From Actinomycetospora sp. TBRC 11914 (GTDB lineage Bacteria > Actinomycetota > Actinomycetes > Mycobacteriales > Pseudonocardiaceae): a stretch of DNA of 64,000 bases. Both the position numbers and the translations under genes were made by a program. Shown one piece after another: positions 1 through 64,000 of the stretch. The notes under the pieces are model-generated. The model saw nothing but the letters and a program-made list of their open reading frames with translations. It made no database searches and was not told where the DNA came from. The DNA is taken from the NCBI RefSeq assembly GCF_012933465.1, contig NZ_JABBND010000012.1, positions 1 to 64,000 of the forward strand. Direction: 5' to 3'. Each line of letters starts with the position of its first letter. Position 1 is the stretch's first letter.

Positions 1-49
1 AAGTGTCGCTATACCGACATTTTGTGCTCACGAGGCCGGAGGCCACCTA
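1..49. repeat. Right part of 76-bp palindromic element (family A), cut by window edge
   Basis: These 49 bases align without gaps to the last 49 bases of the element at 56884-56959, with 5 differences, and to those of the element at 36877-36952. The last three bases, CTA at 47-49, are the TAG stop codon of the neighbouring minus-strand gene, as in the other two copies. The left 27 bases would lie outside the window. Confidence 0.8.
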
Positions 50-526
50 CCGGCGGCGGGAGCTGATGACGCCGGTGTTGAACCCGGCCAGGTGCAGCCC
101 GCCGTGGAAGCGGGCGTGCTCGACCTTGAGGCAGCGGTCCATGACGACGGTCAGCCCGGCCGCCTCCCCGCGGCGCGCCAGGTCCTCGTCGTAGAGCCCG
201 AACTGCGTCCAGAACGTCGACGCCCCGACGGCGATCGTCTCGTCGAGGACGCCGCCGAGGTCCTCGGGGCGGCGGAACACGTCGACGAGGTCGGGGACGA
301 CCGGGAGGGCCGCCAGCGAGGGCCACACCGGCTTGCCGAGGATCTCCTCGGCGTTCGGGTTGACGAAGTAGACGTCGAAGTCGGTGGAGGACAGCAGGTA
401 GGTCGCGACGAAGTTCGACGCCCGCGCCGGGTTGGGCGAGGCGCCGACCATCGCGACCGACGTCGTGCGGCGCAGGATCTCCTGGCGCTCCAGCGCGGTC
501 GGCCCGGTCCACGTCGTGGTCGTCAC
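47..526 (-). CDS. CoA-binding (Rossmann-fold) protein
   Basis: This 159-residue protein belongs to the small CoA-binding (YccU-like) family. The N-terminal half has the Rossmann signature MVGASPNPARASNF at about residues 25-38. The C-terminal half keeps the conserved stretch VVMDRCLKVEHAR found in this family. It is a cytosolic protein of unknown exact role. The GTG start overlaps the metY stop by 4 bases (GTGA), so the two genes are translationally coupled, and a role in sulfur amino-acid or acyl-CoA metabolism is inferred from that. Its TAG stop lies inside the palindromic element at the window edge. The start is fixed by the overlap. Family assignment is firm and function is not. Confidence 0.85.
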   Translation of the reverse strand: MTTTTWTGPTALERQEILRRTTSVAMVGASPNPARASNFVATYLLSSTDFDVYFVNPNAEEILGKPVWPSLAALPVVPDLVDVFRRPEDLGGVLDETIAVGASTFWTQFGLYDEDLARRGEAAGLTVVMDRCLKVEHARFHGGLHLAGFNTGVISSRRR

Positions 527-1863
527 GAGGTCTCCTTCACGGCGGCGGTGAGCGCCTGGTCGAGATCCCAGAGGATGTCCTCGACGTCCTCGATGCCCAC
601 GCTGATGCGGACGAGGTCGGGGCGGACCCCGCCCTCGCGCAACTGGTCCTCGGAGAGCTGCTGGTGGGTGGTCGACGCCGGGTGCAGCACGAGGGTGCGG
701 GCGTCGCCGATGTTCGCGAGGTGGCTGCACAGCTGCACCGACTCGATGAACCGCCGGCCGGCGTCGCGTCCGGAGCCTCCCCCGTCGCTCCGCTCGCCCT
801 TGCCGCGCACCCCGAACGCGAACACCGATCCCGGGCCCTCGGGCAGGTACCGCCGGGCCCGCTCGTGGTGCGGGTGGCCGGGCAGCCCGGCGTAGCGCAC
901 CCAGTCGACGCGGTCGTCGGCGTCGAGCCACTCGGCGACCCGCTGGGCGTTCGCGACGTGGGCCCGCATCCGCTGCGGGAGCGTCTCCACCCCCTGCAGC
1001 AGCAGGAACGCCGAGTGTGGGGAGAGCGTGGCGCCGATGTCGCGCAGCTGCTCGGAGCGCAGCTTGGTGAGGAAGCCGTACTCCTGGAAGTTCCCCCACC
1101 ACGTGAGGTTGCCGTACGAGGGGATCGGGTCGGTCATCTGCGGGAACCGGCCGTTGCCCCAGTCGAAGCGGCCCGACTCGCACACCACGCCGCCGAGGGT
1201 GGTGCCGTGGCCGCCGAGGAACTTGGTCGCGGAGTGGATGACGATGTCGGCGCCGTGCTCCATCGGCCGGCACAGGTACGGGGTGGCCGTGGTGGCGTCG
1301 ACGATCAGCGGGATGCCCGCGTCGTGCGCGACGTCGGCGAGGGCGGCGACGTCGGTGACCTCGCCGGAGGGGTTGGTCACCATCTCGGCGAACACGAACC
1401 GGGTCTTCTCGGTGATCGCGGCCCGGAAGGCCTCGGCGTCGTCACCCGCGACGAAGGTGGTGTCCACGCCGAAGCGGCGCAGGGTCACGTCGAGCTGGGT
1501 GACGGTGCCGCCGTAGAGGCTGGCCGCGCTGACGACGTGGTCGCCCGCGCCGGCCAGGCAGGCGAACGTGAGGAACTCCGCGGCCTGGCCCGAAGCCGTG
1601 GCGACCGCCCCGAGCGCACCCTCGAGGCTCGCGACCCGCTCCTCGAAGGCCGCGACCGTCGGGTTGGCGATCCGGCTGTAGATGTTGCCGTACTTCTGCA
1701 GGGCGAACAGGTTCGCCGCGTCCGCCGTGTCCTCGAAGACGAAGCTTGTGGACTGGTAGATCGGCACGGCGCGGGCCCCGGTGGCACCGTCGGGGACGGC
1801 ACCGGCGTGCACGGCACGCGTCGCGAAGCCCCAGGGGCGGTCCTGCTGGCGGCCGGTGTCCAC
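523..1863 (-). CDS. metY: O-acetylhomoserine sulfhydrylase (PLP-dependent)
   Basis: This 446-residue enzyme of the Cys/Met-metabolism PLP family makes homocysteine from O-acetylhomoserine and sulfide in methionine synthesis. Visible features are YGNIYSRIANPT near residue 58, the PLP-contacting VDAT at 188-191, and SATKFLGGHG at 211-220 with Lys214 as the Schiff-base lysine. The C-terminal part carries SVQLCSHLANIGDARTL and HPASTTH, as in MetY and fold-type I relatives. Length is normal for MetY. A glycine- and charge-rich loop near residue 360 is typical of this subfamily. It sits directly upstream of the CoA-binding gene in the same operon. No SAM-II, SAM-IV or other recognisable riboswitch was seen in the 186 bases before the start. 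Cystathionine synthase activity is a less likely alternative. Confidence 0.92.
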   Translation of the reverse strand: MDTGRQQDRPWGFATRAVHAGAVPDGATGARAVPIYQSTSFVFEDTADAANLFALQKYGNIYSRIANPTVAAFEERVASLEGALGAVATASGQAAEFLTFACLAGAGDHVVSAASLYGGTVTQLDVTLRRFGVDTTFVAGDDAEAFRAAITEKTRFVFAEMVTNPSGEVTDVAALADVAHDAGIPLIVDATTATPYLCRPMEHGADIVIHSATKFLGGHGTTLGGVVCESGRFDWGNGRFPQMTDPIPSYGNLTWWGNFQEYGFLTKLRSEQLRDIGATLSPHSAFLLLQGVETLPQRMRAHVANAQRVAEWLDADDRVDWVRYAGLPGHPHHERARRYLPEGPGSVFAFGVRGKGERSDGGGSGRDAGRRFIESVQLCSHLANIGDARTLVLHPASTTHQQLSEDQLREGGVRPDLVRISVGIEDVEDILWDLDQALTAAVKETS

Positions 1864-1907
1864 GCCGCCGTTCTACCGCACGCGTGCCCCGGATGCCCGT
1901 GTCGCGG

Positions 1908-2021
1908 TCACTCCGAGGCCTCCCGGGTGGCCTTCTCGTCGGTCTCCTCGGGGTCGGACAGGATCTCCTCGCGGGCCTGCTCGATTATGCTGCGGACGGT
2001 GTCGTCCCTCGGCTCGGTCAT
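1908..2021 (-). CDS. Small acidic hypothetical protein (37 aa)
   Basis: An ATG-initiated frame of 37 residues starts 27 bases after the stop of the acyl-CoA dehydrogenase gene on the same strand. The product is hydrophilic and acidic (EEILSDPEET), with no hydrophobic segment. There is no strong ribosome-binding site, but it fills an otherwise empty 185-base gap between metY and the lipid operon. It could be a real small tail protein of that operon or a chance frame. No family is recognised. Confidence 0.35.
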   Translation of the reverse strand: MTEPRDDTVRSIIEQAREEILSDPEETDEKATREASE

Positions 2022-2048
2022 GGGACCCGGCATACCCGTTCCGGTCCG

Positions 2049-3191
2049 TCACATGCCGTGCATCTTCGCGACGACCTGCAGCATCACCTCGTCGGCGCCC
2101 CCGCCGATCGAGGTGATCCGCATGTCGCGCAGGAAACGCGCGGTCCACGTCTCCTCCATGTAACCGATCCCACCGTGGTACTGCAGGCAGGTCCGGGCCA
2201 CGTCCTCGCAGAGCCGGCCGATCGCGAGCTTGGCGATCGTCGCGAACCGCGAGGTGTCCTCGCCGCGCTCGTAGGCCTCGGCGCACGCGTAGTTGTAGTG
2301 CCGGCACATGTCGACGCGGGCGTAGAGCTCGGCGAGCTGGTAGGTCAGGTACTGGTTGGCGATGAGCGGGCCGCCGAAGGCGGTGCGCTGCGTCAGGTAG
2401 TCGCGGGTGCGGTCGAGCGCCCGCTCGCAGGCCCCGACGCGGCCGTAGCAGGCCACCATGCGCTCGTTCTGGAACTGCGCCATCTGCTGCTGGAAGCCGC
2501 GCCCGTGGGTGCCGATGGTGTTCGCCACCGGCACCCGGGCCCCGTCGAACGCGAGCTCCGCGGTGTCCGAGCAGCGGTTGCCGAGCTTGTCGAGCTTCCG
2601 CGACACGCTCACCCCGGGCGTCGAGGTCGGCACGACGATCTGGCTCATGCCGCGCGCGCCGCCCTCGTCGGAGGTGCGCGCGAGCAGGCACAGCCAGTCG
2701 GCCTGGACGCCGTTGGTGATGTAGAGCTTCGCGCCGTCGATCACCCAGTCGTCGCCGTCGCGCCGGGCGCGGGTGCGCAGTCCGGCGACGTCCGAGCCGG
2801 CGTCGGGCTCGGTGACCGCGATGGCGGCGACCATCTCGCCGCGGACGGCGGGCGCGAGGTAGCGCTCCTTGAGCTCGCGGCTGCCGAACCGCGCGAGGGA
2901 CGGCGTGGCCATGTCGGTCTGGACGGCGATCGCCATGCCGACGCCGGCCGCGTCGCACCGGCCGATCTCCTCGGCCAGGACCACCGAGAAGAGGTGGTCC
3001 GCGCCGCCGCCGTCGTAGGCCGGGTCGTACTCCAGGCCCAGGTAGCCCAGGGCGCCCATCTTCGCGAACAGCTCGTGGGTGGGCATCGCGCCGTCGCGCT
3101 CCCAGGCGTCGACGTACGGGTCGATCTCGCGCTCGACGAACTCGCGCACCGACTTGCGGAACGCCTGGTGCTCCTCGGTGAACGCCACCAT
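2049..3191 (-). CDS. Acyl-CoA dehydrogenase (first of two in operon)
   Basis: This 380-residue flavoprotein oxidises an acyl-CoA to the 2-enoyl-CoA and passes electrons to ETF. The three ACAD domains are clear: an N-terminal helical part, the middle beta domain with AVTEPDAGSDVAGL and KLYITNG, and a C-terminal FAD-binding part ending in YHGGIGY. The usual YEGTSEIQ stretch is replaced by IGGGADEVM, so the catalytic base is probably at another position, as in isovaleryl-type and some actinobacterial FadE proteins. Its ATG shares a base with the stop of the LLM gene before it (TGATG). It lies in a four-gene overlapping operon with an AMP ligase and a second ACAD. Substrate is not known. Confidence 0.9.
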   Translation of the reverse strand: MVAFTEEHQAFRKSVREFVEREIDPYVDAWERDGAMPTHELFAKMGALGYLGLEYDPAYDGGGADHLFSVVLAEEIGRCDAAGVGMAIAVQTDMATPSLARFGSRELKERYLAPAVRGEMVAAIAVTEPDAGSDVAGLRTRARRDGDDWVIDGAKLYITNGVQADWLCLLARTSDEGGARGMSQIVVPTSTPGVSVSRKLDKLGNRCSDTAELAFDGARVPVANTIGTHGRGFQQQMAQFQNERMVACYGRVGACERALDRTRDYLTQRTAFGGPLIANQYLTYQLAELYARVDMCRHYNYACAEAYERGEDTSRFATIAKLAIGRLCEDVARTCLQYHGGIGYMEETWTARFLRDMRITSIGGGADEVMLQVVAKMHGM

Positions 3192-4234
3192 CACCGGTCT
3201 CCCGTCGTCAGGTCCTGGAGGTACCGGCGGGCCGGTTCCCAGCGGTCGAGGTCGGCGCCGGTCGGCGCGTAGAAGGGGATGCGCGCGGCGACGCCGGAGA
3301 AGCGCCGCGCGAGGGCGGGCCCGACCCCGTCGGGCTCGGCGACGACGGCGATCGCGTGGAGCACCTCGTCGTCGATCAGTTCGCCCATCGCGTCCCACTG
3401 AGAAGGATCCTTGGCCGCCAGCCTGCTCCGCCGGTTGAGCTCCGTCGCGAGCTCGCCCCACCCGTGCAGCTCGAGCACGGGGGCGTAGGCGGGGGTGGAG
3501 CCGTAGAACGCGATCTGGCGGCGGACGTCGCGGACCGAGGCGGCGAGCTCCTCCTCGGTCGAGCCGGTCGCGATGAGCGCGGTGCCCGAGAGCTCGAACC
3601 CGCTGCCGTCGCGCCCGGCCTTCTCGAAGCCCCGCCGCAGCGCGGGCAGCGTCACCTCGTGCAGGTAGCGCTCGGTGGAGAAGGCATGGGCGAGCAGCCC
3701 GTCGGCCACCTCGCCCGCGACCTCGGTCATCCGCGGCCCGACGGCGGCGAGGTGGATCGGCGGCGTGCCGTACGGGTTGGGCGCCGGCGAGAAGAACGGC
3801 GGCATCAGGGTGTGCGTGTAGAACTCGCCGGTGAAGCGCAGCGGTTCGCCGTCGTTCCAGGTCGCCCAGATCGCGCGGACCGCCTGCACGTACTCGCGCA
3901 TCCGGTCGGCCGGGCGCGACCACGGCATCGAGAACCGCTTCTCGACGTGCGGCTTGATCTGGGTGCCCAGGCCGAGGACGTAGCGCCCGCCGGAGACCTC
4001 GTGCAGGTCGTTGGCGGTGGTGGCCGCGGTCAGCGGGGTGCGGGCGAACGCGACGGTGATCGCGGTGCCCAGCGTGATCCGCCCGGTGCGGGAGGCGGAG
4101 AGGGTGAGCCCGACCGTCGGGTCGTGCGCGGTCTCGGCGAGCCACACGGCGTCGTAGCCGTTGCGCTCGGCGGAGACGGCGGCCTCGACGAAGGTCTCCG
4201 TCGAGCCGGTGACCACGGTGGCGTCGATCTTCAC
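3191..4234 (-). CDS. LLM-class flavin/F420-dependent oxidoreductase
   Basis: This 347-residue luciferase-like monooxygenase family protein (TIM barrel) probably uses F420 or FMN. The N-terminal GYDAVWLAET, the SGGRYVLGLG turn and the AVGPRMTEVAGEVADGLL stretch match the family. The GTG start overlaps the preceding ACAD stop by 4 bases (GTGA). It is embedded between two acyl-CoA dehydrogenases and an acyl-CoA ligase, which suggests an oxidation or reduction step on the same CoA-bound substrate. That is inferred only from operon position. Similar TIGR03617-type F420 proteins occur beside acyl-CoA genes in mycobacteria. Confidence 0.88.
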   Translation of the reverse strand: MKIDATVVTGSTETFVEAAVSAERNGYDAVWLAETAHDPTVGLTLSASRTGRITLGTAITVAFARTPLTAATTANDLHEVSGGRYVLGLGTQIKPHVEKRFSMPWSRPADRMREYVQAVRAIWATWNDGEPLRFTGEFYTHTLMPPFFSPAPNPYGTPPIHLAAVGPRMTEVAGEVADGLLAHAFSTERYLHEVTLPALRRGFEKAGRDGSGFELSGTALIATGSTEEELAASVRDVRRQIAFYGSTPAYAPVLELHGWGELATELNRRSRLAAKDPSQWDAMGELIDDEVLHAIAVVAEPDGVGPALARRFSGVAARIPFYAPTGADLDRWEPARRYLQDLTTGDR

Positions 4235-5418
4235 GTGGGGTCCAGCCCCAGCCGTCCGGCCACGACCTCGTCCATGATCTCGTTCGTCCCTCCGCCGATC
4301 CCGAGGATGCGGGCGTCGCGGTAGTGGCGCTCCACCTCGACCCCGTGCAGGTAGCCCGCGCCGCCGTGCAGCTGGACGGCCTGGTCGACGACCCAGTCGC
4401 AGGCCTCGACCGCGGTGTTCTTCGCCATCGCCAGCTCGGTCACCAGGTCGCCCTCGCGGGACCCGGCCTCGTAGCGCGCGAGCACGTCGCGCACGTAGGT
4501 CCGCGCCACCGTCGCCCGGCGCGCCATCTGCGCGATGCGGTGCCGGACGACCTGCCGGGAGGCCAGCGGCGCGCCGAACGTCTCGCGCTGCCGCGCCCAG
4601 TCGATGGTCAGGTCGACGCAGCGCTGCGCGGTCGCGTATGCCTGCACCGCCAGCGAGAGCCGTTCGGTCGCGAACCGCTCCATGATCTGGCGGAACCCGC
4701 TGCCCTCCTCGCCGACGAGCTGCGTCGCCGGCACCCGGACCTCGTCGTAGGAGATCGTCGCGGTGTCCGAGCAGTGCCAGCCCATCTTGCGCAGCCGGGT
4801 GCGGGCGACCCCGGGCCGGTCGGTCTCGACGACGAGCAGCGAGATCCCGCGATGCCCCGGCCCGCCGGTGCGCACCGCCGTCGTCACGTAGTCCGCGCGG
4901 ATCCCCGAGGTGATGAAGGTCTTCGCGCCGGTGACCACGTAGTCGTCCCCGTCGCGGACGGCGCGGGTGGTGACCGCCGCGACGTCGGAGCCGGTGCCGG
5001 GCTCGGTGATGCCGAGCGACCCGATCAGCTCCCCGCGCAGGGTGGGCCGCACGAACCGGTCGACCAGCTCGGCGGACCCGTGCAGCGCGATGTGGGGCGC
5101 CGCGATCCCGTGGGTGAACAGCCCCGCGCACACCCCGCTGGATCCGCCCGCGAGGATCAGCTCCTCGGCGACGAGCGCGGTGTCGAGGTGCTCGCCGTCG
5201 CCGCCGGCCGCCGCCGGGAACCCCAGCGCCAGCAGGCCCAGCTCCCCGGCCCGCCGGTGCAGCGCCCGCGGCAGCTGCCCGGCGTCCTCCCACTCCTCGA
5301 GCTGCGGCACGACCTCCCGCACGGTGAACCGGCGCACCAGCGCGCGCAGCTCCCGGCGCTCCGGGGTCGACCACGCGTCGTGGGCGCTCACCGGGGCCGC
5401 GGCGTCCACGGCGGTCAC
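4231..5418 (-). CDS. Acyl-CoA dehydrogenase (second of two in operon)
   Basis: This 395-residue ACAD has GSLGITEPGTGSDVAAV in the FAD/substrate region, KTFITSG, and the C-terminal QLHGGAGYLHG. It ends with ILGIGGGTNEIMDEV, so, like its operon partner, it lacks the standard YEG glutamate. The two ACADs are clearly different in sequence, so they could form a heteromeric enzyme or act in successive steps. The GTG start overlaps the ligase stop by 4 bases. The product would oxidise the CoA ester made by the ligase encoded just upstream. Confidence 0.9.
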   Translation of the reverse strand: MTAVDAAAPVSAHDAWSTPERRELRALVRRFTVREVVPQLEEWEDAGQLPRALHRRAGELGLLALGFPAAAGGDGEHLDTALVAEELILAGGSSGVCAGLFTHGIAAPHIALHGSAELVDRFVRPTLRGELIGSLGITEPGTGSDVAAVTTRAVRDGDDYVVTGAKTFITSGIRADYVTTAVRTGGPGHRGISLLVVETDRPGVARTRLRKMGWHCSDTATISYDEVRVPATQLVGEEGSGFRQIMERFATERLSLAVQAYATAQRCVDLTIDWARQRETFGAPLASRQVVRHRIAQMARRATVARTYVRDVLARYEAGSREGDLVTELAMAKNTAVEACDWVVDQAVQLHGGAGYLHGVEVERHYRDARILGIGGGTNEIMDEVVAGRLGLDPT

Positions 5419-6938
5419 CGCGACACCGCCGCGGCCGACCCGGCGTAGCGCTCCCGCAGCACCCGCTTGAGCAGCTTGCCGGTGGCGTTGCGCGGCAGCT
5501 CGGCCACGATCTCCACCCGTCGCGGCGCCTTGAAGTGCGCGACGTGCTCGCGGGCGTAGGCGATGACGTCGGCGGCGGCGGGGGGTGCGTCGGGGTCGGC
5601 GGGGACGACGACGGCGAGCACCGACTCGCCCCACTGCGGGTCGCCGACCCCGACCACCGCGACGTCGGCGATCCCCGGGTGGCGGTGCAGCACCTGCTCG
5701 ACCTCGACCGGGTAGACGTTCTCCCCGCCGGTGATGATCATGTCCTTCTTCCGGTCGACGAGGGTGACGAACCCCCGCTCGTCGCGGACCCCGAGGTCGC
5801 CGGAGTGGAACCAGCCCCCGCCCATCACCTCCGCGGTCTCCTCCGGGCGGTTCCAGTAGCCGGCGAAGACGGTGGGGCCGCGCAGCACCAGCTCGCCGAC
5901 CTCCCCGACGCCGACCTCGGCGTCCGTCTCGTCGACCAGCCGCGCGTCGACGTGCAGGAACGGCCGCCCGACCGACCCCGCGTGGGTGACGACGTCGGCC
6001 GCGTCGAGGAAGAGCGCGCAGGGAGAGAGCTCGGTCATCCCGAACCCCTCGGTGAACGTCCAGCCGAGGGCCAGGAAGCGCTCGATGACGGTCACGGGGC
6101 AGGGCGCGCCGCCGGAGATCGCGAAGCGCAGCGCGGGGAACGTGCGGTCGTCGAGGTCGGGCACCCGCGTCAGCGCCGCCCACATCGCCGGGACGAGGAA
6201 CTGCGTCGTGACGCGCTCGGCGGCCATCAGGTCGAGGAAGCCCGCCGGGTCGAACGACGGCACGACGACGACGGTCCCGCCCGCGTAGAGGATCGGCAGC
6301 GCCGAGAGGCCGAGCGCGCCGATGTGGAAGAGGGGCGCCGCGGCGATCGTGACGTCGGTCGAGGCGATGCCCGGGCCGGCGGACAGCATGTTGATCGCGT
6401 TCCAGAGCATGTTGTCGTGCGTGAGCACCGCGCCCTTGGGGCGGCCGGTGGTGCCCGAGGTGTACATGATCACGCAGGGCTCGCCGCCGCGGCCGGCGGC
6501 GGGCCCCGGCTCGCGGCGCCCCGGCCCGTCGGCCTCCTCGGCGAGCTCCACGAGGCGCGGAGGGGCGGCCGTGGCGGCGCACGCGGCCTGCGCGAGCGGG
6601 GCGAACGTCGTCGACGCCACGAGGACGCCCGCGCCCGAGTCCTCGAGCACGTAGGCCACCTCGGGGGCGGCGAGGCGCATGTTGACCGGGACCGTGATCG
6701 CGCCGAGGCGGGCGGCCGCGAAGAGCCACTCCAGGTAGGCGGGCGAGTTCTCGCCGAGCAGCGCGACGCGGTCGCCGTGGGACACCCCGAGCGCGGCGAG
6801 CCGGGCGGCCCGGGCGCCGACGCGGGCGTCGAGCTCGGCGTAGGAGGTGCGCGTCCCGGTCGGGCCGTCGACGAGGGCGACCGCGTCCGGCGAGCGCTCC
6901 GCGCGGCGGGCCGGCCAGGCCCCGATGCCCTCGTCCAT
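5415..6938 (-). CDS. AMP-dependent acyl-CoA synthetase (FadD-like)
   Basis: This 507-residue adenylate-forming ligase activates a carboxylic acid with ATP and CoA. The P-loop-like motif YTSGTTGRPKGAVLTH, the A5-type GFGMTELSP and A8-type SGDLGVRDERGF motifs and the C-terminal lysine motif RNATGKLLKRVL are all present. The ATG has a strong Shine-Dalgarno sequence, GAGGAGG, 6 bases upstream. It is the first gene of an operon in which every junction overlaps, reading ligase, ACAD, LLM oxidoreductase, ACAD. The divergent TetR gene across a 78-base gap is the likely regulator. The chain length or ring type of the acid cannot be told from sequence. Confidence 0.92.
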   Translation of the reverse strand: MDEGIGAWPARRAERSPDAVALVDGPTGTRTSYAELDARVGARAARLAALGVSHGDRVALLGENSPAYLEWLFAAARLGAITVPVNMRLAAPEVAYVLEDSGAGVLVASTTFAPLAQAACAATAAPPRLVELAEEADGPGRREPGPAAGRGGEPCVIMYTSGTTGRPKGAVLTHDNMLWNAINMLSAGPGIASTDVTIAAAPLFHIGALGLSALPILYAGGTVVVVPSFDPAGFLDLMAAERVTTQFLVPAMWAALTRVPDLDDRTFPALRFAISGGAPCPVTVIERFLALGWTFTEGFGMTELSPCALFLDAADVVTHAGSVGRPFLHVDARLVDETDAEVGVGEVGELVLRGPTVFAGYWNRPEETAEVMGGGWFHSGDLGVRDERGFVTLVDRKKDMIITGGENVYPVEVEQVLHRHPGIADVAVVGVGDPQWGESVLAVVVPADPDAPPAAADVIAYAREHVAHFKAPRRVEIVAELPRNATGKLLKRVLRERYAGSAAAVSR

Positions 6939-7016
6939 GCGCTGCCTCCTCGCCCGCCGTCGTGACCTGGGCTACTCTGCCCGTACGTGCGGTCAGTCAG
7001 CAAGAGGGGGTCGCGC
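6939..7016. promoter_or_regulatory. Divergent promoter region of lipid operon and TetR gene
   Basis: These 78 bases hold both promoters. On the plus strand TACTCT (6973-6978) is a good -10 hexamer. An imperfect 12-bp palindrome, CCGTACGTGCGG, lies at 6981-6992, and TGACC (6963-6967) is mirrored by GGTCA (6991-6995). One of these could be the TetR operator. The evidence is base symmetry only. Confidence 0.4.
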
Positions 7017-7727
7017 ATGCCGGGGTACGCGCGGGGCGGCCGCCGTCCGGAGATCCTCGAGACCTTCACCCGGCACGTCGCCGAGCGCGGCTACGACCGC
7101 GCGAACTTCTCCGACGTGGCGGCCGAGCTCGGCGTCTCCAAGGGCACGATCGTCCACCACTTCGGCACCAAGGACCGGATGCTCGCCGAGGTCCAGGAGC
7201 GCTACATGCGCGCCCGGCTCGCCGAGGCGGGCGCGCTGTTCGACCGGCTCCCCGGGCCCGAGCAGCGGATCGCCGCCCTCGTCCACGCCGGGGTGCGCTA
7301 CTCCGCCCGGGAGCCCGCCACCACCGTCGCGTTCCAGCGCGAGGTGGTGCGCCTGGTCGATCAGCCCGGCATGGGGTCGGCGCGGGCGCTGCGCGACGAG
7401 TACCGCGACCTCGTCGTCGGGGTCCTGCACGACGGCGAGGCGGACGGCACCTTCGTGCCGGGGGACGCCCGGCTGCGCAGCCTGCAGATGTTCGGGTCGC
7501 TGCACTGGATGTGGACGTGGTTCGACCCGGCCGGCCGCCTCGCCCCCGAGGCGGTCGCGGCCGAGTTCGCCCTGACCCTGCTGCGCGGGCTCGGCGTCGA
7601 CGAGGCCGCGGCCCGGGCCGCGGCGGACCCGGCCGGCGCGGCGGCGGGCGCGGTCGACAGCGTGGTCGGGGTGGTCGGTGCCGCGCCCGCGACGGTCACC
7701 GTGTCGGCGTCGCCGACCTCCGCATGA
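7017..7727 (+). CDS. TetR/AcrR-family transcriptional regulator
   Basis: This 236-residue repressor has an N-terminal helix-turn-helix (DVAAELGVSKGTIVHHFGTKDRM, roughly residues 30-52) and a helical ligand-binding domain. It is divergent from the ligase-ACAD operon and probably controls it, with an acyl-CoA or related compound as ligand; this is inferred from layout. The ATG at 7017 has GAGGGGG 6 bases upstream. An in-frame GTG at 6987 follows the TACTCT -10 box by 8 bases, so a longer leaderless form is possible. The alanine/valine-rich C-terminus overlaps the convergent permease gene by 32 bases. Confidence 0.9.
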   Translation: MPGYARGGRRPEILETFTRHVAERGYDRANFSDVAAELGVSKGTIVHHFGTKDRMLAEVQERYMRARLAEAGALFDRLPGPEQRIAALVHAGVRYSAREPATTVAFQREVVRLVDQPGMGSARALRDEYRDLVVGVLHDGEADGTFVPGDARLRSLQMFGSLHWMWTWFDPAGRLAPEAVAAEFALTLLRGLGVDEAAARAAADPAGAAAGAVDSVVGVVGAAPATVTVSASPTSA

Positions 7728-9105
7728 GCCAGTAGATCGCCGCCGAGACCACGAACCCGACCTCGAAGCCGATGTCGCCGACCTGCGGCACGGCCTGGGC
7801 GACGAAGCCGGTGAACGCGGTCTGGTTCGAGAACAGCACGATCGAGACGACGATGCCGGCGAGCATCGCGACGGGCCCGGCGACGTTGCGGTGGGTCGTG
7901 TCGAACAGGAGGGCCTCGGTGGCCCGCTCGTCGGCACCGCGGCGCAGGTACCAGTCGACGAACACGACGGCCAGCCACGGCGCGATCCAGTACGCGATGA
8001 TCAGCAGGAAGCCCTCGTAGGCCTCGCCGGCGTCCGCGAGGCCGAACAGCGCCACGATGAAGCCGAGCACGCCGAACACCCCGACGGCCAGGGCCCGGCG
8101 CAGCGTCAGCGGGAGCCGGATCCCGAGCGCCACGAACGACATCGCGCCCGAGTAGATGTTGATGGCGTTCGCGGCGACGGCCCCGACCGCGATGCAGAGC
8201 AGCGTCAGCGCGGCGAGCACGCCGGGGAGGTGCTCGGTGAACGCGGCGGTCGGCGAGGCGTTCGGGTCGGTCGCGAGGGTGGCCGAGGCCGCCCCGACGG
8301 TCTCGAGGACCACGCACGGCACGAACACGCCGAGCCCGGCGGCCCACCCGACGGCCTTCGGGCTCGCGTCCGGCGGCAGGTAGCGGGTGTAGTCGGTGGC
8401 GTAGGGGTTCCAGCCGACCGCGTACCCGAACGTCGCGCCGACGGTGAGCAGGAACCCGGCGACCGGGCCGGCCGGCTGGCCGTCGGTGGGCACGAACGAC
8501 GGGTCGGTCTGCACCAGGATCACGACCGAGGTGATCGCGAAGACGATCGCGAGCACCGGGAGCACGACCTTCTCGAACCCGTGGATGAGGTTGTGCCCGA
8601 GCAGCGCCACCCCGATCTGCACGAGCGCGACGATCAGCAGGCCGAGCCAGGCCGGCATCCCGGTGAGCGTCGAGAGCGCCAGCGCCCCGGACACGCTGTT
8701 GACCGCGAACCAGCCGATGCCGCCGACGATCGCGTTGAGCCCGGCCGGCAGGGCGTTGCCGACGAACCCGAAGCCGAGCCGCGAGAGCACCATCATCGGC
8801 ACGCCGGCCCGTGGGCCCCGCGACGACAGCAGGCCGTGGGTCAGCGACCCCAGCGCCGTCCCGACGACGACCCCGACGACCGCCGCCCAGAAGCCGAGGC
8901 TGAAGGCGCTGACCGCGAGCACCCCGACGAAGATCGTCGCGAACTCGAGGTTGGGGGAGCACCACGTCCAGAACAGCTGGCGCGGCCGGCCGTGCCGTTC
9001 GGCGAGCGGGATGAACTCCGCGCCCCCCGGCTCGACGGCGGCGACGCGGTCGCCGTAGACGCCGTCGCGCAGGACGACGTCGGAGGGCTCCTCGACGATG
9101 GACAC
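7696..9105 (-). CDS. NCS1-family cytosine/purine permease
   Basis: This 469-residue inner-membrane transporter has about 12 hydrophobic segments and belongs to the nucleobase:cation symporter-1 family (CodB-like). Recognisable stretches are WCSPNLEFATIFVGV in the first membrane segment, SRLGFGFVGNALPAG, and the loop WNPYATDYTRYLP conserved in NCS1 carriers. The GTG start follows the deaminase gene by 26 bases on the same strand. Together they form an uptake-plus-deamination unit for cytosine, which supports cytosine as substrate. Purines or hydantoins are possible alternatives. Confidence 0.9.
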   Translation of the reverse strand: MSIVEEPSDVVLRDGVYGDRVAAVEPGGAEFIPLAERHGRPRQLFWTWCSPNLEFATIFVGVLAVSAFSLGFWAAVVGVVVGTALGSLTHGLLSSRGPRAGVPMMVLSRLGFGFVGNALPAGLNAIVGGIGWFAVNSVSGALALSTLTGMPAWLGLLIVALVQIGVALLGHNLIHGFEKVVLPVLAIVFAITSVVILVQTDPSFVPTDGQPAGPVAGFLLTVGATFGYAVGWNPYATDYTRYLPPDASPKAVGWAAGLGVFVPCVVLETVGAASATLATDPNASPTAAFTEHLPGVLAALTLLCIAVGAVAANAINIYSGAMSFVALGIRLPLTLRRALAVGVFGVLGFIVALFGLADAGEAYEGFLLIIAYWIAPWLAVVFVDWYLRRGADERATEALLFDTTHRNVAGPVAMLAGIVVSIVLFSNQTAFTGFVAQAVPQVGDIGFEVGFVVSAAIYWLMRRSATPTR

Positions 9106-9131
9106 GCGGGTTCTCCGTTCTGGGGGCTGTG

Positions 9132-9611
9132 TCAGGCGGGGCCGGGCTCGGGCCCGCCGATGTCCTCGAGCCAGGTCTCCGGGTGCTCCTTCGCGAAGCG
9201 GCCCATGAGCTCGGCGCACTCCGGGTCGTCGAGCACCGTGACCTCGACGCCGTGCTCGGCGAGCCACGCGTGCTGGCCGCCGAACGTGGTGGCCTCCCCG
9301 ATGATCAGGCGCGGGATGCGGAACTGGCGGACCAGCCCGGCGCAGAAGAAGCAGGGCGAGAGCGTGGTGACCATCGTGGTGCCGGCGTAGTCGGGGCGGC
9401 GGCCCGCGGCCCGGAACGCGGCGGTCTCGCCGTGGGTGGCGGGGTCGCCGTCCTGGACGCGGCGGTTGTGGCCCGCGCCGAGCAGCGTCCCGTCCGCCGC
9501 GAAGAGCGCCGCCCCCACCGGCACACCCCCCGCGACGGCGCCCTCCCGCGCCTGCGCCAGCGCGACGGCGAGCATCTCGTGCGGACCGGGGATCACGGGC
9601 GACACTGTCAC
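9132..9611 (-). CDS. Cytosine deaminase (yeast Fcy1-like zinc deaminase)
   Basis: This 159-residue zinc-dependent deaminase would convert cytosine to uracil. The zinc motifs HGE (in ATHGETAAF) and PCFFC are present. The C-terminus HPETWLEDIG closely resembles the end of yeast cytosine deaminase, which helps separate it from tRNA adenosine deaminases. It lies just upstream of the NCS1 permease in one operon, fitting pyrimidine salvage. Starts at GTG 9611 or GTG 9605 are both possible. The first was chosen only because a weak GGGAA lies 10 bases upstream. Guanine deaminase is a less likely reading. Confidence 0.82.
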   Translation of the reverse strand: MTVSPVIPGPHEMLAVALAQAREGAVAGGVPVGAALFAADGTLLGAGHNRRVQDGDPATHGETAAFRAAGRRPDYAGTTMVTTLSPCFFCAGLVRQFRIPRLIIGEATTFGGQHAWLAEHGVEVTVLDDPECAELMGRFAKEHPETWLEDIGGPEPGPA

Positions 9612-9753
9612 CCGTGCCGGGTTCCCGGAGGTGACGTCGCGGTTAAACAGCGCCCCGGCGGCGGTGAGCCGGATCGCGGTCGCGACGCCGCGTGGTCGCG
9701 CGCTCGCGGTGGGTGCTCGGAGTGAGGTCGCCCGACCCGGGGAACACGGTGGG

Positions 9754-10572
9754 GTGCCCGAGCTGCCCGAGGTCGAGAACGCGCGCCAGGTCCTCGAGAA
9801 GGCGCTCGACCGGACGATCACCGACGTCGACGACTCCGACGAGTACGTCTGCCGGCCCCACAGGCCCGGCGAGATCGCCAAGGCGCTCGTCGGCGGGAAG
9901 CTCACCGCCGCGCACCGCAAGGGCAAGACGATGTGGTGCGACACCGTCACCGCCGACGGCGCCGCAGGCCCCCACCTCGGCGTCCACCTCGGCATGGGCG
10001 GGCGGATCCGCGTCACCGGCCCGCGCGGCTCGCGGGAGGGCGACCTCGCCGGCGGCCTGCCGCGCAAGGAGAACGAGCGCGCCCAGAAGCCGGAGTGGGA
10101 CCGCGTCACCGTCAGCTTCGACGACGGCGGGTCGCTGCGGCTCTTCGACAAGCGCCGCCTGGGCCGCGTACGCCTGGAGCCCGACCTCGACGCGCTCGGC
10201 CCCGACGCCGCCGAGATCGGCCGCGACGAGTTCCGCGCCCGGGTCGGGCGCGGCACCGCGCCCGTCAAGGCGCGCCTGCTCGACCAATCCGTGCTGTCCG
10301 GTGTCGGGAACCTGCTCGCCGACGAGACTCTCTGGCAGGCGAAGGTCGACCCGCACCGTCCGGCCGGGGAGTTCACCACCGATGAGCTCGACGAGCTGCG
10401 CCGCGTCCTGCGCCGGGCGACGCGACGGGCGATCGAGAAGGGCGGCGTGCACACCGGCGAGGTGATCACCCACCGGCAGCGCGACGACGTGTGCCCGCGC
10501 TGCGGTGCCCCCATGGAGCGCGGCACCGTCGGGAGCCGGACGACCTGGTGGTGCAGCGCCGAGCAGGCGTGA
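9754..10572 (+). CDS. Fpg/Nei-family DNA glycosylase with incomplete zinc finger
   Basis: This 272-residue base-excision-repair glycosylase/AP lyase begins (V)PELPEVE, giving the catalytic Pro2 and Glu3 once the initiator is removed. The helix-two-turn-helix region is visible in KARLLDQSVLSGVGNLLADE. The C-terminal zinc finger starts normally with CPRC, but the second pair reads CSAE, so the fourth cysteine is missing and the protein ends three residues later. Such a finger may bind DNA poorly or without zinc. The start is a GTG with GGGGAA 9 bases upstream. The substrate (8-oxoguanine or oxidised pyrimidine) cannot be decided. Confidence 0.88.
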   Translation: MPELPEVENARQVLEKALDRTITDVDDSDEYVCRPHRPGEIAKALVGGKLTAAHRKGKTMWCDTVTADGAAGPHLGVHLGMGGRIRVTGPRGSREGDLAGGLPRKENERAQKPEWDRVTVSFDDGGSLRLFDKRRLGRVRLEPDLDALGPDAAEIGRDEFRARVGRGTAPVKARLLDQSVLSGVGNLLADETLWQAKVDPHRPAGEFTTDELDELRRVLRRATRRAIEKGGVHTGEVITHRQRDDVCPRCGAPMERGTVGSRTTWWCSAEQA

Positions 10573-10634
10573 TCGGGTCGGTCCGACCTAGGCTTCACGA
10601 GGTCTCCAGTGACGCCGCCCCGCGGGAGGACATC

Positions 10635-12215
10635 GTGACCACCGGCCCGTTCGTCTCGAACACCCCGATGCCCGCCCCGTTCACCTTCGCCGAGCTGACG
10701 CCGACCGCGTTCCTCGACCGCGCCGAGCACGCCTTCGCCGAGCGCACCGCGATCGTCGACGGCGAGGACCGCTTCACCTACCGGCAGTTCGCGGAGCGCT
10801 CCCGGCGCCTCGCCGGGGTGCTCGGCTCGCTGGGCGCGCGGCCCGGCGACCGGGTCGCCGTCCTCGCCACCAACAGCCACGTCATGCTCGAGGCCCACCA
10901 CGGCGTGCCGTACGCGGGCGCGGTGCTGGTGCCGCTGAACACCCGGCTCTCCGCCGACGAGCTCGTCCACATCGTCGAGCACTCCGGCGCCCGGATCCTG
11001 CTGGCGACCACCGAGCTGGCCGAGCTCGCCGGCACCGTCGCGCAGCGGACCGGCGCGACGCTGCTCGTGGAGGGCCCGCAGTACGAGGACCGTCTCGGGT
11101 CGGCGGCCCCGAGCGTGGTGCCGGTGGTCGACGAGCGCGGCCTGCTCGCGATCAACTACACGAGCGGGACCACCGGGCGCCCCAAGGGCGTGATGTACCA
11201 CCACCGCGGCGCGTACCTGCAGGCGCTCGCGATGGCCTTCCACGTGCGGCTGGACCCGGGCTCGCGCTACCTGTGGACCCTCCCGATGTTCCACTGCGAC
11301 GGCTGGTGCTTCCCGTGGGCGGTGACGGCGGCGGGCGGCACCCACGTGTGCCTGCGCGCGATCGACGCCGAGGAGATCTGGCGGCTGCTGCGCACCGAGG
11401 GCGTCACCCACTTCTGCGCGGCGCCGACGGTGCTCACGATGATCGCCGGGTCGTCCGTCGCCGACGAGGGGCCGGAGCTCGACCACCGCGTCACCGTCGC
11501 CACCGGGGGCGCGCCGCCGTCGCCGACCCTGCTCTCGCGCATGCGGGCCCTCGGCATGGACGTCACCCACCTCTACGGGCTCACCGAGACCTACGGGCCG
11601 GCGGTCGTCAACGACTGGCACCCCGAGTGGGACGACCTCTCCGACGACGAGCGCGCGGCGCTGCAGGCGCGGCAGGGCGTCGGCAACGTCGTGGCCGCGC
11701 GGCTGCGGGTGATCGACGAGACGACCCGGCACGACGTCCCCGCCGACGGCGAGTCGATGGGCGAGCTGGTGCTGCGCGGCAACGACGTCATGCTCGGCTA
11801 CTACCGGGACCCGGCGGCCACCGCCGAGGTCGACGCGGCCGGCTGGTTCCGCACCGGCGACCTCGGCGTGGTGCACCCCGACGGCTACGTCGAGATCCGC
11901 GACCGCAGCAAGGACGTGATCATCTCCGGGGGCGAGAACATCGCGTCGGTCGAGGTCGAGCGGGTCCTCGACAGCCACCCGGCGGTCATCGAGTCGGCCG
12001 TGGTGGGCGCCCCCGACGAGCGCTGGGGCGAGATCCCCGTCGCCTATGTGAGCGTGCGCGAGGAGGTGGAGGCCGACGTGCTGGTCGAGCACGTCCGCAC
12101 CCACCTCGCGCGCTACAAGGCGCCGAAGCGCGTGGTGTTCGGGGAGCTCCCGAAGACGTCGACCGGGAAGATTCAGAAGAACGTGCTGCGGGAGCAGGAG
12201 CGCTCGGGCGGGTGA
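10635..12215 (+). CDS. Acyl-CoA synthetase (DmdB/medium-chain ligase type)
   Basis: This 526-residue AMP-forming ligase has NYTSGTTGRPKGVMYHHRG, the substrate-pocket motif PMFHCDGWCFPW, and LYGLTETYGP. It ends with the hinge and lysine motifs DRSKDVIISGGENI and TSTGKIQKNVL. The FHxxGWC motif is typical of the group containing methylmercaptopropionate and medium-chain acyl-CoA ligases. The GTG start has GGGAGGA 4 bases upstream. The gene stands alone, 62 bases after the glycosylase. A role in fatty or branched acid activation is likely, with the precise acid unknown. Confidence 0.9.
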   Translation: MTTGPFVSNTPMPAPFTFAELTPTAFLDRAEHAFAERTAIVDGEDRFTYRQFAERSRRLAGVLGSLGARPGDRVAVLATNSHVMLEAHHGVPYAGAVLVPLNTRLSADELVHIVEHSGARILLATTELAELAGTVAQRTGATLLVEGPQYEDRLGSAAPSVVPVVDERGLLAINYTSGTTGRPKGVMYHHRGAYLQALAMAFHVRLDPGSRYLWTLPMFHCDGWCFPWAVTAAGGTHVCLRAIDAEEIWRLLRTEGVTHFCAAPTVLTMIAGSSVADEGPELDHRVTVATGGAPPSPTLLSRMRALGMDVTHLYGLTETYGPAVVNDWHPEWDDLSDDERAALQARQGVGNVVAARLRVIDETTRHDVPADGESMGELVLRGNDVMLGYYRDPAATAEVDAAGWFRTGDLGVVHPDGYVEIRDRSKDVIISGGENIASVEVERVLDSHPAVIESAVVGAPDERWGEIPVAYVSVREEVEADVLVEHVRTHLARYKAPKRVVFGELPKTSTGKIQKNVLREQERSGG

Positions 12216-12226
12216 CCCCGGTCCCG

Positions 12227-12253
12227 GTGTCAGGAAAGCCTCGTTCCTGACAC
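12227..12253. repeat. Inverted repeat, family C (copy 1), hairpin after ligase gene
   Basis: GTGTCAGGAA (12227-12236) and TTCCTGACAC (12244-12253) form a perfect 10-bp stem with a 7-base loop, 11 bases after the ligase stop. The flank GGTCCCGGTGTCAGGAA recurs at 53964-53979. There is no T tract, so any terminator action would be of the actinobacterial hairpin-only kind. Confidence 0.7.
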
Positions 12254-12441
12254 TGGTCGTCAGGATACCGGCGTTGATCACGGGGCCGGCCGGGCGGCGC
12301 GGTCCGATCGGCTGAATCGGCACGGTCGCGTCCGGTCGGCGTAACCATCGCGTCCTCCCGCACGACGGGGAGCACGACGACCGGCAGCCGCGACCGAGTG
12401 CGGGTGGGGCGTCAGCGACCCGACTGGAGAGCCCGCCCCCG

Positions 12442-13905
12442 ATGACGGTCACCCTCGTGCCGGTCCCGGCACCCGGTCCGCCCGCCGCGCCCACCCGCCG
12501 TCGTCGGGTCGCCGTCGTCGTCGCGCTCGTGACGGCGCTGCTCGTCGGCGGCGCGACCGTCGCCGCGTGGGCCCTGGTCGGCCCTCCCGGCGCCGTCGGG
12601 CACGACGTCTCCTACCCGCAGTGCGGACAGTCCCTCCCGACGACGGGCTCGTTCGGCGTCGTCGGCGTCAACGGCGGCAAGGTGTCGACGGCCAACCCGT
12701 GCCTGGCGAGCCAGTACGGCTGGGCATCCGGCCGCGCGAACGGCGCGTCGCTCTACGCCAACACCGGCAACCCGGGCGCGATCTCCACCTTCTACTGGCC
12801 GGCGAGCGGCAGCCGCGACCCGGCGCTGTGCACGGACCGCACCTCGGCCGCCGACGCCGGCTGCGCGTACGACTACGGCTACCACGGCGGCCAGGACTCG
12901 CTGCGCATCGCGCGGAACACCCTGGGCTCCGGCGCGACCGCGAGGACCTGGTGGCTCGACGTGGAGGTCGCCAACAGCTGGAACGGCAGCGCGTCCGCCA
13001 ACGCCGCGTCCCTGCAGGGTGCCCTCGACGCGCTCGTCGCGGGCGGGGTCGGCACCGTCGGGCTCTACTCCACGAGCTACCAGTGGACCCAGATCACCGG
13101 CGGCTACTCGACCGCCAACGCCGCGGCCCACCGTTCCGCCTGGGCGTCGGCCTTCACCCCGAAGCGCCCGCTCGAGCAGGCCCCACTGTGGATCGCGGGG
13201 CTCTCGACCGTCGATGCGGCCTCGAAGAACTGCGGCACGAGCTTCACTGGCGGCACGACCGTCCTCGCGCAGTACACCGACGGCTCGTTCGACGGCGACC
13301 TCGTCTGCGGCGGCGGCACGCCCCCGACGACGACCCCGCCCGCCACGACGACGGGTGCGGCGAGTTCGACGACGACGGCACCGGTCACGACGACCGCACC
13401 CACGACGACGACCGCACCCACGACGACGACCGCACCCACGACGACGACTGGGCCCCCGACGACGGCTCCGACCACGTCCTCGGTCCGCCCGACCACGACG
13501 ACCCCGACGACGTCGTCGGTCCGCCCGACGACGACCACCCCGACCACGACGTCGGCCCGCGCCACGACGACGACGCCGACCACGACGACCGCCGCCCCGC
13601 CGGCGACGGTGCCCGGCGTGTCCACCGGCGTCGTGGCCGCCACGGACCCGACGCGCGGGATCGCGCTGCGCTGGACCGCGCCGGTGCAGACCGGCGGCAC
13701 GCCGGTGAGCCGGTACGTGATCCTGCGCGGGACCGCCCCCGGCAAGGAGGTGACCCTCGGGATCCTGACCTGCCGGACCCCGACGTGCGCCTGGCGCGAC
13801 ACGTCGGTGGCCCGGGGCGCGAGGGCCTACTACCAGGTCGTCGCGGTCAACGACGCGAACGCCGTCGGCCCCCGCAGCCCCGAGGTCTCGGCCGTCGCCC
13901 GGTGA
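12442..13905 (+). CDS. Secreted/anchored glycoside-hydrolase-like protein with Pro/Thr linker and Fn3 domain
   Basis: This 487-residue exported protein has a basic N-terminus and one hydrophobic segment at about residues 23-45 (signal anchor). It then has a domain of about 235 residues beginning HDVSYPQCG that resembles the GH25/DUF1906-type TIM barrel. A linker of about 100 residues is almost pure threonine and proline (TTTTAP and SSVRPTTTTPT units), and the C-terminus (about 391-487) reads as a fibronectin type III domain. The linker DNA is an imperfect ACG-rich repeat. It probably acts on cell wall or polysaccharide outside the cell. No substrate can be assigned, and an acidic active site was not verified. 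Confidence 0.8.
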   Translation: MTVTLVPVPAPGPPAAPTRRRRVAVVVALVTALLVGGATVAAWALVGPPGAVGHDVSYPQCGQSLPTTGSFGVVGVNGGKVSTANPCLASQYGWASGRANGASLYANTGNPGAISTFYWPASGSRDPALCTDRTSAADAGCAYDYGYHGGQDSLRIARNTLGSGATARTWWLDVEVANSWNGSASANAASLQGALDALVAGGVGTVGLYSTSYQWTQITGGYSTANAAAHRSAWASAFTPKRPLEQAPLWIAGLSTVDAASKNCGTSFTGGTTVLAQYTDGSFDGDLVCGGGTPPTTTPPATTTGAASSTTTAPVTTTAPTTTTAPTTTTAPTTTTGPPTTAPTTSSVRPTTTTPTTSSVRPTTTTPTTTSARATTTTPTTTTAAPPATVPGVSTGVVAATDPTRGIALRWTAPVQTGGTPVSRYVILRGTAPGKEVTLGILTCRTPTCAWRDTSVARGARAYYQVVAVNDANAVGPRSPEVSAVAR

Positions 13906-13912
13906 CGGCGGC

Positions 13913-14251
13913 TCAGCCGGTCTGCTCCCCCGGCGCCGGGAGCTCCGAGCGCCACGGCGGGGCGGCGTCGGCCGCGGCGCGCGGCGACGGGATCGCCGGC
14001 ACGACGCCGGGCGGGGCCGACACCTGCCGCAGGCGGCGCTGCGCCCGCGCGATCCGGGCGGCGAGGGCCGTGGCCTCCGCCTGCTGACGCCGCAGGGTGC
14101 GGCGCTCGCGCCACCCCACGTGCAGGGGCGGTCCGATCGGCTCGATCACCGGGGCCGGCGGCGCGGCCGGTGTGGGTCCCGGGACCGTCATGACGAGCTG
14201 TGGCCGGGCCAGCGACTCCGTGGTGTCGTCGGGTCGGTGGTGGCGTCCCAT
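13913..14251 (-). CDS. Hypothetical basic protein (112 aa)
   Basis: The product has a proline-rich first third and a strongly basic helical centre (WRERRTLRRQQAEATALAARIARAQRRL) that could be a short coiled coil. It has no signal peptide or membrane segment and no recognised family. The ATG has a clear GGGGGGA 8 bases upstream. It is convergent with the secreted hydrolase gene, with only 7 bases between them, and lies upstream of nothing in its own direction. Likely a real gene of unknown function. Confidence 0.6.
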   Translation of the reverse strand: MGRHHRPDDTTESLARPQLVMTVPGPTPAAPPAPVIEPIGPPLHVGWRERRTLRRQQAEATALAARIARAQRRLRQVSAPPGVVPAIPSPRAAADAAPPWRSELPAPGEQTG

Positions 14252-14313
14252 GGCGAGATTCCCCCCTCGCTGCTGACGTGCAGGTGCCTGGAGGGTTACC
14301 GGTCACGGCGAGG

Positions 14314-15426
14314 TCACACCTCCTGCTCGGCGCAGGCCTCCTCCAGGTCCGCGACCAGCAGGTCCGGTGCCTGCAGCGACGCGAAGTGGCCGCCCCGGTC
14401 GTGGGTCGTCCAGCGCACGACGTGGTGCGAGCGCTCGGCGATCCCGCGGATGGTGTGGTCCCCGGGGAAGCACGCCACGGCGGTCGGCACCCCGGAGGAG
14501 GGCAGCGCTCCGCCGACGGCCGCCGCGCCCTCCTTGTAGAGGCGCGCCGACGACCCCGCCGTCCCGGTCAGCCACGTGATGGTGACGTCGGTGAGGATCG
14601 CCGTCGGGTCGATCGGCGTCTGCACCGTCGCGGCCGGGTCGTAGTCGACGAACCACTCCAGGTCCCAGGCCAGCAGCCCCACCGGTGAGTCGGCCAGCGC
14701 GTGGGCGAGCGTCTGCGGGCGGGTGCTCTGGATCACGGCGTAGCCCTGCCGCTCCCGCCACAGCGCCCCGAGGGCGAAGACCCGGGAGGCGTCGTCGGGT
14801 GACAGCCCCGCCGTCGGGTCGCTCGAGGTCCAGTCGACCGGGGTCACCAGCGCGTTGACGTGTACGAGCGCCACCCGCTCCGGCGCCCGCCGGGCGACGT
14901 GCGGCCCGATGACCGCGCCCCAGTCGCCGCCCTGGACGACGAAGCGGTCGTAGCCGGCGCGGGTCATCAGCTCGAGCAGGGTGTCGGCGTGCCGGTCGAG
15001 GTCCCAGCCGGTCTCGAGGGTCGGCCCGGAGAACCCGAACCCGGGCAGGGACGGCGCGACGACGTGGAAGCGCTCGGTCAGCGCGGGGAGCACCCCGAGG
15101 AAGTCGGCCACGGTCGAGGGCCAGCCGTGCAGGAGCAGCAGGGGCGTCGCGTCGCGGTGCGGCGAGCGGGCGTGGATCGCGTGCACCGGCTGGCCGCCGA
15201 TCGTCGTCATCACCTGCGGCCAGGCGTTGAGCCGCTCCTGCGCCGCGCGCCAGTCGAAGTCCCCGCGCCAGCGCCGCACCAGGTCATCGAGGAACGCGCC
15301 GGTCACGCCGTACTCCCACCCGGCCCCCGACGGCTGGTCGGGCCGACGGACGGCGTCCAGGCGGCGCCACAGGTCGTCCAGCGCGGACCCGGGGACATCG
15401 ACGGTGAAGGGCTGCAATTCGGCCAT
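14314..15426 (-). CDS. Epoxide hydrolase (EHN-domain alpha/beta hydrolase)
   Basis: This 370-residue protein has the N-terminal epoxide-hydrolase lid domain (PFTVDVP...LDDLWRRLDAVRRPD) and then the alpha/beta-hydrolase core. HGWPST gives the oxyanion loop, GGDWG holds the nucleophile Asp168, and DRGGHF holds the catalytic His347. Length and order match microsomal-type bacterial epoxide hydrolases. It would hydrate epoxides to diols in the cytosol, probably for detoxification or terpenoid/aromatic breakdown. It is transcribed alone, 62 bases before the 112-residue gene. Confidence 0.9.
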   Translation of the reverse strand: MAELQPFTVDVPGSALDDLWRRLDAVRRPDQPSGAGWEYGVTGAFLDDLVRRWRGDFDWRAAQERLNAWPQVMTTIGGQPVHAIHARSPHRDATPLLLLHGWPSTVADFLGVLPALTERFHVVAPSLPGFGFSGPTLETGWDLDRHADTLLELMTRAGYDRFVVQGGDWGAVIGPHVARRAPERVALVHVNALVTPVDWTSSDPTAGLSPDDASRVFALGALWRERQGYAVIQSTRPQTLAHALADSPVGLLAWDLEWFVDYDPAATVQTPIDPTAILTDVTITWLTGTAGSSARLYKEGAAAVGGALPSSGVPTAVACFPGDHTIRGIAERSHHVVRWTTHDRGGHFASLQAPDLLVADLEEACAEQEV

Positions 15427-15570
15427 GCCGCCGAGCCTGGACGAGGACGCGGCCGGTTCCTGTCCGCCTCCTGATCAGCGGACCCTCGGCCCGCCCCGGG
15501 CGGGACCACCGGCCGTGGCGCCCGGGTGGTCCGCGGGTCGACGCTGGCGGCCCGACCCGGAGGGACCACC

Positions 15571-15801
15571 ATGACCCAGCGCTCGCCCTCGCGATCGACC
15601 TCGACGACGTCGGCGGGCCGCACCCGACTCATCATCGGGGTCGTCCTGGCCGTGCTCGCGATCGTGTTCATCGTGGAGAACACCGCGCCCACCGCGATCC
15701 GGCTCCTCATCCCGGTCGTCACGATGCCGCTCTGGACCGCCCTCGCGCTGATGCTGGTCATCGGCTTCGTCGTCGGGGCCCTCGTCCGGCGCGGGCGGTA
15801 G
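15571..15801 (+). CDS. LapA-type small membrane protein (DUF1049)
   Basis: This 76-residue protein has two hydrophobic segments (IIGVVLAVLAIVFIVENTAP and LWTALALMLVIGFVVGALV) and a short basic end (RRGR). This is the LapA/DUF1049 pattern, with the ENTAP motif between the helices. In other bacteria such proteins sit in the inner membrane and are linked to lipopolysaccharide assembly, while their actinobacterial role is unknown. The ATG was chosen because CGGAGGGA lies 6 bases upstream. An upstream in-frame start at 15526 has no such site. Confidence 0.8.
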   Translation: MTQRSPSRSTSTTSAGRTRLIIGVVLAVLAIVFIVENTAPTAIRLLIPVVTMPLWTALALMLVIGFVVGALVRRGR

Positions 15802-15894
15802 CCGGGCCGCGCCCGACTCGTCCTTCGAGGGACTTTTCCCGAGCTGTGGCACACGGCACAGTAGGGATCTGTCTCCACGGAAGGACGGTGCGCC

Positions 15895-16140
15895 ATGACG
15901 AAGCCGGACAGTGCGGCGCGCGAGCAGGCGGAGATGTCGCTGCGGCGGATATCGGGCCAGGTCACCGTGCTCGAGAACTTCGAGCGGCGGCTCAACCGCC
16001 AGATCCACGAGGCCCAGGAGGCGGGCCGGGACGACTACGTCCGCGAGCTGCTCCAACGGCGCATCTCGGTGCGCTCGCAGCTGCAGGACGTGCAGCGGCG
16101 GCAGCAGCACGCCCGCGAGGCCGTCGGCCGCCTCGGCTGA
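15895..16140 (+). CDS. Hypothetical coiled-coil protein (81 aa)
   Basis: The product is hydrophilic and almost entirely helical, with heptad-like spacing of hydrophobic residues (ISGQVTVLENFERRLNRQI and RRISVRSQLQDVQRRQQHA). It has no cysteine, signal or membrane segment. GGAAGGA precedes the ATG by 7 bases. Its stop codon lies in the stem of a small hairpin shared with the convergent TetR gene. No family is recognised. Confidence 0.7.
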   Translation: MTKPDSAAREQAEMSLRRISGQVTVLENFERRLNRQIHEAQEAGRDDYVRELLQRRISVRSQLQDVQRRQQHAREAVGRLG

Positions 16141-16158
16141 CGCGCGCCGGCTCAGCCG
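16134..16158. terminator. Small convergent hairpin containing both stop codons
   Basis: CGGCTGA (16134-16140) pairs with TCAGCCG (16152-16158) across an 11-base loop. The TGA in each arm is the stop codon of one of the two convergent genes. It is a short possible bidirectional terminator. Confidence 0.45.
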
Positions 16159-16757
16159 CCCAGCGCGGCGAGGGCCATCGCGGTGAGCACCGGCGCCGCC
16201 GTCTCCGCGGAGGTGTGCGCGGTGCTGCGCGGTGTCGAGTTCATCAGCCCGAACGCCGCGTGTGCGGCGATCCGGACCTCGTCGGGCGTGCGGTCGGGTC
16301 CCGACCGGGCGATCGCGTCCTCCCAGACCTCCACGTAGGCGCGCTGCAGCGCGCGGACCCGGCGCCGGGCGTCGTCGGGCAGGTTCGCGAGGTCGCGGTC
16401 CTGCACGGAGATGAGCTCGGGACGGTGCAGCGCGAAGTCGACGTGGAACTCCACCAGCGCCCCCAGTCGCTCGGCGGGGGCGGGGTGGGTCGCCGCGAGG
16501 CGGCGCCCGCCGTCGAGCAGGTACTCGCTGATGCCCACGAGCATCTCGGTGAGCAGCGACTCCTTCGAGGTGAAGTGCCGGTAGATGGCCGGCCCGCTCA
16601 CGCCGGCGGCCGCGCCGATCCCGTCGATGGACGTGCCGTGGAAGCCGTGGTGGGCGAACAGCCGCGACGCCTCCACGAGGATCTGCTCGCGGCGCCGGGT
16701 GGGCGCCGAGCCCGGCCCCGACCAGGTGTCGATCGTCGTCACGGTCCCCTGCTCCAC
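16152..16757 (-). CDS. TetR-family regulator of the acyl-CoA carboxylase operon
   Basis: This 201-residue repressor has an HTH ([22 protein letters not shown]) near residues 46-68 and a helical ligand domain. It is divergent from accD1-accA1-fadE, and the 39-bp palindrome between them is the obvious operator. The GTG start lies 7 bases after TAGGCT (16770-16765, minus strand), so it is probably translated from a leaderless transcript. A role like the mycobacterial regulators of branched-chain amino-acid breakdown is inferred from its partner genes. Confidence 0.88.
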
Positions 16758-16789
16758 GCCGGCCAGCCTACGGCCCCTTGCCGTCCCGT

Positions 16790-16828
16790 GTGAACGCCGA
16801 CTAACGTGCTCTGTTAGTCATCGTTCAC
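16790..16828. promoter_or_regulatory. Two-part palindromic operator between tetR and accD1
   Basis: GTGAACG (16790-16796) mirrors CGTTCAC (16822-16828), and ACTAAC (16800-16805) mirrors GTTAGT (16813-16818). Both pairs share the same centre at 16809 and match perfectly. The nested symmetry in a 124-base divergent promoter strongly suggests the binding site of the neighbouring TetR protein. Confidence 0.8.
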
Positions 16829-16881
16829 GTCGTCGGAGACGGAGCGCGGCGGAGCTCGACCATCGAGAAGGGGAGGTCGCG

Positions 16882-18438
<1,557 letters not shown>

Positions 18439-18443
18439 GAGGC

Positions 18444-20438
18444 ATGTTCACCAGCGTCCTGATCGCCAACCGCGGCGAGATCGCGGTCCGCATCGCCGCG
18501 ACCGTGCGGGCCCGCGGGCTGCGCAGCGTCGCCGTGTACACCGACCCCGACGCCGGGTCCCCGCACGTCGCCGCGGCCGACGTCGCCGTGCACGTCGACG
18601 ACTACCTCGACGGCGCCGCGATCGTCGAGGCCGGCCTGCGGGCCGGGGCCCAGGCCGTGCACCCCGGCTACGGCTTCCTCGCCGAGAACGCCGCGTTCGC
18701 CCGCGCCGTCACCGACGCCGGCCTGACCTGGATCGGCCCGCCCGCGGCGGCGATCGAGACGATGGGCGACAAGATCTCCGCGAAGGCGGCGGTCGCCCCG
18801 GCCGGCGTCCCGCTCGTGCCCGGCTCCAGCGAGAAGGGCCTCACCGACGCCGAGCTCGCCGACGCCGCCCGCGAGGTCGGCTTCCCCGTGCTGCTCAAGC
18901 CGAGCGCCGGCGGGGGCGGCAAGGGCATGCACGTGGTCGAGCGCGAGGCCGACCTGGCGGACGCGATCACGGCCGCGCGCCGCGAGGCCCGCGGCTCGTT
19001 CGGCGACGACACGCTGCTGCTCGAGCGCTACGTCACCGACCCGCGCCACGTCGAGATCCAGGTCCTGGCCGACGCCCACGGCGCCGTCGTGCACCTCGGC
19101 GAGCGGGAGTGCTCGCTGCAGCGCCGCCACCAGAAGGTCGTCGAGGAGGCGCCGTCGGCGGTGCTCGACGAGAAGCAGCGCGACGCCATGGGACGCGCCG
19201 CCGTCGACGCCGCGCTGGCCTGCGGCTACGTCGGCGCCGGCACCGTCGAGTTCGTGACGGACGCCGACGCCAGCGAGTTCTACTTCCTCGAGATGAACAC
19301 CCGGCTGCAGGTCGAGCACCCGGTGACCGAGGAGGTCGTGCGTGTCCGTGGCCAGCGGATCGACCTGGTGGGTGAGCAGCTGCGCATCGCCGCCGGCGAG
19401 CCGCTGGGCTACGACCAGGACGACGTGACCCTCTCCGGCCACGCGGTCGAGGTCCGGCTCTACGCCGAGGACCCGGCCCGCGGCTTCCTGCCGACAGGCG
19501 GGCGGATCCTGGCGCTGGAGTGGCCGGGGAACACGCGGGTCGACGCCGGCGTCGCCGCGGGCTCCGAGGTCGGCTCCTCCTACGACCCGATGCTCGCCAA
19601 GATCATCGCCTCCGGGCCCGACCGCCTCGTCGCCCTCGACCGCCTGGACGCCGCGCTCGCCGGCACCACGGTGCTCGGCGTCGGGACCAACCTGGCGTGG
19701 CTGCGCGGGCTGCTCGCCGACGCCGATGTCCGCGCCGGCCGCCTCGACACCGGGCTCATCGGCCGGCGTCCGACCCCCGACCAGACCGTCCCCGCCGACG
19801 TCGTGGTCGCCGCCGCGCTCGACGGCCTGCTGCGCCTGCCGGACGGCGGCGAGACCGGCGACCCGTTCGACCGGCTCGGCGGCTGGCGTCTCGGCGGGGA
19901 GCCCGCGCCGGCCCGGTGGACGCTCGTCCCGGTGGGGGTGGAGCGCCCCGAGCCGATCGACGTCGCCGTCCGGGGCCGGCCCGAGGACGCCACCGTCACC
20001 ATCGCCGACGGCGAGCCCCGGCCCGCCTCCGCCCGGCGCGACGCCGCCGGCCTCGTCGTCACCGTGGACGGGCTCACCCGGCACTACCGGACCGCGACCA
20101 GAGCCGACGGCGTCACCTGGCTCGGTCGCGACGGCGCGGCGTGGGCGCTGCGCGAGCGGGAGCGCCTCGCCGCCGCCCGGACGGCGGGCGGAGCCGGCGA
20201 CGGCGCCGTCACCAGTCCCATGCCGGGCACCGTCACCGTCGTCGAGGTCGAGCCGGGCCAGCACGTCGAGGCCGGGCAGCGCCTCGTCGTCGTCGAGGCC
20301 ATGAAGATGGAGCACGTCCTCACCGCGCCGATCGCCGGCGTGGTCACCGAGCTGCCCGCGCAGGCCGGCGCCACCGTCGCGCTGGACGCGCCGCTCGTCA
20401 CCGTCACGCCGCAGTCCGACACCGAAGCCGGGGAATGA
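18444..20438 (+). CDS. accA1: Biotin carboxylase/biotin carrier subunit of acyl-CoA carboxylase
   Basis: This 664-residue alpha subunit has biotin carboxylase and biotin carrier domains in one chain. FTSVLIANRGEIAVRI opens the carboxylase domain. The ATP-grasp loop is KPSAGGGGKGMHVV, and EMNTRLQVEHPVTE carries active-site residues. The biotinyl domain has EAMKMEH with the biotin lysine at about 621, 43 residues from the end. It starts 5 bases after accD1 and ends overlapping the dehydrogenase gene by 4 bases (ATGA). With AccD1 it would carboxylate 3-methylcrotonyl-CoA. Confidence 0.93.
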   Translation: MFTSVLIANRGEIAVRIAATVRARGLRSVAVYTDPDAGSPHVAAADVAVHVDDYLDGAAIVEAGLRAGAQAVHPGYGFLAENAAFARAVTDAGLTWIGPPAAAIETMGDKISAKAAVAPAGVPLVPGSSEKGLTDAELADAAREVGFPVLLKPSAGGGGKGMHVVEREADLADAITAARREARGSFGDDTLLLERYVTDPRHVEIQVLADAHGAVVHLGERECSLQRRHQKVVEEAPSAVLDEKQRDAMGRAAVDAALACGYVGAGTVEFVTDADASEFYFLEMNTRLQVEHPVTEEVVRVRGQRIDLVGEQLRIAAGEPLGYDQDDVTLSGHAVEVRLYAEDPARGFLPTGGRILALEWPGNTRVDAGVAAGSEVGSSYDPMLAKIIASGPDRLVALDRLDAALAGTTVLGVGTNLAWLRGLLADADVRAGRLDTGLIGRRPTPDQTVPADVVVAAALDGLLRLPDGGETGDPFDRLGGWRLGGEPAPARWTLVPVGVERPEPIDVAVRGRPEDATVTIADGEPRPASARRDAAGLVVTVDGLTRHYRTATRADGVTWLGRDGAAWALRERERLAAARTAGGAGDGAVTSPMPGTVTVVEVEPGQHVEAGQRLVVVEAMKMEHVLTAPIAGVVTELPAQAGATVALDAPLVTVTPQSDTEAGE

Positions 20439-21580
20439 TCATGCAGTTGTCCGAGGAGCACGAGGCCCTGCGCGCCACCGTCGAGGACTTCGCCCAGAAG
20501 GAGGTCGCCCCGGTCATCGCGGACCACTACATCCGCGAGGAGTTCCCCTACGACCTCGTGGCGACCATGGGTGAGATGGGCCTGTTCGGGCTGCCGGTCC
20601 CCGAGGAGTACGGCGGGATGGGCGGTGACTACGTCGCCCTGTGCGTCGCCCTCGAGGAGCTGGGCCGGGTCGACCAGTCGGTCGCGATCACGCTCGAGGC
20701 CGGGGTGTCGCTGGGGATCATGCCGATCCAGCGGTTCGGGTCGGACGAGCAGAAACAGCAGTGGCTGCCGGACCTCGCGGCGGGCCGGGCGCTGGGCGGC
20801 TTCGGGCTCACCGAGGCCGGGGGCGGGTCGGACGCCGGCGCGACCCGCACCACCGCGCAGGTCGACGGCGGCGACTGGGTGATCAACGGGTCGAAGGCGT
20901 TCATCACCAACTCGGGGACGCGGATCACCTCGCACGTCACCGTCACCGCGGTCACCGGCCGCACCGGCGACAAGCGCGAGATCAGCGCGATCCTGGTGCC
21001 CTCGGGGACGCCCGGGTTCACCGTCGCCCCGAGCTACTCGAAGGTCGGCTGGAACGCCTCGGACACCCACGAGCTGGCCTTCGCCGACTGCCGCGTGCCC
21101 GAGGAGAACCTCGTCGGCGAGCGGGGCCGCGGCTACGCGCAGTTCCTGTCGATCCTCGACGAGGGCCGGGTGGCGATCGCGGCGCTCGCGACGGGCGCGG
21201 CCCAGGGCTGCGTGGACGAGTCCGTGCGCTACGCCCACGAGCGGCGGGCGTTCGGGGCGGCGATCGGGAGCTACCAGGCGATCCAGTTCAAGATCGCCGA
21301 GATGGAGTCGCGGACCGTCGCCGCCCGGCTTGCCTGGCAGCACGCCGCCGAGAAGATGGCCGCCGGGGTGCCGTTCACCAAGGAAGCGGCGATCGCGAAG
21401 CTGCTGTCGAGCAACGCCGCGATGGACAACGCCCGTGACGCCACGCAGATCTTCGGCGGCTACGGGTTCATGAACGAGTACCCGGTGGCCCGCCACTACC
21501 GCGACTCGAAGATCCTCGAGATCGGCGAGGGCACGAGCGAGGTCCAGAAGATGCTGATCGCCCGCCGGTTGGGGCTCTAG
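20435..21580 (+). CDS. Acyl-CoA dehydrogenase of the leucine-degradation operon (FadE19-like)
   Basis: This 381-residue flavoprotein has GFGLTEAGGGSDAGAT, KAFITNSG and FGGYGFMNEYPVARHYRD. It ends with ILEIGEGTSEVQKMLIARRLGL-type sequence, which keeps the GEGTSE catalytic-glutamate motif that the two ACADs at 2-5 kb lack. It overlaps accA1 by ATGA, and a second ATG lies two codons in. Gene order suggests isovaleryl-CoA or another branched acyl-CoA as substrate, upstream of the carboxylase in the pathway. A family B inverted repeat follows the stop. Confidence 0.9.
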   Translation: MIMQLSEEHEALRATVEDFAQKEVAPVIADHYIREEFPYDLVATMGEMGLFGLPVPEEYGGMGGDYVALCVALEELGRVDQSVAITLEAGVSLGIMPIQRFGSDEQKQQWLPDLAAGRALGGFGLTEAGGGSDAGATRTTAQVDGGDWVINGSKAFITNSGTRITSHVTVTAVTGRTGDKREISAILVPSGTPGFTVAPSYSKVGWNASDTHELAFADCRVPEENLVGERGRGYAQFLSILDEGRVAIAALATGAAQGCVDESVRYAHERRAFGAAIGSYQAIQFKIAEMESRTVAARLAWQHAAEKMAAGVPFTKEAAIAKLLSSNAAMDNARDATQIFGGYGFMNEYPVARHYRDSKILEIGEGTSEVQKMLIARRLGL

Positions 21581-21618
21581 CCACCCGTCAGCCACTCGCC
21601 AGCCACCCGTCGAGGGGT

Positions 21619-21666
21619 ACGAACGGCCGGTTCGTGACCTTCTACCGTCACGAACCGGCCGTTCGT
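21619..21666. repeat. Inverted repeat, family B (copy 1)
   Basis: The arms ACGAACGGCCGGTTCGTGAC (21619-21638) and its exact reverse complement (21647-21666) form a perfect 20-bp stem with an 8-base loop. It lies between two convergent genes. A second copy with one mismatch is at 48174-48221, including matching flanking GTGCG. Confidence 0.85.
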
Positions 21667-21696
21667 GCGCCCCGGACGAGGCCCGGAGCCCGGCGC

Positions 21697-22215
21697 TCAG
21701 GGCACCGGCGCCTCGACCGGCGCGGTGTCCGCCTCCTCGGTGCGCGTCCCCATCCGCGACGCCGACGTGCTGCGCCGCCGCAGTTCCCGGGCGCCGCTCG
21801 CCCCGAGCAGCCCGATCTCGGGCATCGCGCCGTAGATCGTCTCCCACTGACCCTCCGAGACCCGGTACGCCTCGTGGTAGATCCCGACGGAGTCCGGGGA
21901 GCGGCGGGTGGCCCGGTTGAAGGCGCGCCAGGCCGGCAGGTGCTCGGCCTCGGCGCTGCGGGCGTAGGCGATGAGCTGGTCGTAGGAGCGCCAGTACTGG
22001 ATGTAGGTGGGCCCGCCGAACATCCAGCCGCCGTAGGCCTTGAGCAGCCCGAGCTCGGGACGGGCCTCCAGCTCGCGGATCATCCGCGGCATCGCCCGGA
22101 ACACCGGGAGCCAGGCGCGCACGTCGCGCCAGCGGTTGACGTGGGTGCCGATGAGGAGCACGACGAAGTCGCCCTCGATGTCGGCGCTGGTGCGGACGTA
22201 GGCGGGTGCGGTCAT
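21697..22215 (-). CDS. DUF4188-family protein
   Basis: This 172-residue protein has the DUF4188 pattern: FVVLLIGTHVNRWR near the start, LKAYGGWMFGGPTYIQYWRS, and SVGIYHEAYRV. The fold is probably a ferredoxin-like alpha/beta barrel as in small monooxygenases, but no activity is established. The C-terminal 30 residues are charged and low in complexity. It is divergent from a MerR-type gene, a pairing seen in other actinomycetes. The palindrome between them suggests MerR control. Confidence 0.82.
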   Translation of the reverse strand: MTAPAYVRTSADIEGDFVVLLIGTHVNRWRDVRAWLPVFRAMPRMIRELEARPELGLLKAYGGWMFGGPTYIQYWRSYDQLIAYARSAEAEHLPAWRAFNRATRRSPDSVGIYHEAYRVSEGQWETIYGAMPEIGLLGASGARELRRRSTSASRMGTRTEEADTAPVEAPVP

Positions 22216-22353
22216 GACGGACCTCCGGTGGTGGGACGGCCCTGGCCGAGCAGGACACGCGGGTCGGGCAGCGGGCCGCCGAGGCGCACCGAGGCCGGGA
22301 GGATCATCGCGCCGGTGAGCGCGGGCAGGGATCGGTTCCGGGTCGGCACGGAT

Positions 22354-22394
22354 GGATAGCTCTACTGTCCGATAAGTGGACAGTACTACTATCC
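22354..22394. promoter_or_regulatory. Two-part palindromic operator between DUF4188 and merR genes
   Basis: GGATAG (22354-22359) mirrors CTATCC (22389-22394), and ACTGTCC (22364-22370) mirrors GGACAGT (22378-22384), all centred on 22374 and perfect. TACTAT (22387-22392) within it reads as a -10 box for merR. Divergent autoregulated control by the MerR protein is the simplest reading. Confidence 0.78.
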
Positions 22395-22422
22395 GAGGCG
22401 GGGTGTCGAGAGGAGGAACCGC

Positions 22423-23079
22423 ATGAGGGTCGGCGAGCTGAGCCGGCGCAGCGGCGTGAGCGTGGCGTCGATCAAGTACTACCTGCGGGAGGGCCTGCTC
22501 CCGCCGGGCGAGCGCACCAGCCCGAACCAGGCCTCGTACGACGAGGGCCACGTCCACCGGCTGCGGATGGTGCGGGCGCTCATCGACGTCGGCGGCCTCA
22601 CGGTGGCCGCGACCCGGTCGGTGCTCGCCGCCGTGGACGACCCGGAGGTCCCGCTGCACGAGGCCCTGGGCCGCGCCTCGGCCACCACCCCGGCGCCGGG
22701 CGGCGGAGGGGGGGACGCCGACGACGAGGCCCACGCCGACGCGCAGCGCGCACTGGCCGACCTGGTGGCGCAACGGGGCTGGCGCGTCGGCCCGCGGAAC
22801 CCCGCCTGGGACACCGCCGTCGAGGTCCTCGCCACCTACACCCGACTCGGCGACGACGACCTCGCCCGCCAGCTCGAGCTCTACGCCGAGGCGATGGAGG
22901 GCGTCGCGCGGCGGGAGGTCGCGGCGGTCGTCGACCGTGGCGACCGCGCGCGCACCGTCGAGGGCGCGGTCGTCGGGACGGTCCTCGGTGACACCCTGCT
23001 CGCCGCCCTGCGCCGCCTCGCGCAGGAGCACTGCTCGGCGCAGCTCCTCGAGCGCGCGGAGGGCCGGGCCCAGGGCTAG
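22423..23079 (+). CDS. MerR-family transcriptional regulator
   Basis: This 218-residue regulator begins MRVGELSRRSGVSVASIKYYLREGLLPPG, the MerR winged helix with the IKYYLREGLL signature used by the multidrug and small-molecule branch. The dimer helix follows, then a glycine/aspartate-rich hinge (PGGGGGDADDE) and a helical effector domain of about 110 residues. No metal-binding cysteine cluster is present, so a small organic ligand is more likely than a metal. GAGGAGG precedes the ATG. It is divergent from the DUF4188 gene. Confidence 0.9.
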   Translation: MRVGELSRRSGVSVASIKYYLREGLLPPGERTSPNQASYDEGHVHRLRMVRALIDVGGLTVAATRSVLAAVDDPEVPLHEALGRASATTPAPGGGGGDADDEAHADAQRALADLVAQRGWRVGPRNPAWDTAVEVLATYTRLGDDDLARQLELYAEAMEGVARREVAAVVDRGDRARTVEGAVVGTVLGDTLLAALRRLAQEHCSAQLLERAEGRAQG

Positions 23080-23090
23080 CGTCCGCGATC

Positions 23091-24005
23091 ATGACGAGCA
23101 CCGAGGCACGCCCCGCCATCGACTTCCCGTCCACCGTCGGGGTCTGGTGGACCAGTGACGCGTGGACGATCGGTGCGGCCTGCGAGGTCGCCCGGGACAT
23201 CGAGCGGATGGGCTTCGGCTCGCTCTGGTACGGCGAGGCCTACGGCAAGGAGACGCTCACCCAGGCCGGGGCCTTCCTGAACGCGACCGAGGGGCTCGTC
23301 GTCGGGACCGGGATCGCCAACATCCACGCGCGTGACCCGATCGCCGCCGAGTCCGGCGCCCGCACCCTCACCGCGCTGCACCCCGGGCGCTTCGTGCTCG
23401 GGCTCGGGATCAGCCACGGCCCGCTCGTCGAGCGGGGTCGCGGCGGCACGTACACCAAGCCGCTCGCCACCACGCGGGACTACCTGCAGCGCATGGACGC
23501 CGTGCCCGAGCAGGTCGAGCCCGGCGTACGCCCGGTCCGCCTGCTGGCCGCGCTCGGCCCGAAGATGATCGAGCTGTCCGGGACCGGTGCCGACGGCGCC
23601 CACCCCTACCTCGTCCTGCCCGCCCAGACGCAGGTCACCCGCGACGCGCTCGGCCCCGGCAAGTGGGTCGTCTCCGAGCAGGCGGTGGCGGTGACCGGGG
23701 TCAACGGCGCGACGGAGGAGGACGCGCTGCGCCGGGCCCACGCCCACCTCGAGATCTACTCGGGCCTGCCGAACTACCGGAACTCGTGGCTGCGGCAGGG
23801 GTTCGACGAGTCCGACCTGGTGCGGGGCGGTTCCGAGCGGCTCGCGCGGGCCGTCGTCGGGATCGGTGACCCGAAGACCGCCGCGGACTCGCTGCGCGCC
23901 CACCTCGACGCCGGGGCCGACCACGTCCTCGTCCAGGCCCTCGGCGACTCCCCGTTCGACGACCCGCGCCCCGCGCTGGAGGCGCTGGCCGGCGAGCTGT
24001 TCTGA
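23091..24005 (+). CDS. LLM-class F420-dependent oxidoreductase
   Basis: This 304-residue luciferase-like protein has MGFGSLWYGEAYGKE, the loop HPGRFVLGLGISHGP, and LLAALGPKMIELSGTGADGAHPYL typical of TIGR03620-type F420 enzymes. Cofactor and substrate are inferred from family only. There is no ribosome-binding site. TAGCGT (23077-23082), which overlaps the merR stop, lies 8 bases before the ATG, so a leaderless transcript starting inside the merR end is likely. It is convergent with the VOC gene, 13 bases away. Confidence 0.88.
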   Translation: MTSTEARPAIDFPSTVGVWWTSDAWTIGAACEVARDIERMGFGSLWYGEAYGKETLTQAGAFLNATEGLVVGTGIANIHARDPIAAESGARTLTALHPGRFVLGLGISHGPLVERGRGGTYTKPLATTRDYLQRMDAVPEQVEPGVRPVRLLAALGPKMIELSGTGADGAHPYLVLPAQTQVTRDALGPGKWVVSEQAVAVTGVNGATEEDALRRAHAHLEIYSGLPNYRNSWLRQGFDESDLVRGGSERLARAVVGIGDPKTAADSLRAHLDAGADHVLVQALGDSPFDDPRPALEALAGELF

Positions 24006-24018
24006 CCAGGCCCGGGAC

Positions 24019-24393
24019 CTAGCGGAGGTCCTTGCGGATCGGGTGGTCCGGGGGCACCTCGACCAGGACGATCGCGCGGCCGTCGGGGTCGGTGATCCAG
24101 CACTCCCGCAGCCCCCACGGCTCGGTGCGGGTCTCGCGGGTCACCGTCACCCCGGCGCCGCGCAGCTCCTGCTCGGCGGCGGCGACGTCGCGGACCTGCA
24201 CCCACAGCGCGTCCGGCCCGATCGGGCCGTCGGACGAGCGACCGGACACCTCGAGGTAACCGGTGCCGAGGAAGTAGACGATCCCGCCCGGGAACTCGCG
24301 GGCGACCGCGAGCCCGAGGGTGCCGCCGTAGAACGCCCAGGCGGTCCCGGGGTCGCGGGGACGGATGAGGATCCTGCTGCTGAGCACCTCCAC
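24019..24393 (-). CDS. VOC-superfamily (glyoxalase/bleomycin-resistance-like) protein
   Basis: This protein of about 124 residues has two beta-alpha-beta-beta-beta halves. The first has RPRDPGTAWAFYGGTLGLAVARE, and the second has LWVQVRDVAAAEQEL and CWITDPDGRAIVLVE. A metal-dependent lyase, dioxygenase or binding-protein role is possible. The GTG at 24393 was chosen because GAGGAGG lies about 11 bases upstream. An in-frame GTG at 24405 falls inside that site. It is divergent from the MFS gene. Confidence 0.82.
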   Translation of the reverse strand: MEVLSSRILIRPRDPGTAWAFYGGTLGLAVAREFPGGIVYFLGTGYLEVSGRSSDGPIGPDALWVQVRDVAAAEQELRGAGVTVTRETRTEPWGLRECWITDPDGRAIVLVEVPPDHPIRKDLR

Positions 24394-24478
24394 GCCGGGG
24401 TGCACCTCCTCGGTCTTCTCGGTGTGCGACCGCCGCCGAGCATGCTTGGGGACCGGCGGCGGGGGCATCCTGGCCTCC

Positions 24479-26494
24479 GTGACCGCCGCCGACCACACCG
24501 CGACCCCCGCGCGACCGCCCGACGCCCCCGACCCGAACCGCTGGCGCGCGCTCGTCGTCTGCCTCGTCGCCGGGTTCATGACGCTGCTCGACGTCAGCAT
24601 CGTCAACGTCGCGCTGCCGTCGATGCAGAAGGGGCTCGGGGCGTCGTCGGCGGAGCTGTCCTGGGTGGTCTCGGGCTACGCGCTGACCTTCGGCCTGGTG
24701 CTGGTGTCCTCGGGCCGCCTCGGGGACGACCGCGGCCGCAAGAAGATGTTCCTCGTCGCGCTCGCGCTGTTCACGCTGACGAGCGCCGTCGCCGGGCTGT
24801 CGGTGGACCCGACGATGCTCGTCGTCGCCCGCCTCCTGCAGGGCGCCGCCGGCGGCATGATGAACCCGCAGATCATCGGCGTCATCCAGCAGCTGTTCGC
24901 CGGCCGCGAGCGCGGGCGCGCCTTCGGGCTCTTCGGCGCGGCCATCGGGATCTCGACGGCCGTCGGCCCGCTCACCGGGGGCCTGCTCCTGCAGTGGGGC
25001 GGGGACCTCGAGGGCTGGCGCTACGTCTTCTACGTCAACGTGCCGATCGGCGTGATCGCGTTCCTCCTCGGGGTGCGGCTGCTCCCGCGGGACAGCTCGG
25101 TGGCGAAGGGCGACCGCCGGCCCCTGGACCTCGTCGGCGCCGTCCTGCTCGGCGCCGCGGTCGTCGCGCTGATGCTGCCGCTGGTGCTCTCCGAGCAGGA
25201 CCCGTCGGGGGCGCCGTGGTGGCTGATCGGCGTCGCGGTGCTGCTCCTGCTCCTGTTCGTGGCCTGGGAACGGCGGGCCCGACGCGCCCACGGTCACCCC
25301 CTGGTGAACTTCCGGCTCCTGCGCACCCGCAGCTACGCGCTGGGCACCACGCTCGGCCTCGTCTACTTCGCGGGCTTCACCTCGATCTTCTTCGTGCTGA
25401 CGCTGTTCCTGCAGCAGGGCCGCGCGTTCACCCCGCTCGAGGCCGGCCTCGCCCTGACGCCGTTCGCCCTCGGCTCCGCGGTGTCCTCGGCGCTGGGCGG
25501 CCGGTGGGTGTCGCGGTTCGGCAAGCCGCAGGTGGTGCTCGGGCTGCTGGCGGTCGCCGTCGGGCTCGTGGCCACCGACGTGGTGCTGCGGCTGGATCCG
25601 GGCAGCGTCGGCTGGGCGATCGCCGGGCCGCTGCTCCTGGCGGGCATCGGCAGCGGCTTCGTCATCGCGCCCAACCAGACCCTCGCCCTCGAGGAGGTGC
25701 CCGCCCGGGAGGGCGGCACGGCGGCCGGGGTGCTGCAGACCGGGCAGCGCGTCGGGTCGGCGATCGGCATCTCGGCGGTCGGGGCCGTGTTCTTCGGGTC
25801 GCTGACGTCGAGCCGCGGCGACTGGTCGTCGTCGATCAGCTCCGGGCTCGTCGTCACCGTGGCGCTCGTCCTGCTCGCGCTGCTGGTCGGGGTCGCCGAC
25901 CTCGTCGCCGACCGGATCGTCCGCCGCCGCCGGGCGCGCCCGGCCCCCGAGGTCACCGGGCCCGCCGAGGACTCGGCTGCCGACGACGGCGAGGCCCCCG
26001 GCGACGGCGAGGCTCCCGACGACGGCGAGGCTCCGGGTGACGGCCAGGCTCCCGACGACGGCGAGGCGGCGCGGGCGGGCCGCGGCGAGGCGGCGCGGGC
26101 GGGCCGCGCCGCGGCGGCCGTCTCGCCGGGCCCTTCCCCGCAGGACGCGGCCATCGGCGACGGGTCCCGCACGAACGGCCACCACGGGGACGGTGACCAC
26201 CGGGCCGTCCCCGCGGTCACCGGCCGCGTGGTGCGGGCCGAGGACGGCGACGTCGTCCCCGGCGCCGTGCTCACCCTCGTCGACGAGTCCGGCCACCAGG
26301 CCGCGCGCACCGACGCCGCGGCCGACGGGACGTTCCGCCTGGCGGCCGGCGCGCCCGGCTCCTACCAGCTCGTGGCCCGGGCGCCCGGGCGTCGCCCGGA
26401 GGTCGGTCGGGTGACCCTGCGCGCACGACCGAGCGTGTGCGACGTCGTGCTGGAGGCCAACGCGACCGAGCACCTCCTGCCCGCTGTCGATTGA
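24479..26494 (+). CDS. DHA2-type MFS efflux transporter with C-terminal carboxypeptidase-regulatory-like domain
   Basis: This 671-residue protein has a 14-segment drug:H+ antiporter body (about residues 20-480) with LLDVSIVNVALPSMQ, SGRLGDDRGRKKMF and the motif C-like GPLTGGLL. After the last helix comes an acidic tail of repeated DGEAPGDGEAPDDGEA and ARAGRGEAARAGRA units. It ends with about 85 residues (VTGRVVRAEDGDVVPGAVLTLVDE...) that match a carboxypeptidase-regulatory/Ig-like beta domain. Such a cytosolic tail is unusual among transporters but known in actinomycetes. The GTG start is the first one that begins a normal MFS N-terminus. The substrate is unknown. Confidence 0.88.
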   Translation: MTAADHTATPARPPDAPDPNRWRALVVCLVAGFMTLLDVSIVNVALPSMQKGLGASSAELSWVVSGYALTFGLVLVSSGRLGDDRGRKKMFLVALALFTLTSAVAGLSVDPTMLVVARLLQGAAGGMMNPQIIGVIQQLFAGRERGRAFGLFGAAIGISTAVGPLTGGLLLQWGGDLEGWRYVFYVNVPIGVIAFLLGVRLLPRDSSVAKGDRRPLDLVGAVLLGAAVVALMLPLVLSEQDPSGAPWWLIGVAVLLLLLFVAWERRARRAHGHPLVNFRLLRTRSYALGTTLGLVYFAGFTSIFFVLTLFLQQGRAFTPLEAGLALTPFALGSAVSSALGGRWVSRFGKPQVVLGLLAVAVGLVATDVVLRLDPGSVGWAIAGPLLLAGIGSGFVIAPNQTLALEEVPAREGGTAAGVLQTGQRVGSAIGISAVGAVFFGSLTSSRGDWSSSISSGLVVTVALVLLALLVGVADLVADRIVRRRRARPAPEVTGPAEDSAADDGEAPGDGEAPDDGEAPGDGQAPDDGEAARAGRGEAARAGRAAAAVSPGPSPQDAAIGDGSRTNGHHGDGDHRAVPAVTGRVVRAEDGDVVPGAVLTLVDESGHQAARTDAAADGTFRLAAGAPGSYQLVARAPGRRPEVGRVTLRARPSVCDVVLEANATEHLLPAVD

Positions 26495-26554
26495 GTCACA
26501 CGCGGACGGGGTACCTCGATCCGTGACCACGGGTAACATGATCAGGAGGCGCTC

Positions 26555-26725
26555 GTGTCCGCTGACGACAAGTTCGACAACAAGGCTCAGGAGCTCAAGG
26601 GCAAGGCCAAGGAAGCCCTGGGGCGTGCGACGGACAACCACGAGTGGAAGGCCGAGGGCAAGAAGGACCAGGCCGCCGGCAACCTCAAGAACGCGGGCGA
26701 GAAGATCAAGGACGCCTTCAAGTAG
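26555..26725 (+). CDS. CsbD-family small stress protein
   Basis: This 56-residue hydrophilic protein reads SADDKFDNKAQELKGKAKEA and ends AAGNLKNAGEKIKDAFK, the CsbD pattern of short helices. CsbD proteins are induced by general stress in other bacteria, and their function is unknown. The GTG has a strong AGGAGG 5 bases upstream. GGGTAA (26531-26536) resembles a SigB/SigF-type -10 element, but no matching -35 is clear. A 15-bp hairpin follows the stop. Confidence 0.88.
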   Translation: MSADDKFDNKAQELKGKAKEALGRATDNHEWKAEGKKDQAAGNLKNAGEKIKDAFK

Positions 26726-26751
26726 GTCCTGGTCACCGTCGCCCCGGCGAC

Positions 26752-26786
26752 CGTCCGGGCCGTGCCTCCGTGGCGCGGCCCGGACG
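26752..26786. terminator. Bidirectional hairpin terminator between csbD-like and EamA-like genes
   Basis: CGTCCGGGCCGTGCC (26752-26766) pairs with GGCGCGGCCCGGACG (26772-26786) across a 5-base loop, with one G-T wobble. It lies between convergent genes and is strong enough to stop transcription both ways. No T tract follows. Confidence 0.75.
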
Positions 26787-26802
26787 TGTGTCGGCCCCGG
26801 TC

Positions 26803-27660
26803 TCAGACGCGCTTGAGCGGCGGCCGGGCGACCCCGTCGTCGCCGGCCAGCGAGGCCTGGGCGGGCGAGCGCGCGAGCACCACCACGCCGCCCAGCGCGA
26901 GCACCAGGCCCGCCAGGAAGCCCCCGATCCACCCGACGCGGATGCCGTCGCCGAGGAAGGCGAGCCCGAGCAGCCCCGGCGCCAGCGTCTCGGTCACCGC
27001 GAGCACGGCGACCACCGGCCCGACGGTGCCGCGGGCCAGCGCGACGGTGTAGAGCCCCAGGCCGAGCGCGGCGTACCCGAGGAGCGCCCATGCCACCGGG
27101 TCGGTGAGCACGGTGCGGGCGATCTCGCCGACCGGCCCGTCGAGGTCGACCAGCCGGACCGCGACCGCCGTCCCGCCGAAGGCCAGCCCGGCGAGGAAGG
27201 CGATGGGCACCGCGCGCCGGCTCTTGAGCGCGGTGACGGTCCCGACGGCGGCGAGCACCACGAGCACCGCGATCAGGGCGATGGTCCCGCCGACGCCGGC
27301 CTGCGGGAGCTCGCCGGTCTCCGCGCTGCCCACCAGCAGGGCCAGCCCGACGACGTTGGCCGCGGCCGCGGCGAGGTCGATCCGCCGCAGCGGGGTGTCG
27401 AAGACCCAGTGCGAGGCGACCACGGTGATCGCGACCTGGCCCGAGACGATCGCCTGCACGGCCACGATGGGCATGTAGCGCAGCGCCAGCACCGTGAGGA
27501 CCCAGCCGGCGATGTCCAGCAGCAGCCCCCCGAGGTAGAGGGGGCTCGTGACCACCCCGGCGGCGTGGGTCGCCCGGCGGGTGGCCATCGCCTCGAGCAT
27601 CGCGGCGCCGGCGTTGGCCGCCGCGGCGACGAGGGCCGCGACGAGGCCGAGGACCAGCAC
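26803..27660 (-). CDS. DMT/EamA-like integral membrane protein
   Basis: This 285-residue protein has nine or ten hydrophobic segments and no soluble domain. The pattern of short helices (LGLVAALVAAAANAGAAM, PIVAVQAIVSGQVAITVV, VGPVVAVLAVTETLAPGLLG) fits the drug/metabolite transporter superfamily, including the repeated PVVAVLA/E-T motif near the end of each half. The GTG start has GGAGGAGGGG 3-5 bases upstream. Substrate is unknown, and a magnesium or metabolite exporter role is possible. Confidence 0.78.
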   Translation of the reverse strand: MLVLGLVAALVAAAANAGAAMLEAMATRRATHAAGVVTSPLYLGGLLLDIAGWVLTVLALRYMPIVAVQAIVSGQVAITVVASHWVFDTPLRRIDLAAAAANVVGLALLVGSAETGELPQAGVGGTIALIAVLVVLAAVGTVTALKSRRAVPIAFLAGLAFGGTAVAVRLVDLDGPVGEIARTVLTDPVAWALLGYAALGLGLYTVALARGTVGPVVAVLAVTETLAPGLLGLAFLGDGIRVGWIGGFLAGLVLALGGVVVLARSPAQASLAGDDGVARPPLKRV

Positions 27661-28237
27661 GTGCCCCTCCTCCGGTCCGTGGCCGCCCGGGCCCGAGTGT
27701 GACCGGGGATCCGGTTCGGTGCCCGTCGTCGGGGGTCGACGACACGCCGACGGGATACCCGCGCGGGTCCCGGCCCAGGGTCCCGCGGCCGGTGGGAGCA
27801 CGAGTGGGGGCGGCGCGGCGCGGTGTGGGATCGCTCACCCTCGGCGCTCCCGCGAGCGCCCCGGGACGGCCACCGTCACCGATCGTTGCAGGCCGGACGG
27901 TTTTCGTGGCCCCTGGGGCGGCGCCGGACGGCCCCTCGCGCCGCGCCCGGCGCACGGCCGTCCGGGTGGCAACGGTGCTGGTCGGAGCGGGTCCGGCGCC
28001 GGAGACCGGGCGTGACCCGGCGTCCCCCGGTCGACCGACACCCCGCCCGGATGGCCGTCCGGGCAGAGGTCCGCGTGACCGAGATCCATCCCTCGGACGG
28101 AGTACCTGGACCACCGCTACGCTGACGCAACGGCGAAGATCTCGCGTCCGAGCGGCCATGGCCTCACTCGAATGCGCTGTCTAGGGTTTTCCGTGCCGCG
28201 TCGTCAGCCGCCGCTCGAGGGAGAAACGGGGGTCCTC
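27661..28237. other. 577-base intergenic region without convincing genes
   Basis: Open frames on both strands here are proline/arginine-rich, lack ribosome sites and match no family. A 7-bp hairpin (GCCCGGA at 28045-28051 with TCCGGGC at 28058-28064) is present. TGTCTAGGGT, an extended -10-like sequence ending at 28187, is the best promoter candidate for the monooxygenase gene. The rest shows nothing recognisable. Confidence 0.5.
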
Positions 28238-29377
28238 GTGGAGCACGTGCCGCTCCTGGTCCTCGGGTCCGGGATCGACGGTCTGGCGGCCGCGCTGTGC
28301 CTCGCCCACCAGGGCTTCCCCGTGCAGCTGCTCGAGCGGGGACCCGACCCGGAGTCCCTCGACGACGCCGGGCCCTCGGGCTCCATGGTGGTCCGGCCCT
28401 CGGCCGCGCGGGTCCTCCAGGGCCTCGGGCTGCTCGAGGAGCTGCGCCCGCGGGCGCTCGAGGTGCAGCGCTACTGCCACCTCGACGCGGCGAGCGGGCA
28501 GCCGCTGCGCAAGGTCGAGCTCGGCGACGTCGCCCGCGCCCGCTTCGGCTACCCCTGCCTCATCGTCACGCGCCGGGACGTGCGGCGGACGCTGGCCCGC
28601 GCCTGCGCCGCCGACGAGATGATCGGCGTGCACTACGAGCGCCGCCCCACCTCGGTCGAGGACATCGGCGACGCCGCCCTCGTGACCGTCGAGGACGGCG
28701 AGCAGTGGCGCGCCGAGGCCCTCGTCGGCGCCGACGGGGCCTCGAGCCGCGTCCGGGGCCTCCTGGAGGCCGGCGCCGGCGCGCTCTCGCCGACCTTCGT
28801 CGTGCGCCGCACCACCGTCGCCTCCAGCGCCGGGGAGCCGGCGAGCCCCGAGCTGCGGGTGTGGTCGGGGCCCCAGCTGCAGGCGATGCGGCTGCCGTCC
28901 CCCCACGGCGGCGCCGAGGTCGTCCTGGTGATGCGCGCGGACCTGCCGCCCGCCGAGCGCGAGTGGGTCGTCTCGCGGCTGGAGCCGGAGCTGCGCCGCA
29001 GCGTGAGCGCCGTCGTCGGGCGCGAGCCCGAGCAGGTCGTCGCCCACCAGCGCCCCCTGTCGCGCTGGACCCGCAACCGGCTCACCGTGCTCGGCGCGGC
29101 GGCGCAGCCGCTCCTGCCGCACGCCGGCGAGGAGGAGAACCAGTCCCTGCTCGACGCCCACGCCCTCGGCGCCGCGTTCGACCGGTCCGACGGCCGCATC
29201 CTCCCCGGGCTCGAGGGCTACGAGACGCTGCGCGCCCCGGCCCGGGCCGCCTGCGCCGCGCGGGTGGCCGAGTTCGCCGCGCTCTCGCACGCCGAGGGCC
29301 TCACCCGCCGTCTCCGGGACCGGCTGTGGGCCCGGGAAGCCGTCGACGAGGTCGCCGAGGTGCTCGGCGAGGTGTAG
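28238..29377 (+). CDS. FAD-dependent monooxygenase (salicylate-hydroxylase-like)
   Basis: This 379-residue group A flavoprotein has a dinucleotide-binding start VPLLVLGSGIDGLAAALCLA, the middle motif ALVGADGASSRVRGLL (the DG fingerprint), and AAAQPLLPHAGEEENQSLLDA at the FAD ribityl site. The second motif usually reads GDAAH, and here it is GAAAQPLLP, which may affect FAD binding. The first motif also has GSGIDG rather than GGGIAG. The GTG has GGGGG 5 bases upstream. Substrate is unknown. Confidence 0.85.
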   Translation: MEHVPLLVLGSGIDGLAAALCLAHQGFPVQLLERGPDPESLDDAGPSGSMVVRPSAARVLQGLGLLEELRPRALEVQRYCHLDAASGQPLRKVELGDVARARFGYPCLIVTRRDVRRTLARACAADEMIGVHYERRPTSVEDIGDAALVTVEDGEQWRAEALVGADGASSRVRGLLEAGAGALSPTFVVRRTTVASSAGEPASPELRVWSGPQLQAMRLPSPHGGAEVVLVMRADLPPAEREWVVSRLEPELRRSVSAVVGREPEQVVAHQRPLSRWTRNRLTVLGAAAQPLLPHAGEEENQSLLDAHALGAAFDRSDGRILPGLEGYETLRAPARAACAARVAEFAALSHAEGLTRRLRDRLWAREAVDEVAEVLGEV

Positions 29378-29433
29378 CCCGCCACACACTCCGAGCGCCC
29401 GTCGTTCCTCGCCGAGGGCTGACAGGGGTGAGG

Positions 29434-30669
29434 ATGCGGACCATGACCTCTCCGCTCGCCGTCGAGAAGGACCCCGCCTCGCTGGGCTTCGACCCGTCCC
29501 GCCTGCGCCGCATCGACGACCACTTCCGGCGCTACGTCGACGACGGCCGGCTCGCGGGCTGGCAGGTCGTCGTCACCCGCCGCGGGCACGTGGTGCACTC
29601 GAGCGAGGCGGGGCAGCGCGACGAGGAGGCGGGCCTGCCGGTCGAGCCCGACACCCGCTGGCGCATCTTCTCGATGTCCAAGCCCATCACCTCGGTGGCG
29701 GCGCTCATGCTGTGGGAGCGCGGCGAGCTCGAGCTCACCGACCCGATCAGCCGGTGGCTGCCCGAGTTCGCCGAGCCCCGCGTGTACGTGCGCGGGTCGG
29801 CCACCGCGCCGCTGACCATGCCGAGCCCGGAGCCGATCCGGGTCTGGCACCTGCTCAGCCACACCGCGGGCCTCACCTACGGGTTCCACCACGCGCACCC
29901 GGTCGACGAGCTGTACCGCGCCGCGGGCTTCGAGTGGGGCGTCCCGGACGGCCTCGACCTGGCCGGCTGCGTCGAGGCATGGGCTCGGATGCCGCTCGTG
30001 CACACCCCCGGCTCGGAGTGGAACTACAGCCACGCCACCGACGTGCTCGGGCGCCTCGTGGAGGTCGTGTCCGGGCGGCGCCTCGACGTCTTCCTCGACG
30101 AGGAGATCCTCGGTCCGCTGGGCATGACGGCGACGGCGTTCGCGGCCGACGACCCGTCCCGCACCGCGGCGCTGTACGCCCGGGTCGCCGACGGGTCGCG
30201 GGTGCGGGCGCCCGCGGGCGAGGCGTTCCTCGAGCCCCCGACGTGGCTCTCGGGCGGCGGCGGGTTGGTCTCCACCGCCGCCGACTACCACCGCTTCACC
30301 CAGATGCTGCTGCGCGGCGGGGAGCTCGACGGGGTGCGGCTCCTCGGGTCGCGCACCGTCGCCTACATGGGCCGCAACCACCTGCCCGGAGGTGCCGACC
30401 TCACCGAGGTCGGGCGGCCGCTGTTCGCGGAGATGCCCTTCGACGGGGTCGGCTTCGGGCTCGGGGTGTCGGTGGTGCTCGACCCGACGCGCTACCGGAC
30501 GCTGTGCAGCACGGGGGAGATGGCCTGGGGCGGCGCCGCCAGCACCGCGTTCTGGGTGGACCCCGCCGAGGAGCTCACCGCGCTGTTCTTCACCCAGTTG
30601 ATGCCCTCGAGCGCCTACCCGATCCGCAGTGCACTGCGCGCGTTGGTCTACCAGGCACTGGTCGACTGA
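29434..30669 (+). CDS. Serine hydrolase of the class C beta-lactamase/esterase family
   Basis: This 411-residue cytosolic protein has the SxxK motif SMSK with Ser80 and Lys83, the second motif Tyr198 (YSH), and a conserved HTAGL near residue 143. It has no signal peptide, so it is probably an esterase such as EstB/LipL type rather than a resistance enzyme. A second ATG lies at 29443, and both starts have GGGG-type sites upstream. A long inverted repeat follows the stop codon. Confidence 0.88.
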   Translation: MRTMTSPLAVEKDPASLGFDPSRLRRIDDHFRRYVDDGRLAGWQVVVTRRGHVVHSSEAGQRDEEAGLPVEPDTRWRIFSMSKPITSVAALMLWERGELELTDPISRWLPEFAEPRVYVRGSATAPLTMPSPEPIRVWHLLSHTAGLTYGFHHAHPVDELYRAAGFEWGVPDGLDLAGCVEAWARMPLVHTPGSEWNYSHATDVLGRLVEVVSGRRLDVFLDEEILGPLGMTATAFAADDPSRTAALYARVADGSRVRAPAGEAFLEPPTWLSGGGGLVSTAADYHRFTQMLLRGGELDGVRLLGSRTVAYMGRNHLPGGADLTEVGRPLFAEMPFDGVGFGLGVSVVLDPTRYRTLCSTGEMAWGGAASTAFWVDPAEELTALFFTQLMPSSAYPIRSALRALVYQALVD

Positions 30670-30676
30670 GCATCCG

Positions 30677-30723
30677 CCATGTGAGCGGGACCGGGGTCGC
30701 GACGTCCGGTTCCGCTCACATGG
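30677..30723. repeat. Long inverted repeat, family D
   Basis: CCATGTGAGCGGGACCGG (30677-30694) and CCGGTTCCGCTCACATGG (30706-30723) form an 18-bp stem with one G-T wobble and an 11-base loop. It starts 7 bases after the hydrolase stop. No second copy was seen in this window. Confidence 0.75.
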
Positions 30724-30837
30724 AGCAGCCTGAGGAGATCCCGGCTCACCCTGAGAGAGGGCTGCACAGGCCATCTCCGCTCTGTAGCGTCTGCGGCTGC
30801 CATCGGGCCGCCGATTTGGCAGGGGCGAGGGAGACGG

Positions 30838-31137
30838 ATGAGCGCGACGCCGGGGCCACGACGACGACCTGCCGGACCACACCCGGAACGCGGCGCCACG
30901 GAGACCTCCGGGGTGCCCGAACCGCGGGTCGGCCAGGACGCGGGGGGAGCGGGTGTCGTCTCGGGCGTCCCCACCCAGCGCACCGCGGCCGACGTGTACC
31001 GGGTCAGCGAGGAGCAGGTGCACCGCGCCCGGATGGCGGTGGCCCGCAACGCGCTGGACTCCGAGGACTGCCGCGAGCTCCTCGACATGCTCGGGCTGAT
31101 CGGGGAGCCGGGCGAACCGCCGCCCGTGCGTCGCTGA
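30838..31137 (+). CDS. Hypothetical protein (99 aa)
   Basis: The first half is disordered, rich in Pro, Gly and Arg. The second half (DVYRVSEEQVHRARMAVARNALDSEDCRELLDMLGLI) looks like a compact helical domain with real protein composition. GAGGGAGA precedes the ATG by 4 bases. It lies between the serine hydrolase and a TetR gene, with no family recognised. The helical part resembles small conserved actinomycete proteins of unknown role. Confidence 0.65.
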   Translation: MSATPGPRRRPAGPHPERGATETSGVPEPRVGQDAGGAGVVSGVPTQRTAADVYRVSEEQVHRARMAVARNALDSEDCRELLDMLGLIGEPGEPPPVRR

Positions 31138-31192
31138 CCGACCGCGGCGCGGGTGACACGGTCCTCACAGCTGCGCGCCGTAGCGTCACCTC

Positions 31193-31942
31193 GTGATGGT
31201 CCAGGTACCGGAGTCGCCCGCGTCGTCGCGCCCAGCCCTGCCCGGGCGGGGGTCACCCGTCGTCCGGACCCGGGCCGGGTCGCGGCAGGCGCGTGCCCTC
31301 GCGACGCGCGAGACCATCCTCGACGCGGCCGCCCACGAGTTCGCGGCCGAGGGCTACCACGCCGCCTCGCTGTCGGGGATCCTCGCGCGCAGCGGCGTGA
31401 CCAAGGGCGCGATGTACTTCCACTTCGCGTCCAAGGAGGCGATGGCGCGCGCCGTCGCCGACGTCATGAAGGCCCGCCTGCCGGAGGTCGTCGGCGAGTG
31501 GAGCGCCGGTGACGACCCGTTGACGATCGCGGTCCACGTCGCCGTGGGCTACGCCGCGCTCCTGCGCGACGAGGTGGCGTGCCGGGCTGGGCTGCGCGTG
31601 GTCAACGACGGCGCCCTCGGGCCCGACCAGGCCCGCTGGCCCGCCGACTTCTGGGAGGCGGTCCACGTCGACCTGCTCGGCCGTGCCCGGGACGCGGGGT
31701 CGTTGCGCCCGGGCATCGACCCGGTCGAGCTCGCCCGGCTGGTCGTGGCCCTCGGCACGGGCGTCCGGGCGGTCTGCCTGGCCGCCGGCGAGCTCGCCGC
31801 CCTGCGTGAGCGGACGGCGGCCTCCTGGACGGTGCTGCTGCACGGGGTCGCCGAGCCGTCGTGGCTCGCGCGGTGGGACGCCGCCGGCGGGATGGCGACC
31901 GTGCCCGGAGATCCTGGACAGCGCCCCGGCGGGGGTACCTGA
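31193..31942 (+). CDS. TetR-family regulator, gamma-butyrolactone-receptor-like
   Basis: This 249-residue protein has a disordered basic N-terminus followed by ATRETILDAAAHEFAAEGYH and an HTH (SGILARSGVTKGAMYFHFASK) at about residues 65-85. The GAMYFHF-SKE sequence is characteristic of ScbR/ArpA-type butyrolactone receptors. No AfsA-type synthase or antibiotic cluster is nearby, so it is an orphan (pseudo)receptor at most. TAGCGT (31181-31186) lies 6 bases before the GTG, indicating a leaderless start. The target is unknown. Confidence 0.85.
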   Translation: MMVQVPESPASSRPALPGRGSPVVRTRAGSRQARALATRETILDAAAHEFAAEGYHAASLSGILARSGVTKGAMYFHFASKEAMARAVADVMKARLPEVVGEWSAGDDPLTIAVHVAVGYAALLRDEVACRAGLRVVNDGALGPDQARWPADFWEAVHVDLLGRARDAGSLRPGIDPVELARLVVALGTGVRAVCLAAGELAALRERTAASWTVLLHGVAEPSWLARWDAAGGMATVPGDPGQRPGGGT

Positions 31943-32048
31943 CGACGGCATCGGACCCGTCCCGTAAGCTCGTCGGTGCACCCAACGGGGCCGGACGGTC
32001 TCCGGCGCTGGAGGGGGTAAGGTCTCCGCAAGATCAGAGGAGCTCCGA

Positions 32049-32121
32049 GCCCCCATCGTTCAGCGGCCTAGGACTCCGCCCTTTCAAGGCGGCAACGCGG
32101 GTTCGAATCCCGTTGGGGGTA
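32049..32121 (+). tRNA. tRNA-Glu (anticodon TTC)
   Basis: This 73-base cloverleaf has acceptor arms GCCCCCA and TGGGGGT, with a G-T pair at the first position. The anticodon loop CTTTCAA has TTC at 32083-32085, and the T-arm contains GTTCGAAT. TAAGGT (32018-32023) is a plausible -10 box for the three-tRNA cluster. Confidence 0.95.
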
Positions 32122-32140
32122 CGCAGTAACTGAAGAGCAA

Positions 32141-32214
32141 GGCCCAGTGGCGCAGTTGGTTAGCGCGTCGCCCTGTCACGGCGAAGGTCGCGGGTTCGAG
32201 TCCCGTCTGGGTCG
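32141..32214 (+). tRNA. tRNA-Asp (anticodon GTC)
   Basis: This 74-base tRNA has acceptor GGCCCAG paired with CTGGGTC. The anticodon stem TCGCC/GGCGA encloses loop CTGTCAC with GTC at 32175-32177, and the T-loop is TTCGAGT. It lies 19 bases after tRNA-Glu and is probably co-transcribed with it. Confidence 0.95.
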
Positions 32215-32254
32215 CACGGTCGTGCACACGCCGCGGTGGCGTGGAGGCCGACAA

Positions 32255-32328
32255 GGCCAGGTAGCTCAGTCGGTACGAGCGATCGCCTGAAAAGCGATAG
32301 GTCGGCGGTTCGACCCCGCCCCTGGCCA
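32255..32328 (+). tRNA. tRNA-Phe (anticodon GAA)
   Basis: This 74-base tRNA has acceptor GGCCAGG paired with CCTGGCC. The anticodon loop CTGAAAA has GAA at 32289-32291, and the T-loop is TTCGACC. Its 3' half, from the anticodon loop on, is repeated at 33894-33940, marking it as a site of past element integration. Confidence 0.95.
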
Positions 32329-32378
32329 CCCCTTCTTCGTCGCTGGTGGTGCCGGCCTGGCGCTCCGCAGCGACGGGA

Positions 32379-32768
32379 CTAGGCCCAGAACGCGTCGTAC
32401 GCGGCTTGGTCCTCGTAGACGAAGCGGGCCTCACCGACGCGCCCCCGGTCGAACTCGAAGACGACGAGTTGCGGTGCCTCGAGGGTCTTCTCCCCGCGCG
32501 TGCCGACGACGTCCACCAGCGCGACCGCGCGGCTGTCGTTCGCCAGGACGTCACGGAGCGACAGGCGCAGACCGCCACCGGACTCCTCGGCCACGCGACG
32601 CCAGAAGTCGAAGATCGCGTCGGGGCCGACGTACGTCCCGGCCAGCTTCCCCCGACCGGCGACGACCCACCGAGTGTCCGGCCCGAGGGCCTTCGCGAGG
32701 GCGCGGCCGTCCCTGCGCGCCATCGCCGCGTAGAGGTCGCGGACGTGCTGCTCGTTCGGGTGCGCCAC
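32379..32768 (-). CDS. SnoaL/NTF2-like protein
   Basis: This 129-residue protein has the cone-shaped NTF2-like pattern: HVRDLYAAMARRDGRALAKAL, then DTRWVVAGRGKLAGTYVG, then a beta-sheet ending VVFEFDRGRVGEARFVYEDQAAYDAF. Members include polyketide cyclases, isomerases and ketosteroid-binding proteins, and nothing here narrows it. It lies inside the tRNA-Phe-flanked segment, divergent from the DUF1330 gene. No strong ribosome-binding site is seen. Confidence 0.8.
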   Translation of the reverse strand: MAHPNEQHVRDLYAAMARRDGRALAKALGPDTRWVVAGRGKLAGTYVGPDAIFDFWRRVAEESGGGLRLSLRDVLANDSRAVALVDVVGTRGEKTLEAPQLVVFEFDRGRVGEARFVYEDQAAYDAFWA

Positions 32769-32927
32769 GTGGGCAGGGTCTTGCGTGACCGGGACGTCGT
32801 CAACGGGTCCCGGGCCCGCCCGTCAGTCGGCGAGGAGAACTGCGACGACAGGTGTGCTCGACGACGAGGCCGGCGGCGTGTTCAGCTACCGAGCGGTCGG
32901 CACGACCGCGTGGTGGAGGAGGTCCTG

Positions 32928-33224
32928 ATGGCGCGCGCCTACTGGGTCAACACGTTCCGCGAGATTCGCGATGAGGCCAAGCTGGACGCGTACGTCGCCC
33001 TGGCGGGTCCGGCGATACATGCCGGCGGTGGCCGCTTCCTGGCGCGCGGTAACCCGGCTGCGGCGTTCGAGAGCGGCACCACGAACCGCGTCGCCCTGAT
33101 CGAGTTCGACAGCGTCGAGCAGGCGGTCGCCACCTACGAGGGCCCGGAGTACCAGGCCGCCGTGGAGGCACTCGGCGACGGCGCCGTCCGGGACATCCGC
33201 ATCATCGAGGCGATCCCAGACTGA
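32928..33224 (+). CDS. DUF1330-family protein
   Basis: This 98-residue protein with a ferredoxin-like fold reads MARAYWVNTFREIRD, GGGRFLARGNPAAAFE, and VALIEFDSVEQAVATYEGPEYQ, the DUF1330 pattern. No enzymatic role is established for the family. A good GGAGGAGG site precedes the ATG by 6 bases. It sits in the segment between tRNA-Phe and its partial copy. Confidence 0.88.
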   Translation: MARAYWVNTFREIRDEAKLDAYVALAGPAIHAGGGRFLARGNPAAAFESGTTNRVALIEFDSVEQAVATYEGPEYQAAVEALGDGAVRDIRIIEAIPD

Positions 33225-33389
33225 TGCGTCAATGAGCAGGGCGGTCGGGGGAATCGACGAGGTAGCCCTCGCCTGCACGCGATCGACTCGTCCGAAGCGG
33301 GCCCGCGCCGTCGAGGCACAGACCCCGAGCACGAGCCGTGTTGGCGGACTGTCGTTGACCGTCCGTCGGGTCCGGCGGACTCTCTTCTC

Positions 33390-33794
33390 GTGCCGCGCTA
33401 CGAGCTCACGACCGACGACGAGCTGACTCGCTCGCAGAAGGACGAACTCGCGCGCGCGATCACAGACGTCCACGTCGCCGTCACGGGCGCGCCGCCGTCG
33501 ATCGTCCACGTCATCTTCTGGACCACGGGCGCCGGCAACGACGCCTACGTCGGAGGGCGTCAGCGAGCGGGGACCTACCTCCAGGGCTCCGTCCGAGCCG
33601 GTCGCGACGCGGACACCGTCAGCAAGCTCCTGAACGACCTGGCCGCCGCCGTGGGACGAGTGACAGGAGCAGCCGCCGAGGACGTCACTGTGGCTCTGCG
33701 CGAGACATCGACGCACCTCGTCCTCGAGGGCGGAAGGACTGTCGGGGAGCCCGGCGCGGAGAACCCGGCGTTCACAGGATCGACCAGCCGCTGA
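33390..33794 (+). CDS. Tautomerase-superfamily protein (MSAD/cis-CaaD-like)
   Basis: This 134-residue protein begins (M)PRYELTTDDELTRSQKDELARAITDVH, placing a proline next to the initiator. In this superfamily that proline becomes the catalytic N-terminal Pro1. The HVIFWTTGAGNDAYVGGRQRAG stretch matches the long-chain tautomerase group, which includes dehalogenase and decarboxylase members. Start is a GTG with no clear ribosome site. It is the last gene before the attR-like repeat. Exact substrate cannot be inferred. Confidence 0.82.
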   Translation: MPRYELTTDDELTRSQKDELARAITDVHVAVTGAPPSIVHVIFWTTGAGNDAYVGGRQRAGTYLQGSVRAGRDADTVSKLLNDLAAAVGRVTGAAAEDVTVALRETSTHLVLEGGRTVGEPGAENPAFTGSTSR

Positions 33795-33893
33795 GGGCGC
33801 CCATGCGTCCCTGGCGGACTTCATCAGTCCTTCAGCAACACATTCGCCCTGGTCAAAGCACGGGTTCAGACGAGCTGGAAGCCCCTCCGGGCA

Positions 33894-33940
33894 CCTGAAC
33901 AGCGATAGGTCGGCGGTTCGGCCCCGCCCCTGGCCACCCC
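33894..33940 (+). repeat. tRNA-Phe 3'-half duplicate (attR-like site)
   Basis: This 47-base segment matches tRNA-Phe 32286-32332 at 45 positions. It begins in the anticodon loop (CCTGAAC) and runs through the T-arm (GGCGGTTCGGCC) to CCTGGCCACCCC. It lacks the 5' half and cannot fold as a tRNA. Confidence 0.9.
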
Positions 33941-34291
33941 CTCCCACGCTCCCGGTTGATCAGGAGCACAAGGGTCATGCGGACCGCTCCGGATACCTGC
34001 GTAGCGTGCCCCTCGCGCGGACCCACCACCCCTCGTTCTTGATCAGGGGCACATGGGGCAGACGGAGCCGTGGGCCAGGCTGCGCCCTGTGCCCCTCGTG
34101 CGAGCGGCCCCGCCCGGGACGGCGACCACGGGCGCGGCACCCCGGGCGAACCGGAGCCCCGCACCCGTCGTCGGGACCCTCAGCGGTAGGTCACCGCCGT
34201 GGTGTTCTTCGCCTGCCGGTCGGTCGAGCCCTTCACGGAGTCAGTCGCGCGTCCCGCCGGTCACCGCCGTCTTCGCCGCCCTCGTCGATCG
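33941..34291. other. Intergenic region with paired repeats, no intact gene
   Basis: Two similar units lie here. TTGATCAGGAGCACA (about 33957) is followed by GTGCCCCTCG, and TTGATCAGGGGCACA (about 34038) is followed by TGTGCCCCTCG, so each unit is an interrupted inverted repeat. A short minus-strand frame ending at 34180 (TDSVKGSTDRQAKNTTAVTY) has protein-like composition and could be the tail of a lost gene. No promoter or whole gene was recognised. Confidence 0.45.
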
Positions 34292-35641
34292 CTAGAGCCC
34301 CGCCGTCGTGGTCGGCGGCGCGGTCGTCGTCGTGGACTTGGCGGTCGTGGTGGGGGGCGCCGTCGTGGTCGGCGTGGTGGGCGCCGTGCTCACCCCCGTG
34401 GCCGCCGCGTAGCGCTGCAGCGCCTCGATGAAGTAGTAGTCGCCGAACATGATCCCGGTGTCGTAGGACCCGGCCGGCTTGTTCTGCGTGCCGTGCAGCA
34501 GCACCGCCTGGTTGGTGGTGTTCTCGGCGAGATACGCGGGGCTCGACAGCGCGGCGAGGATGTCGCGAGCCCCGTCGAGGTAGCGGGCCTTGCGGGTGGC
34601 GTCGGTCGTGAACGACGAGAGCTCGACGAGCCCGGACGCGGCGATCGCGGCCGCCGACGTGTCGCGCGGCTGACCCGCCGTCGAGGGCAACGAGAAGTCC
34701 CAGTAGGGGACCTTGTCGGCGGGCAGATGGGAGAGGAAGTAGTCGGCGGAGTTCTGCGCGGTCGTCAGGAACGTGGCGTCGTGGGTGAACCGGTAGCTCA
34801 TCGTGAAGCCGTGGACGGCCCAGGCCTCGCCACGCGACCAGGTGGAGCTGTTGCTGTACCCCTGCGCGGTGGTCTTCGACAGGACCTTGCCGGTCTTCTG
34901 GTCGTAGTTGACGACGTGCCAGCTGCCGCCGTCGGGACGGAAGAAGTCCCGCGCCGTCGTCTTCGCGTGCGTGGCGGCCATCGTCGCCCACGCCGGGTCG
35001 CCGCCGTTCTGCGAGGCCCAGAACAGCAGTTCCAGGTTCATCATGTTGTCGATGATCACCCGGTACTTCGTGGTGTCGGTGCGGGCGTCCCAGGAGCGGA
35101 CGGCGCCGACCGTCGGGTTGTAGCGGGTCGAGAGCGTCCTGGCCGCGGTGAGGACGACGGCCTTCGCGTTGGCGCCGCCGGTGAGGACGGCGTCCTTGCC
35201 GAACGAGTCGAAGATCTGGAACCCGACGTCGTGGCTGGAGTCGTCGGTCTTGTTCACCTCGACGCCGGCCTGCCAGGCCTCCGCCCGCTGCTTCCAGAGC
35301 GGGTCCTTGGTGCGGGCGTACTCCTGCCACATCGCGCCGGGGAAGAAGCCGCTGGTCCAGTCCTTCGCCCCGACGGTGGTCCACACGCCGTTGGTGCCGG
35401 TGCGCACCGGGTAGGCGGTGGTGGCGAGGCGGCCGGCCGTCGCGGCGAGGCGGGAGTCGGCGAAGGCGAGGTCGTGCTGGATCGTCGTCGCGGGGAGACT
35501 GGCGGCGCGCGCCGACGGCGCGTTCACCACCTGGGTCAGCGACGACACCACCACGACGACGGCGAGGGCGGCGACAGAGGCCCACCACTTCCGCCGTCGG
35601 TCGTCCCGCTGCGACCCCCACGCGTGCGCCGTCCCGTTCAT
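34292..35641 (-). CDS. Secreted GH88 family glycosyl hydrolase (unsaturated glucuronyl hydrolase type)
   Basis: This 449-residue exported protein has an uncleaved-length basic N-terminus and hydrophobic core ([17 protein letters not shown]), with a likely cleavage after ARA-A near residue 47. The alpha6/alpha6-barrel domain carries HDVGFQ with Asp138 and IIDNMMN with Asp198, matching the two catalytic aspartates of GH88, plus [13 protein letters not shown]. The last 35 residues are a Thr/Pro tail. It would hydrolyse unsaturated uronic-acid-ended oligosaccharides outside the cell. No lyase gene is adjacent. GGGAGGGG precedes the ATG. Confidence 0.88.
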
Positions 35642-35835
35642 GCGTCCCCTCCCGGATGTCCCCTGTGACGGGGCAGTCGATCCGGGCGGCGCCCGGCGTT
35701 ACGCCTCGCGGAGCAGGTTCGCCCGCTGTGACGCACCCGGCGGGGAGGGTTCAGTCAATTCGGTGGCGGACAACCCCATCGCGTACTCGGCGACCGCCGC
35801 ATGGCTCGCCGTCTCCGACCCCGAGGGGAAGCCCC

Positions 35836-36879
35836 GTGCCGACCACCGTTCCCGCCCTCGTCACCGAGGCCGCCGGGAAGCCGCTCGAGCGCTCGACGAT
35901 CGAGCGCCGGGACCCGAAGCCGCACGACGTCGTCATCGACATCGCGTACGCCGGCATCTGCCACTCCGACATCCACCAGGCCCGCGACGAGTGGGGCGGC
36001 AGCGAGTTCCCGATGGTCCCCGGCCACGAGATCGCGGGCACCGTGTCCGCGGTCGGCCCGGAGGTCACGAGGTACTCCGTCGGCGACCGCGTCGGCGTGG
36101 GCTGCTTCGTCGACTCCTGCCGCGAGTGCGCCAACTGCCGGGCCGGCGAGGAGCAGTTCTGCACCCGCGGGGAGGTCCAGACCTACAACGGCCGCGAGTA
36201 CACCGGCGAGCAGACCTTCGGCGGCTACTCCACGCAGGTCGTCGTCGACGAGGGCTACGTCCTGCGCATCCCCGACGGCATCGAGCTCGACGTCGCCGCC
36301 CCGCTGCTCTGCGCCGGCATCACCCTCTACACGCCGCTGACCCACTGGGGCGCCGGCCCGGGCAAGAAGGTCGCCGTCATCGGGATGGGCGGTCTCGGGC
36401 ACGTCGGCGTCAAGATCGCGCACGCGCTCGGGGCCGAGGTCACGGTGCTCTCGCAGACGCTGTCGAAGGAGTCCGACGGCAAGCGCCTGGGCGCCGACCA
36501 CTACTACGCGACCTCTGACGACGAGACCTTCACGACGCTCGACAGCACGTTCGACCTCATCGTCAACACCGTCTCCGCCGACCTCGACGTGGAGCGCTAC
36601 GTCGCGCTGCTGGCCCTGGACGGCTCGATGGTCAACGTCGGCATCCCGGCGAACTCCGCGTCGATCCACGCGTTCTCGCTGGCCAACGGTCGTCGCAGCC
36701 TGTCCGGATCGAAGATCGGGGGCATCCGCGACACCCAGGCGATGCTCGACTTCTGCGCCGAGCACCACATCGGTGCCGAGGTCGAGACGATCACCGTCGA
36801 CGACGTCAACACGGCCTACGACCGCGTGGTCGACTCGGACGTGCGCTACCGCTTCGTCATCGACACGGCGTCCTTCTAG
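35836..36879 (+). CDS. Zinc-dependent NAD(P) alcohol dehydrogenase (AdhC/CAD type)
   Basis: This 347-residue medium-chain dehydrogenase has catalytic zinc ligands GICHSD (Cys42) and GHE (His64, Glu65), and the structural zinc cluster [15 protein letters not shown]. The nucleotide-binding loop is [13 protein letters not shown]. Sequence is of the cinnamyl-alcohol-dehydrogenase/AdhC branch, which usually prefers NADPH and broad aldehydes. The GTG start has GAGGGGAA 5 bases upstream. Its TAG stop is the left end of a 76-bp palindromic element. Confidence 0.92.
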
Positions 36880-36952
36880 GTGGGCGAAGCCCTCGTGAGC
36901 AGAAAGTGTCGGTATACCGGCACTTTCTGCTCACGAGCGCGCAGCGCACCTA
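36877..36952. repeat. 76-bp palindromic element, family A (complete copy)
   Basis: The element runs from the TAG stop of the alcohol dehydrogenase (36877-36879) to CTA (36950-36952), the stop of the convergent protease gene. The core arms CTCGTGAGCAGAAAGTG (36892-36908) and its exact reverse complement (36921-36937) surround CGGTATACCG. The same length and layout recur at 56884-56959. Confidence 0.9.
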
Positions 36953-37852
36953 GATCAGGCCGAGGCTCTTGAACGGGCCGCCGTTGACCACGGCGAGGTC
37001 ACCGGGGGCGCCGTGGCTCCGGGCGTAGGCGAGCATCTTCGCGAGGTCGCCGATGGAGTTCGTGCCGGGCGCCGGGGTGAAGTTCAGCGTGGAGAGCACG
37101 CCGAGCGCGCTGCCGTCGGCGGAGAGGAACGCGCTGCCCGAGTCGCCGGGGATGCCCGGGGTCACGGTGGCGACGGTGTGGCTCCACCCGTGCCCCTGGT
37201 CGCCGAGGCTGGTGCCGACCTTCGGGCTGAGGACGGGGACGCCGCCGCGCAGCTCGGAGTTGCCGTAGCTCACGACCCGCTCGCCGGGCGTCGTGCCGTT
37301 CGTGTCGACGCCGACCGGCCCGCCGAAGAACGGCACGGACGGGGTCACCTTCGCGACGTCGGCCGGGTCGACCTGGACGAGCGCGAGGTCGTTGTAGGCG
37401 CAGGCGTCGGGGTCCTTCTCGTGGGCGCCCTGCATGGCCAGCCACGAGTTGTAGACGAGCTTCCCGGGCTTCGAGGCCCCGGTGATCTCCACCGGCGTCC
37501 CGAGCGGGAGCGACTTCGACGTGCAGCCGTCGGTCTCGTCCGCCGAGCCGGTGCCCGAGCAGTGGGCGGCCTGGCCGAGGTAGGTCTTGCCGCCGCCGGT
37601 GTAGACGAAGTTCGCGGTGCACTGGGCTCCGGCGGTGCGCATCTGCACGCCCGGGTGCACGCCGCTGCCCATCGCCGCCCCCAGGTCCGGGCCCGCGACC
37701 GGCGCGGGAGCGGGGGCGGGCACCGCCACGTGGGGTGCCGGGGCCGGCGTCGGGGTCTGGTCGGCCCAGGCCGACCCGGTCAGGGCGGCGGTCAGGGCCG
37801 CGGCCCCGAAGAGCACCGTCGCCAGCCGTCGTCCCCGCCGATGCGCGCGCAT
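36950..37852 (-). CDS. Secreted trypsin/chymotrypsin-like serine protease
   Basis: This 300-residue exported protein has a signal peptide (basic MRAHRRGRR, hydrophobic core, cleavage after AWA at 30) and a Pro/Ala/Val spacer. The peptidase domain has a full triad: His97 in AAHC, Asp155 in NDLALVQV, and Ser238 in GDSGS. Cysteines at 78, 98, 110 and 151 could form two disulfides. The fold is S1-like but shorter than trypsin. Its TAG stop is the right end of the palindromic element. Confidence 0.88.
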   Translation of the reverse strand: MRAHRRGRRLATVLFGAAALTAALTGSAWADQTPTPAPAPHVAVPAPAPAPVAGPDLGAAMGSGVHPGVQMRTAGAQCTANFVYTGGGKTYLGQAAHCSGTGSADETDGCTSKSLPLGTPVEITGASKPGKLVYNSWLAMQGAHEKDPDACAYNDLALVQVDPADVAKVTPSVPFFGGPVGVDTNGTTPGERVVSYGNSELRGGVPVLSPKVGTSLGDQGHGWSHTVATVTPGIPGDSGSAFLSADGSALGVLSTLNFTPAPGTNSIGDLAKMLAYARSHGAPGDLAVVNGGPFKSLGLI

Positions 37853-37920
37853 GACCACCCCAACGGCCGTGATCGTCGCGGGTGACGCACGAACTGCGAC
37901 GCCGCGCACACCGATGGTGA

Positions 37921-38694
37921 TCAGCGGGTCTGCAGGGCCGCCCAGGTGGTCGCCGCGGCCACCCCGCCGTCGGCGGCGAGGGTCTGGCCGTTGATCCACC
38001 GGCTCTCGTTGGACATCAGGAACGCGACCACCGAGGCGATCTCGTCGGCCTCGGCGTCGCGCCCGGCGGCGGAGCGCTGGCGCGCGAGCCGGCGGGGGTC
38101 CGAGGAGCGCTCGACGTCGGGCAGCTGGGGGGTGCGGACCGGTCCCGGGGCGACGGCGTTCATCCGCACGCCGTCGGGCCAGGTCAGCGTCGAGGACGCC
38201 GTCGTGTACGCGAGGACGGCCTCCTTCGAGATGTCGTAGATCGACCGGTCCGGGCGGCGCTCCCGGCACCAGCGCAGCCCCTCCTCGAACGACGTCGTCG
38301 CGAGCAGCGGCCGCAGCTCGGCGAGGTGCGCCACCCAGTGCCTGCCCTCGGAGGACGACACGTTGACCACGGAGCCGCCGCGCTGGATGCGGGGCAGCAG
38401 CCGCTCGGTGAGGTGGCGCATGCCGAGGAAGTTCACGGCGAGCACCTGGTCGGCGGGGGACGTCCCGGGCAGGCCGGCGACGTTGGCGAGGGCGTCGATG
38501 CGCTCGTCCAGCCGCTCGACCGCGACGTCGATCGCGCGTGGATCGGCCAGGTCGCACCGCACGTGGGCGATCTCGCGGTCCGGCGGGTCCCGCCGGTCGA
38601 GCCCCACCACGGTCACCCCGTGGCGCGAGAGGAACTGTGCGAGCGCGCGCCCGACCCCCGACGAGGCTCCGGTGACGACGAAGACGGTGCTCAT
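37921..38694 (-). CDS. Short-chain dehydrogenase/reductase
   Basis: This 257-residue SDR has the cofactor motif TGASSGVG at residues 8-15, a later NVSSSEG with the active-site serine region, and YDISKEA giving the catalytic Tyr and Lys spaced YxxxK. Asp in the GLDRRD position favours NAD(H). The C-terminus INGQTLAADGGVA is standard for classical SDRs. An extra stretch (SFEEGLRWCRERRPDRSI) before the YxxxK motif is longer than usual. TACTCT lies 10 bases before the ATG and no ribosome site is seen. Substrate unknown. Confidence 0.9.
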   Translation of the reverse strand: MSTVFVVTGASSGVGRALAQFLSRHGVTVVGLDRRDPPDREIAHVRCDLADPRAIDVAVERLDERIDALANVAGLPGTSPADQVLAVNFLGMRHLTERLLPRIQRGGSVVNVSSSEGRHWVAHLAELRPLLATTSFEEGLRWCRERRPDRSIYDISKEAVLAYTTASSTLTWPDGVRMNAVAPGPVRTPQLPDVERSSDPRRLARQRSAAGRDAEADEIASVVAFLMSNESRWINGQTLAADGGVAAATTWAALQTR

Positions 38695-38853
38695 GGCACC
38701 GGTCAGAGTAGACGGCGCCGAGGCGGTCACGGCCAGGTGATGCTCGACGCGTTCCCTGCTCCCCGCGGGTGACCCTCCTCGTCACGGGTCGTCCGGACGG
38801 ACCAGACATTCGGTGGGGTCGCCCGACCCCGTCGGACGCGGCGAGAGGGCACC

Positions 38854-39681
38854 ATGGTCACCGTGAAGCTCTTCGTCGTCGATGCGTTCACGTCCGTGCC
38901 CTTCACCGGCAACCCGGCGGCGGTCTGCCTGCTCGACGCCGACCGGGAGCCCGACGCGGCGTGGATGCAGGACGTCGCGGCCGAGATGCACCACTCCGAG
39001 ACCGCGTTCGTGGATCTCTCCACGCTCGAGCGCACCGGCGAGATCGGCCTGCGGTGGTTCACCCCCACCGTCGAGGTCGACATCTGCGGGCACGCCACGC
39101 TGGCCTCCGCGCACGTGCTGCTCGAGGAGGGCCTGACGACGGCGCCGCTCGCCTTCCGCACGGCCTCCGGGGTGCTGCGCGCCGACCGCGCCGGGCGCGA
39201 CGCGATCTCGCTCGACTTTCCCATCGACGTCCCGGTCGCGGGTCTGCCGGGCGGGTACTTCGCCGACGAGTTCGCCGACGCCCTGGGCGCCTCGGTGATC
39301 GCGGTGGCGCGCTGCCGCTACGACGTGCTCGTCGAGGTCTCGGCCGCCGCGGAGGTCCGCGAGCTCGAGCCCGACCTCGCGGTGCTGCGCGCCGCCACCG
39401 GCCGCGGCGTCATCGTCACGGCGGCCGCCGACGACGGCGTGGACGACGCCGACTTCGTCTCCCGCTTCTTCGCGCCCGCCGTCGGGATCGACGAGGACCC
39501 GGTCACCGGCTCGGCCCACTGCTGCCTCGCGCCCTACTGGTCGGAGAAGCTCGGCAAGCCCTCGCTCGTCGGCGCCCAGCTCTCGCGCCGGGGCGGCACC
39601 GTGGGCGTCGAGATCGCCGGCGACCGCGTGCTGCTGCGCGGCAACGCCGTGACGATCAGCCGGGGCGAGCTCACCGTCTGA
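38854..39681 (+). CDS. PhzF-family isomerase/epimerase
   Basis: This 275-residue protein has the two-lobed diaminopimelate-epimerase-like fold: VVDAFTSVPFTGNPAAV at the start, HHSETAF with Glu49 as the likely catalytic base, FTPTVEVDICGHATLASAHVL, and DEDPVTGSAHC in the second lobe. It is the right length for PhzF relatives. No phenazine genes are near, so the substrate is unknown and a general isomerase role is more likely. It is preceded by no strong ribosome site and is convergent with the LLM gene. Confidence 0.9.
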   Translation: MVTVKLFVVDAFTSVPFTGNPAAVCLLDADREPDAAWMQDVAAEMHHSETAFVDLSTLERTGEIGLRWFTPTVEVDICGHATLASAHVLLEEGLTTAPLAFRTASGVLRADRAGRDAISLDFPIDVPVAGLPGGYFADEFADALGASVIAVARCRYDVLVEVSAAAEVRELEPDLAVLRAATGRGVIVTAAADDGVDDADFVSRFFAPAVGIDEDPVTGSAHCCLAPYWSEKLGKPSLVGAQLSRRGGTVGVEIAGDRVLLRGNAVTISRGELTV

Positions 39682-39697
39682 GCCGTCTGTCGCGACC

Positions 39698-40570
39698 TCA
39701 GGCCCGCAGCGTCGCGATCACCTGCTCGGCGAACCGCAGCACCGGCTCCGTCGAGGACGGGTTGCCGAAGTCCATGACGAAGTGGTCGGCGCCCGCGGCG
39801 ACGCGCGCCGCCAGCTCCTCGACCAGGCGCGCCGAGTCCTCGTCGCTCTCGGGCAGGGCACGTTCCAGCGTCACCGACACCTCGATGCCGTCCGGGTCGC
39901 GGCCCGCGTCCTCGGCGGCGCGGCGGACGATGTCGAGCCGCCGACCCCAGCCCTCCTCGCCGGGCGGGGCGTTCCACGCGTCGGCGATCCGCCCGACCAG
40001 CGGCAGCCCGATCTTCTCGCCCGCCGCGCCGATGCAGACCCGCGGCGGCGGGTCGGGCAGCGGCGGCGCCGCGGCGCCGTCGATGCGCCAGTACCGGCCC
40101 GCGAACGACGGCGAGTCCTCGGTCCACATCCGCCGGCAGATCGTCACGGCCTCCTCGAGCTGCGCGAACCGGACCGACGGCCTGGGGAAGTCGTAGCCGT
40201 AGGCGGCGTACTCCTCGGCGCGCCAGCCGGCGCCGATGCCGAGGACGAAGCGCCCGCCGGAGAGGTGCTGCAGCGTCGCCGCCATCTTCGCGAGCAGCGG
40301 CGGGTGCCGGTAGCCGACGCCGAGGACGTGGTGGCACAGCTCGACGCGCTCGTGCCGCGCGGCCAGCCAGGTCAGCGTCGTCCAGGCCTCCATGAACGGG
40401 TCGGTCGGGGTGTCCATCCCGTAGAAGTGGTCGGCGAGCCACAGCGAGTCGAAGTGGGGCAGCGCCGTCGGGAGGATCGCGGTGTCCTGGTCGACCACGA
40501 TCGGACGGCGGCCGCTCCAGCGGTTGCCGATCGCGGGGGAGAGCCAGCCGAACCGGGGCGTCCTCGTCAT
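39698..40570 (-). CDS. LLM-class flavin-dependent oxidoreductase
   Basis: This 290-residue luciferase-like protein has FDSLWLADHFYG, the SGGRFVLGIGAGWRAEEYAAYG motif, and CIGAAGEKIGLPLVGRIADAWN, typical of the TIGR03560/F420 group. Its ATG directly abuts the TAG stop of the nitrilase-like gene (TAGATG), so the two are coupled. Cofactor is inferred from family. A two-step conversion with the amidase partner is possible. Confidence 0.9.
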   Translation of the reverse strand: MTRTPRFGWLSPAIGNRWSGRRPIVVDQDTAILPTALPHFDSLWLADHFYGMDTPTDPFMEAWTTLTWLAARHERVELCHHVLGVGYRHPPLLAKMAATLQHLSGGRFVLGIGAGWRAEEYAAYGYDFPRPSVRFAQLEEAVTICRRMWTEDSPSFAGRYWRIDGAAAPPLPDPPPRVCIGAAGEKIGLPLVGRIADAWNAPPGEEGWGRRLDIVRRAAEDAGRDPDGIEVSVTLERALPESDEDSARLVEELAARVAAGADHFVMDFGNPSSTEPVLRFAEQVIATLRA

Positions 40571-41428
40571 CTACAGATCTCCTCCCTCGTCGAGCAGCCG
40601 GTCGATCTCCCGGCGCAGCAGGCCCAGCCGCGCCTCGCGCACGAGCGGGATGTCCCGCCGGCGGCGCCGCACGTCGGCCAGGTCGATCTCGAAGGTCAGC
40701 GCCTGCTCGGCCTCCGGCCCTTCGCCGCACTCGCCGATGACCTCGCCCCACGGGTCGACGATGTGGGAGCCGCCCCAGAACGTCAGGCCGCCCTCCACCC
40801 CCACGCGGTTCACGAACACGACGAACAGCTGGTAGATGCGCCCGTAGAAGGTCGTGATGTTGCGCCAGTACTCGCGGGAGTCGTAGCGCTCGGGCGACAT
40901 CGACTGCGCCGAGTTCGCCGGCACGAGCAGGATGTGGGCCCCGTCCTGGGTGGACAGGAACGCCACCTGCGGCTGCCAGGCGTCGTTGCAGATGAGCGTG
41001 GCCGCGCGGTGCCGGCCGCCGCGCACCCCGTAGGCCCGCGAGTGCTGCCCGGGCAGGAAGTGCTTGCGCTCCTCGAACGTCGCGTACGTCGGCAGGTAGA
41101 GCTTGCGGTGGGTGTGGACGAGGTTGCCGTCCTCGTAGTAGCCCGCGCTGTTGTAGGTGTGCAGGCCGTGGGAGCCCGCCTCCGGGTAGCCGACGAGGAT
41201 CCCGGCGCCGCCCGCGCGCTGTGAGAGCCGCAGCAGGCGCCGGTCGTCCGGCGAGATCGAGAGGTCGTGCGTCACGTCGCCGACCTGGTAGCCCGAGAGC
41301 GCGAGCTCCGGGAAGACGACGAGGTCCGACTCGCTCTCGACGGCCTCGGCGATGACCCGCTCGGCCCGCTTGAGGTTGCCGTCGAGGTCGCCGAGGGTGG
41401 CGTCGGTCTGGGCCAGGGTGATCCGCAC
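40571..41428 (-). CDS. Nitrilase-superfamily carbon-nitrogen hydrolase
   Basis: This 285-residue amidase/nitrilase has the Glu-Lys-Cys triad: Glu41 in FPELALSG, Lys109 in HRKLYLP, and Cys147 in LICNDAW. The NDAW rather than CYD context suggests an amidohydrolase such as an N-carbamoyl or amide hydrolase, not a true nitrilase. The GTG has GAGGAG 5 bases upstream. It is the first gene of a two-gene operon with the LLM oxidoreductase. The C-terminus is arginine-rich and helical. Confidence 0.9.
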   Translation of the reverse strand: MRITLAQTDATLGDLDGNLKRAERVIAEAVESESDLVVFPELALSGYQVGDVTHDLSISPDDRRLLRLSQRAGGAGILVGYPEAGSHGLHTYNSAGYYEDGNLVHTHRKLYLPTYATFEERKHFLPGQHSRAYGVRGGRHRAATLICNDAWQPQVAFLSTQDGAHILLVPANSAQSMSPERYDSREYWRNITTFYGRIYQLFVVFVNRVGVEGGLTFWGGSHIVDPWGEVIGECGEGPEAEQALTFEIDLADVRRRRRDIPLVREARLGLLRREIDRLLDEGGDL

Positions 41429-41496
41429 GATGGCTCCTCGGTCGCTTCGGACGGGGTCGTCGCGAGCGGAGCCGGGGGCAAGGCGCCTCCGGCCCC

Positions 41497-42864
41497 TCAC
41501 CGCGGTCGGCGCGCCCGGCGCACGAGCACGACCGCACCGACGACGAGTCCACCGAGGACGGCGGCCCCGACGGTGCCGATCAGCGCGACCGCGCGCGCCC
41601 CGGAGTGTGCATCCCCGCCTCCGGCCAGGTCGACCCGGCCCGCTCCGGCGCCGTCGGCGGCGTCCACCGGGCCCGCCAGCGCGGCGACCGGGTCGACGAT
41701 CCCGGCGCCGACGGCGTCGTCGCGGGGGCCGCCCGCGGCGTCGGCGGTGGCGACGATCCGGGCCGTCACCTGCCGGGCCGACCAGGTCGGGAAGCGCGCG
41801 CGGACGAGCGCGGCCACCCCGGCCACGTAGGGCGCCGCGAAGCTCGAGCCCTCGATCGGCGAGCCCGCCGGGTCGGCCGACGCGCCGGCGGGCTGCACGC
41901 GGTCGACGAGCCCCGGCCCGGTCGGCGAGAGCGACACGACGTCGGTGCCCGGCGCCGCGACCGACACCCAGGGCCCGCGGACGGTGCGCGGCGAGGGCCG
42001 GCCGTCCTGCCCGACGTAGCCGACGGACAGCACGTCGTCGCCGAACCACGCCGGCGCCACGACCTGGTCCTTCGTGGCCCGTCCGTCCTCCGTCCCCGAC
42101 GGGTCGGCCTGCACGCACGCCCCCGACCCGGCGTTGCCGGCCGCGGCGACCACGACGACGTCGCGGTCCACCGCCTCCCGGACCGCCGCCCGCAGCGGCG
42201 CCAGCACCCCCGGGGCGACCGCGACCGGCAGGCAGGCGGCCTCGGAGATGTTGACGACGGTGGCCCCGAGGGCCACCGCGTGGCGCAGCGCCCGGGCGAG
42301 GCTGGTGACGTCGCCGGCGCCGGGCTGCGCCCGGCCGGGCACCGCCACGGTGGCGCTGCTCTGCCGGATCGCCAGGATCCGCGCCTCCGGGGCGACCCCG
42401 ACGAAGCCCGCGGGTCCCGACGACGGGTCGGGGGCGGCACCGACGATCCCCGCGACCAGGGTGCCGTGGCCGTCGCAGTCGGCGGTGCCGCTGCGGCCCG
42501 GGCCCACGAAGTCGCCGCCGTCCAGCAGCCGCCCGGCGAGCCGGGGATGCGGGGCCACCCCGGTGTCGATCACCGCGACGGTCTGGCCGGCGCCCCGGCC
42601 GAAGCGCCAGGCGTCGGCGATCCGGAGCCGGTCCTGCGCCCACGGGTGCGTGGTGACCCCGGCCGCGTCGCCACCGTCGAGCGGAGCCACGCAGGCGACC
42701 CGCTGCACCGCGCCGGGCAGCGGCGACGGCGCCGGGTCGAGGCCGGCGAGCAGCGCCGGGTCGGGTGGGGGCGGCCCGGGCACGGCGGCCGCGGCGGGCA
42801 CCGCGCCGAGCACGCCGAGGACGGCACCGAGCAGCACGGTCACCACCCGCCCGCCCCGGTGCAC
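41497..42864 (-). CDS. mycP: Mycosin-type subtilisin protease (type VII secretion protease homologue)
   Basis: This 455-residue membrane-anchored S8 protease has a signal-like start, the triad Asp100 (VIDTG), His133 (DGHGTLVAG) and Ser341 (GSSFAAPYVAG), and a C-terminal transmembrane helix followed by VRRARRPR. The architecture is that of MycP proteases, which sit outside the membrane and support ESX secretion. No EccB/C/D/E or WXG100 genes are in the window, so it is an orphan. TACCCT lies 7 bases before the GTG, so a leaderless start is likely. Confidence 0.9.
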   Translation of the reverse strand: MHRGGRVVTVLLGAVLGVLGAVPAAAAVPGPPPPDPALLAGLDPAPSPLPGAVQRVACVAPLDGGDAAGVTTHPWAQDRLRIADAWRFGRGAGQTVAVIDTGVAPHPRLAGRLLDGGDFVGPGRSGTADCDGHGTLVAGIVGAAPDPSSGPAGFVGVAPEARILAIRQSSATVAVPGRAQPGAGDVTSLARALRHAVALGATVVNISEAACLPVAVAPGVLAPLRAAVREAVDRDVVVVAAAGNAGSGACVQADPSGTEDGRATKDQVVAPAWFGDDVLSVGYVGQDGRPSPRTVRGPWVSVAAPGTDVVSLSPTGPGLVDRVQPAGASADPAGSPIEGSSFAAPYVAGVAALVRARFPTWSARQVTARIVATADAAGGPRDDAVGAGIVDPVAALAGPVDAADGAGAGRVDLAGGGDAHSGARAVALIGTVGAAVLGGLVVGAVVLVRRARRPR

Positions 42865-43096
42865 GCCAGCGAGGGTAGGGCGGCCGCTCCGCCCGCGGGG
42901 GCCGTTCCCGACAGCTCGCCCGTGATCGCACCGGGAGGACCGCCGCCGCCGGTGTCGACCTGTCGATCTCCGCGGCGACCCGGCCGCTCCACGCGACGTG
43001 ATCACGCCGGGACGGCCCGTGACGGGCACCGGTCGCCGGGCGAGACGGCCGTCGCGGAGCGGACCGGGGGCTGGCGTGTCCGCCTAGGCTGGAGGC

Positions 43097-44761
43097 GTGC
43101 CCCGACCGGTCATCCTCACGGTGGACGACGACCCGGGGGTCTCCCGGGCCGTCGCGCGCGACCTCCGTCGCGAGTACGGCGAACACCACCGCATCGTCCG
43201 AGCCGACTCGGGCGAGGCCGCCCTGGAGGCCCTCCGCGAGATCGCCCTGCGCGGCGAGCAGGTGGCGGTGATCCTCGCCGACCAGCGCATGCCGCGGATG
43301 AGCGGCGTGGAGTTCCTCGAGCAGGCGATGGACATCTTCCCGCGGGCGCGCCGCGTGCTGCTCACCGCGTACGCCGACACCGAGGCCGCGATCACCGCGA
43401 TTAACGTCGTCGACCTCGACCACTACCTGCTCAAACCGTGGGACCCGCCCGAGGAGAAGCTCTACCCCGTCGTCGACCAGCTGCTCGAGACGTGGCGGCG
43501 CACGCCCGACCGGCCGGCCACCGAGACCCGCATCATCGGCCACCGGTGGTCCGCGCGCTCCTACGAGCTCCGCGACCTGCTCGCCCGCAACCAGGTGCCC
43601 TTCCGCTTCCACCTCGCCGACGACCCCGAGGGCCACCGGCTGCTCGAGGCCGCCGGCCTCGACGGCGCGCGCCTGCCCGTCGTCGTCACCGGCGAGGGCA
43701 CGGCGCTGGTGGACCCGACCGACGCGCAGGTGGCCGAGGAGGCCGGGCTCGCGACGCACGCCGTCGACGCCCTCTACGACCTCGCGGTGGTCGGCGGCGG
43801 CCCCGGCGGGCTCGGCGCGGCGGTCTACGGCGGGTCGGAGGGCCTGCGCACCGTGCTCGTCGAGTCGGTCGCCACCGGCGGGCAGGCCGGCACGTCGAGC
43901 CGCATCGAGAACTACCTGGGCTTCCCCGACGGCGTCTCCGGTGCGCAGCTGACCGACCGCGCCCGGCGGCAGGCGGTGAAGTTCGGGGTCGAGATCCTCA
44001 CGACGCGGACCGTGACCGGCCTGGCGGGTCGCGGCGGGGTCCGCGTGCTCACCTTCGACGACGGCAGCGAGATCGCCGCGCACGCCGTCGTCCTCGCCAC
44101 CGGCGTCTCCTACCGCACCCTCTCCGCGCCGGGGCTCACCGAGCTCGCCGGGCTCGGCGTCTACTACGGTGCGGCCACCACCGAGGCGCCGTCGTGCGCG
44201 GGCGAGACGGTCTACGTCGTCGGCGGGGCGAACTCCGCGGGCCAGGCGGCGATGAACTTCTCCCGCTACGCCCAGCGCGTCGTCATGCTCGTGCGCGGCC
44301 CGTCGCTGCAGGCCTCGATGTCGCAGTACCTCATCGAGCAGATCGAGGCGGTGGACCACATCGAGGTCCGCACCTGCACCGAGGTGGTCGCCGCGTCCGG
44401 CGAGGAGCACCTCGAGAAGCTCACCCTGCGCGATCGGGACACCGGCGACGAGCAGGTCGTCGACGCGCACTGGCTCTTCGTGTTCATCGGGGCCGAGCCG
44501 CGGACCGACTGGCTCGACGGCGTCGTCGTCCGCGACGACCACGGGTTCGTCCTCTCGGGGCCGGACCTGCCGCCCGCCCCGGATTCCCGGGTGCCGTCGG
44601 GATGGGAACCGGAGCGCGATCCGTTCCACCTGGAGACCTCCCTGCCCGGGGTGTTCGCCGTCGGCGACGTCCGGGGCGGGTCGGTGAAGCGCGTGGCCTC
44701 CGCCGTCGGCGAGGGCGCGATGGCGGTGAGCCTGGTGCACCGCTGGTTGGAGAACAGATGA
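43097..44761 (+). CDS. Response regulator receiver fused to thioredoxin-like and thioredoxin-reductase-like flavoprotein
   Basis: This 554-residue fusion has three modules. Residues 1-125 are a receiver domain with acidic pocket Asp10-12, phospho-acceptor Asp62, Thr90 and Lys113. Residues 145-220 look like a glutaredoxin/thioredoxin fold without a CxxC. Residues 226-554 are a thioredoxin-reductase-like flavoprotein with GGGPGG at 233-238, a second nucleotide motif VVGGANSAGQAA at 374-385 and the FAD end motif VFAVGDVRGGSVKR. The reductase CxxC is absent: the expected place reads YYGAAT (about 356-361). The GTG lies 6 bases after TAGGCT. It overlaps the histidine-kinase gene by ATGA. Confidence 0.9.
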   Translation: MPRPVILTVDDDPGVSRAVARDLRREYGEHHRIVRADSGEAALEALREIALRGEQVAVILADQRMPRMSGVEFLEQAMDIFPRARRVLLTAYADTEAAITAINVVDLDHYLLKPWDPPEEKLYPVVDQLLETWRRTPDRPATETRIIGHRWSARSYELRDLLARNQVPFRFHLADDPEGHRLLEAAGLDGARLPVVVTGEGTALVDPTDAQVAEEAGLATHAVDALYDLAVVGGGPGGLGAAVYGGSEGLRTVLVESVATGGQAGTSSRIENYLGFPDGVSGAQLTDRARRQAVKFGVEILTTRTVTGLAGRGGVRVLTFDDGSEIAAHAVVLATGVSYRTLSAPGLTELAGLGVYYGAATTEAPSCAGETVYVVGGANSAGQAAMNFSRYAQRVVMLVRGPSLQASMSQYLIEQIEAVDHIEVRTCTEVVAASGEEHLEKLTLRDRDTGDEQVVDAHWLFVFIGAEPRTDWLDGVVVRDDHGFVLSGPDLPPAPDSRVPSGWEPERDPFHLETSLPGVFAVGDVRGGSVKRVASAVGEGAMAVSLVHRWLENR

Positions 44762-46173
44762 CCACCACCGAACGTCCGGAACTGAGCCCCGACGCCCTGC
44801 GGGAGCTCTTCCTCTTCGAGTCCCTCGACGACTCCCAGCTCGCCTGGATCGCCGAGCACGCCGACGTCGTCGACGCCCCGGCGGGCGAGGACGTGTGCCG
44901 CGAGGGGCAGCCGGCGCGCTGCTTCTGGGTCCTCTGCCGCGGCGAGATCGCGCTGATCCGGCTGTCCCGCGGGGACGAGGTCGAGATCAGCCGGTCCACC
45001 ACGCCCGGCACCTACGGCGGGTCGACCGAGGCGTTCGTCCCCGGCGTCGAGCAGACCTACAAGCACACGCTGCGGGCCTGCTCCGACACCACGCTGCTCG
45101 CGCTGCCCGCCGCGATCTGGGCGGAGAAGCTGCGCGAGTGGTTCCCGATGCCGATGCACCTGGTGGCGGGGCTCTTCGTCGGGATGCAGCGCACGTCCAC
45201 GGCGATCGGGGAGCGGGAGCGCCTGCTCGCGCTCGGCTCGCTGTCCGCCGGCCTGACCCACGAGCTGAACAACCCGGCCGCGGCGGCCATCCGCGCCACC
45301 GAGTCGCTGCGCGACCGGGTGGCCGGGATGCGGCACAAGCTGGCGATGCTCGCCTCGGGCAAGCTCGACGGCGCGGTGGTCTCCCAGCTGGTGGAGCTGC
45401 AGGAGGAGGCGGTGCTCGGCGTCGCGACGGCGCCCGAGCTCACCGCGATGCAGACCTCCGACGCCGAGGACGAGGTGGGCGACTGGCTCGAGGAGCGCGA
45501 GGTCGGCGGCGCGTGGGACCTCGCGGCGGTGCTCGTCGCCGGCGGTCTGGGCGCCGAGTGGCTCGGCAAGGTCGAGCGGACGGTGCCCGACGGCACGCTC
45601 GAGGCCGCGGTCCGCTGGATCGCCTACGCCGTCGAGACCGAGACGCTGATGGGCGAGATCACCGACGCGACCGCCCGGATCGGGACGCTGGTCAACGCCG
45701 CGCGGCAGTACTCGCAGCTCGACCGGGCGCCCTACCAGCCCTCCGACCTGCGGGTGCTGCTCAAGTCGACCCTGACGATGCTCTCGCGCAAGCTCGAGGG
45801 CATCGAGCTGGTCAAGGACTTCGACCCGGCGCTCCCCGAGGTGCCCTGCTACCCGGCCGAGCTCAACCAGGTCTGGACGAACATCATCGACAACGCCGTG
45901 TCCGCGATGGGGGGCTCCGGGACGCTGACGATCCGGACGCGCCGCGAGCAGGACACCGCCGTCGTCGAGATCGGCGACTCCGGCCCCGGGATCCCCGACG
46001 AGGTCCGCCCGCGGATCTTCGAGCCGTTCTTCACCACGAAGGACGTCGGCGAGGGGACCGGTCTGGGGCTGGACATCTCGTGGCGCATCGTCGTCACCAA
46101 GCACCACGGGGACATCCGCGTGCACAGCACGTCGGAGGGGACGACCTTCGAGATCCGGCTGCCGCTCGGGTGA
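44758..46173 (+). CDS. Cyclic-nucleotide-binding-domain sensor histidine kinase
   Basis: This 471-residue cytosolic kinase has an N-terminal cNMP/Crp-like beta-roll (about 10-135: FESLDDSQLAWIAEHADVVDAP, then CFWVLCRGEIALIRL). It then has the phospho-acceptor His168 in THELNNP, and an ATPase domain with NQVWTNIIDNAVSAM (369-383), GDSGPGIP (406-413), FFTTK and GEGTGLGL (431-438). About 100 residues more than usual lie between the H box and N box (190-300). No membrane segment is present. Overlap with the receiver-flavoprotein gene implies that protein is its phosphorylation target. Confidence 0.92.
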   Translation: MTTTERPELSPDALRELFLFESLDDSQLAWIAEHADVVDAPAGEDVCREGQPARCFWVLCRGEIALIRLSRGDEVEISRSTTPGTYGGSTEAFVPGVEQTYKHTLRACSDTTLLALPAAIWAEKLREWFPMPMHLVAGLFVGMQRTSTAIGERERLLALGSLSAGLTHELNNPAAAAIRATESLRDRVAGMRHKLAMLASGKLDGAVVSQLVELQEEAVLGVATAPELTAMQTSDAEDEVGDWLEEREVGGAWDLAAVLVAGGLGAEWLGKVERTVPDGTLEAAVRWIAYAVETETLMGEITDATARIGTLVNAARQYSQLDRAPYQPSDLRVLLKSTLTMLSRKLEGIELVKDFDPALPEVPCYPAELNQVWTNIIDNAVSAMGGSGTLTIRTRREQDTAVVEIGDSGPGIPDEVRPRIFEPFFTTKDVGEGTGLGLDISWRIVVTKHHGDIRVHSTSEGTTFEIRLPLG

Positions 46174-46181
46174 TCGCCCCG

Positions 46182-46218
46182 GTAACCCGCACGTCACATC
46201 TGGTTACGTGAGCTAAAC
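46182..46218 (+). promoter_or_regulatory. Putative GlnR-type nitrogen box upstream of asnB
   Basis: GTAAC (46182-46186), six bases, GTCAC (46193-46197), then five bases, GTTAC (46203-46207), six bases, TAAAC (46214-46218). This resembles the actinobacterial GlnR layout gTnAC-n6-GaAAC, with the second half the better match. It ends 48 bases before the asnB start. Confidence 0.5.
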
Positions 46219-46266
46219 AAACGGGGTAGTCAGGTCCTGTCGGACGACGACAGGAGGACTGCCGGA

Positions 46267-48144
46267 ATGTGTGGCATCGCAGGAACGGTCGACTTCACCG
46301 GGAACTTCGACGACGACCCCGCCGCGCGCGAGGCCGCCCGGGCCATGACGGAGACCATGGCCTGCCGCGGGCCGGACGACGAGGGGCTCTGGACCACCCG
46401 CCACGCCGCCCTCGGGCACCGCAGGCTCGCGATCATCGACGTGCCCGGCGGGCACCAGCCGATGGTCCTCGACGACCCGGCGACGGGCGAGACGCGCCTC
46501 GCGATCGTCTACTCCGGCGAGGTCTACAACTTCACCGAGCTGCGCACCGAGCTCGAGGGCACGGGTCACCGGTTCCGCACCGACTCCGACACCGAGGTGA
46601 TCCTCCACGGCTGGCTGGAGTGGGGCGAGGACGTCGTCACCCGGCTCAACGGCATGTTCGCGTTCGCGCTGTGGGACGTCCGGGCCGACGAGCTGTTCCT
46701 CGTCCGGGACCGGATGGGCATCAAGCCGCTGTACTGGTACCCGACCCCGGACGGGGTGCTGTTCGGCTCCGAGCCCAAGGCGATCCTCGCCCACCCGCGC
46801 GCCGAGGCCGTCGTCGACCTCGACGGGCTGCGCGAGCTCCTCTCCCACGTCAAGACGCCGGGCCACGGCGGCTACCGCGGGATGCACGAGGTCCGGCCCG
46901 GGTCGCTGGTCCGGATCCGCCGCGAGGGCCCCTCGATCCGCCGGTACTGGCAGCTCGAGGCGCTCGAGCACACCGACGACCGGGACACCACGGTCGCCCA
47001 CGTCCGCGAGCTGCTCGACGACATCGTCTCCCGCCAGCTGATCTCCGACGTCCCGCTGTGCTCGCTGCTCTCGGGCGGCCTCGACTCGTCGGCCATCACC
47101 GCGCTCGCGGCGCAGCAGCTGCGCGACCAGCAGGCCGGCCCGGTCCGGTCGTTCTCGGTCGACTTCGTCGGCTACGAGGACGCGTTCACCGCCGACCCGA
47201 TGCGCGACACCCCGGACGGGCCGTACGTGCGCGAGCTCGCCGAGTACGTCGCCGCCGACCACGAGGCGATCACCCTCTCCAACGACGACCTCATGGACCC
47301 GACGGCGCGGGCCGCCGTCCTGCGGGCCCGGGATCTGCCGCTCTCGCTCGGGGACATGGACACCTCGCTCTACCTGCTGTTCAAGGCGATCCGGGGCCGC
47401 TCGACGGTGGCGCTGTCCGGGGAGTCGGCCGACGAGGTGTTCGGCGGGTACCGCTGGTTCCACGACGAGGCCGCCGTGAACGCCGACACCTTCCCGTGGA
47501 TGGCGGCCCACTCGCGCGGCAACGGACCCATGGACCTCTCGCGCAGCTTCTTCGACCCCGACCTGCTGGCCGCGCTCGACCTCCCCGGGTACGTCGAGGC
47601 GTCCTACCGCGACGCGCTCGCCGAGGTCCCGCACGTCGACGGCGTCTCGGCACGCGAGCGGCGGATGCGCGAGGTCTGCTACCTGCACCTGACCCGGTTC
47701 GTGCAGATCCTGCTCGACCGCAAGGACCGCATGTCGATGGCCAGCGGGCTCGAGGTCCGGGTGCCGTTCTGCGACCACCGGCTGGTGCAGTACGTCTTCA
47801 ACACCCCGTGGGCGCTCAAGACCTTCGACGGGCGGGAGAAGTCGCTGCTGCGGGCCGCGACCCGCGACGTGCTGCCCGGGTCGATCGTCGAGCGCGTGAA
47901 GAGCCCGTACCCGTCGACGCAGGACCCGGCCTACGAGAAGGCGGTGCGCGGGGACCTCGCCGACCTGCTGGGCGACCAGGACGCCCCGGTGCGCCGGCTC
48001 ATCGCGCCGGACAGGATCCGCGAGGCGGTGGACGCGCCCTCGGACGCGGGCACCAGCCTCGAGGTCGACCGCTCGCAGATGGAGAACGTCCTGCAGCTCA
48101 ACGCCTGGATGGAGCGCTACTCGCCGACCATTCGGACGAGCTGA
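46267..48144 (+). CDS. asnB: Asparagine synthase (glutamine-hydrolysing)
   Basis: This 625-residue enzyme makes asparagine from aspartate, glutamine and ATP. It begins MCGIAGT, giving the Cys2 nucleophile of the class II glutaminase. RGPDDEG and GHRRLAIID follow, and the synthetase domain has the ATP loop SLLSGGLDSSAI. The ending DRSQMENVLQLNAWMERY is typical. AGGAGG precedes the ATG by about 9 bases. A possible GlnR box lies upstream, and three hairpins follow the gene. Family variants in antibiotic clusters exist, but context here favours plain asparagine supply. Confidence 0.92.
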   Translation: MCGIAGTVDFTGNFDDDPAAREAARAMTETMACRGPDDEGLWTTRHAALGHRRLAIIDVPGGHQPMVLDDPATGETRLAIVYSGEVYNFTELRTELEGTGHRFRTDSDTEVILHGWLEWGEDVVTRLNGMFAFALWDVRADELFLVRDRMGIKPLYWYPTPDGVLFGSEPKAILAHPRAEAVVDLDGLRELLSHVKTPGHGGYRGMHEVRPGSLVRIRREGPSIRRYWQLEALEHTDDRDTTVAHVRELLDDIVSRQLISDVPLCSLLSGGLDSSAITALAAQQLRDQQAGPVRSFSVDFVGYEDAFTADPMRDTPDGPYVRELAEYVAADHEAITLSNDDLMDPTARAAVLRARDLPLSLGDMDTSLYLLFKAIRGRSTVALSGESADEVFGGYRWFHDEAAVNADTFPWMAAHSRGNGPMDLSRSFFDPDLLAALDLPGYVEASYRDALAEVPHVDGVSARERRMREVCYLHLTRFVQILLDRKDRMSMASGLEVRVPFCDHRLVQYVFNTPWALKTFDGREKSLLRAATRDVLPGSIVERVKSPYPSTQDPAYEKAVRGDLADLLGDQDAPVRRLIAPDRIREAVDAPSDAGTSLEVDRSQMENVLQLNAWMERYSPTIRTS

Positions 48145-48507
48145 CTGATCCGCTCGCCACCCACCGGTCCGGTACGAACGGCCGGTTCATCACCGAAGAA
48201 GGTGACGAACCGGCCGTTCGTGCGTTCCGGGGCGGAACACCCAGGGCGCCCCCCGGTCGCCGTGGGGCAGCACGGCGACCGGGAGGCGCGGGAACCCCGT
48301 GCGGCCGGGCGCGGTCGGTCGCACGGGGTGTCGTGGGGCGCGTCGTCGCGCACGGGAGGTCATCGGCCTCTCGGGGCGTCGTGTGTGTAACGCTCCGGGA
48401 GTCGACCACGATGCGGGCGATCCGGTCCCCGGTCGGTCGCTTCGCACGACACCCTCTCGCGGTTCGCCCGGTCGGGTCGCTGACACGATGGGGGCACAAT
48501 TCGTGGG
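48145..48507. other. Intergenic region with three successive hairpins
   Basis: No gene was recognised in these 363 bases. Besides the family B repeat there is a perfect 13-bp stem, CCCGGTCGCCGTG (48252-48264) with its complement at 48271-48283, and a perfect 10-bp stem, ACCCCGTGCG (48294-48303) with its complement at 48320-48329. They could form a terminator array after asnB or part of a small RNA. CACAAT (48495-48500) is the likely -10 box of the next gene. Confidence 0.6.
48174..48221. repeat. Inverted repeat, family B (copy 2)
   Basis: Arms at 48174-48194 and 48201-48221 (21 bases each) pair with a single mismatch at 48189 and a 6-base loop. The sequence ACGAACGGCCGGTTC matches the copy at 21619. 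Both copies are followed by GTGCG. Confidence 0.82.
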
Positions 48508-49824
48508 GTGAGTGCAGTGGCACCGGACCAGGAGACGACCGCGCCCCCGTCGGGCGGCGCCGGACTGATGGGGCTCGGCGACGACGAGGGCAAGCGCGCG
48601 CGGCTGCGGCGGATGAAGGTCGTGGCGACGGGGTTCCTGCTGGGCGCCGCCGTCGTGTGGATCGTCTTCCTCACCTGGGAGCGCCACGGGGGTCCCGCCG
48701 TCGCGGGGTACGTCCGCGCGGCCGCCGAGGCGGGCATGGTCGGTGCCTTCGCCGACTGGTTCGCCGTCACGGCGCTCTTCCGCCATCCCCTCGGGCTGAA
48801 GATTCCGCACACCGCGATCATCCCCCGGAAGAAGGACCAGCTCGGGGAGAGCCTGTCGGACTTCGTCGGCGAGAACTTCCTGTCGGTGCCGGTGGTGAGC
48901 GAGAAGCTGCGCTCGGCGCGCATCGCGAACCGGACCGGGGCCTGGCTCTCGCGCCGGGAGAACGCCGAGCGGGTCACCGCCGAGGCCGCCACGGTGGTGC
49001 GCGGCGCGGTCGCGGTGCTGCGCGACGACGAGGTGCAGGCCGTCATCGAGCAGACCGTCACCCGCCGCGTCGTCGCCCAGGAGTGGGGGCCGCCGATGGG
49101 CCGGTTGCTCGAGGGGATCCTCGAGGACGGGTCCCACCGCCGCGTCGTCGACCTGATCTGCGACCGGGCCTACGACTGGGTCCGCGTCAACTACGACACC
49201 GTCATGGCCCTGGTCAGCCGGCAGGCGCCGAGCTGGTCGCCCCGGTTCGTGGACGGCCTCATCGGCGACCGGCTCTACGCCGAGGCGCTGTCGTTCGCGT
49301 GGGCGGTGAAGTCCGACCCGGACCACCCGCTGCGCAAGGCCATCGACCGGTTCCTCACCAGCTTCGCCGGCGACCTGCAGCACGAGCCGGACACGATCGA
49401 GCGCGTCGAGTCGATCAAGATGCAGCTGCTCGAGCACCCCGACGTCCAGGGCCTGCTCAGCAAGGCGTGGGCGACGGGGAAGGCGATGATCCTCGACGCC
49501 GCCGAGGACCCCTCGAGCGAGCTCCGGCGCCGGGTGACCGACGGCGTGAGCCGCTTCGGGGAGCGGATGGTGCTCGACGAGGGCCTGCGCGACAAGGTCG
49601 ACAGCTGGATCGTCGACGCCGCCTCCTACGTCGTGACCCGCTACGCGCCGGAGATCACCGGGCTGATCTCGGACACGGTGAAGCGCTGGGACGGGCCGGA
49701 GACCTCGCGCAAGATCGAGCTCCAGGTCGGCCGGGACCTGCAGTTCATCCGGATCAACGGCACCGTCGTCGGCGCCCTCGCCGGGCTGATCATCTACACG
49801 GTCGGCGAGCTGGTCGTCGGCTGA
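48508..49824 (+). CDS. DUF445-family membrane protein
   Basis: This 438-residue protein has one hydrophobic segment near the start (VVATGFLLGAAVVWIVFL) and one at the very end (VVGALAGLIIYTVGELVVG), enclosing a long soluble helical region. GAFADWFAVTALFRHPLGLKIPHTAIIPRKKDQLGESL is the DUF445 signature. The GTG lies 7 bases after CACAAT, so a leaderless transcript is probable. Function of the family is unknown, and an envelope role is possible from the hairpin-like topology. Confidence 0.88.
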   Translation: MSAVAPDQETTAPPSGGAGLMGLGDDEGKRARLRRMKVVATGFLLGAAVVWIVFLTWERHGGPAVAGYVRAAAEAGMVGAFADWFAVTALFRHPLGLKIPHTAIIPRKKDQLGESLSDFVGENFLSVPVVSEKLRSARIANRTGAWLSRRENAERVTAEAATVVRGAVAVLRDDEVQAVIEQTVTRRVVAQEWGPPMGRLLEGILEDGSHRRVVDLICDRAYDWVRVNYDTVMALVSRQAPSWSPRFVDGLIGDRLYAEALSFAWAVKSDPDHPLRKAIDRFLTSFAGDLQHEPDTIERVESIKMQLLEHPDVQGLLSKAWATGKAMILDAAEDPSSELRRRVTDGVSRFGERMVLDEGLRDKVDSWIVDAASYVVTRYAPEITGLISDTVKRWDGPETSRKIELQVGRDLQFIRINGTVVGALAGLIIYTVGELVVG

Positions 49825-49839
49825 CCGGGCCTGTCGTGG

Positions 49840-49960
49840 AGCAATGGCACGTTCCTGGCGTCAGGTGCGAGCATCGTGCCATTGCCGGCGAGTGCGGCGC
49901 GGGCCGGACATGGGTGAGCGGCGCCGTCCTGGCGCCGGACGCCAGGAACGTGCCATTGCT
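49840..49960. repeat. Long inverted repeat, family C relative (copy 3)
   Basis: Perfect 23-bp arms lie at 49840-49862 and 49938-49960 around a 75-base loop, between convergent genes. The right arm contains CAGGAACGTGCCATTGC, close to CAGGAACGTGGCGTTGC in the copy at 53971. An extra GTGCCATTGC lies inside the loop at 49876-49885. Confidence 0.8.
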
Positions 49961-49980
49961 GGTCCCCGGCGAGCCCGACG

Positions 49981-50337
49981 CTAGAGCGCCATCCCGACGA
50001 CGAGGCCCAGCGCGGCCGCGCCGAGCCCGGCGAAGGTCTGGATGACGACGTCGAGCACGGCGTGGGTGCGCTCCCCGGCCTCGGCCAGGCGCACGGTCTC
50101 GTAGCCGAGGGTGGACCAGGTCGAGAGGCCGCCGCAGAAGCCGGTCCCGACGACGGCCGTGACCACCGAGCCCGACGCGGCCCCGGCGACGACGCCGAGG
50201 ACCAGCGACGCGACGAGGTTCACCGTGACGGTGCCCCAGGGGAACGAGGTGCCGTGCGCGGACTGGACCGCGCGGTCGGTGAGGTAGCGCAGCGGGGCGC
50301 CGACCGCGGCGCCGAGGACCACCCAGAGCGCGGTCAC
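49981..50337 (-). CDS. crcB: CrcB/Fluc fluoride exporter, subunit 1
   Basis: This 118-residue protein has four hydrophobic segments and the family motifs GAPLRYLTDRAVQ, FPWGTVTVNLVASLVLG and GTGFCGGLSTWSTLGYE. CrcB proteins form dual-topology fluoride channels in the inner membrane. It overlaps the second crcB gene by 4 bases (GTGA), so two different subunits probably make a heterodimer. The GTG start is set by that overlap. Confidence 0.92.
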   Translation of the reverse strand: MTALWVVLGAAVGAPLRYLTDRAVQSAHGTSFPWGTVTVNLVASLVLGVVAGAASGSVVTAVVGTGFCGGLSTWSTLGYETVRLAEAGERTHAVLDVVIQTFAGLGAAALGLVVGMAL

Positions 50338-50804
50338 CGCCGGCCTCCCCGCGTGGTCGCCCGGGCCAGCGCGAGGCCGAGCGCCGCGGCGCCGACCGAG
50401 CCGAGCACGGTCGCGGCCAGGTAGCCGAACGCGGTGCCGAGGTGGTGGGACAGGAGCAGCTGCTGGCTGTCGACGGCGAACGTGGAGAACGTGGTGAACC
50501 CGCCGAGGACGCCGACGCCGAGGAACGGGCGGACCAGCGGGTGGGCCTCGCGGACCTCGGCGACGTGCACGACGAGCACGCCCATGAGCAGGCAGCCGAC
50601 GACGTTGATGAGCAGGGTCGCCGTCGGGAACCCGCCGTGGGGGGTGGGCCACGCGAGCCCGATGCCCCAGCGGGCCAGGGCGCCGAGCGCGCCGCCGACG
50701 GCCACCGCGGCGACGGCGGCGCCCTGGCCGCGCAGGACGGCGGTCCCGGGTTCCCGCCCGGCGATGACGTCGTCGGTGATCTCGGGTTCCTCGGCGTGGC
50801 TCAC
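50334..50804 (-). CDS. crcB: CrcB/Fluc fluoride exporter, subunit 2
   Basis: This 156-residue protein has about 35 acidic N-terminal residues, then four membrane segments with GGALGALARWGIGLAW, FPTATLLINVVGCLLMGVL, and GVLGGFTTFSTFAVDSQQL, the fluoride-channel signature with the phenylalanine box. The GTG at 50804 was chosen for its AGGGAG 6 bases upstream. A longer form from ATG 50840 lacks such a site. It is first in a two-gene operon. No fluoride riboswitch was recognised upstream. Confidence 0.9.
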   Translation of the reverse strand: MSHAEEPEITDDVIAGREPGTAVLRGQGAAVAAVAVGGALGALARWGIGLAWPTPHGGFPTATLLINVVGCLLMGVLVVHVAEVREAHPLVRPFLGVGVLGGFTTFSTFAVDSQQLLLSHHLGTAFGYLAATVLGSVGAAALGLALARATTRGGRR

Positions 50805-51195
50805 GGCGGCTCCCTGGGCGCGGGTCAACGGCACCGGCATCGTGCTCGGTGCCGGTCGTCGGGCTCCAGGGACCGTTGGCTCCGACCCGGCGAGGGGGTC
50901 GGCGCGGTTGTCGGCGGGCCCCACCGCCATCGGACGAGACGGTAGCGCGCGCGTCGTCGCAGCGCACAGAGGTGATCTCCCCCGGTGTGCGACAGGCCAC
51001 TTCATCAGCGCAAACAGACTGCTTGCATCAGCTAGCACTCGTGTTAGCGTGGGTGTCAGCCGGCATCGGGGGACGGTGATCCGGCAGAGACCGGACCACC
51101 TCCGGTGCGACCGGGCGGAGCGGCCGGGTCCCAGGACCGACCGGAGCCGTGCGCCCGACGAGACACGACATCGTCCGAATCAGGGGAGATCACCC
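50805..51195. promoter_or_regulatory. Divergent intergenic region with hbhA promoter
   Basis: TTGCAT (51023-51028) and TAGCGT (51045-51050) with a 16-base spacer form a good promoter for the HbhA-like gene. Between them GCTAGCAC (51031-51038) and GTGTTAGC (51041-51048) form a near-perfect palindrome (7 of 8), a likely operator. The transcript would have about 140 bases of leader. The rest of the 391 bases showed no gene. Confidence 0.55.
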
Positions 51196-51915
51196 ATGGC
51201 TGTCACGTTCCCGACCAAGTTCGACGTCCGCGAGGCCCGCGACCAGGCCACCAAGGCCGTGTCGGACGCCGTCGACCCGCTGCGCGCGCCGTCGCTGGCG
51301 CTGCTGGGCCTCGGCGACTACGCCGTCGCCAGCGCCCAGGAGGCCTTCGCCCGGGTGCAGGCCGGCGCCACCGAGGTCCAGGCCCGCGTCGAGGACCTGC
51401 CCTCGGAGCTGCAGGAGCTGCGCAGCAAGCTGTCCGCCGAGGACTTCCGCCGGCTGGCCGACTCCTACGTCGCCGCGGTGCGCAGCGTCTACGAGGACCT
51501 CGTGAAGCGCGGCACCAGCGCCTACACGAAGATCAAGGCGCAGCCGCAGGTCAAGCAGGCCCTCTCGACGGTCGACCAGGTCTCGACCGAGCTCGAGAGC
51601 CGGCTCGAGGACACCGTCGAGGAGTTCCGCGTCCGCGGTGAGGGCGTCCTGGCCGGCGTCACCAAGCAGACCCGCTCGGTCGGCGAGCGTGCCGCCCGCT
51701 ACACCCAGCGGGCGAGCACCGAGGCCGCCGAGGCGCTGACCGAGGCGAGCACCGAGGTCGCCGCCGAGGTCAAGGAGGCCGGTGACGAGGTGGCCTCGGA
51801 GACCCGCAGCGCCGCCCGCAAGACCGCGGCGAAGACCGCCCCGAAGAAGCAGGGCCCGAAGAACGCGCCGAAGTCCGCGGCCACCACCGCGGCCGACAAG
51901 CGCGCCAAGAGCTGA
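51196..51915 (+). CDS. hbhA: Heparin-binding hemagglutinin (HbhA)-like protein
   Basis: This 239-residue protein has a long coiled-coil-like region (PLRAPSLALLGLGDYAV, then charged helices) and a lysine/alanine-rich tail (AARKTAAKTAPKKQGPK near 205-239), as in mycobacterial HbhA. In mycobacteria HbhA is surface-exposed and binds heparan sulfate. In a free-living actinomycete, a role in lipid bodies, cell surface or DNA binding is as likely. GGGGAG precedes the ATG by 8 bases. The next gene, DUF2516, is the same neighbour as in mycobacteria. A strong terminator hairpin follows. Confidence 0.85.
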   Translation: MAVTFPTKFDVREARDQATKAVSDAVDPLRAPSLALLGLGDYAVASAQEAFARVQAGATEVQARVEDLPSELQELRSKLSAEDFRRLADSYVAAVRSVYEDLVKRGTSAYTKIKAQPQVKQALSTVDQVSTELESRLEDTVEEFRVRGEGVLAGVTKQTRSVGERAARYTQRASTEAAEALTEASTEVAAEVKEAGDEVASETRSAARKTAAKTAPKKQGPKNAPKSAATTAADKRAKS

Positions 51916-51932
51916 CGCTCCCCGCCCCTGCC

Positions 51933-51971
51933 GACGGCCCCGTTCCTCCCCTCCGGGAGGGCGGGGCCGTC
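51933..51971 (+). terminator. Strong hairpin terminator after hbhA
   Basis: GACGGCCCCG (51933-51942) pairs with CGGGGCCGTC (51962-51971), and inside it CCTCCC (51945-51950) pairs with GGGAGG (51955-51960) around a 4-base loop. It starts 17 bases after the stop codon. No T tract is present. Confidence 0.8.
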
Positions 51972-52047
51972 GTCGTGTGCGGGGCCGCGCGCGGAACCGG
52001 ACACCGGGCGCCGTCCGAGCGGTCCCACCAGCACGTATCCTCGCCGT

Positions 52048-52374
52048 GTGCTGCTGCAAGTGCCGGTGTTCGAGTACCTCGACTACTACCTGTCGATGCT
52101 GATCTGGGTGGTGGCGATCCCGGTCGGTCTGTACGCGTTCATCCACGCCCTCCTGCAGCGGGCCGACGCGTTCACCGCGGTCGACAAGCTGACGAAGCCG
52201 GCCTGGTGCGGCATCACCGGCGTGGGCGCGCTGCTCCTGGTGATCTCGGTCGGCGGGCCGGTCGCGAGCCTGGCGATCCTCTGGCTGGTCGCGCTGTGCG
52301 CCGTGCTGGTCTACCTCGTCGACGTGCGCCCGAAGGTGGTCGAGGTGCAGCAGGGCGGCGGGGGCCGCTGGTGA
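52048..52374 (+). CDS. DUF2516-family membrane protein
   Basis: This 108-residue protein has three hydrophobic stretches (LSMLIWVVAIPVGLYAFIHAL, ITGVGALLLVISVGGPVA, LAILWLVALCAVLVYLVDVRP) and the DUF2516 ending YLVDVRPKVVE. It is next to hbhA as in mycobacteria. TATCCT (52036-52041) lies 6 bases before the GTG, indicating a leaderless transcript separate from hbhA. Function unknown. Its end overlaps the next gene by GTGA. Confidence 0.88.
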   Translation: MLLQVPVFEYLDYYLSMLIWVVAIPVGLYAFIHALLQRADAFTAVDKLTKPAWCGITGVGALLLVISVGGPVASLAILWLVALCAVLVYLVDVRPKVVEVQQGGGGRW

Positions 52375-52928
52375 CCGCGGACCTCGCGCCCGCGGCGGGG
52401 ACCCTGCAGCTCGTCCCCGCCCTGACCCGTCCTGACCTGCTCGCCGAGCCGGTGGCCGCCGCGCTCGCCGCCCTCCCCGCCGACGCCGCCGCGTCCTGCG
52501 CCGTCGCCGCGATCGACCCGGACCTCGCCGACACCGCGGCCTTCTGCGAGGCCTACGGCTCCCCGCTCGAGGCCTCGGCGAACTGCGTGGTCGTCGCCGG
52601 ATCGCGCTCGGGGGAGCAGCGCTTCGCCGGCTGCGTGGTCCTCGCGACGACGCGGGCCGACGTGAACTCCGTGGTCCGCAAGCGCCTCGACGTCCGCAAG
52701 GCCTCGTTCGCGCCGATGGACACCGCGGTGGAGCTCACCGGCATGGCCTACGGCGGCATCACGCCCTTCGGCCTGCCTGCGGCGTGGCCGCTGCTGGTCG
52801 ACCCCGCGGTCCTGGCCACGCCGGCCGTCGTCGTCGGGAGCGGGATCCGGGGGAGCAAGCTCGTCGTGCCCGGGGCGGTGCTCGGGCAGCTGCCCGGCGC
52901 GGAATCCCTGGAGGGACTCGGCCGTTAG
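52371..52928 (+). CDS. YbaK/EbsC-family aminoacyl-tRNA deacylase-like protein
   Basis: This 185-residue protein has the YbaK/ProX domain features VVRKRLDVRKASFA, ELTGMAYGGITPFGLP and GSGIRGSKLVVPGAVL. Members remove mischarged amino acids from tRNA. A specific substrate cannot be assigned. The N-terminal 60 residues form a less typical alanine-rich extension. It is co-translated with the DUF2516 gene through a 4-base overlap. Confidence 0.82.
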   Translation: MTADLAPAAGTLQLVPALTRPDLLAEPVAAALAALPADAAASCAVAAIDPDLADTAAFCEAYGSPLEASANCVVVAGSRSGEQRFAGCVVLATTRADVNSVVRKRLDVRKASFAPMDTAVELTGMAYGGITPFGLPAAWPLLVDPAVLATPAVVVGSGIRGSKLVVPGAVLGQLPGAESLEGLGR

Positions 52929-52964
52929 CGGTATCGTTCAACCTTCAAGTACCTGGAGGACACG

Positions 52965-53963
52965 ATGCCCGCCGTCACCGTCGCCGACCTGACCGTCCTG
53001 CCCCGCCTCGCGGACCTCGGGTCCGACACCGGGGCCACCGAGCGCGCCGTGCGGCGCGTGACCACCGCGCCCCGCGGGTTCGAGGGCGAGGGCTTCCCGG
53101 TCCGGCGTGCGTTCGCCGGGGTCGACCTCGCCGACCTCGACCCGTTCATCCACATGGACCAGATGGGCGAGGTCGAGTACGCGCCCGGCGAGCCGAAGGG
53201 CACCGCGTGGCACCCGCACCGCGGGTTCGAGACCGTCACCTACATCATCGACGGCACCTTCGAGCACGCCGACAACCACGGCGGCGGCGGGCTGATCACC
53301 AACGGCGACACGCAGTGGATGACCGCGGGCGGCGGCGTGCTGCACATCGAGCGGCCGCCCGAGGCCCTCGTCGCCTCCGGCGGGCTCTTCCACGGCCTGC
53401 AGCTGTGGGTGAACCTGCCGCGGGCGCAGAAGTGGGCGGCACCGCGCTACCAGGACCTCCGCTCCGGGACGGCCGCCCTGGTCACCTCGCCCGACGCGGG
53501 CGCGCTCGTGCGGGTCATCGCGGGGACGGTGGACGGCTGGTCCGGCCCCGGATCGACCTACACCCCGATGACGATGGCCCACGCGTCGGTCGAGCCCGGC
53601 GCGGCGCTGCACGTGCCGTGGGACCGCGAGCAGAACGCGCTGGCCTACGTGCTCTCCGGCGACGGGTACGCGGGCGCCGAGCGGCGGCCGGTGTCGACCG
53701 GGCAGCTCGTGGTCTTCGGGCCGGGCGAGTCGCTGCGGGTCGCGGCCGCCGTCGGGCAGGAGGGGCGGCACCCGAAGCTGGAGGTGGTGCTCCTCGGCGG
53801 CCGCCCGCTGCGGGAGCCGGTCGCGTGGGGCGGGCCGTTCGTGATGAACACCCGCGAGGAGGTCCGGCAGGCCTTCTCCGACTACTCGAAGGGCCGGCTG
53901 GGCGCGGTCCCGGCCAAGCGGGTGCCGCACGCGGGGGCGTCGCGGGGCGTGCAGACGACGTAG
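52965..53963 (+). CDS. Pirin-family cupin protein
   Basis: This 332-residue bicupin has the metal-site motif WHPHRGFETVTYIIDG, with HxH and a following Glu, then MTAGGGVLHIE, and a C-terminal RxPLREPVAWGGPFVMNTREE typical of pirins. Members act as quercetinases or redox-sensitive co-regulators. AGGAGG-like GGAGGA precedes the ATG. Two TTCAA repeats (in GTTCAACCTTCAAG, about 52936-52949) lie in the promoter and could be an operator. Its TAG stop begins the family C repeat. Confidence 0.9.
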   Translation: MPAVTVADLTVLPRLADLGSDTGATERAVRRVTTAPRGFEGEGFPVRRAFAGVDLADLDPFIHMDQMGEVEYAPGEPKGTAWHPHRGFETVTYIIDGTFEHADNHGGGGLITNGDTQWMTAGGGVLHIERPPEALVASGGLFHGLQLWVNLPRAQKWAAPRYQDLRSGTAALVTSPDAGALVRVIAGTVDGWSGPGSTYTPMTMAHASVEPGAALHVPWDREQNALAYVLSGDGYAGAERRPVSTGQLVVFGPGESLRVAAAVGQEGRHPKLEVVLLGGRPLREPVAWGGPFVMNTREEVRQAFSDYSKGRLGAVPAKRVPHAGASRGVQTT

Positions 53964-53970
53964 GTCCCGG

Positions 53971-54025
53971 TGTCAGGAACGTGGCGTTGCGGACGTCCAG
54001 TGTCTGCAACGACGCGTTCCTGACA
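53971..54025. repeat. Inverted repeat, family C (copy 2) between convergent genes
   Basis: Arms at 53971-53994 and 54002-54025 (24 bases each) pair with mismatches at three positions and a 7-base loop. The left end follows the pirin TAG stop by 7 bases and the right end abuts the stop of the DUF2505 gene (54026-54028). TGTCAGGAACG and CGTTCCTGACA are its outer arms, shared with the copy at 12227. Confidence 0.82.
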
Positions 54026-54529
54026 TCAACCCTTGTCGGCCAGCCAGCGGCGCGTGAACTCGTCCTCGCCGTCGAGCAGCCCACCGACCTGCTCGTTGAC
54101 GATCGACTCGATCTTCCCTGCCACGAACGGCACCGGGACCTCGGCGCTGCCCTCGACGGTGCTCTCCGAGCCACCCTCGACGTCGTGCAGGGACTGCTTG
54201 CCGGTCAGCTTGCCGGGCAGCCCCCGCACCGTGACCTCGAAGGTGCCCCGGTAGCCGCCGGAGCCGTCCGGCGTCCACGTCTCGACGCGGTCGAGCACCA
54301 GGTCACCCCCGGTGAAGCGCTTGATGACGCCCGGCAGGAACTCGACGTCGACGGAGTGCCGGAGCGCGACGCGCGCCCCGGAGTCGTCGACCGAGCGCTC
54401 GACGAGCGCGGGGTCCTTGCCCCCGAGCTCGTCGAGGCGTGCCTGCAGGTAGTCGCCGTCGACCAGGGTGCGGTACACGGTCTCGGCGTCGGCGTCCCAC
54501 CGTGCACGGTGGGAGATCGTCTGGGCCAC
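54026..54529 (-). CDS. DUF2505-family protein
   Basis: This 167-residue protein resembles SRPBCC/START-like lipid-binding folds (HRARWDADAETVYRTLVDGDYLQARLDELGG, then ETWTPDGSGGYRGTFEV). The position divergent from murB is the same as for the mycobacterial homologue. TAACCT lies 8 bases before the GTG, so a leaderless start is likely. Function is unknown. A role in carrying hydrophobic molecules is inferred from fold. Confidence 0.85.
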   Translation of the reverse strand: MAQTISHRARWDADAETVYRTLVDGDYLQARLDELGGKDPALVERSVDDSGARVALRHSVDVEFLPGVIKRFTGGDLVLDRVETWTPDGSGGYRGTFEVTVRGLPGKLTGKQSLHDVEGGSESTVEGSAEVPVPFVAGKIESIVNEQVGGLLDGEDEFTRRWLADKG

Positions 54530-54537
54530 GGGGCGGG

Positions 54538-54547
54538 AGGTTACCGT
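54538..54547. promoter_or_regulatory. Overlapping divergent -10 boxes of DUF2505 and murB genes
   Basis: On the minus strand TAACCT (54543-54538) lies 8 bases before the DUF2505 GTG. On the plus strand TACCGT (54542-54547) lies 6 bases before the murB GTG. The two boxes share two base pairs, so both leaderless genes would start from one bidirectional site and only one polymerase could occupy it at a time. Confidence 0.6.
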
Positions 54548-54553
54548 CGAACG

Positions 54554-55630
54554 GTGCCCACCCGGACGTCGTCGCCCCCCGCGCCCCCGCTCGCCGCGCT
54601 GACGACGCTGCGTCTCGGCGGCCCGGCCCGCCGGCTGGTCCGCGCCGGGAGCGCCGAGGAGATCGTCGCGGCGGTGCGCCGGGTCGACGCGGCGGGGGAG
54701 CCGCTGCTCGTCGTGGGCGGCGGGTCGAACCTCGTCGTCGGGGACGCCGGCGTCGAGGGCACCGTCGTGCACCTGGAGTCCCGCGGGCACACCGTCGAGC
54801 GCGACGGCGCCGACGCGCTGGTCCGCGTCGAGGCCGGCCAGGACTGGGACGAGCTGGTGGCGGCGACGGTCGACGAGGGCCTCGGCGGCCTCGAGTGCCT
54901 GTCCGGCATCCCGGGCTGCGCCGGCGCGACCCCGGTGCAGAACGTGGGGGCCTACGGCGTCGAGACCGCCGACCTGCTGGTCGACGTGACGGTGCTCGAC
55001 CGCGCCACCGGCGAGGTCGCCACGGTGCCCGCCGCGGAGCTCGGCCTGGGCTACCGCACGAGCCGGCTCAAGGGGTCCGACCGCGAGGTCGTCCTCGCCG
55101 CCCGGTTCCGGCTGACCACGGACGGGCTCTCCGCGCCGGTCCGCTACGCCGAGCTCGCCCGCGTGCTCGGGGTGGAGCCGGACACCCGCGCGCCGGCCGC
55201 CGCGGTCCGGGAGGCCGTCCTCGAGCTGCGCCGCGGCAAGGGGATGGTCCTCGACGAGGCCGACCACGACACCTGGAGCGCCGGCTCGTTCTTCACCAAC
55301 CCCGTCGTCGCGCCCGATGTCGCCGACGAGGTGGCGCGCCGCGTCGCCGCCGCCGACCAGCGGCCGGTGACGGCGTGGCCGACCCCCGACGGCCGCGTCA
55401 AGCTGTCCGCGGCCGCCCTCATCGAGCGCGCCGGCGTCCCGCGGGGCCATCCCGGGCCGGACGCCCCCGTGCGCGTCTCCACCCGGCACACGCTCGCGCT
55501 GACCAACCGTGGCGACGGCACGACGGCGCAGCTGCTCGCCCTGGCCCGCGACGTGCGCGACCGCGTCGAGCGGGCCTTCGGGGTGCGCCTGCGGCCCGAG
55601 CCGGTGCTCGTCGGCTGCTCCCTCGACTGA
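54554..55630 (+). CDS. murB: UDP-N-acetylenolpyruvoylglucosamine reductase
   Basis: This 358-residue flavoprotein makes UDP-N-acetylmuramic acid in peptidoglycan synthesis. The FAD domain has VVGGGSNLVVGDAGVEGTVV and LSGIPGCAGATPVQNVGAYG. The substrate domain has LGYRTSRLKGSD, SAGSFFTNPVV with the proton-donating serine, and the final glutamate region RLRPEPVLVG. The GTG start follows TACCGT by 6 bases with no ribosome site. An essential gene, followed by an L,D-transpeptidase as in mycobacteria. Confidence 0.95.
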   Translation: MPTRTSSPPAPPLAALTTLRLGGPARRLVRAGSAEEIVAAVRRVDAAGEPLLVVGGGSNLVVGDAGVEGTVVHLESRGHTVERDGADALVRVEAGQDWDELVAATVDEGLGGLECLSGIPGCAGATPVQNVGAYGVETADLLVDVTVLDRATGEVATVPAAELGLGYRTSRLKGSDREVVLAARFRLTTDGLSAPVRYAELARVLGVEPDTRAPAAAVREAVLELRRGKGMVLDEADHDTWSAGSFFTNPVVAPDVADEVARRVAAADQRPVTAWPTPDGRVKLSAAALIERAGVPRGHPGPDAPVRVSTRHTLALTNRGDGTTAQLLALARDVRDRVERAFGVRLRPEPVLVGCSLD

Positions 55631-55719
55631 CCGAGGAGGATCCGCGCCACACCAGTCACGCGGTTCGGCCCGCCGTCGTTGTGTCAATCAGGGACCATGG
55701 CCGGGGGAGCGGGTAGGGC

Positions 55720-56886
55720 ATGAGGACAACGCAGCGTGTCTGCTGGCTCGTCGCGGCGGCGGTGCTCGTCCTCGCGTCGGCCTGTTCCGGCGGCGGCCCC
55801 GACTCCGCCGGCGCCCAGACCACGCCGGCCCCGCCGCCGGTCCCGGTCGTCTACGCGCCGACGGCGAACGCCACGGACGTCGCCCCGAAGACCCCGGTGT
55901 CGGTGTCGGTGCCCAACGGCCGGCTCTCCGGGGTGGCGCTCACGCCGGCCGGCGGCACGGCGGTCGGCGGGGCGCTCTCGCCCGACGGCACACGCTGGAC
56001 CGCCTCGGGTCCGCTGGCGTACGCGACCACCTACACCTGGAGCGGGACCGCCACGGCCGCCGACGGGCACTCGAGCCCGCTCGCCGGGACGCTGCGCACC
56101 GTCGCGCCGCGCCAGCAGCTCGAGGCGACGCTCAACATCGGCGACGGCCGCACCGTCGGGGTCGCCGCGCCGATCGCGATCCAGTTCGACGGCCACGTCG
56201 CCGACCGGGCCGCGGCCGAGAGGGCGCTGAAGGTCGAGACGTCGCAGCCCACCGAGGGCTCCTGGGCGTGGCTGCCCGACCAGGACGGCGGCTCGCGGGT
56301 GCACTGGCGGCCGAAGGAGTACTGGGAGCCGGGCACGAAGGTGACGGTGACCGCGGACCTGCTCGGGGTCGACCTCGGCGGCGGGGCGTTCGGGCACGAG
56401 GACGTCAGCTCGCACTTCACGATCGGGCGCTCGCAGATCGTCAAGGCCGACGTCAACAGCTTCCGGATGGTCGTCCTCCGCGACGGCAAGCAGGTCATGG
56501 ACGTGCCCGCCTCCTACGGCATCGACGCCGACCCGAACCGGACCACCCGCTCGGGCGTCCACGTCGTGACCGAGAAGTTCACCGACAAGCGGATGGTCAG
56601 CCGCCAGTACGACTACGACGTCGTCGAGCAGTGGGCCGTGCGGATGAGCAACAACGGCGAGTTCATCCACGCCAACCCGAAGTCGGCCGCCGCGCAGGGC
56701 TCGAGCAACGTCACGCACGGCTGCGTGAACCTCTCGATCGGCGACGCCAAGGCCTACTACGACACCGCCCTGTACGGCGACCCCGTCGAGGTCACCGGCA
56801 CCCCGATCCAGCTCTCCGCCCGCGACGGCGACGTCTACGACTGGACGGTGCCGTGGTCGACGTGGAAGGCGCAGTCGGCCCTCTAG
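55720..56886 (+). CDS. Lipoprotein L,D-transpeptidase (YkuD domain)
   Basis: This 388-residue cell-wall cross-linking enzyme has a lipobox LASAC with the lipidated Cys22, two Ig-like domains (about 45-125 and 130-250), and a YkuD domain with HANPKSAAAQGSSNVTHGC and the catalytic His333 and Cys335 in HGCVNLS. It makes 3-3 peptidoglycan bridges and resists most beta-lactams. It matches LprQ/LdtMt5-type proteins by its place after murB. The TAG stop is the left end of a 76-bp palindromic element. Confidence 0.92.
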   Translation: MRTTQRVCWLVAAAVLVLASACSGGGPDSAGAQTTPAPPPVPVVYAPTANATDVAPKTPVSVSVPNGRLSGVALTPAGGTAVGGALSPDGTRWTASGPLAYATTYTWSGTATAADGHSSPLAGTLRTVAPRQQLEATLNIGDGRTVGVAAPIAIQFDGHVADRAAAERALKVETSQPTEGSWAWLPDQDGGSRVHWRPKEYWEPGTKVTVTADLLGVDLGGGAFGHEDVSSHFTIGRSQIVKADVNSFRMVVLRDGKQVMDVPASYGIDADPNRTTRSGVHVVTEKFTDKRMVSRQYDYDVVEQWAVRMSNNGEFIHANPKSAAAQGSSNVTHGCVNLSIGDAKAYYDTALYGDPVEVTGTPIQLSARDGDVYDWTVPWSTWKAQSAL

Positions 56887-56959
56887 GTGGCCTCCGGCCT
56901 CGTGAGCAGAAAATGCCGCTATACCGACACTTAGTGCTCACGAGGCCGAAGGCCACCTA
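56884..56959. repeat. 76-bp palindromic element, family A (complete copy)
   Basis: The element runs from the TAG stop of the transpeptidase (56884-56886) to CTA (56957-56959), the stop of the convergent SDR gene. The outer arms TAGGTGGCCTCCGGCCTCG and the facing sequence pair over 25 bases with one mismatch, and TATA lies near the centre. It is exactly the same length as the copy at 36877. Confidence 0.9.
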
Positions 56960-57718
56960 CCGTCGGAAGAACCGCATCCCGGTCGCCTGGTCCCGCGGCT
57001 TCATGACGATCGTGTCGATGTTGACGTGGCTCGGCCGGCTCATGACGAAGGCGACCGTCGCGGCCACGTCGTCGGCGGTCAGCGGCGTGATGCCCTCGTA
57101 GACCTTGTCGGCCCGGTCCTGGTCGCCGCCGAAGCGGACCAACGAGAACTCGGTCTCCACGGCCCCCGGCGCGATCTCGGTCAGGCGCACCGGCTGGCCG
57201 AGCAGCTCCCCGCGCAGCGTCCGGTGCAGCGCGCCCTCCGCGTGCTTGGCCGCGGTGTAGCCCGACCCGCCGTCGTACACCTCGAGCCCGGCGATCGACG
57301 TGATCGTGACGACGTGCCCGTCGCCCGAGGCGATCAGCGAGGGCAGCAGCGCCTTGGTCACCCGCATCGTGCCGAGCACGTTGGACTCCCACATCCAGCG
57401 CCAGTGCTCCTCGTCGGCCTCCATGACCGTCTCGGTGCCCTTGGCGCCGCCGGCGTTGTTGACCAGGCCGCGGACGTTGCCGAGGTCGCGCACCCGCTGC
57501 ACGAAGGTCTCCACCGACGAGGCGTCGGTGACGTCGAGGGGCAGCGCGGTGCCGCCGGTCTCGTCGGCGAGCTCGCGGAGCCGCTCGAGGCGTCGGGCGC
57601 CGAGGACGGGGTGCCAGCCGTCCGCCGCGAGGGCGCGCGCGGTGGCCGCCCCGATCCCGGAGCTCGCCCCTGTGACGACGACGACCGGTCGGTCCGTGGC
57701 GGGGGTGGGTGAGGTCAC
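56957..57718 (-). CDS. Short-chain dehydrogenase/reductase
   Basis: This 253-residue SDR has the cofactor motif TGASSGIG at about 16-23, NNAGG at about 90, and the catalytic TSIAG...YTAAK (YxxxK). The final MKPRDQATG-type segment is that of the YdfG/mycobacterial Rv0484c-like group. It lies between the L,D-transpeptidase and mshA, as in mycobacteria. Its TAG stop is the right end of the palindromic element. Substrate unknown. Confidence 0.92.
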   Translation of the reverse strand: MTSPTPATDRPVVVVTGASSGIGAATARALAADGWHPVLGARRLERLRELADETGGTALPLDVTDASSVETFVQRVRDLGNVRGLVNNAGGAKGTETVMEADEEHWRWMWESNVLGTMRVTKALLPSLIASGDGHVVTITSIAGLEVYDGGSGYTAAKHAEGALHRTLRGELLGQPVRLTEIAPGAVETEFSLVRFGGDQDRADKVYEGITPLTADDVAATVAFVMSRPSHVNIDTIVMKPRDQATGMRFFRR

Positions 57719-57781
57719 GGGTCGCCACCCTAGAGCCCGCTCCGGACGGACGCCGTTGCCTGCGGTGCCTAAGCTGTGTCC

Positions 57782-59194
57782 GTGATTCCGGCGGCGAGGA
57801 CGGCGACGGACGGCACCCCCTCACCACGCAGGGGCAGGCCGGAAGGCGGCGGATCCCCGGGATCCCGACTCCGGGCGCGGCCGCTCTCGCCGGTCCGCCG
57901 CGCCCCACGCCGCGTCGCGGTGCTCTCGGTGCACACCTCCCCGCTCGCCCAGCCCGGCACCGGCGACGCGGGCGGCATGAACGTCTACGTCGTCCAGACG
58001 GCGCTGGAGATGGCGAAGCGGGGCGTCGAGGTCGAGATCTTCACGCGGCAGACGTCGTCGGACCTCCCCCCGGTCGCGGAGCTCGCGCCGGGCGTGCTCG
58101 TCCGCCACGTCGTGGCCGGGCCGTACGGCGGCCTGGGCAAGGAGGACCTGCCGAGCCAGCTCTGCCCGTTCACCGCGGGCGTGCTGCGCGACGAGGCCGG
58201 GCGCGACCCCGACTGGTTCGACGTCGTCCACAGCCACTACTGGCTCTCGGGTCAGGTCGGGTGGCTGGTGCGCGACCGCTGGGGCGTCCCGCTGGTGCAC
58301 ACGGCGCACACCCTGGCCAAGGTCAAGAATGCGTCGCTCGCCGAGGGCGACCGCCCCGAGCCGCTGCTGCGGGTCGTGGGCGAGGAGCAGGTCGTGGCCG
58401 AGGCCGACCGGCTCGTCGCGTCGACCCCCGGCGAGGCCGACGCGCTCATCGCCGAGTACGGCGCCGACCCGGACGCGGTCCGGACCGTCGCCCCAGGCGT
58501 CGACCTGCAGACCTTCACCCCGGACCTCGACCGCGACGCCGCCCGTGCCCGCCTCGCCGGCGAGGCCGGGGTGGCGATCGGTCACGACGACGTCGTGCTC
58601 GCCTTCGTCGGCCGCATCCAGCCGCTCAAGGCGCCCGACGTCCTGCTGCGCGCCGCCGCCGAGATGATCGCCCGCCGTCCGGAGCTGCGGGGGCGGCTGC
58701 GGGTCCTCGTCGTCGGGGGCCCGTCGGGCTCGGGACTCGACCGGCCGCGGGCCCTCGCGGGCCTCGCCGAGGATCTGGCCATCACCGACGTGGTGAGCTT
58801 CCTCCCCCCGCGGTCGGGCGCGGCGCTCGCCGAGGTCTACCGGGCCGCCGACGTCGTCGCCGTCCCCAGCCACTCCGAGTCCTTCGGCCTCGTCGCCCTC
58901 GAGGCCCAGGCGTGCGGCACGCCGGTGGTGGCGGCCGCCGTCGGGGGCCTGCCGGTGGCGGTCGCCGACGGCCGGTCCGGGCTGCTGGTCGGCGACCACA
59001 CCGCGGCGTCGTGGGCCGGCGCGCTGGAACGCGCGGCCCTCGACCGGGAGCTGCGCGGGCGGCTCGCCGCCGGCGCCGTCGAGCACGCGACCGTCTTCTC
59101 CTGGGACCGCACCACCGACGCGCTGCTCGCGACGTACGCCGAGGCCGCGGCCGTCCGCCGCGGCGGCGCGGCGCTGCAGGGGGTGGCGGTGTGA
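57782..59194 (+). CDS. mshA: D-inositol-3-phosphate glycosyltransferase (mycothiol synthesis)
   Basis: This 470-residue GT-B enzyme starts mycothiol synthesis by joining N-acetylglucosamine to inositol phosphate. It has [20 protein letters not shown] at the acceptor site, [19 protein letters not shown], and the donor-site [14 protein letters not shown] plus [17 protein letters not shown]. The GTG at 57782 was chosen because TAAGCT (57770-57775) lies 6 bases upstream. A GTG at 57776 is the alternative. The disordered basic N-terminus of about 45 residues is longer than in many homologues. Confidence 0.95.
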
Positions 59195-59715
59195 GCGACC
59201 TCGACGGTCTCGACGCGGTCATCGCGGCCGCACTGGACGAGCGCGAGCTGCACTACCAGCGCCGCGGCGAGGGCTCGTTCTTCGTGACGCTGCCCGGGAC
59301 CAAGAAGCTGCAGACCAACTGCTGGCTCGTGCTGACCCCGCACGCGCTGCTCGTCGAGGCGTTCGTCTGCCGGCGGCCGGACGAGAACCACGAGGGTGTT
59401 TACCGCTGGCTGCTGCAGCGCAACGCCCGCCTCTACGGGGTGCACTACACGCTCGACGACAAGGGCGACATCCACCTGGTGGGCCGGGTCGGGTTGCACG
59501 CGGTGACCGACGACGAGATCGACCGCGTCCTCGGGCAGGTCCTCGAGGCCGCCGACGGCGACTTCAACATCCTGCTCGAGCTGGGGTTCGCGTCGTCGAT
59601 CCGCCGGGAGTGGGCGTGGCGGGAGTCCCGGGGCGAGTCGCTGGCCAACCTGCGGGCGTTCGCGCACCTGGTGTCCGGTTCCGACGACGCCGGCGCCCCT
59701 CCGCCGTCCGGGTGA
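59191..59715 (+). CDS. YbjN-domain protein
   Basis: This 174-residue protein has the YbjN pattern: a small alpha/beta fold with [40 protein letters not shown], and [20 protein letters not shown]. It overlaps mshA by 4 bases (GTGA), matching the mycobacterial mshA neighbour. Function is unknown; relatives behave as chaperone-like or sensory proteins. Coupling to mshA suggests a tie to thiol metabolism, which is inference. Confidence 0.88.
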
Positions 59716-59830
59716 CGACGACGGGTTCCGTGCCCGGCCGCGCGGGTACGGGACCGGTACGTTGGCGTGATCGCGCGCACGGTCGTCCGGGCCGCTGCGT
59801 CCGCCCCCGGCTCACCGAGGAGTGCCGTCC

Positions 59831-61417
59831 ATGACCGTGCGCAGCCCCTACGCCGACATCGACATCCCCGACGTCGGGCTGCCCGAGTTCCTGTTCTCCG
59901 ACCTGTCCGGGCACGAGGACTCGGTCGCGGTGATCGACGGTCCGAGCGGGCGCGAGATGACCTTCGGCGAGCTCGCGCACGGCGTCGACCGCTTCGCCGC
60001 GGCGCTCGGCGAGCGCGGGCTCGGCAAGGGCGACGTCATCGCCCTCTTCGCACCGAACACGCCGTACTACCCGATCGTCTTCCACGGCGGCCTCGCCGCC
60101 GGCGTCGCCGTCTCGACGGTGAACGCCCTCTACACCCCCGACGAGCTCGCCTTCCAGCTCCGCGACTCCCAGGCGAAGATCCTGGTGACGATCTCGACGT
60201 TCCTCGACCGCGCGCGGGCCGCGCTGCGGGAGGAGGGCCTCGCCGTCACCGAGGTCGTCCTGCTCGACGACGCCCGCGACGACGCGTCGACCCCGATGCC
60301 CGAGAACGCGCTCGCGGACCTCCTCACGACGACGGCCGAGCGCCCCTCGGTCGCGATCACCGGCGACGACGTCGCGGCGCTGCCCTACTCCTCGGGCACC
60401 ACCGGCCGGGCCAAGGGCGTCGTCCTCACCCACCGCAACCTGGTCGCGAACCTGCTGCAGGTGCAGGCGATGGGGAGCCACGTCTCGTCGTCGACCAAGA
60501 TCCTGGCCGTCCTGCCGTTCTTCCACATCTACGGCATGACCTGCATGATGAACCAGGGCATCCACGCCCGGGCGACGGTCGTGACGATGCCGAAGTTCGA
60601 CCTCGAGCAGTTCCTCCGGATCATCTCGCAGTACCGGGTCGACCGGGTCTACGTCGCCCCGCCGATCGCGGTGGCGCTCGCGAAGCACCCCATGGTCGAG
60701 GAGTACGACATCGACTGCGTCGACATCGTCTTCTCCGGCGCGGCCGCGCTCGACGCGGACCTCGGGCACGCCATGGGCAAGCGGCTCAACTGCACCGTGC
60801 TGCAGGGCTACGGGATGACCGAGCTGTCACCGGTCAGCCACTGCATGCCCGACGACCGGCCCGACATGGACCTAGGCTCGATCGGCGTGGCGATCCCGAA
60901 CGTCGAGTGCAAGCTGGTCGACCCCGAGACCGGCGAGGAGGGCTCCCGCGGCGAGCTGTGGGTGCGCGGCCCGAACGTCATGCGGGAGTACCTCAACAAC
61001 GCCGACGCGACGGCCTCGACGCTCGACGAGGACGGCTTCCTGCACACCGGCGACATCGCGACGGTGACCGACGAGGGCATCTTCCACATCGTCGACCGGG
61101 TCAAGGAGCTCATCAAGTACAAGGGCTACCAGGTGCCGCCGGCCGAGCTGGAGGCGCTGCTGCTGACCAACGACTCGATCGCCGACGCCGCCGTCATCGG
61201 GGTCAAGGACTCGGACGGCGAGGAGATCCCGAAGGCGTTCGTGGTCAAGCAGGAGGGCGCGGAGCTCTCGGAGGACGACGTCATGTCGTTCGTCGCGGAG
61301 CGGATCGCGCCGCACAAGAAGGTGCGGGTCGTGGAGTTCATCGATCAGATCCCGAAGTCGGGGTCCGGGAAGATCCTGCGCAAGGACCTTCGCGCCCGTG
61401 AGCAGGCCCCCGCATAG
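59831..61417 (+). CDS. 4-coumarate-CoA-ligase-type acyl-CoA synthetase
   Basis: This 528-residue adenylate-forming ligase of the 4CL/luciferase group has LPYSSGTTGRAKGVVLTHRN, LQGYGMTELSPVSH, LHTGDIATV, YKGYQVPPAELEALL and the lysine motif PKSGSGKILRKDL. The ATG was chosen because GAGGAG lies 9 bases upstream. An in-frame ATG three codons earlier is possible. The acid may be aromatic or fatty. It is the last chromosomal gene before the integrase end of the mobile element. Confidence 0.92.
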   Translation: MTVRSPYADIDIPDVGLPEFLFSDLSGHEDSVAVIDGPSGREMTFGELAHGVDRFAAALGERGLGKGDVIALFAPNTPYYPIVFHGGLAAGVAVSTVNALYTPDELAFQLRDSQAKILVTISTFLDRARAALREEGLAVTEVVLLDDARDDASTPMPENALADLLTTTAERPSVAITGDDVAALPYSSGTTGRAKGVVLTHRNLVANLLQVQAMGSHVSSSTKILAVLPFFHIYGMTCMMNQGIHARATVVTMPKFDLEQFLRIISQYRVDRVYVAPPIAVALAKHPMVEEYDIDCVDIVFSGAAALDADLGHAMGKRLNCTVLQGYGMTELSPVSHCMPDDRPDMDLGSIGVAIPNVECKLVDPETGEEGSRGELWVRGPNVMREYLNNADATASTLDEDGFLHTGDIATVTDEGIFHIVDRVKELIKYKGYQVPPAELEALLLTNDSIADAAVIGVKDSDGEEIPKAFVVKQEGAELSEDDVMSFVAERIAPHKKVRVVEFIDQIPKSGSGKILRKDLRAREQAPA

Positions 61418-61522
61418 GGGTCCAGACCCGCGGTTTCGGGCCTCTGACCTGCGACGACGCCGAATGTCCGATGTGAAGTCTCTGTGAGGCTCCGTCGGCG
61501 TGGGCGGTTCGTCGGGAGATTC

Positions 61523-61543
61523 CACGGAACAGTCACGGAACAG
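61523..61543. repeat. Tandem 10-bp repeats near integrase (possible arm-type or att site)
   Basis: CACGGAACAG occurs at 61523-61532 and again at 61534-61543, a period of 11 bases. This is just past the 3' end of the integrase gene. Such short tandem sites are typical integrase arm-binding sites, but this is inference. Confidence 0.45.
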
Positions 61544-61557
61544 ATCTTGCTCGGTGA

Positions 61558-62955
61558 TCATCTGTCCTCCCCGTCGAGCAGGGTCTGAATCCGGGCGTTG
61601 TAGGCCGCCCGCTCGCCGTCGAGGCACGCCGCGTAGACCGAGAGAAGGACCTTGACCGAGTGGCCCGCGCGCTCGGCGACCTCGGTGGGCGGCACCCCGG
61701 CGTTGAGCCAGGACGACAGCGCGGCGTGGCGCAGGTCGTAGGGCCGGGCGGCGAGCGGGGACGCCTGCTGGGCGGGGCTCAGGCCGATCTCTCGCGCCTG
61801 CTTCCAGGTGCGGGTGTAGACCGACTCCCGGATGCGTTCGCCGGTGACTAAGGCGGGGAACAGCCGGCCGTCGGGCGCGGTGCCGTAGCGGTCGAGGTGC
61901 TCACGCAGGATCGCGACGAGGGCCGGCGGGATCGGGACGCGGCGGACCGCTTCCCGGCGGCGCCGCTTGAGCGGCCGGCGGTCGGGGTCGCGGAGACCGT
62001 CGTTGTAGTGCTCGCCGCTGACCCCGGTGCGCGAGCCGGACAGGACCAGTTCGCCCCAGCCCTCGGCGGGGAGCTTGGCGTCCGTGTCGCGGAGGTGCTG
62101 GGCCTCGCCCGGGCGCAAACCGGCGTAGTAGAGGCAGGCGAAGAACGCCCGGAGCCGCCAGCCGCGGTCCCGTTCGGTGCGGCGGTGCCCGGAAACGTAG
62201 GTGACGGCGGCGAGAAGCTGACGCGCTTGGTCAGGATTGACGACCACACGCGGGTCGACGCCCTCGCTGGCCTTGCTGGTCATCACGCGCCGGCCGGTGA
62301 CGGGATTGCTGACGAGAACTCCCCTGTCGACGGCGTAGCCGGCCAGGCGGTGCAGCACGGCGCGGCGCTTGTCCCAGGTGGACGACGTGACCGGGCGCCC
62401 GTTGGCGGCGGTCCCGAGGTCGTGGAGCAGGCCTGCTATCGCGAGTGGGTCGGTGAGGTCGGAGACTGGGCGGGAAGCCCGCCGCAGCCACGACGCCACG
62501 GCCCGATCCTCGGCGGTGAGCGGGTCGTCGCGTCGCGGCGGCGGCAGGAGATGGGTGCTGGTAAGCCGCTGTAGTTCGGTCTCGTCGGGGGCCTGGTCAG
62601 AGTCGGTGACGAACTTGGGCACCGCGGCGGCGAGGTTCACCACCGCGGCGCGGCGGGTGTTCGGCGGGGCCGTGGGCCACAGGTGGTCGACGTAGGAGAC
62701 GGCCAGCTCGAGGAACGTCTGCACCCCGCGCTTGCGGACGAGGCTCAGCGGCAGGCCGGACGCGACCTCGAACCGTTCCCCGGCCCGGGCTGCCTTGACC
62801 AGCTCCGCGCGGAAGGACTCGGCGAGCGCCTTGGTCGTGTACGACTCGGAGTGCTCTCGCCCCGCGGTCTTCCATCGGACGCTCCACGGGCGGCGCCGGC
62901 CCTCGGACTTGCGCAGCTTCCAGAACTGGACCTGATAGGTGGTCGCGTCGCTCAT
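61558..62955 (-). CDS. Tyrosine recombinase (site-specific integrase)
   Basis: This 465-residue integrase has an N-terminal arm-binding-like part (VQFWKLRKSEGRRRPWSVRW), a core-binding helical region and the catalytic domain. Arg lies in YYAGLRPGEAQHL, the box II sequence is YDLRHAALSSWL (Tyr in the usual first His place), GHS follows, and the nucleophile Tyr lies in LSVYAACLDG. The ATG overlaps the excisionase stop by 4 bases. It would integrate and excise the element at the window edge. Confidence 0.92.
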   Translation of the reverse strand: MSDATTYQVQFWKLRKSEGRRRPWSVRWKTAGREHSESYTTKALAESFRAELVKAARAGERFEVASGLPLSLVRKRGVQTFLELAVSYVDHLWPTAPPNTRRAAVVNLAAAVPKFVTDSDQAPDETELQRLTSTHLLPPPRRDDPLTAEDRAVASWLRRASRPVSDLTDPLAIAGLLHDLGTAANGRPVTSSTWDKRRAVLHRLAGYAVDRGVLVSNPVTGRRVMTSKASEGVDPRVVVNPDQARQLLAAVTYVSGHRRTERDRGWRLRAFFACLYYAGLRPGEAQHLRDTDAKLPAEGWGELVLSGSRTGVSGEHYNDGLRDPDRRPLKRRRREAVRRVPIPPALVAILREHLDRYGTAPDGRLFPALVTGERIRESVYTRTWKQAREIGLSPAQQASPLAARPYDLRHAALSSWLNAGVPPTEVAERAGHSVKVLLSVYAACLDGERAAYNARIQTLLDGEDR

Positions 62956-63161
62956 GCGGCGTCTCGCAGGGCGTCGAGCCAGTCGAGGAGGTCACCGCGG
63001 CGGACGCGGAGGTGGCCGTTCGGGAGCCGGAAGCACGGCGGCGCGACTCGGCGCTCCCGCCACTCGTAGAACGTGTCTCGCGAGAGCCCGCCGAGCTCGT
63101 CGAGGACCTGGCGGACGGTGAGGAGCTCGTCGCGGTTGACCTTGGCCGGGATCGTCGCCAT
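62952..63161 (-). CDS. Excisionase-like helix-turn-helix protein
   Basis: This 69-residue MerR-like winged-helix (HTH_17) protein reads LLTVRQVLDELGGLSRDTFYEWRERRVAPPC and LPNGHLRVRRGDLLDWL, the pattern of actinomycete Xis proteins. It overlaps the integrase by ATGA, so both are made together. It would direct excision by bending the att DNA. Confidence 0.88.
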   Translation of the reverse strand: MATIPAKVNRDELLTVRQVLDELGGLSRDTFYEWRERRVAPPCFRLPNGHLRVRRGDLLDWLDALRDAA

Positions 63162-63164
63162 GGC

Positions 63165-63512
63165 TCAGTCCTCCGGGTGGTGCCGGCCGAGGTGGCCGAG
63201 TTGGTTGTGGGCGGCGGTGAGGTGGGCGGCCATCTCGGCGGCGTGGTGCCGGGTGTCGTCGAGATGGCCGTAGGCGCGGCATAAGGCCTGCTCGGAAGGG
63301 CTGTCGCGGTCGTCGAAGTACTCGACAGCGTCGGCCCGGCGGAGCGATCTGATGAGGAAGTCGAGGAGTTGGGGGAGGCGGTGGGCGAGGTCGTCGAGGT
63401 GGCCGACGACGTCGTAGGCCTCGGTGGCGGTGATCGGGCCGCGCACGGTGGCGTGGTTGGCGGCCCGGAGCTGGTCGGCGGTGGCGGCGACGGCGGCCGC
63501 GAGCCGGCTCAT
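63165..63512 (-). CDS. Small hypothetical protein of the integrative element (115 aa)
   Basis: This helical, histidine-rich protein (HLDDTRHHAAEMAAHLTAAHNQLGHLGRHH at the end) has no recognised domain or membrane segment. It overlaps the FtsK-like gene by 4 bases and lies 3 bases before the excisionase gene, so it is part of the element core operon. The histidine-rich tail could bind metal. Function unknown. Confidence 0.65.
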   Translation of the reverse strand: MSRLAAAVAATADQLRAANHATVRGPITATEAYDVVGHLDDLAHRLPQLLDFLIRSLRRADAVEYFDDRDSPSEQALCRAYGHLDDTRHHAAEMAAHLTAAHNQLGHLGRHHPED

Positions 63513-64000
63513 GCCGCGGTCCAGTCGGCCCAGGTCTCGCCGGTCGGCCGGCGGCCGTCGCGGGCGATGCGGTCGCAGAACTCGCCGTAGCCACCGAGGT
63601 AGGGCGCCCGGAGGCGGACGCAGTCCCTGCCGGGTCCGGACAGGTAGGCGATGCCGGGGGCGGCGTTGGCGTGCTGTGGGCCGAGGTGGCGGGCGTCGTC
63701 GCCGTGGAGCATGACGAGGCTGTCGGCGGGGACCCGGAACGACAGGCGTAGCGCGAACTGGTCGCGGGCGTAGCCGCCGCCGACGGCGTTGGCCTCGAAC
63801 CGCTGCGCCAGCATCAGGACTCTGAACGCGGCCTTGCGTCCCTCGGAGACCAGCCGTAGCACCGTCGAGGTAATCCGCTCGGCGAGCTTCTTGTCCTTGG
63901 CCTGGGCGGCGCGCAAGAGCCCGGGGAACTCCTCGAGCACGGCGAGAACAGTCGGCGTCGTGATGGTCGGGGTGATGGAGTCCTGACGCGGGGGCATGGT
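63509..64000 (-). CDS. FtsK/SpoIIIE-like DNA translocase, C-terminal part (runs off window)
   Basis: The visible 163 residues are the C-terminal half of a RecA-like motor. AFRVLMLAQRFEANAVGGGYARDQFALRLSFRV is the segment that follows Walker B in TraB/FtsK-type proteins. It ends with a GPGRDCVRLRAPYLGGYGEF-type tail. No stop interrupts the frame up to the window edge, so the true start lies outside. It probably moves element DNA during conjugation. Confidence 0.78.
   Translation of the reverse strand, partial: TMPPRQDSITPTITTPTVLAVLEEFPGLLRAAQAKDKKLAERITSTVLRLVSEGRKAAFRVLMLAQRFEANAVGGGYARDQFALRLSFRVPADSLVMLHGDDARHLGPQHANAAPGIAYLSGPGRDCVRLRAPYLGGYGEFCDRIARDGRRPTGETWADWTAA

Follow-up and report, generated by a model that had tools for sequence, protein, structure and literature searches.

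The window analysed here is a stretch of 64,000 nucleotides from Actinomycetospora sp. TBRC 11914, in which two complete copies and one partial copy of a hairpin element are found at the ends of genes. As originally predicted, each complete copy is 76 bp long, runs from TAG to CTA and fills the gap between two convergent genes, the stop codons of both being its ends; likewise, the last bases of the partial copy are CTA, the stop codon of the gene at 47. Four of the five neighbouring proteins have a clear Pfam match (alcohol dehydrogenase, YkuD L,D-transpeptidase, short-chain dehydrogenase, and CoA-binding), and the product of the gene at 36950 has a weak, trypsin-like one. At the gathering cut-off, Rfam identified three tRNAs and nothing else across the window. 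Genes were called by frame contrast, as shadow frames can be picked in this DNA of 75 % GC.

Copies of the element and their flanking genes in the window
Feature	Position	Strand	Remarks
Copy 1, complete element	36877..36952	.	Both ends are TAG stops of convergent genes
Copy 1, left mini-hairpin	36882..36892	.	GGGC-GAA-GCCC
Copy 1, 42-bp hairpin core	36894..36935	.	
Copy 1, right mini-hairpin	36937..36947	.	GCGC-GCA-GCGC
Copy 2, complete element	56884..56959	.	Both ends are TAG stops of convergent genes
Copy 2, left mini-hairpin	56889..56899	.	GGCC-TCC-GGCC
Copy 2, 42-bp hairpin core	56901..56942	.	
Copy 2, right mini-hairpin	56944..56954	.	GGCC-GAA-GGCC
Partial copy, cut by contig start	1..49	.	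Right part of core 1-32, right mini-hairpin 34-44, CACCTA end
CoA-binding protein gene	47..526	-	Stop (CTA) is the end of the partial copy
Alcohol dehydrogenase gene, ends in copy 1	35656..36879	+	Start uncertain: 35656 or 35836
Gene ending in copy 1 from the opposite side	36950..38269	-	Trypsin-like match below cutoff; start uncertain
YkuD L,D-transpeptidase gene, ends in copy 2	55720..56886	+	
Short-chain dehydrogenase gene, ends in copy 2 from the opposite side	56957..57718	-	

Copy number and architecture of the element

The proposal of a genome-wide family is borne out by the many homologous copies present per genome. There are 113 exact cores in the Actinomycetospora genome of the window and none in the control, and the chance expectation for a core in the shuffled window is 0. 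The exact-core search is an undercount: in genome G007, one exact core contrasts with 121 covariance-model matches (E <= 1e-4, both strands counted).

In Actinomycetospora, the element consists, in order, of GGTG, a mini-hairpin, a 42-bp hairpin core, a second mini-hairpin, and CACC. The core, CGTGAGCA-N26-TGCTCACG, is nearly invariant in length, being 42 bp in 26 of the 29 copies called in the 1.2 Mb contig C1 of genome G000 (the other three are 41, 44, and 58 bp), in 28 out of 28 in the stretch from the sister species G015, and in 8 out of 8 in that from G003; at least one disrupted, longer copy in G015 eluded the copy caller. The length of the whole element is not fixed at 76 bp. Among the 97 copies from Actinomycetospora whose core is 42 bp long, GGTG and CACC are in exact register on both sides in only 32, on one side in 38, and on neither in 27, so that other lengths are as common as that of the window copies for the whole element, but not for the core.

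Nor is the earlier idea of one long palindrome confirmed. The outer arms pair with themselves, there is no covariation between left and right arm, and the covariation present supports three separate hairpins, with pairing preserved through double changes in the core and in both arms. The two arms of one core are more alike than arms from different elements. The outer 7 bp, GTGAGCA, are invariant in the aligned set, as is the outer word GGTG, for which the set was itself selected. Single copies fold strongly on both strands, and the excess of G-U over A-C on the sense strand is not significant (15 versus 7, p 0.13). Arms of the GCGC type adjoin a called core in 23 out of 23 cases in contig C1 and 23 out of 23 in G015, and those of the GGCC type in 11 out of 14 and 4 out of 5, respectively; arm motifs lacking a core, as REP-like singleton units would be, are almost never found in either. 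In these structure counts, 12 A. endophytica loci were omitted, being from the same genome as G015; Saccharopolyspora copies were collected and kept outside the counts, and matches from genera other than these two lie outside the element set.

In Neisseria and Haemophilus, inverted pairs of a short conserved word, the DNA uptake sequence, form gene-end hairpins that act as terminators. A comparable origin was considered here and rejected, as unpaired words are not abundant: in the 1.2 Mb of contig C1, CGTGAGCA occurs 65 times and its complement 51 times, and they form 18 pairs. Word pairs were ranked by Poisson, since GC-rich words dominate the unranked list.

Gene-end positions and their inheritance

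The location at gene ends is supported: in 61 out of 67 copies, a gene terminates no more than 40 nt from the core, at few offsets. Convergent gaps hold 18 of the 28 assignable copies in contig C1, against 18.9 % of all gene pairs (p 1.7e-7), and 20 of the 27 in G015, against 17.5 % (p 1.8e-10); the bias in G003 is small (3 out of 7 assignable copies). A copy in contig C1 at 901693, seemingly between divergent genes, adjoins an uncalled ORF of 304 aa.

The TAG and CTA ends are not a fixed part of the element. Of 55 element ends that serve as a gene's stop, 51 have TA ahead of GGTG; the figure is only 3 of 38 for ends at which the stop lies within the element, and 9 of 25 for those lacking a called stop. 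Stops are used in all three frames, with TAG at the edge, TGA in CGTGAGCA, and TAA or TGA further in, as expected of the stop-codon cassette envisaged in the original prediction. However, the T of TAG is conserved only if a gene makes use of it; TAG is therefore the gene's own stop, overlapping the first bases of the element. Stops occur in every frame because the element sits at gene ends, and are not enough to define a stop-codon cassette, an idea that is thus supported in part.

Between genomes G000 and G015, 12 of the 17 gaps that could be placed are shared (p 7e-7 relative to the rate for convergent gaps in G015). Sharing with G003 is low: of 11 slots placed, a pattern test that overlooks variants gave 2 as shared. 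Core identity is 0.577 between orthologues and 0.541 between random cross-genome pairs, with 0.686 and 0.650 within the genomes. Slots are often inherited between sister species, and the letters of the core are in a genome-specific style. Two orthologous slots retain unusual arms; the similarity of the cores at one of these is just 42 %. In other species, the same slots contain different hairpins or none; at slot 2, the copy is absent from eight species in which both flanks could be aligned, and therefore no single copy is essential. The junctions of empty slots in other species are unreadable, the sequence being too diverged.

Related elements with different letters and the same 42-bp length are present in other genera of the Pseudonocardiaceae. 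In the sister genus g16, twelve identical 40-mers lie in differing flanks. For only 23 of the 36 copies there does a qualifying ORF end lie 30 nt away or less, two subtypes are often separated by 31-411 nt from the closest called ORF, and no fixed tag, GGTG or other, was found beyond about 1 bp outside the core.

A candidate signal at the 3′ ends of genes

It is probable that these elements form a dispersed, REP-like family of hairpins in the Pseudonocardiaceae, marking the 3′ ends of genes and homogenised within genomes, the function and the means of copying being deduced from the patterns above. Length and often position are kept while the letters follow the style of the species, and the element therefore looks like a shared end-of-gene signal maintained by re-copying. 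A role as a bidirectional terminator, or another 3′-end role, can fairly be proposed from sequence. In transcripts from either side, the hairpin would lie at the stop codon or immediately after it and may there end the message in both directions, with termination that does without a U-tract and is perhaps helped by Rho or another factor, and/or may block 3′ exonucleases and read-through into the convergent neighbour. Copies would have spread via some copying process, and gene conversion or re-copying, with the core at its centre, would maintain their similarity in any one genome; gene conversion is suggested by identities rather than by donor tracts. A more elaborate and unlikely version is a family-wide, sequence-specific system in which a trans-acting factor reads the 42-nt hairpin, with its GTGAG...CTCAC-type ends, on both strands; its changing specificity, with gene conversion limited to the core, would rewrite scores of hairpins in step in each genome while the slots are inherited. 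If true, bacteria would have a terminator-like signal that undergoes concerted evolution.

Intrinsic bidirectional terminators in convergent gaps are gene-end hairpins usable from both strands, and the stable hairpin at the gene end agrees with this. The family differs in being homologous at scores of loci, and in a consensus scan of window copies 1 and 2 no T-tract follows the stem. That such terminators arose independently at each locus and became alike by convergence is scarcely credible: although gene-end hairpins of other sequence do occur in some orthologous gaps, the shared 16 bp of ends and arms, with no matches in the control, speak strongly against it, as do the identical 40-mers at unrelated loci and the lack of a T-tract at the window copies. 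It is possible, but rather doubtful, that the element is instead a mobile palindrome of the selfish, non-autonomous kind (REPIN- or MITE-like), whose insertion is merely tolerated at gene ends, any role in RNA being incidental. Dispersed homologous copies, present or absent between species, would fit this, as would the inverted outer mini-hairpins, which resemble a head-to-head REP dimer, the identical 40-mers at many loci of the sister genus, and the stops in all frames. However, a RAYT-type Y1 transposase (PF01797) matched in none of 18 genomes of the genus, compared with 5 of 14 control genomes; moreover, slots are shared with G015 above chance, pairing is preserved through many double changes, and arms hardly ever occur alone. 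No autonomous partner was evident, the genes between copies in two clusters being ordinary by eye. Of the earlier idea that a palindrome spreads into gene ends, copying stands, implied by the sequence common to many loci, but neither a transposase nor a clean insertion junction was found.

In the account by Di Nocera (2013; PMC3733652), REP/REPIN sequences and the GTAG and CGTC superfamilies are high-copy extragenic palindromes, mostly in convergent and co-directional gaps; REPs form inverted dimers, and the ends of GTAG REPs often give a TAG stop. The Actinomycetospora element is similar in being a multi-copy extragenic palindrome mainly 3′ of genes. It differs in its outer tag, which is neither GTAG nor CGTC but GGTG in Actinomycetospora, the g16 relatives having none, in that its centre is itself a 42-bp hairpin, and in that arms almost never occur without a core and no RAYT was found in the genomes of the genus. 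The same account also mentions gyrase targeting of E. coli REPs (PMC3733652), which would suit a double-stranded DNA site, a fixed-length palindrome bound by protein (nucleoid, supercoiling, or convergent-transcription barrier) with the hairpin secondary. This is improbable. The 42-bp length is constant across genera despite the turnover of letters and the outer GTGAGCA is invariant in the aligned set, but arms vary from genome to genome with pairing retained, the separate mini-hairpins covary, and a fixed length could also be a product of descent, since the stem would be disrupted by an indel confined to one arm. In E. coli, REPs stall ribosomes when the hairpin is within 15 nt of the stop codon (as cited in PMC12306157). 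The Actinomycetospora hairpin shares this position; it differs in that stops also lie inside the stem and that one hairpin serves two convergent genes.

In the open-licence literature no such element of the Pseudonocardiaceae was found, core strings matching unrelated papers only, and it may be described elsewhere. The usual view is that each gene's terminator evolves on its own. Among these elements, inheritance of a gene-end slot is common, and the hairpin inside is rewritten towards a genome-wide style, at 42 bp in several genera. The family is therefore a natural system for testing how repeats turn into gene-end signals, gene conversion on very short tracts, and the insulation of convergent genes in GC-rich actinobacteria. 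It is also a possible source of bidirectional end parts for antibiotic-producing Pseudonocardiaceae. The hosts of the element are a group of soil bacteria.

Copies of the element and the length of its core

Both complete copies in the window are 76 bp long, run from TAG to CTA and exactly occupy the gap between convergent genes, as the original prediction stated; clear Pfam matches were obtained for four of the five proteins flanking them. The window is the first 64000 nt of contig C4 in the 6.52-Mb genome G000 (63 contigs), in which a pattern search with CGTGAGCA-N{10,40}-TGCTCACG found 113 places, against 0 in the control, supporting the predicted genome-wide family. With N{20,32}, all 18 genomes of the genus were positive (1 to 112 places each), as was one of 43 other sampled genomes. 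A scan of named genomes with the end pattern returned at least 102 stretches, mostly from Actinomycetospora and Saccharopolyspora among the matches listed; among the 105 cores in these, 7 or more of 11 inner pairs are found in 78, the other 27 having fewer. By eye, the scattered matches in other taxa look mostly like chance. Two contigs start within or right beside a copy; assembly may break at these palindromes, and copy counts could therefore be low. The window's only Rfam matches at the gathering cut-off are three consecutive tRNA genes.

A mismatch-tolerant survey (at most two mismatches across 16 end bases, palindromic inner arms, lengths 41–45 and 58 examined) covered 1.2 Mb of G000 contig C1, 800 kb of the sister species G015 and 400 kb of G003, another genome of the genus. 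Of the copies called there, 26 of 29, 28 of 28 and 8 of 8, respectively, have a 42-bp core, the exceptions being 41, 44 and 58 bp; at least one disrupted, longer G015 copy escaped the caller. A looser scan of 34–60 bp, noisy at three mismatches, showed no other clear length class. By eye, the 58-bp core resembles a normal core whose centre is spanned by a 16-bp duplication. The predicted fixed length of 76 bp does not extend to the family: among 97 Actinomycetospora copies whose core measures 42 bp, a non-random set drawn from 100 (67 from the survey and window, 33 via the exact-end pattern), this register is present on both sides in 32, on one side in 38 and on neither in 27. Constant length does not by itself prove a protein ruler, since insertion or deletion in one arm would disrupt the stem.

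Gene ends and stop codons

Convergent pairs make up 18.9% (C1) and 17.5% (G015) of all adjacent gene pairs, and copies are in excess there (P=1.7e-7 and 1.8e-10, intragenic calls excluded); G003 on its own shows little convergent bias. These counts use gene calls made here, which are crude, and the divergent-called C1 copy adjoins an uncalled 304-aa ORF ending at the copy's edge. A gene stop lies within 40 nt of the core in 61 of 67 copies, giving 102 stops clustered at few offsets, with three reading frames represented. TAG accounts for 56 of the 102, versus 18–20% of genes in the three surveyed stretches. TA precedes GGTG at 51 of 55 ends serving as stops, at 3 of 38 with the stop inside and at 9 of 25 without a called stop. 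Being kept at ends used as stops and rarely where the gene stops inside, the TAG therefore belongs to the gene; the claim that the ends are stop codons is true of both complete window copies and, given the 3 of 38, is not borne out as a rule.

Locations, gene contexts and stop offsets of the element and of other palindromes
Feature	Place	Length (bp)	Count or context
Window copy 1	36877-36952	76	convergent
Window copy 2	56884-56959	76	convergent
Contig-start copies	window 1-49; G000:C11:15-56
tRNA genes	window 32049-32328		3
Copy with apparently duplicated centre	G000:C1:498983	58 (core)
Survey copies	C1		convergent 18, tandem 9, divergent 1, within called gene 1
Survey copies	G015		convergent 20, tandem 7, divergent 0, within called gene 1
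Survey copies	G003		convergent 3, tandem 4, divergent 0, within called gene 1
TAG stop	14 nt before core		41/102
TGA stop	within CGTGAGCA		29/102
TAA or TGA stop	12 nt into core		11/102
TAG stop	12, 13, 15 or 16 nt		12/102
Other stops			9/102
Extended-arm GTGAGTGG subtypes	L300, L303, L311, L317, L322 and L316-L332 (G094, G124)
TGTGAACG...CGTTCACA	G000:C1:1145282; C1:893883; C1:953038	42
CGAGGGGA...TCCCCTCG		45	13 pairs
CCGAGTGG...CCACTCGG		48
GTCAGCGA		23 or 53	17 pairs
AAGCGTCG		39

Structure and turnover of the element

Covariation favours three separate hairpins over the single long palindrome that was proposed. Each outer arm of the 32 in-register copies forms a mini-hairpin (stems GCGC, GGCC, GGGC, GCCC, GTCC) with a three-base loop, GNA on the right in 32/32 and TNC on the left in 28/32. 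Within both arms 100% of cells hold a standard pair, with 9–13 double changes at variable pairs; identical stem columns matched left to right pair in 16–17 of 32, and left-to-right Watson-Crick pairing is 0.73 versus 0.75 when re-dealt. RNAalifold recovered the same three hairpins. Single copies folded alone prefer the long hairpin, so the case for separate arms comes from covariation; the GGTG/CACC closing pairs are uninformative because copies were selected for them. Core arms are more alike within an element (0.81, 0.86) than between elements (0.65, 0.68), with 0 of 5000 permutations as high.

An orthologous gap in the G015 stretch was identified for 17 of 29 C1 copies; 12 of these gaps hold a called copy in both genomes and one more a disrupted copy. 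Starting from G015, 20 of its 28 copies could be assigned a gap in C1, 12 of them shared. Independent filling at the G015 convergent rate (20/126) gives P=7e-7 for 12 of 17, and 1e-4 at a rate of 0.25. Inner-core identity is 0.577 between orthologues (n=11), 0.541 between random cross-genome pairs, and 0.686 and 0.650 within genomes; with n small, orthologous cores are indistinguishable from random cross-genome pairs (0.14). C1:641722 and its G015 orthologue have an unusual left arm in common and cores 42% alike; likewise C1:656756 and G003 share another unusual arm. Slot sharing with G003 is lower: a pattern test, which overlooks variants, gave 2 of 11 placed C1 copies among the matches listed. 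For copy 2, G013 and G015 carry the element; eight other genomes, in which both flanks align (gaps 13–54 bp), lack it, and seven more could not be scored. G015 also carries copy 1, and G016 has it in a 64-bp form; the slot of copy 1 holds, by eye, an unrelated G+C-rich hairpin in G001 and G003 and is a 1.1-kb gap in G014, with twelve genomes not scorable.

Homology at scores of unrelated loci implies copying, and slots common to species imply inheritance; cores styled by genome point to conversion, to re-copying or to selection by one shared reader. A possible RNA role at gene ends would agree with the location, the use of both strands, the replacement of the element by different hairpins at some slots and the kept pairing. 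Against it, a scan found no T-tract at the two window copies, and the G-U excess on the sense strand of 18 one-sided copies falls short of significance (15 to 7, P=0.13).

Relatives and other palindromes

Searching with a covariance model built from the 32 copies gave matches in 31 of 160 family genomes, spread over 10 of 46 genera, under strict filters and with up to at least 30 matches per genome. The best 22 fetched loci, from five genomes (G007 and four of other genera; two places counted twice), all have a 42-bp core, with differing letters, for example CGTGAGTGG or CGTGCGCGG. The pattern GTGAGTGG-N{16,32}-CCACTCAC occurs in 63 of 160 genomes at up to 167 places, and at five or more in 31; controls gave 0–3 per genome, so counts of 1–2 may be chance. 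In two genomes of one sister genus, a non-random set of 36 copies at 35 places (33 first listed, two model matches) has 42 bp in 35. One identical 40-mer is common to 12 copies with differing flanks, full conservation stops 1 bp outside the core, and the context is convergent in 17, tandem in 12, divergent in two and not scorable in five; 23 of 36 lie within 30 nt of a qualifying ORF end. The copied unit there is therefore the core, and the GGTG arms seem to have been added in some lineages. Two subtypes of this GTGAGTGG family with other outer bases, their outer arms being extended (GGGGTC...GACCC in one and GGTC...GACC in the other), are often farther from gene ends than the main subtype.

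REPs are the closest known kind; on the tag, singleton and RAYT tests the Actinomycetospora element does not qualify, and it is therefore filed as REP-like, not REP. The text of Di Nocera 2013 (PMC3733652), in the part consulted, has no mention of actinobacteria, Saccharopolyspora, Pseudonocardia or Frankia.

Several further dispersed palindrome families, each with its own length, are present in G000:C1 (L118-L177), G015 (L218-L257) and G003 (L258-L277). One copy of the TGTGAACG...CGTTCACA sister family bears the GGTG mini-hairpin, and in two orthologous gaps (C1 893848 and 953013) this family is found in place of G003's GTGAGCA element.
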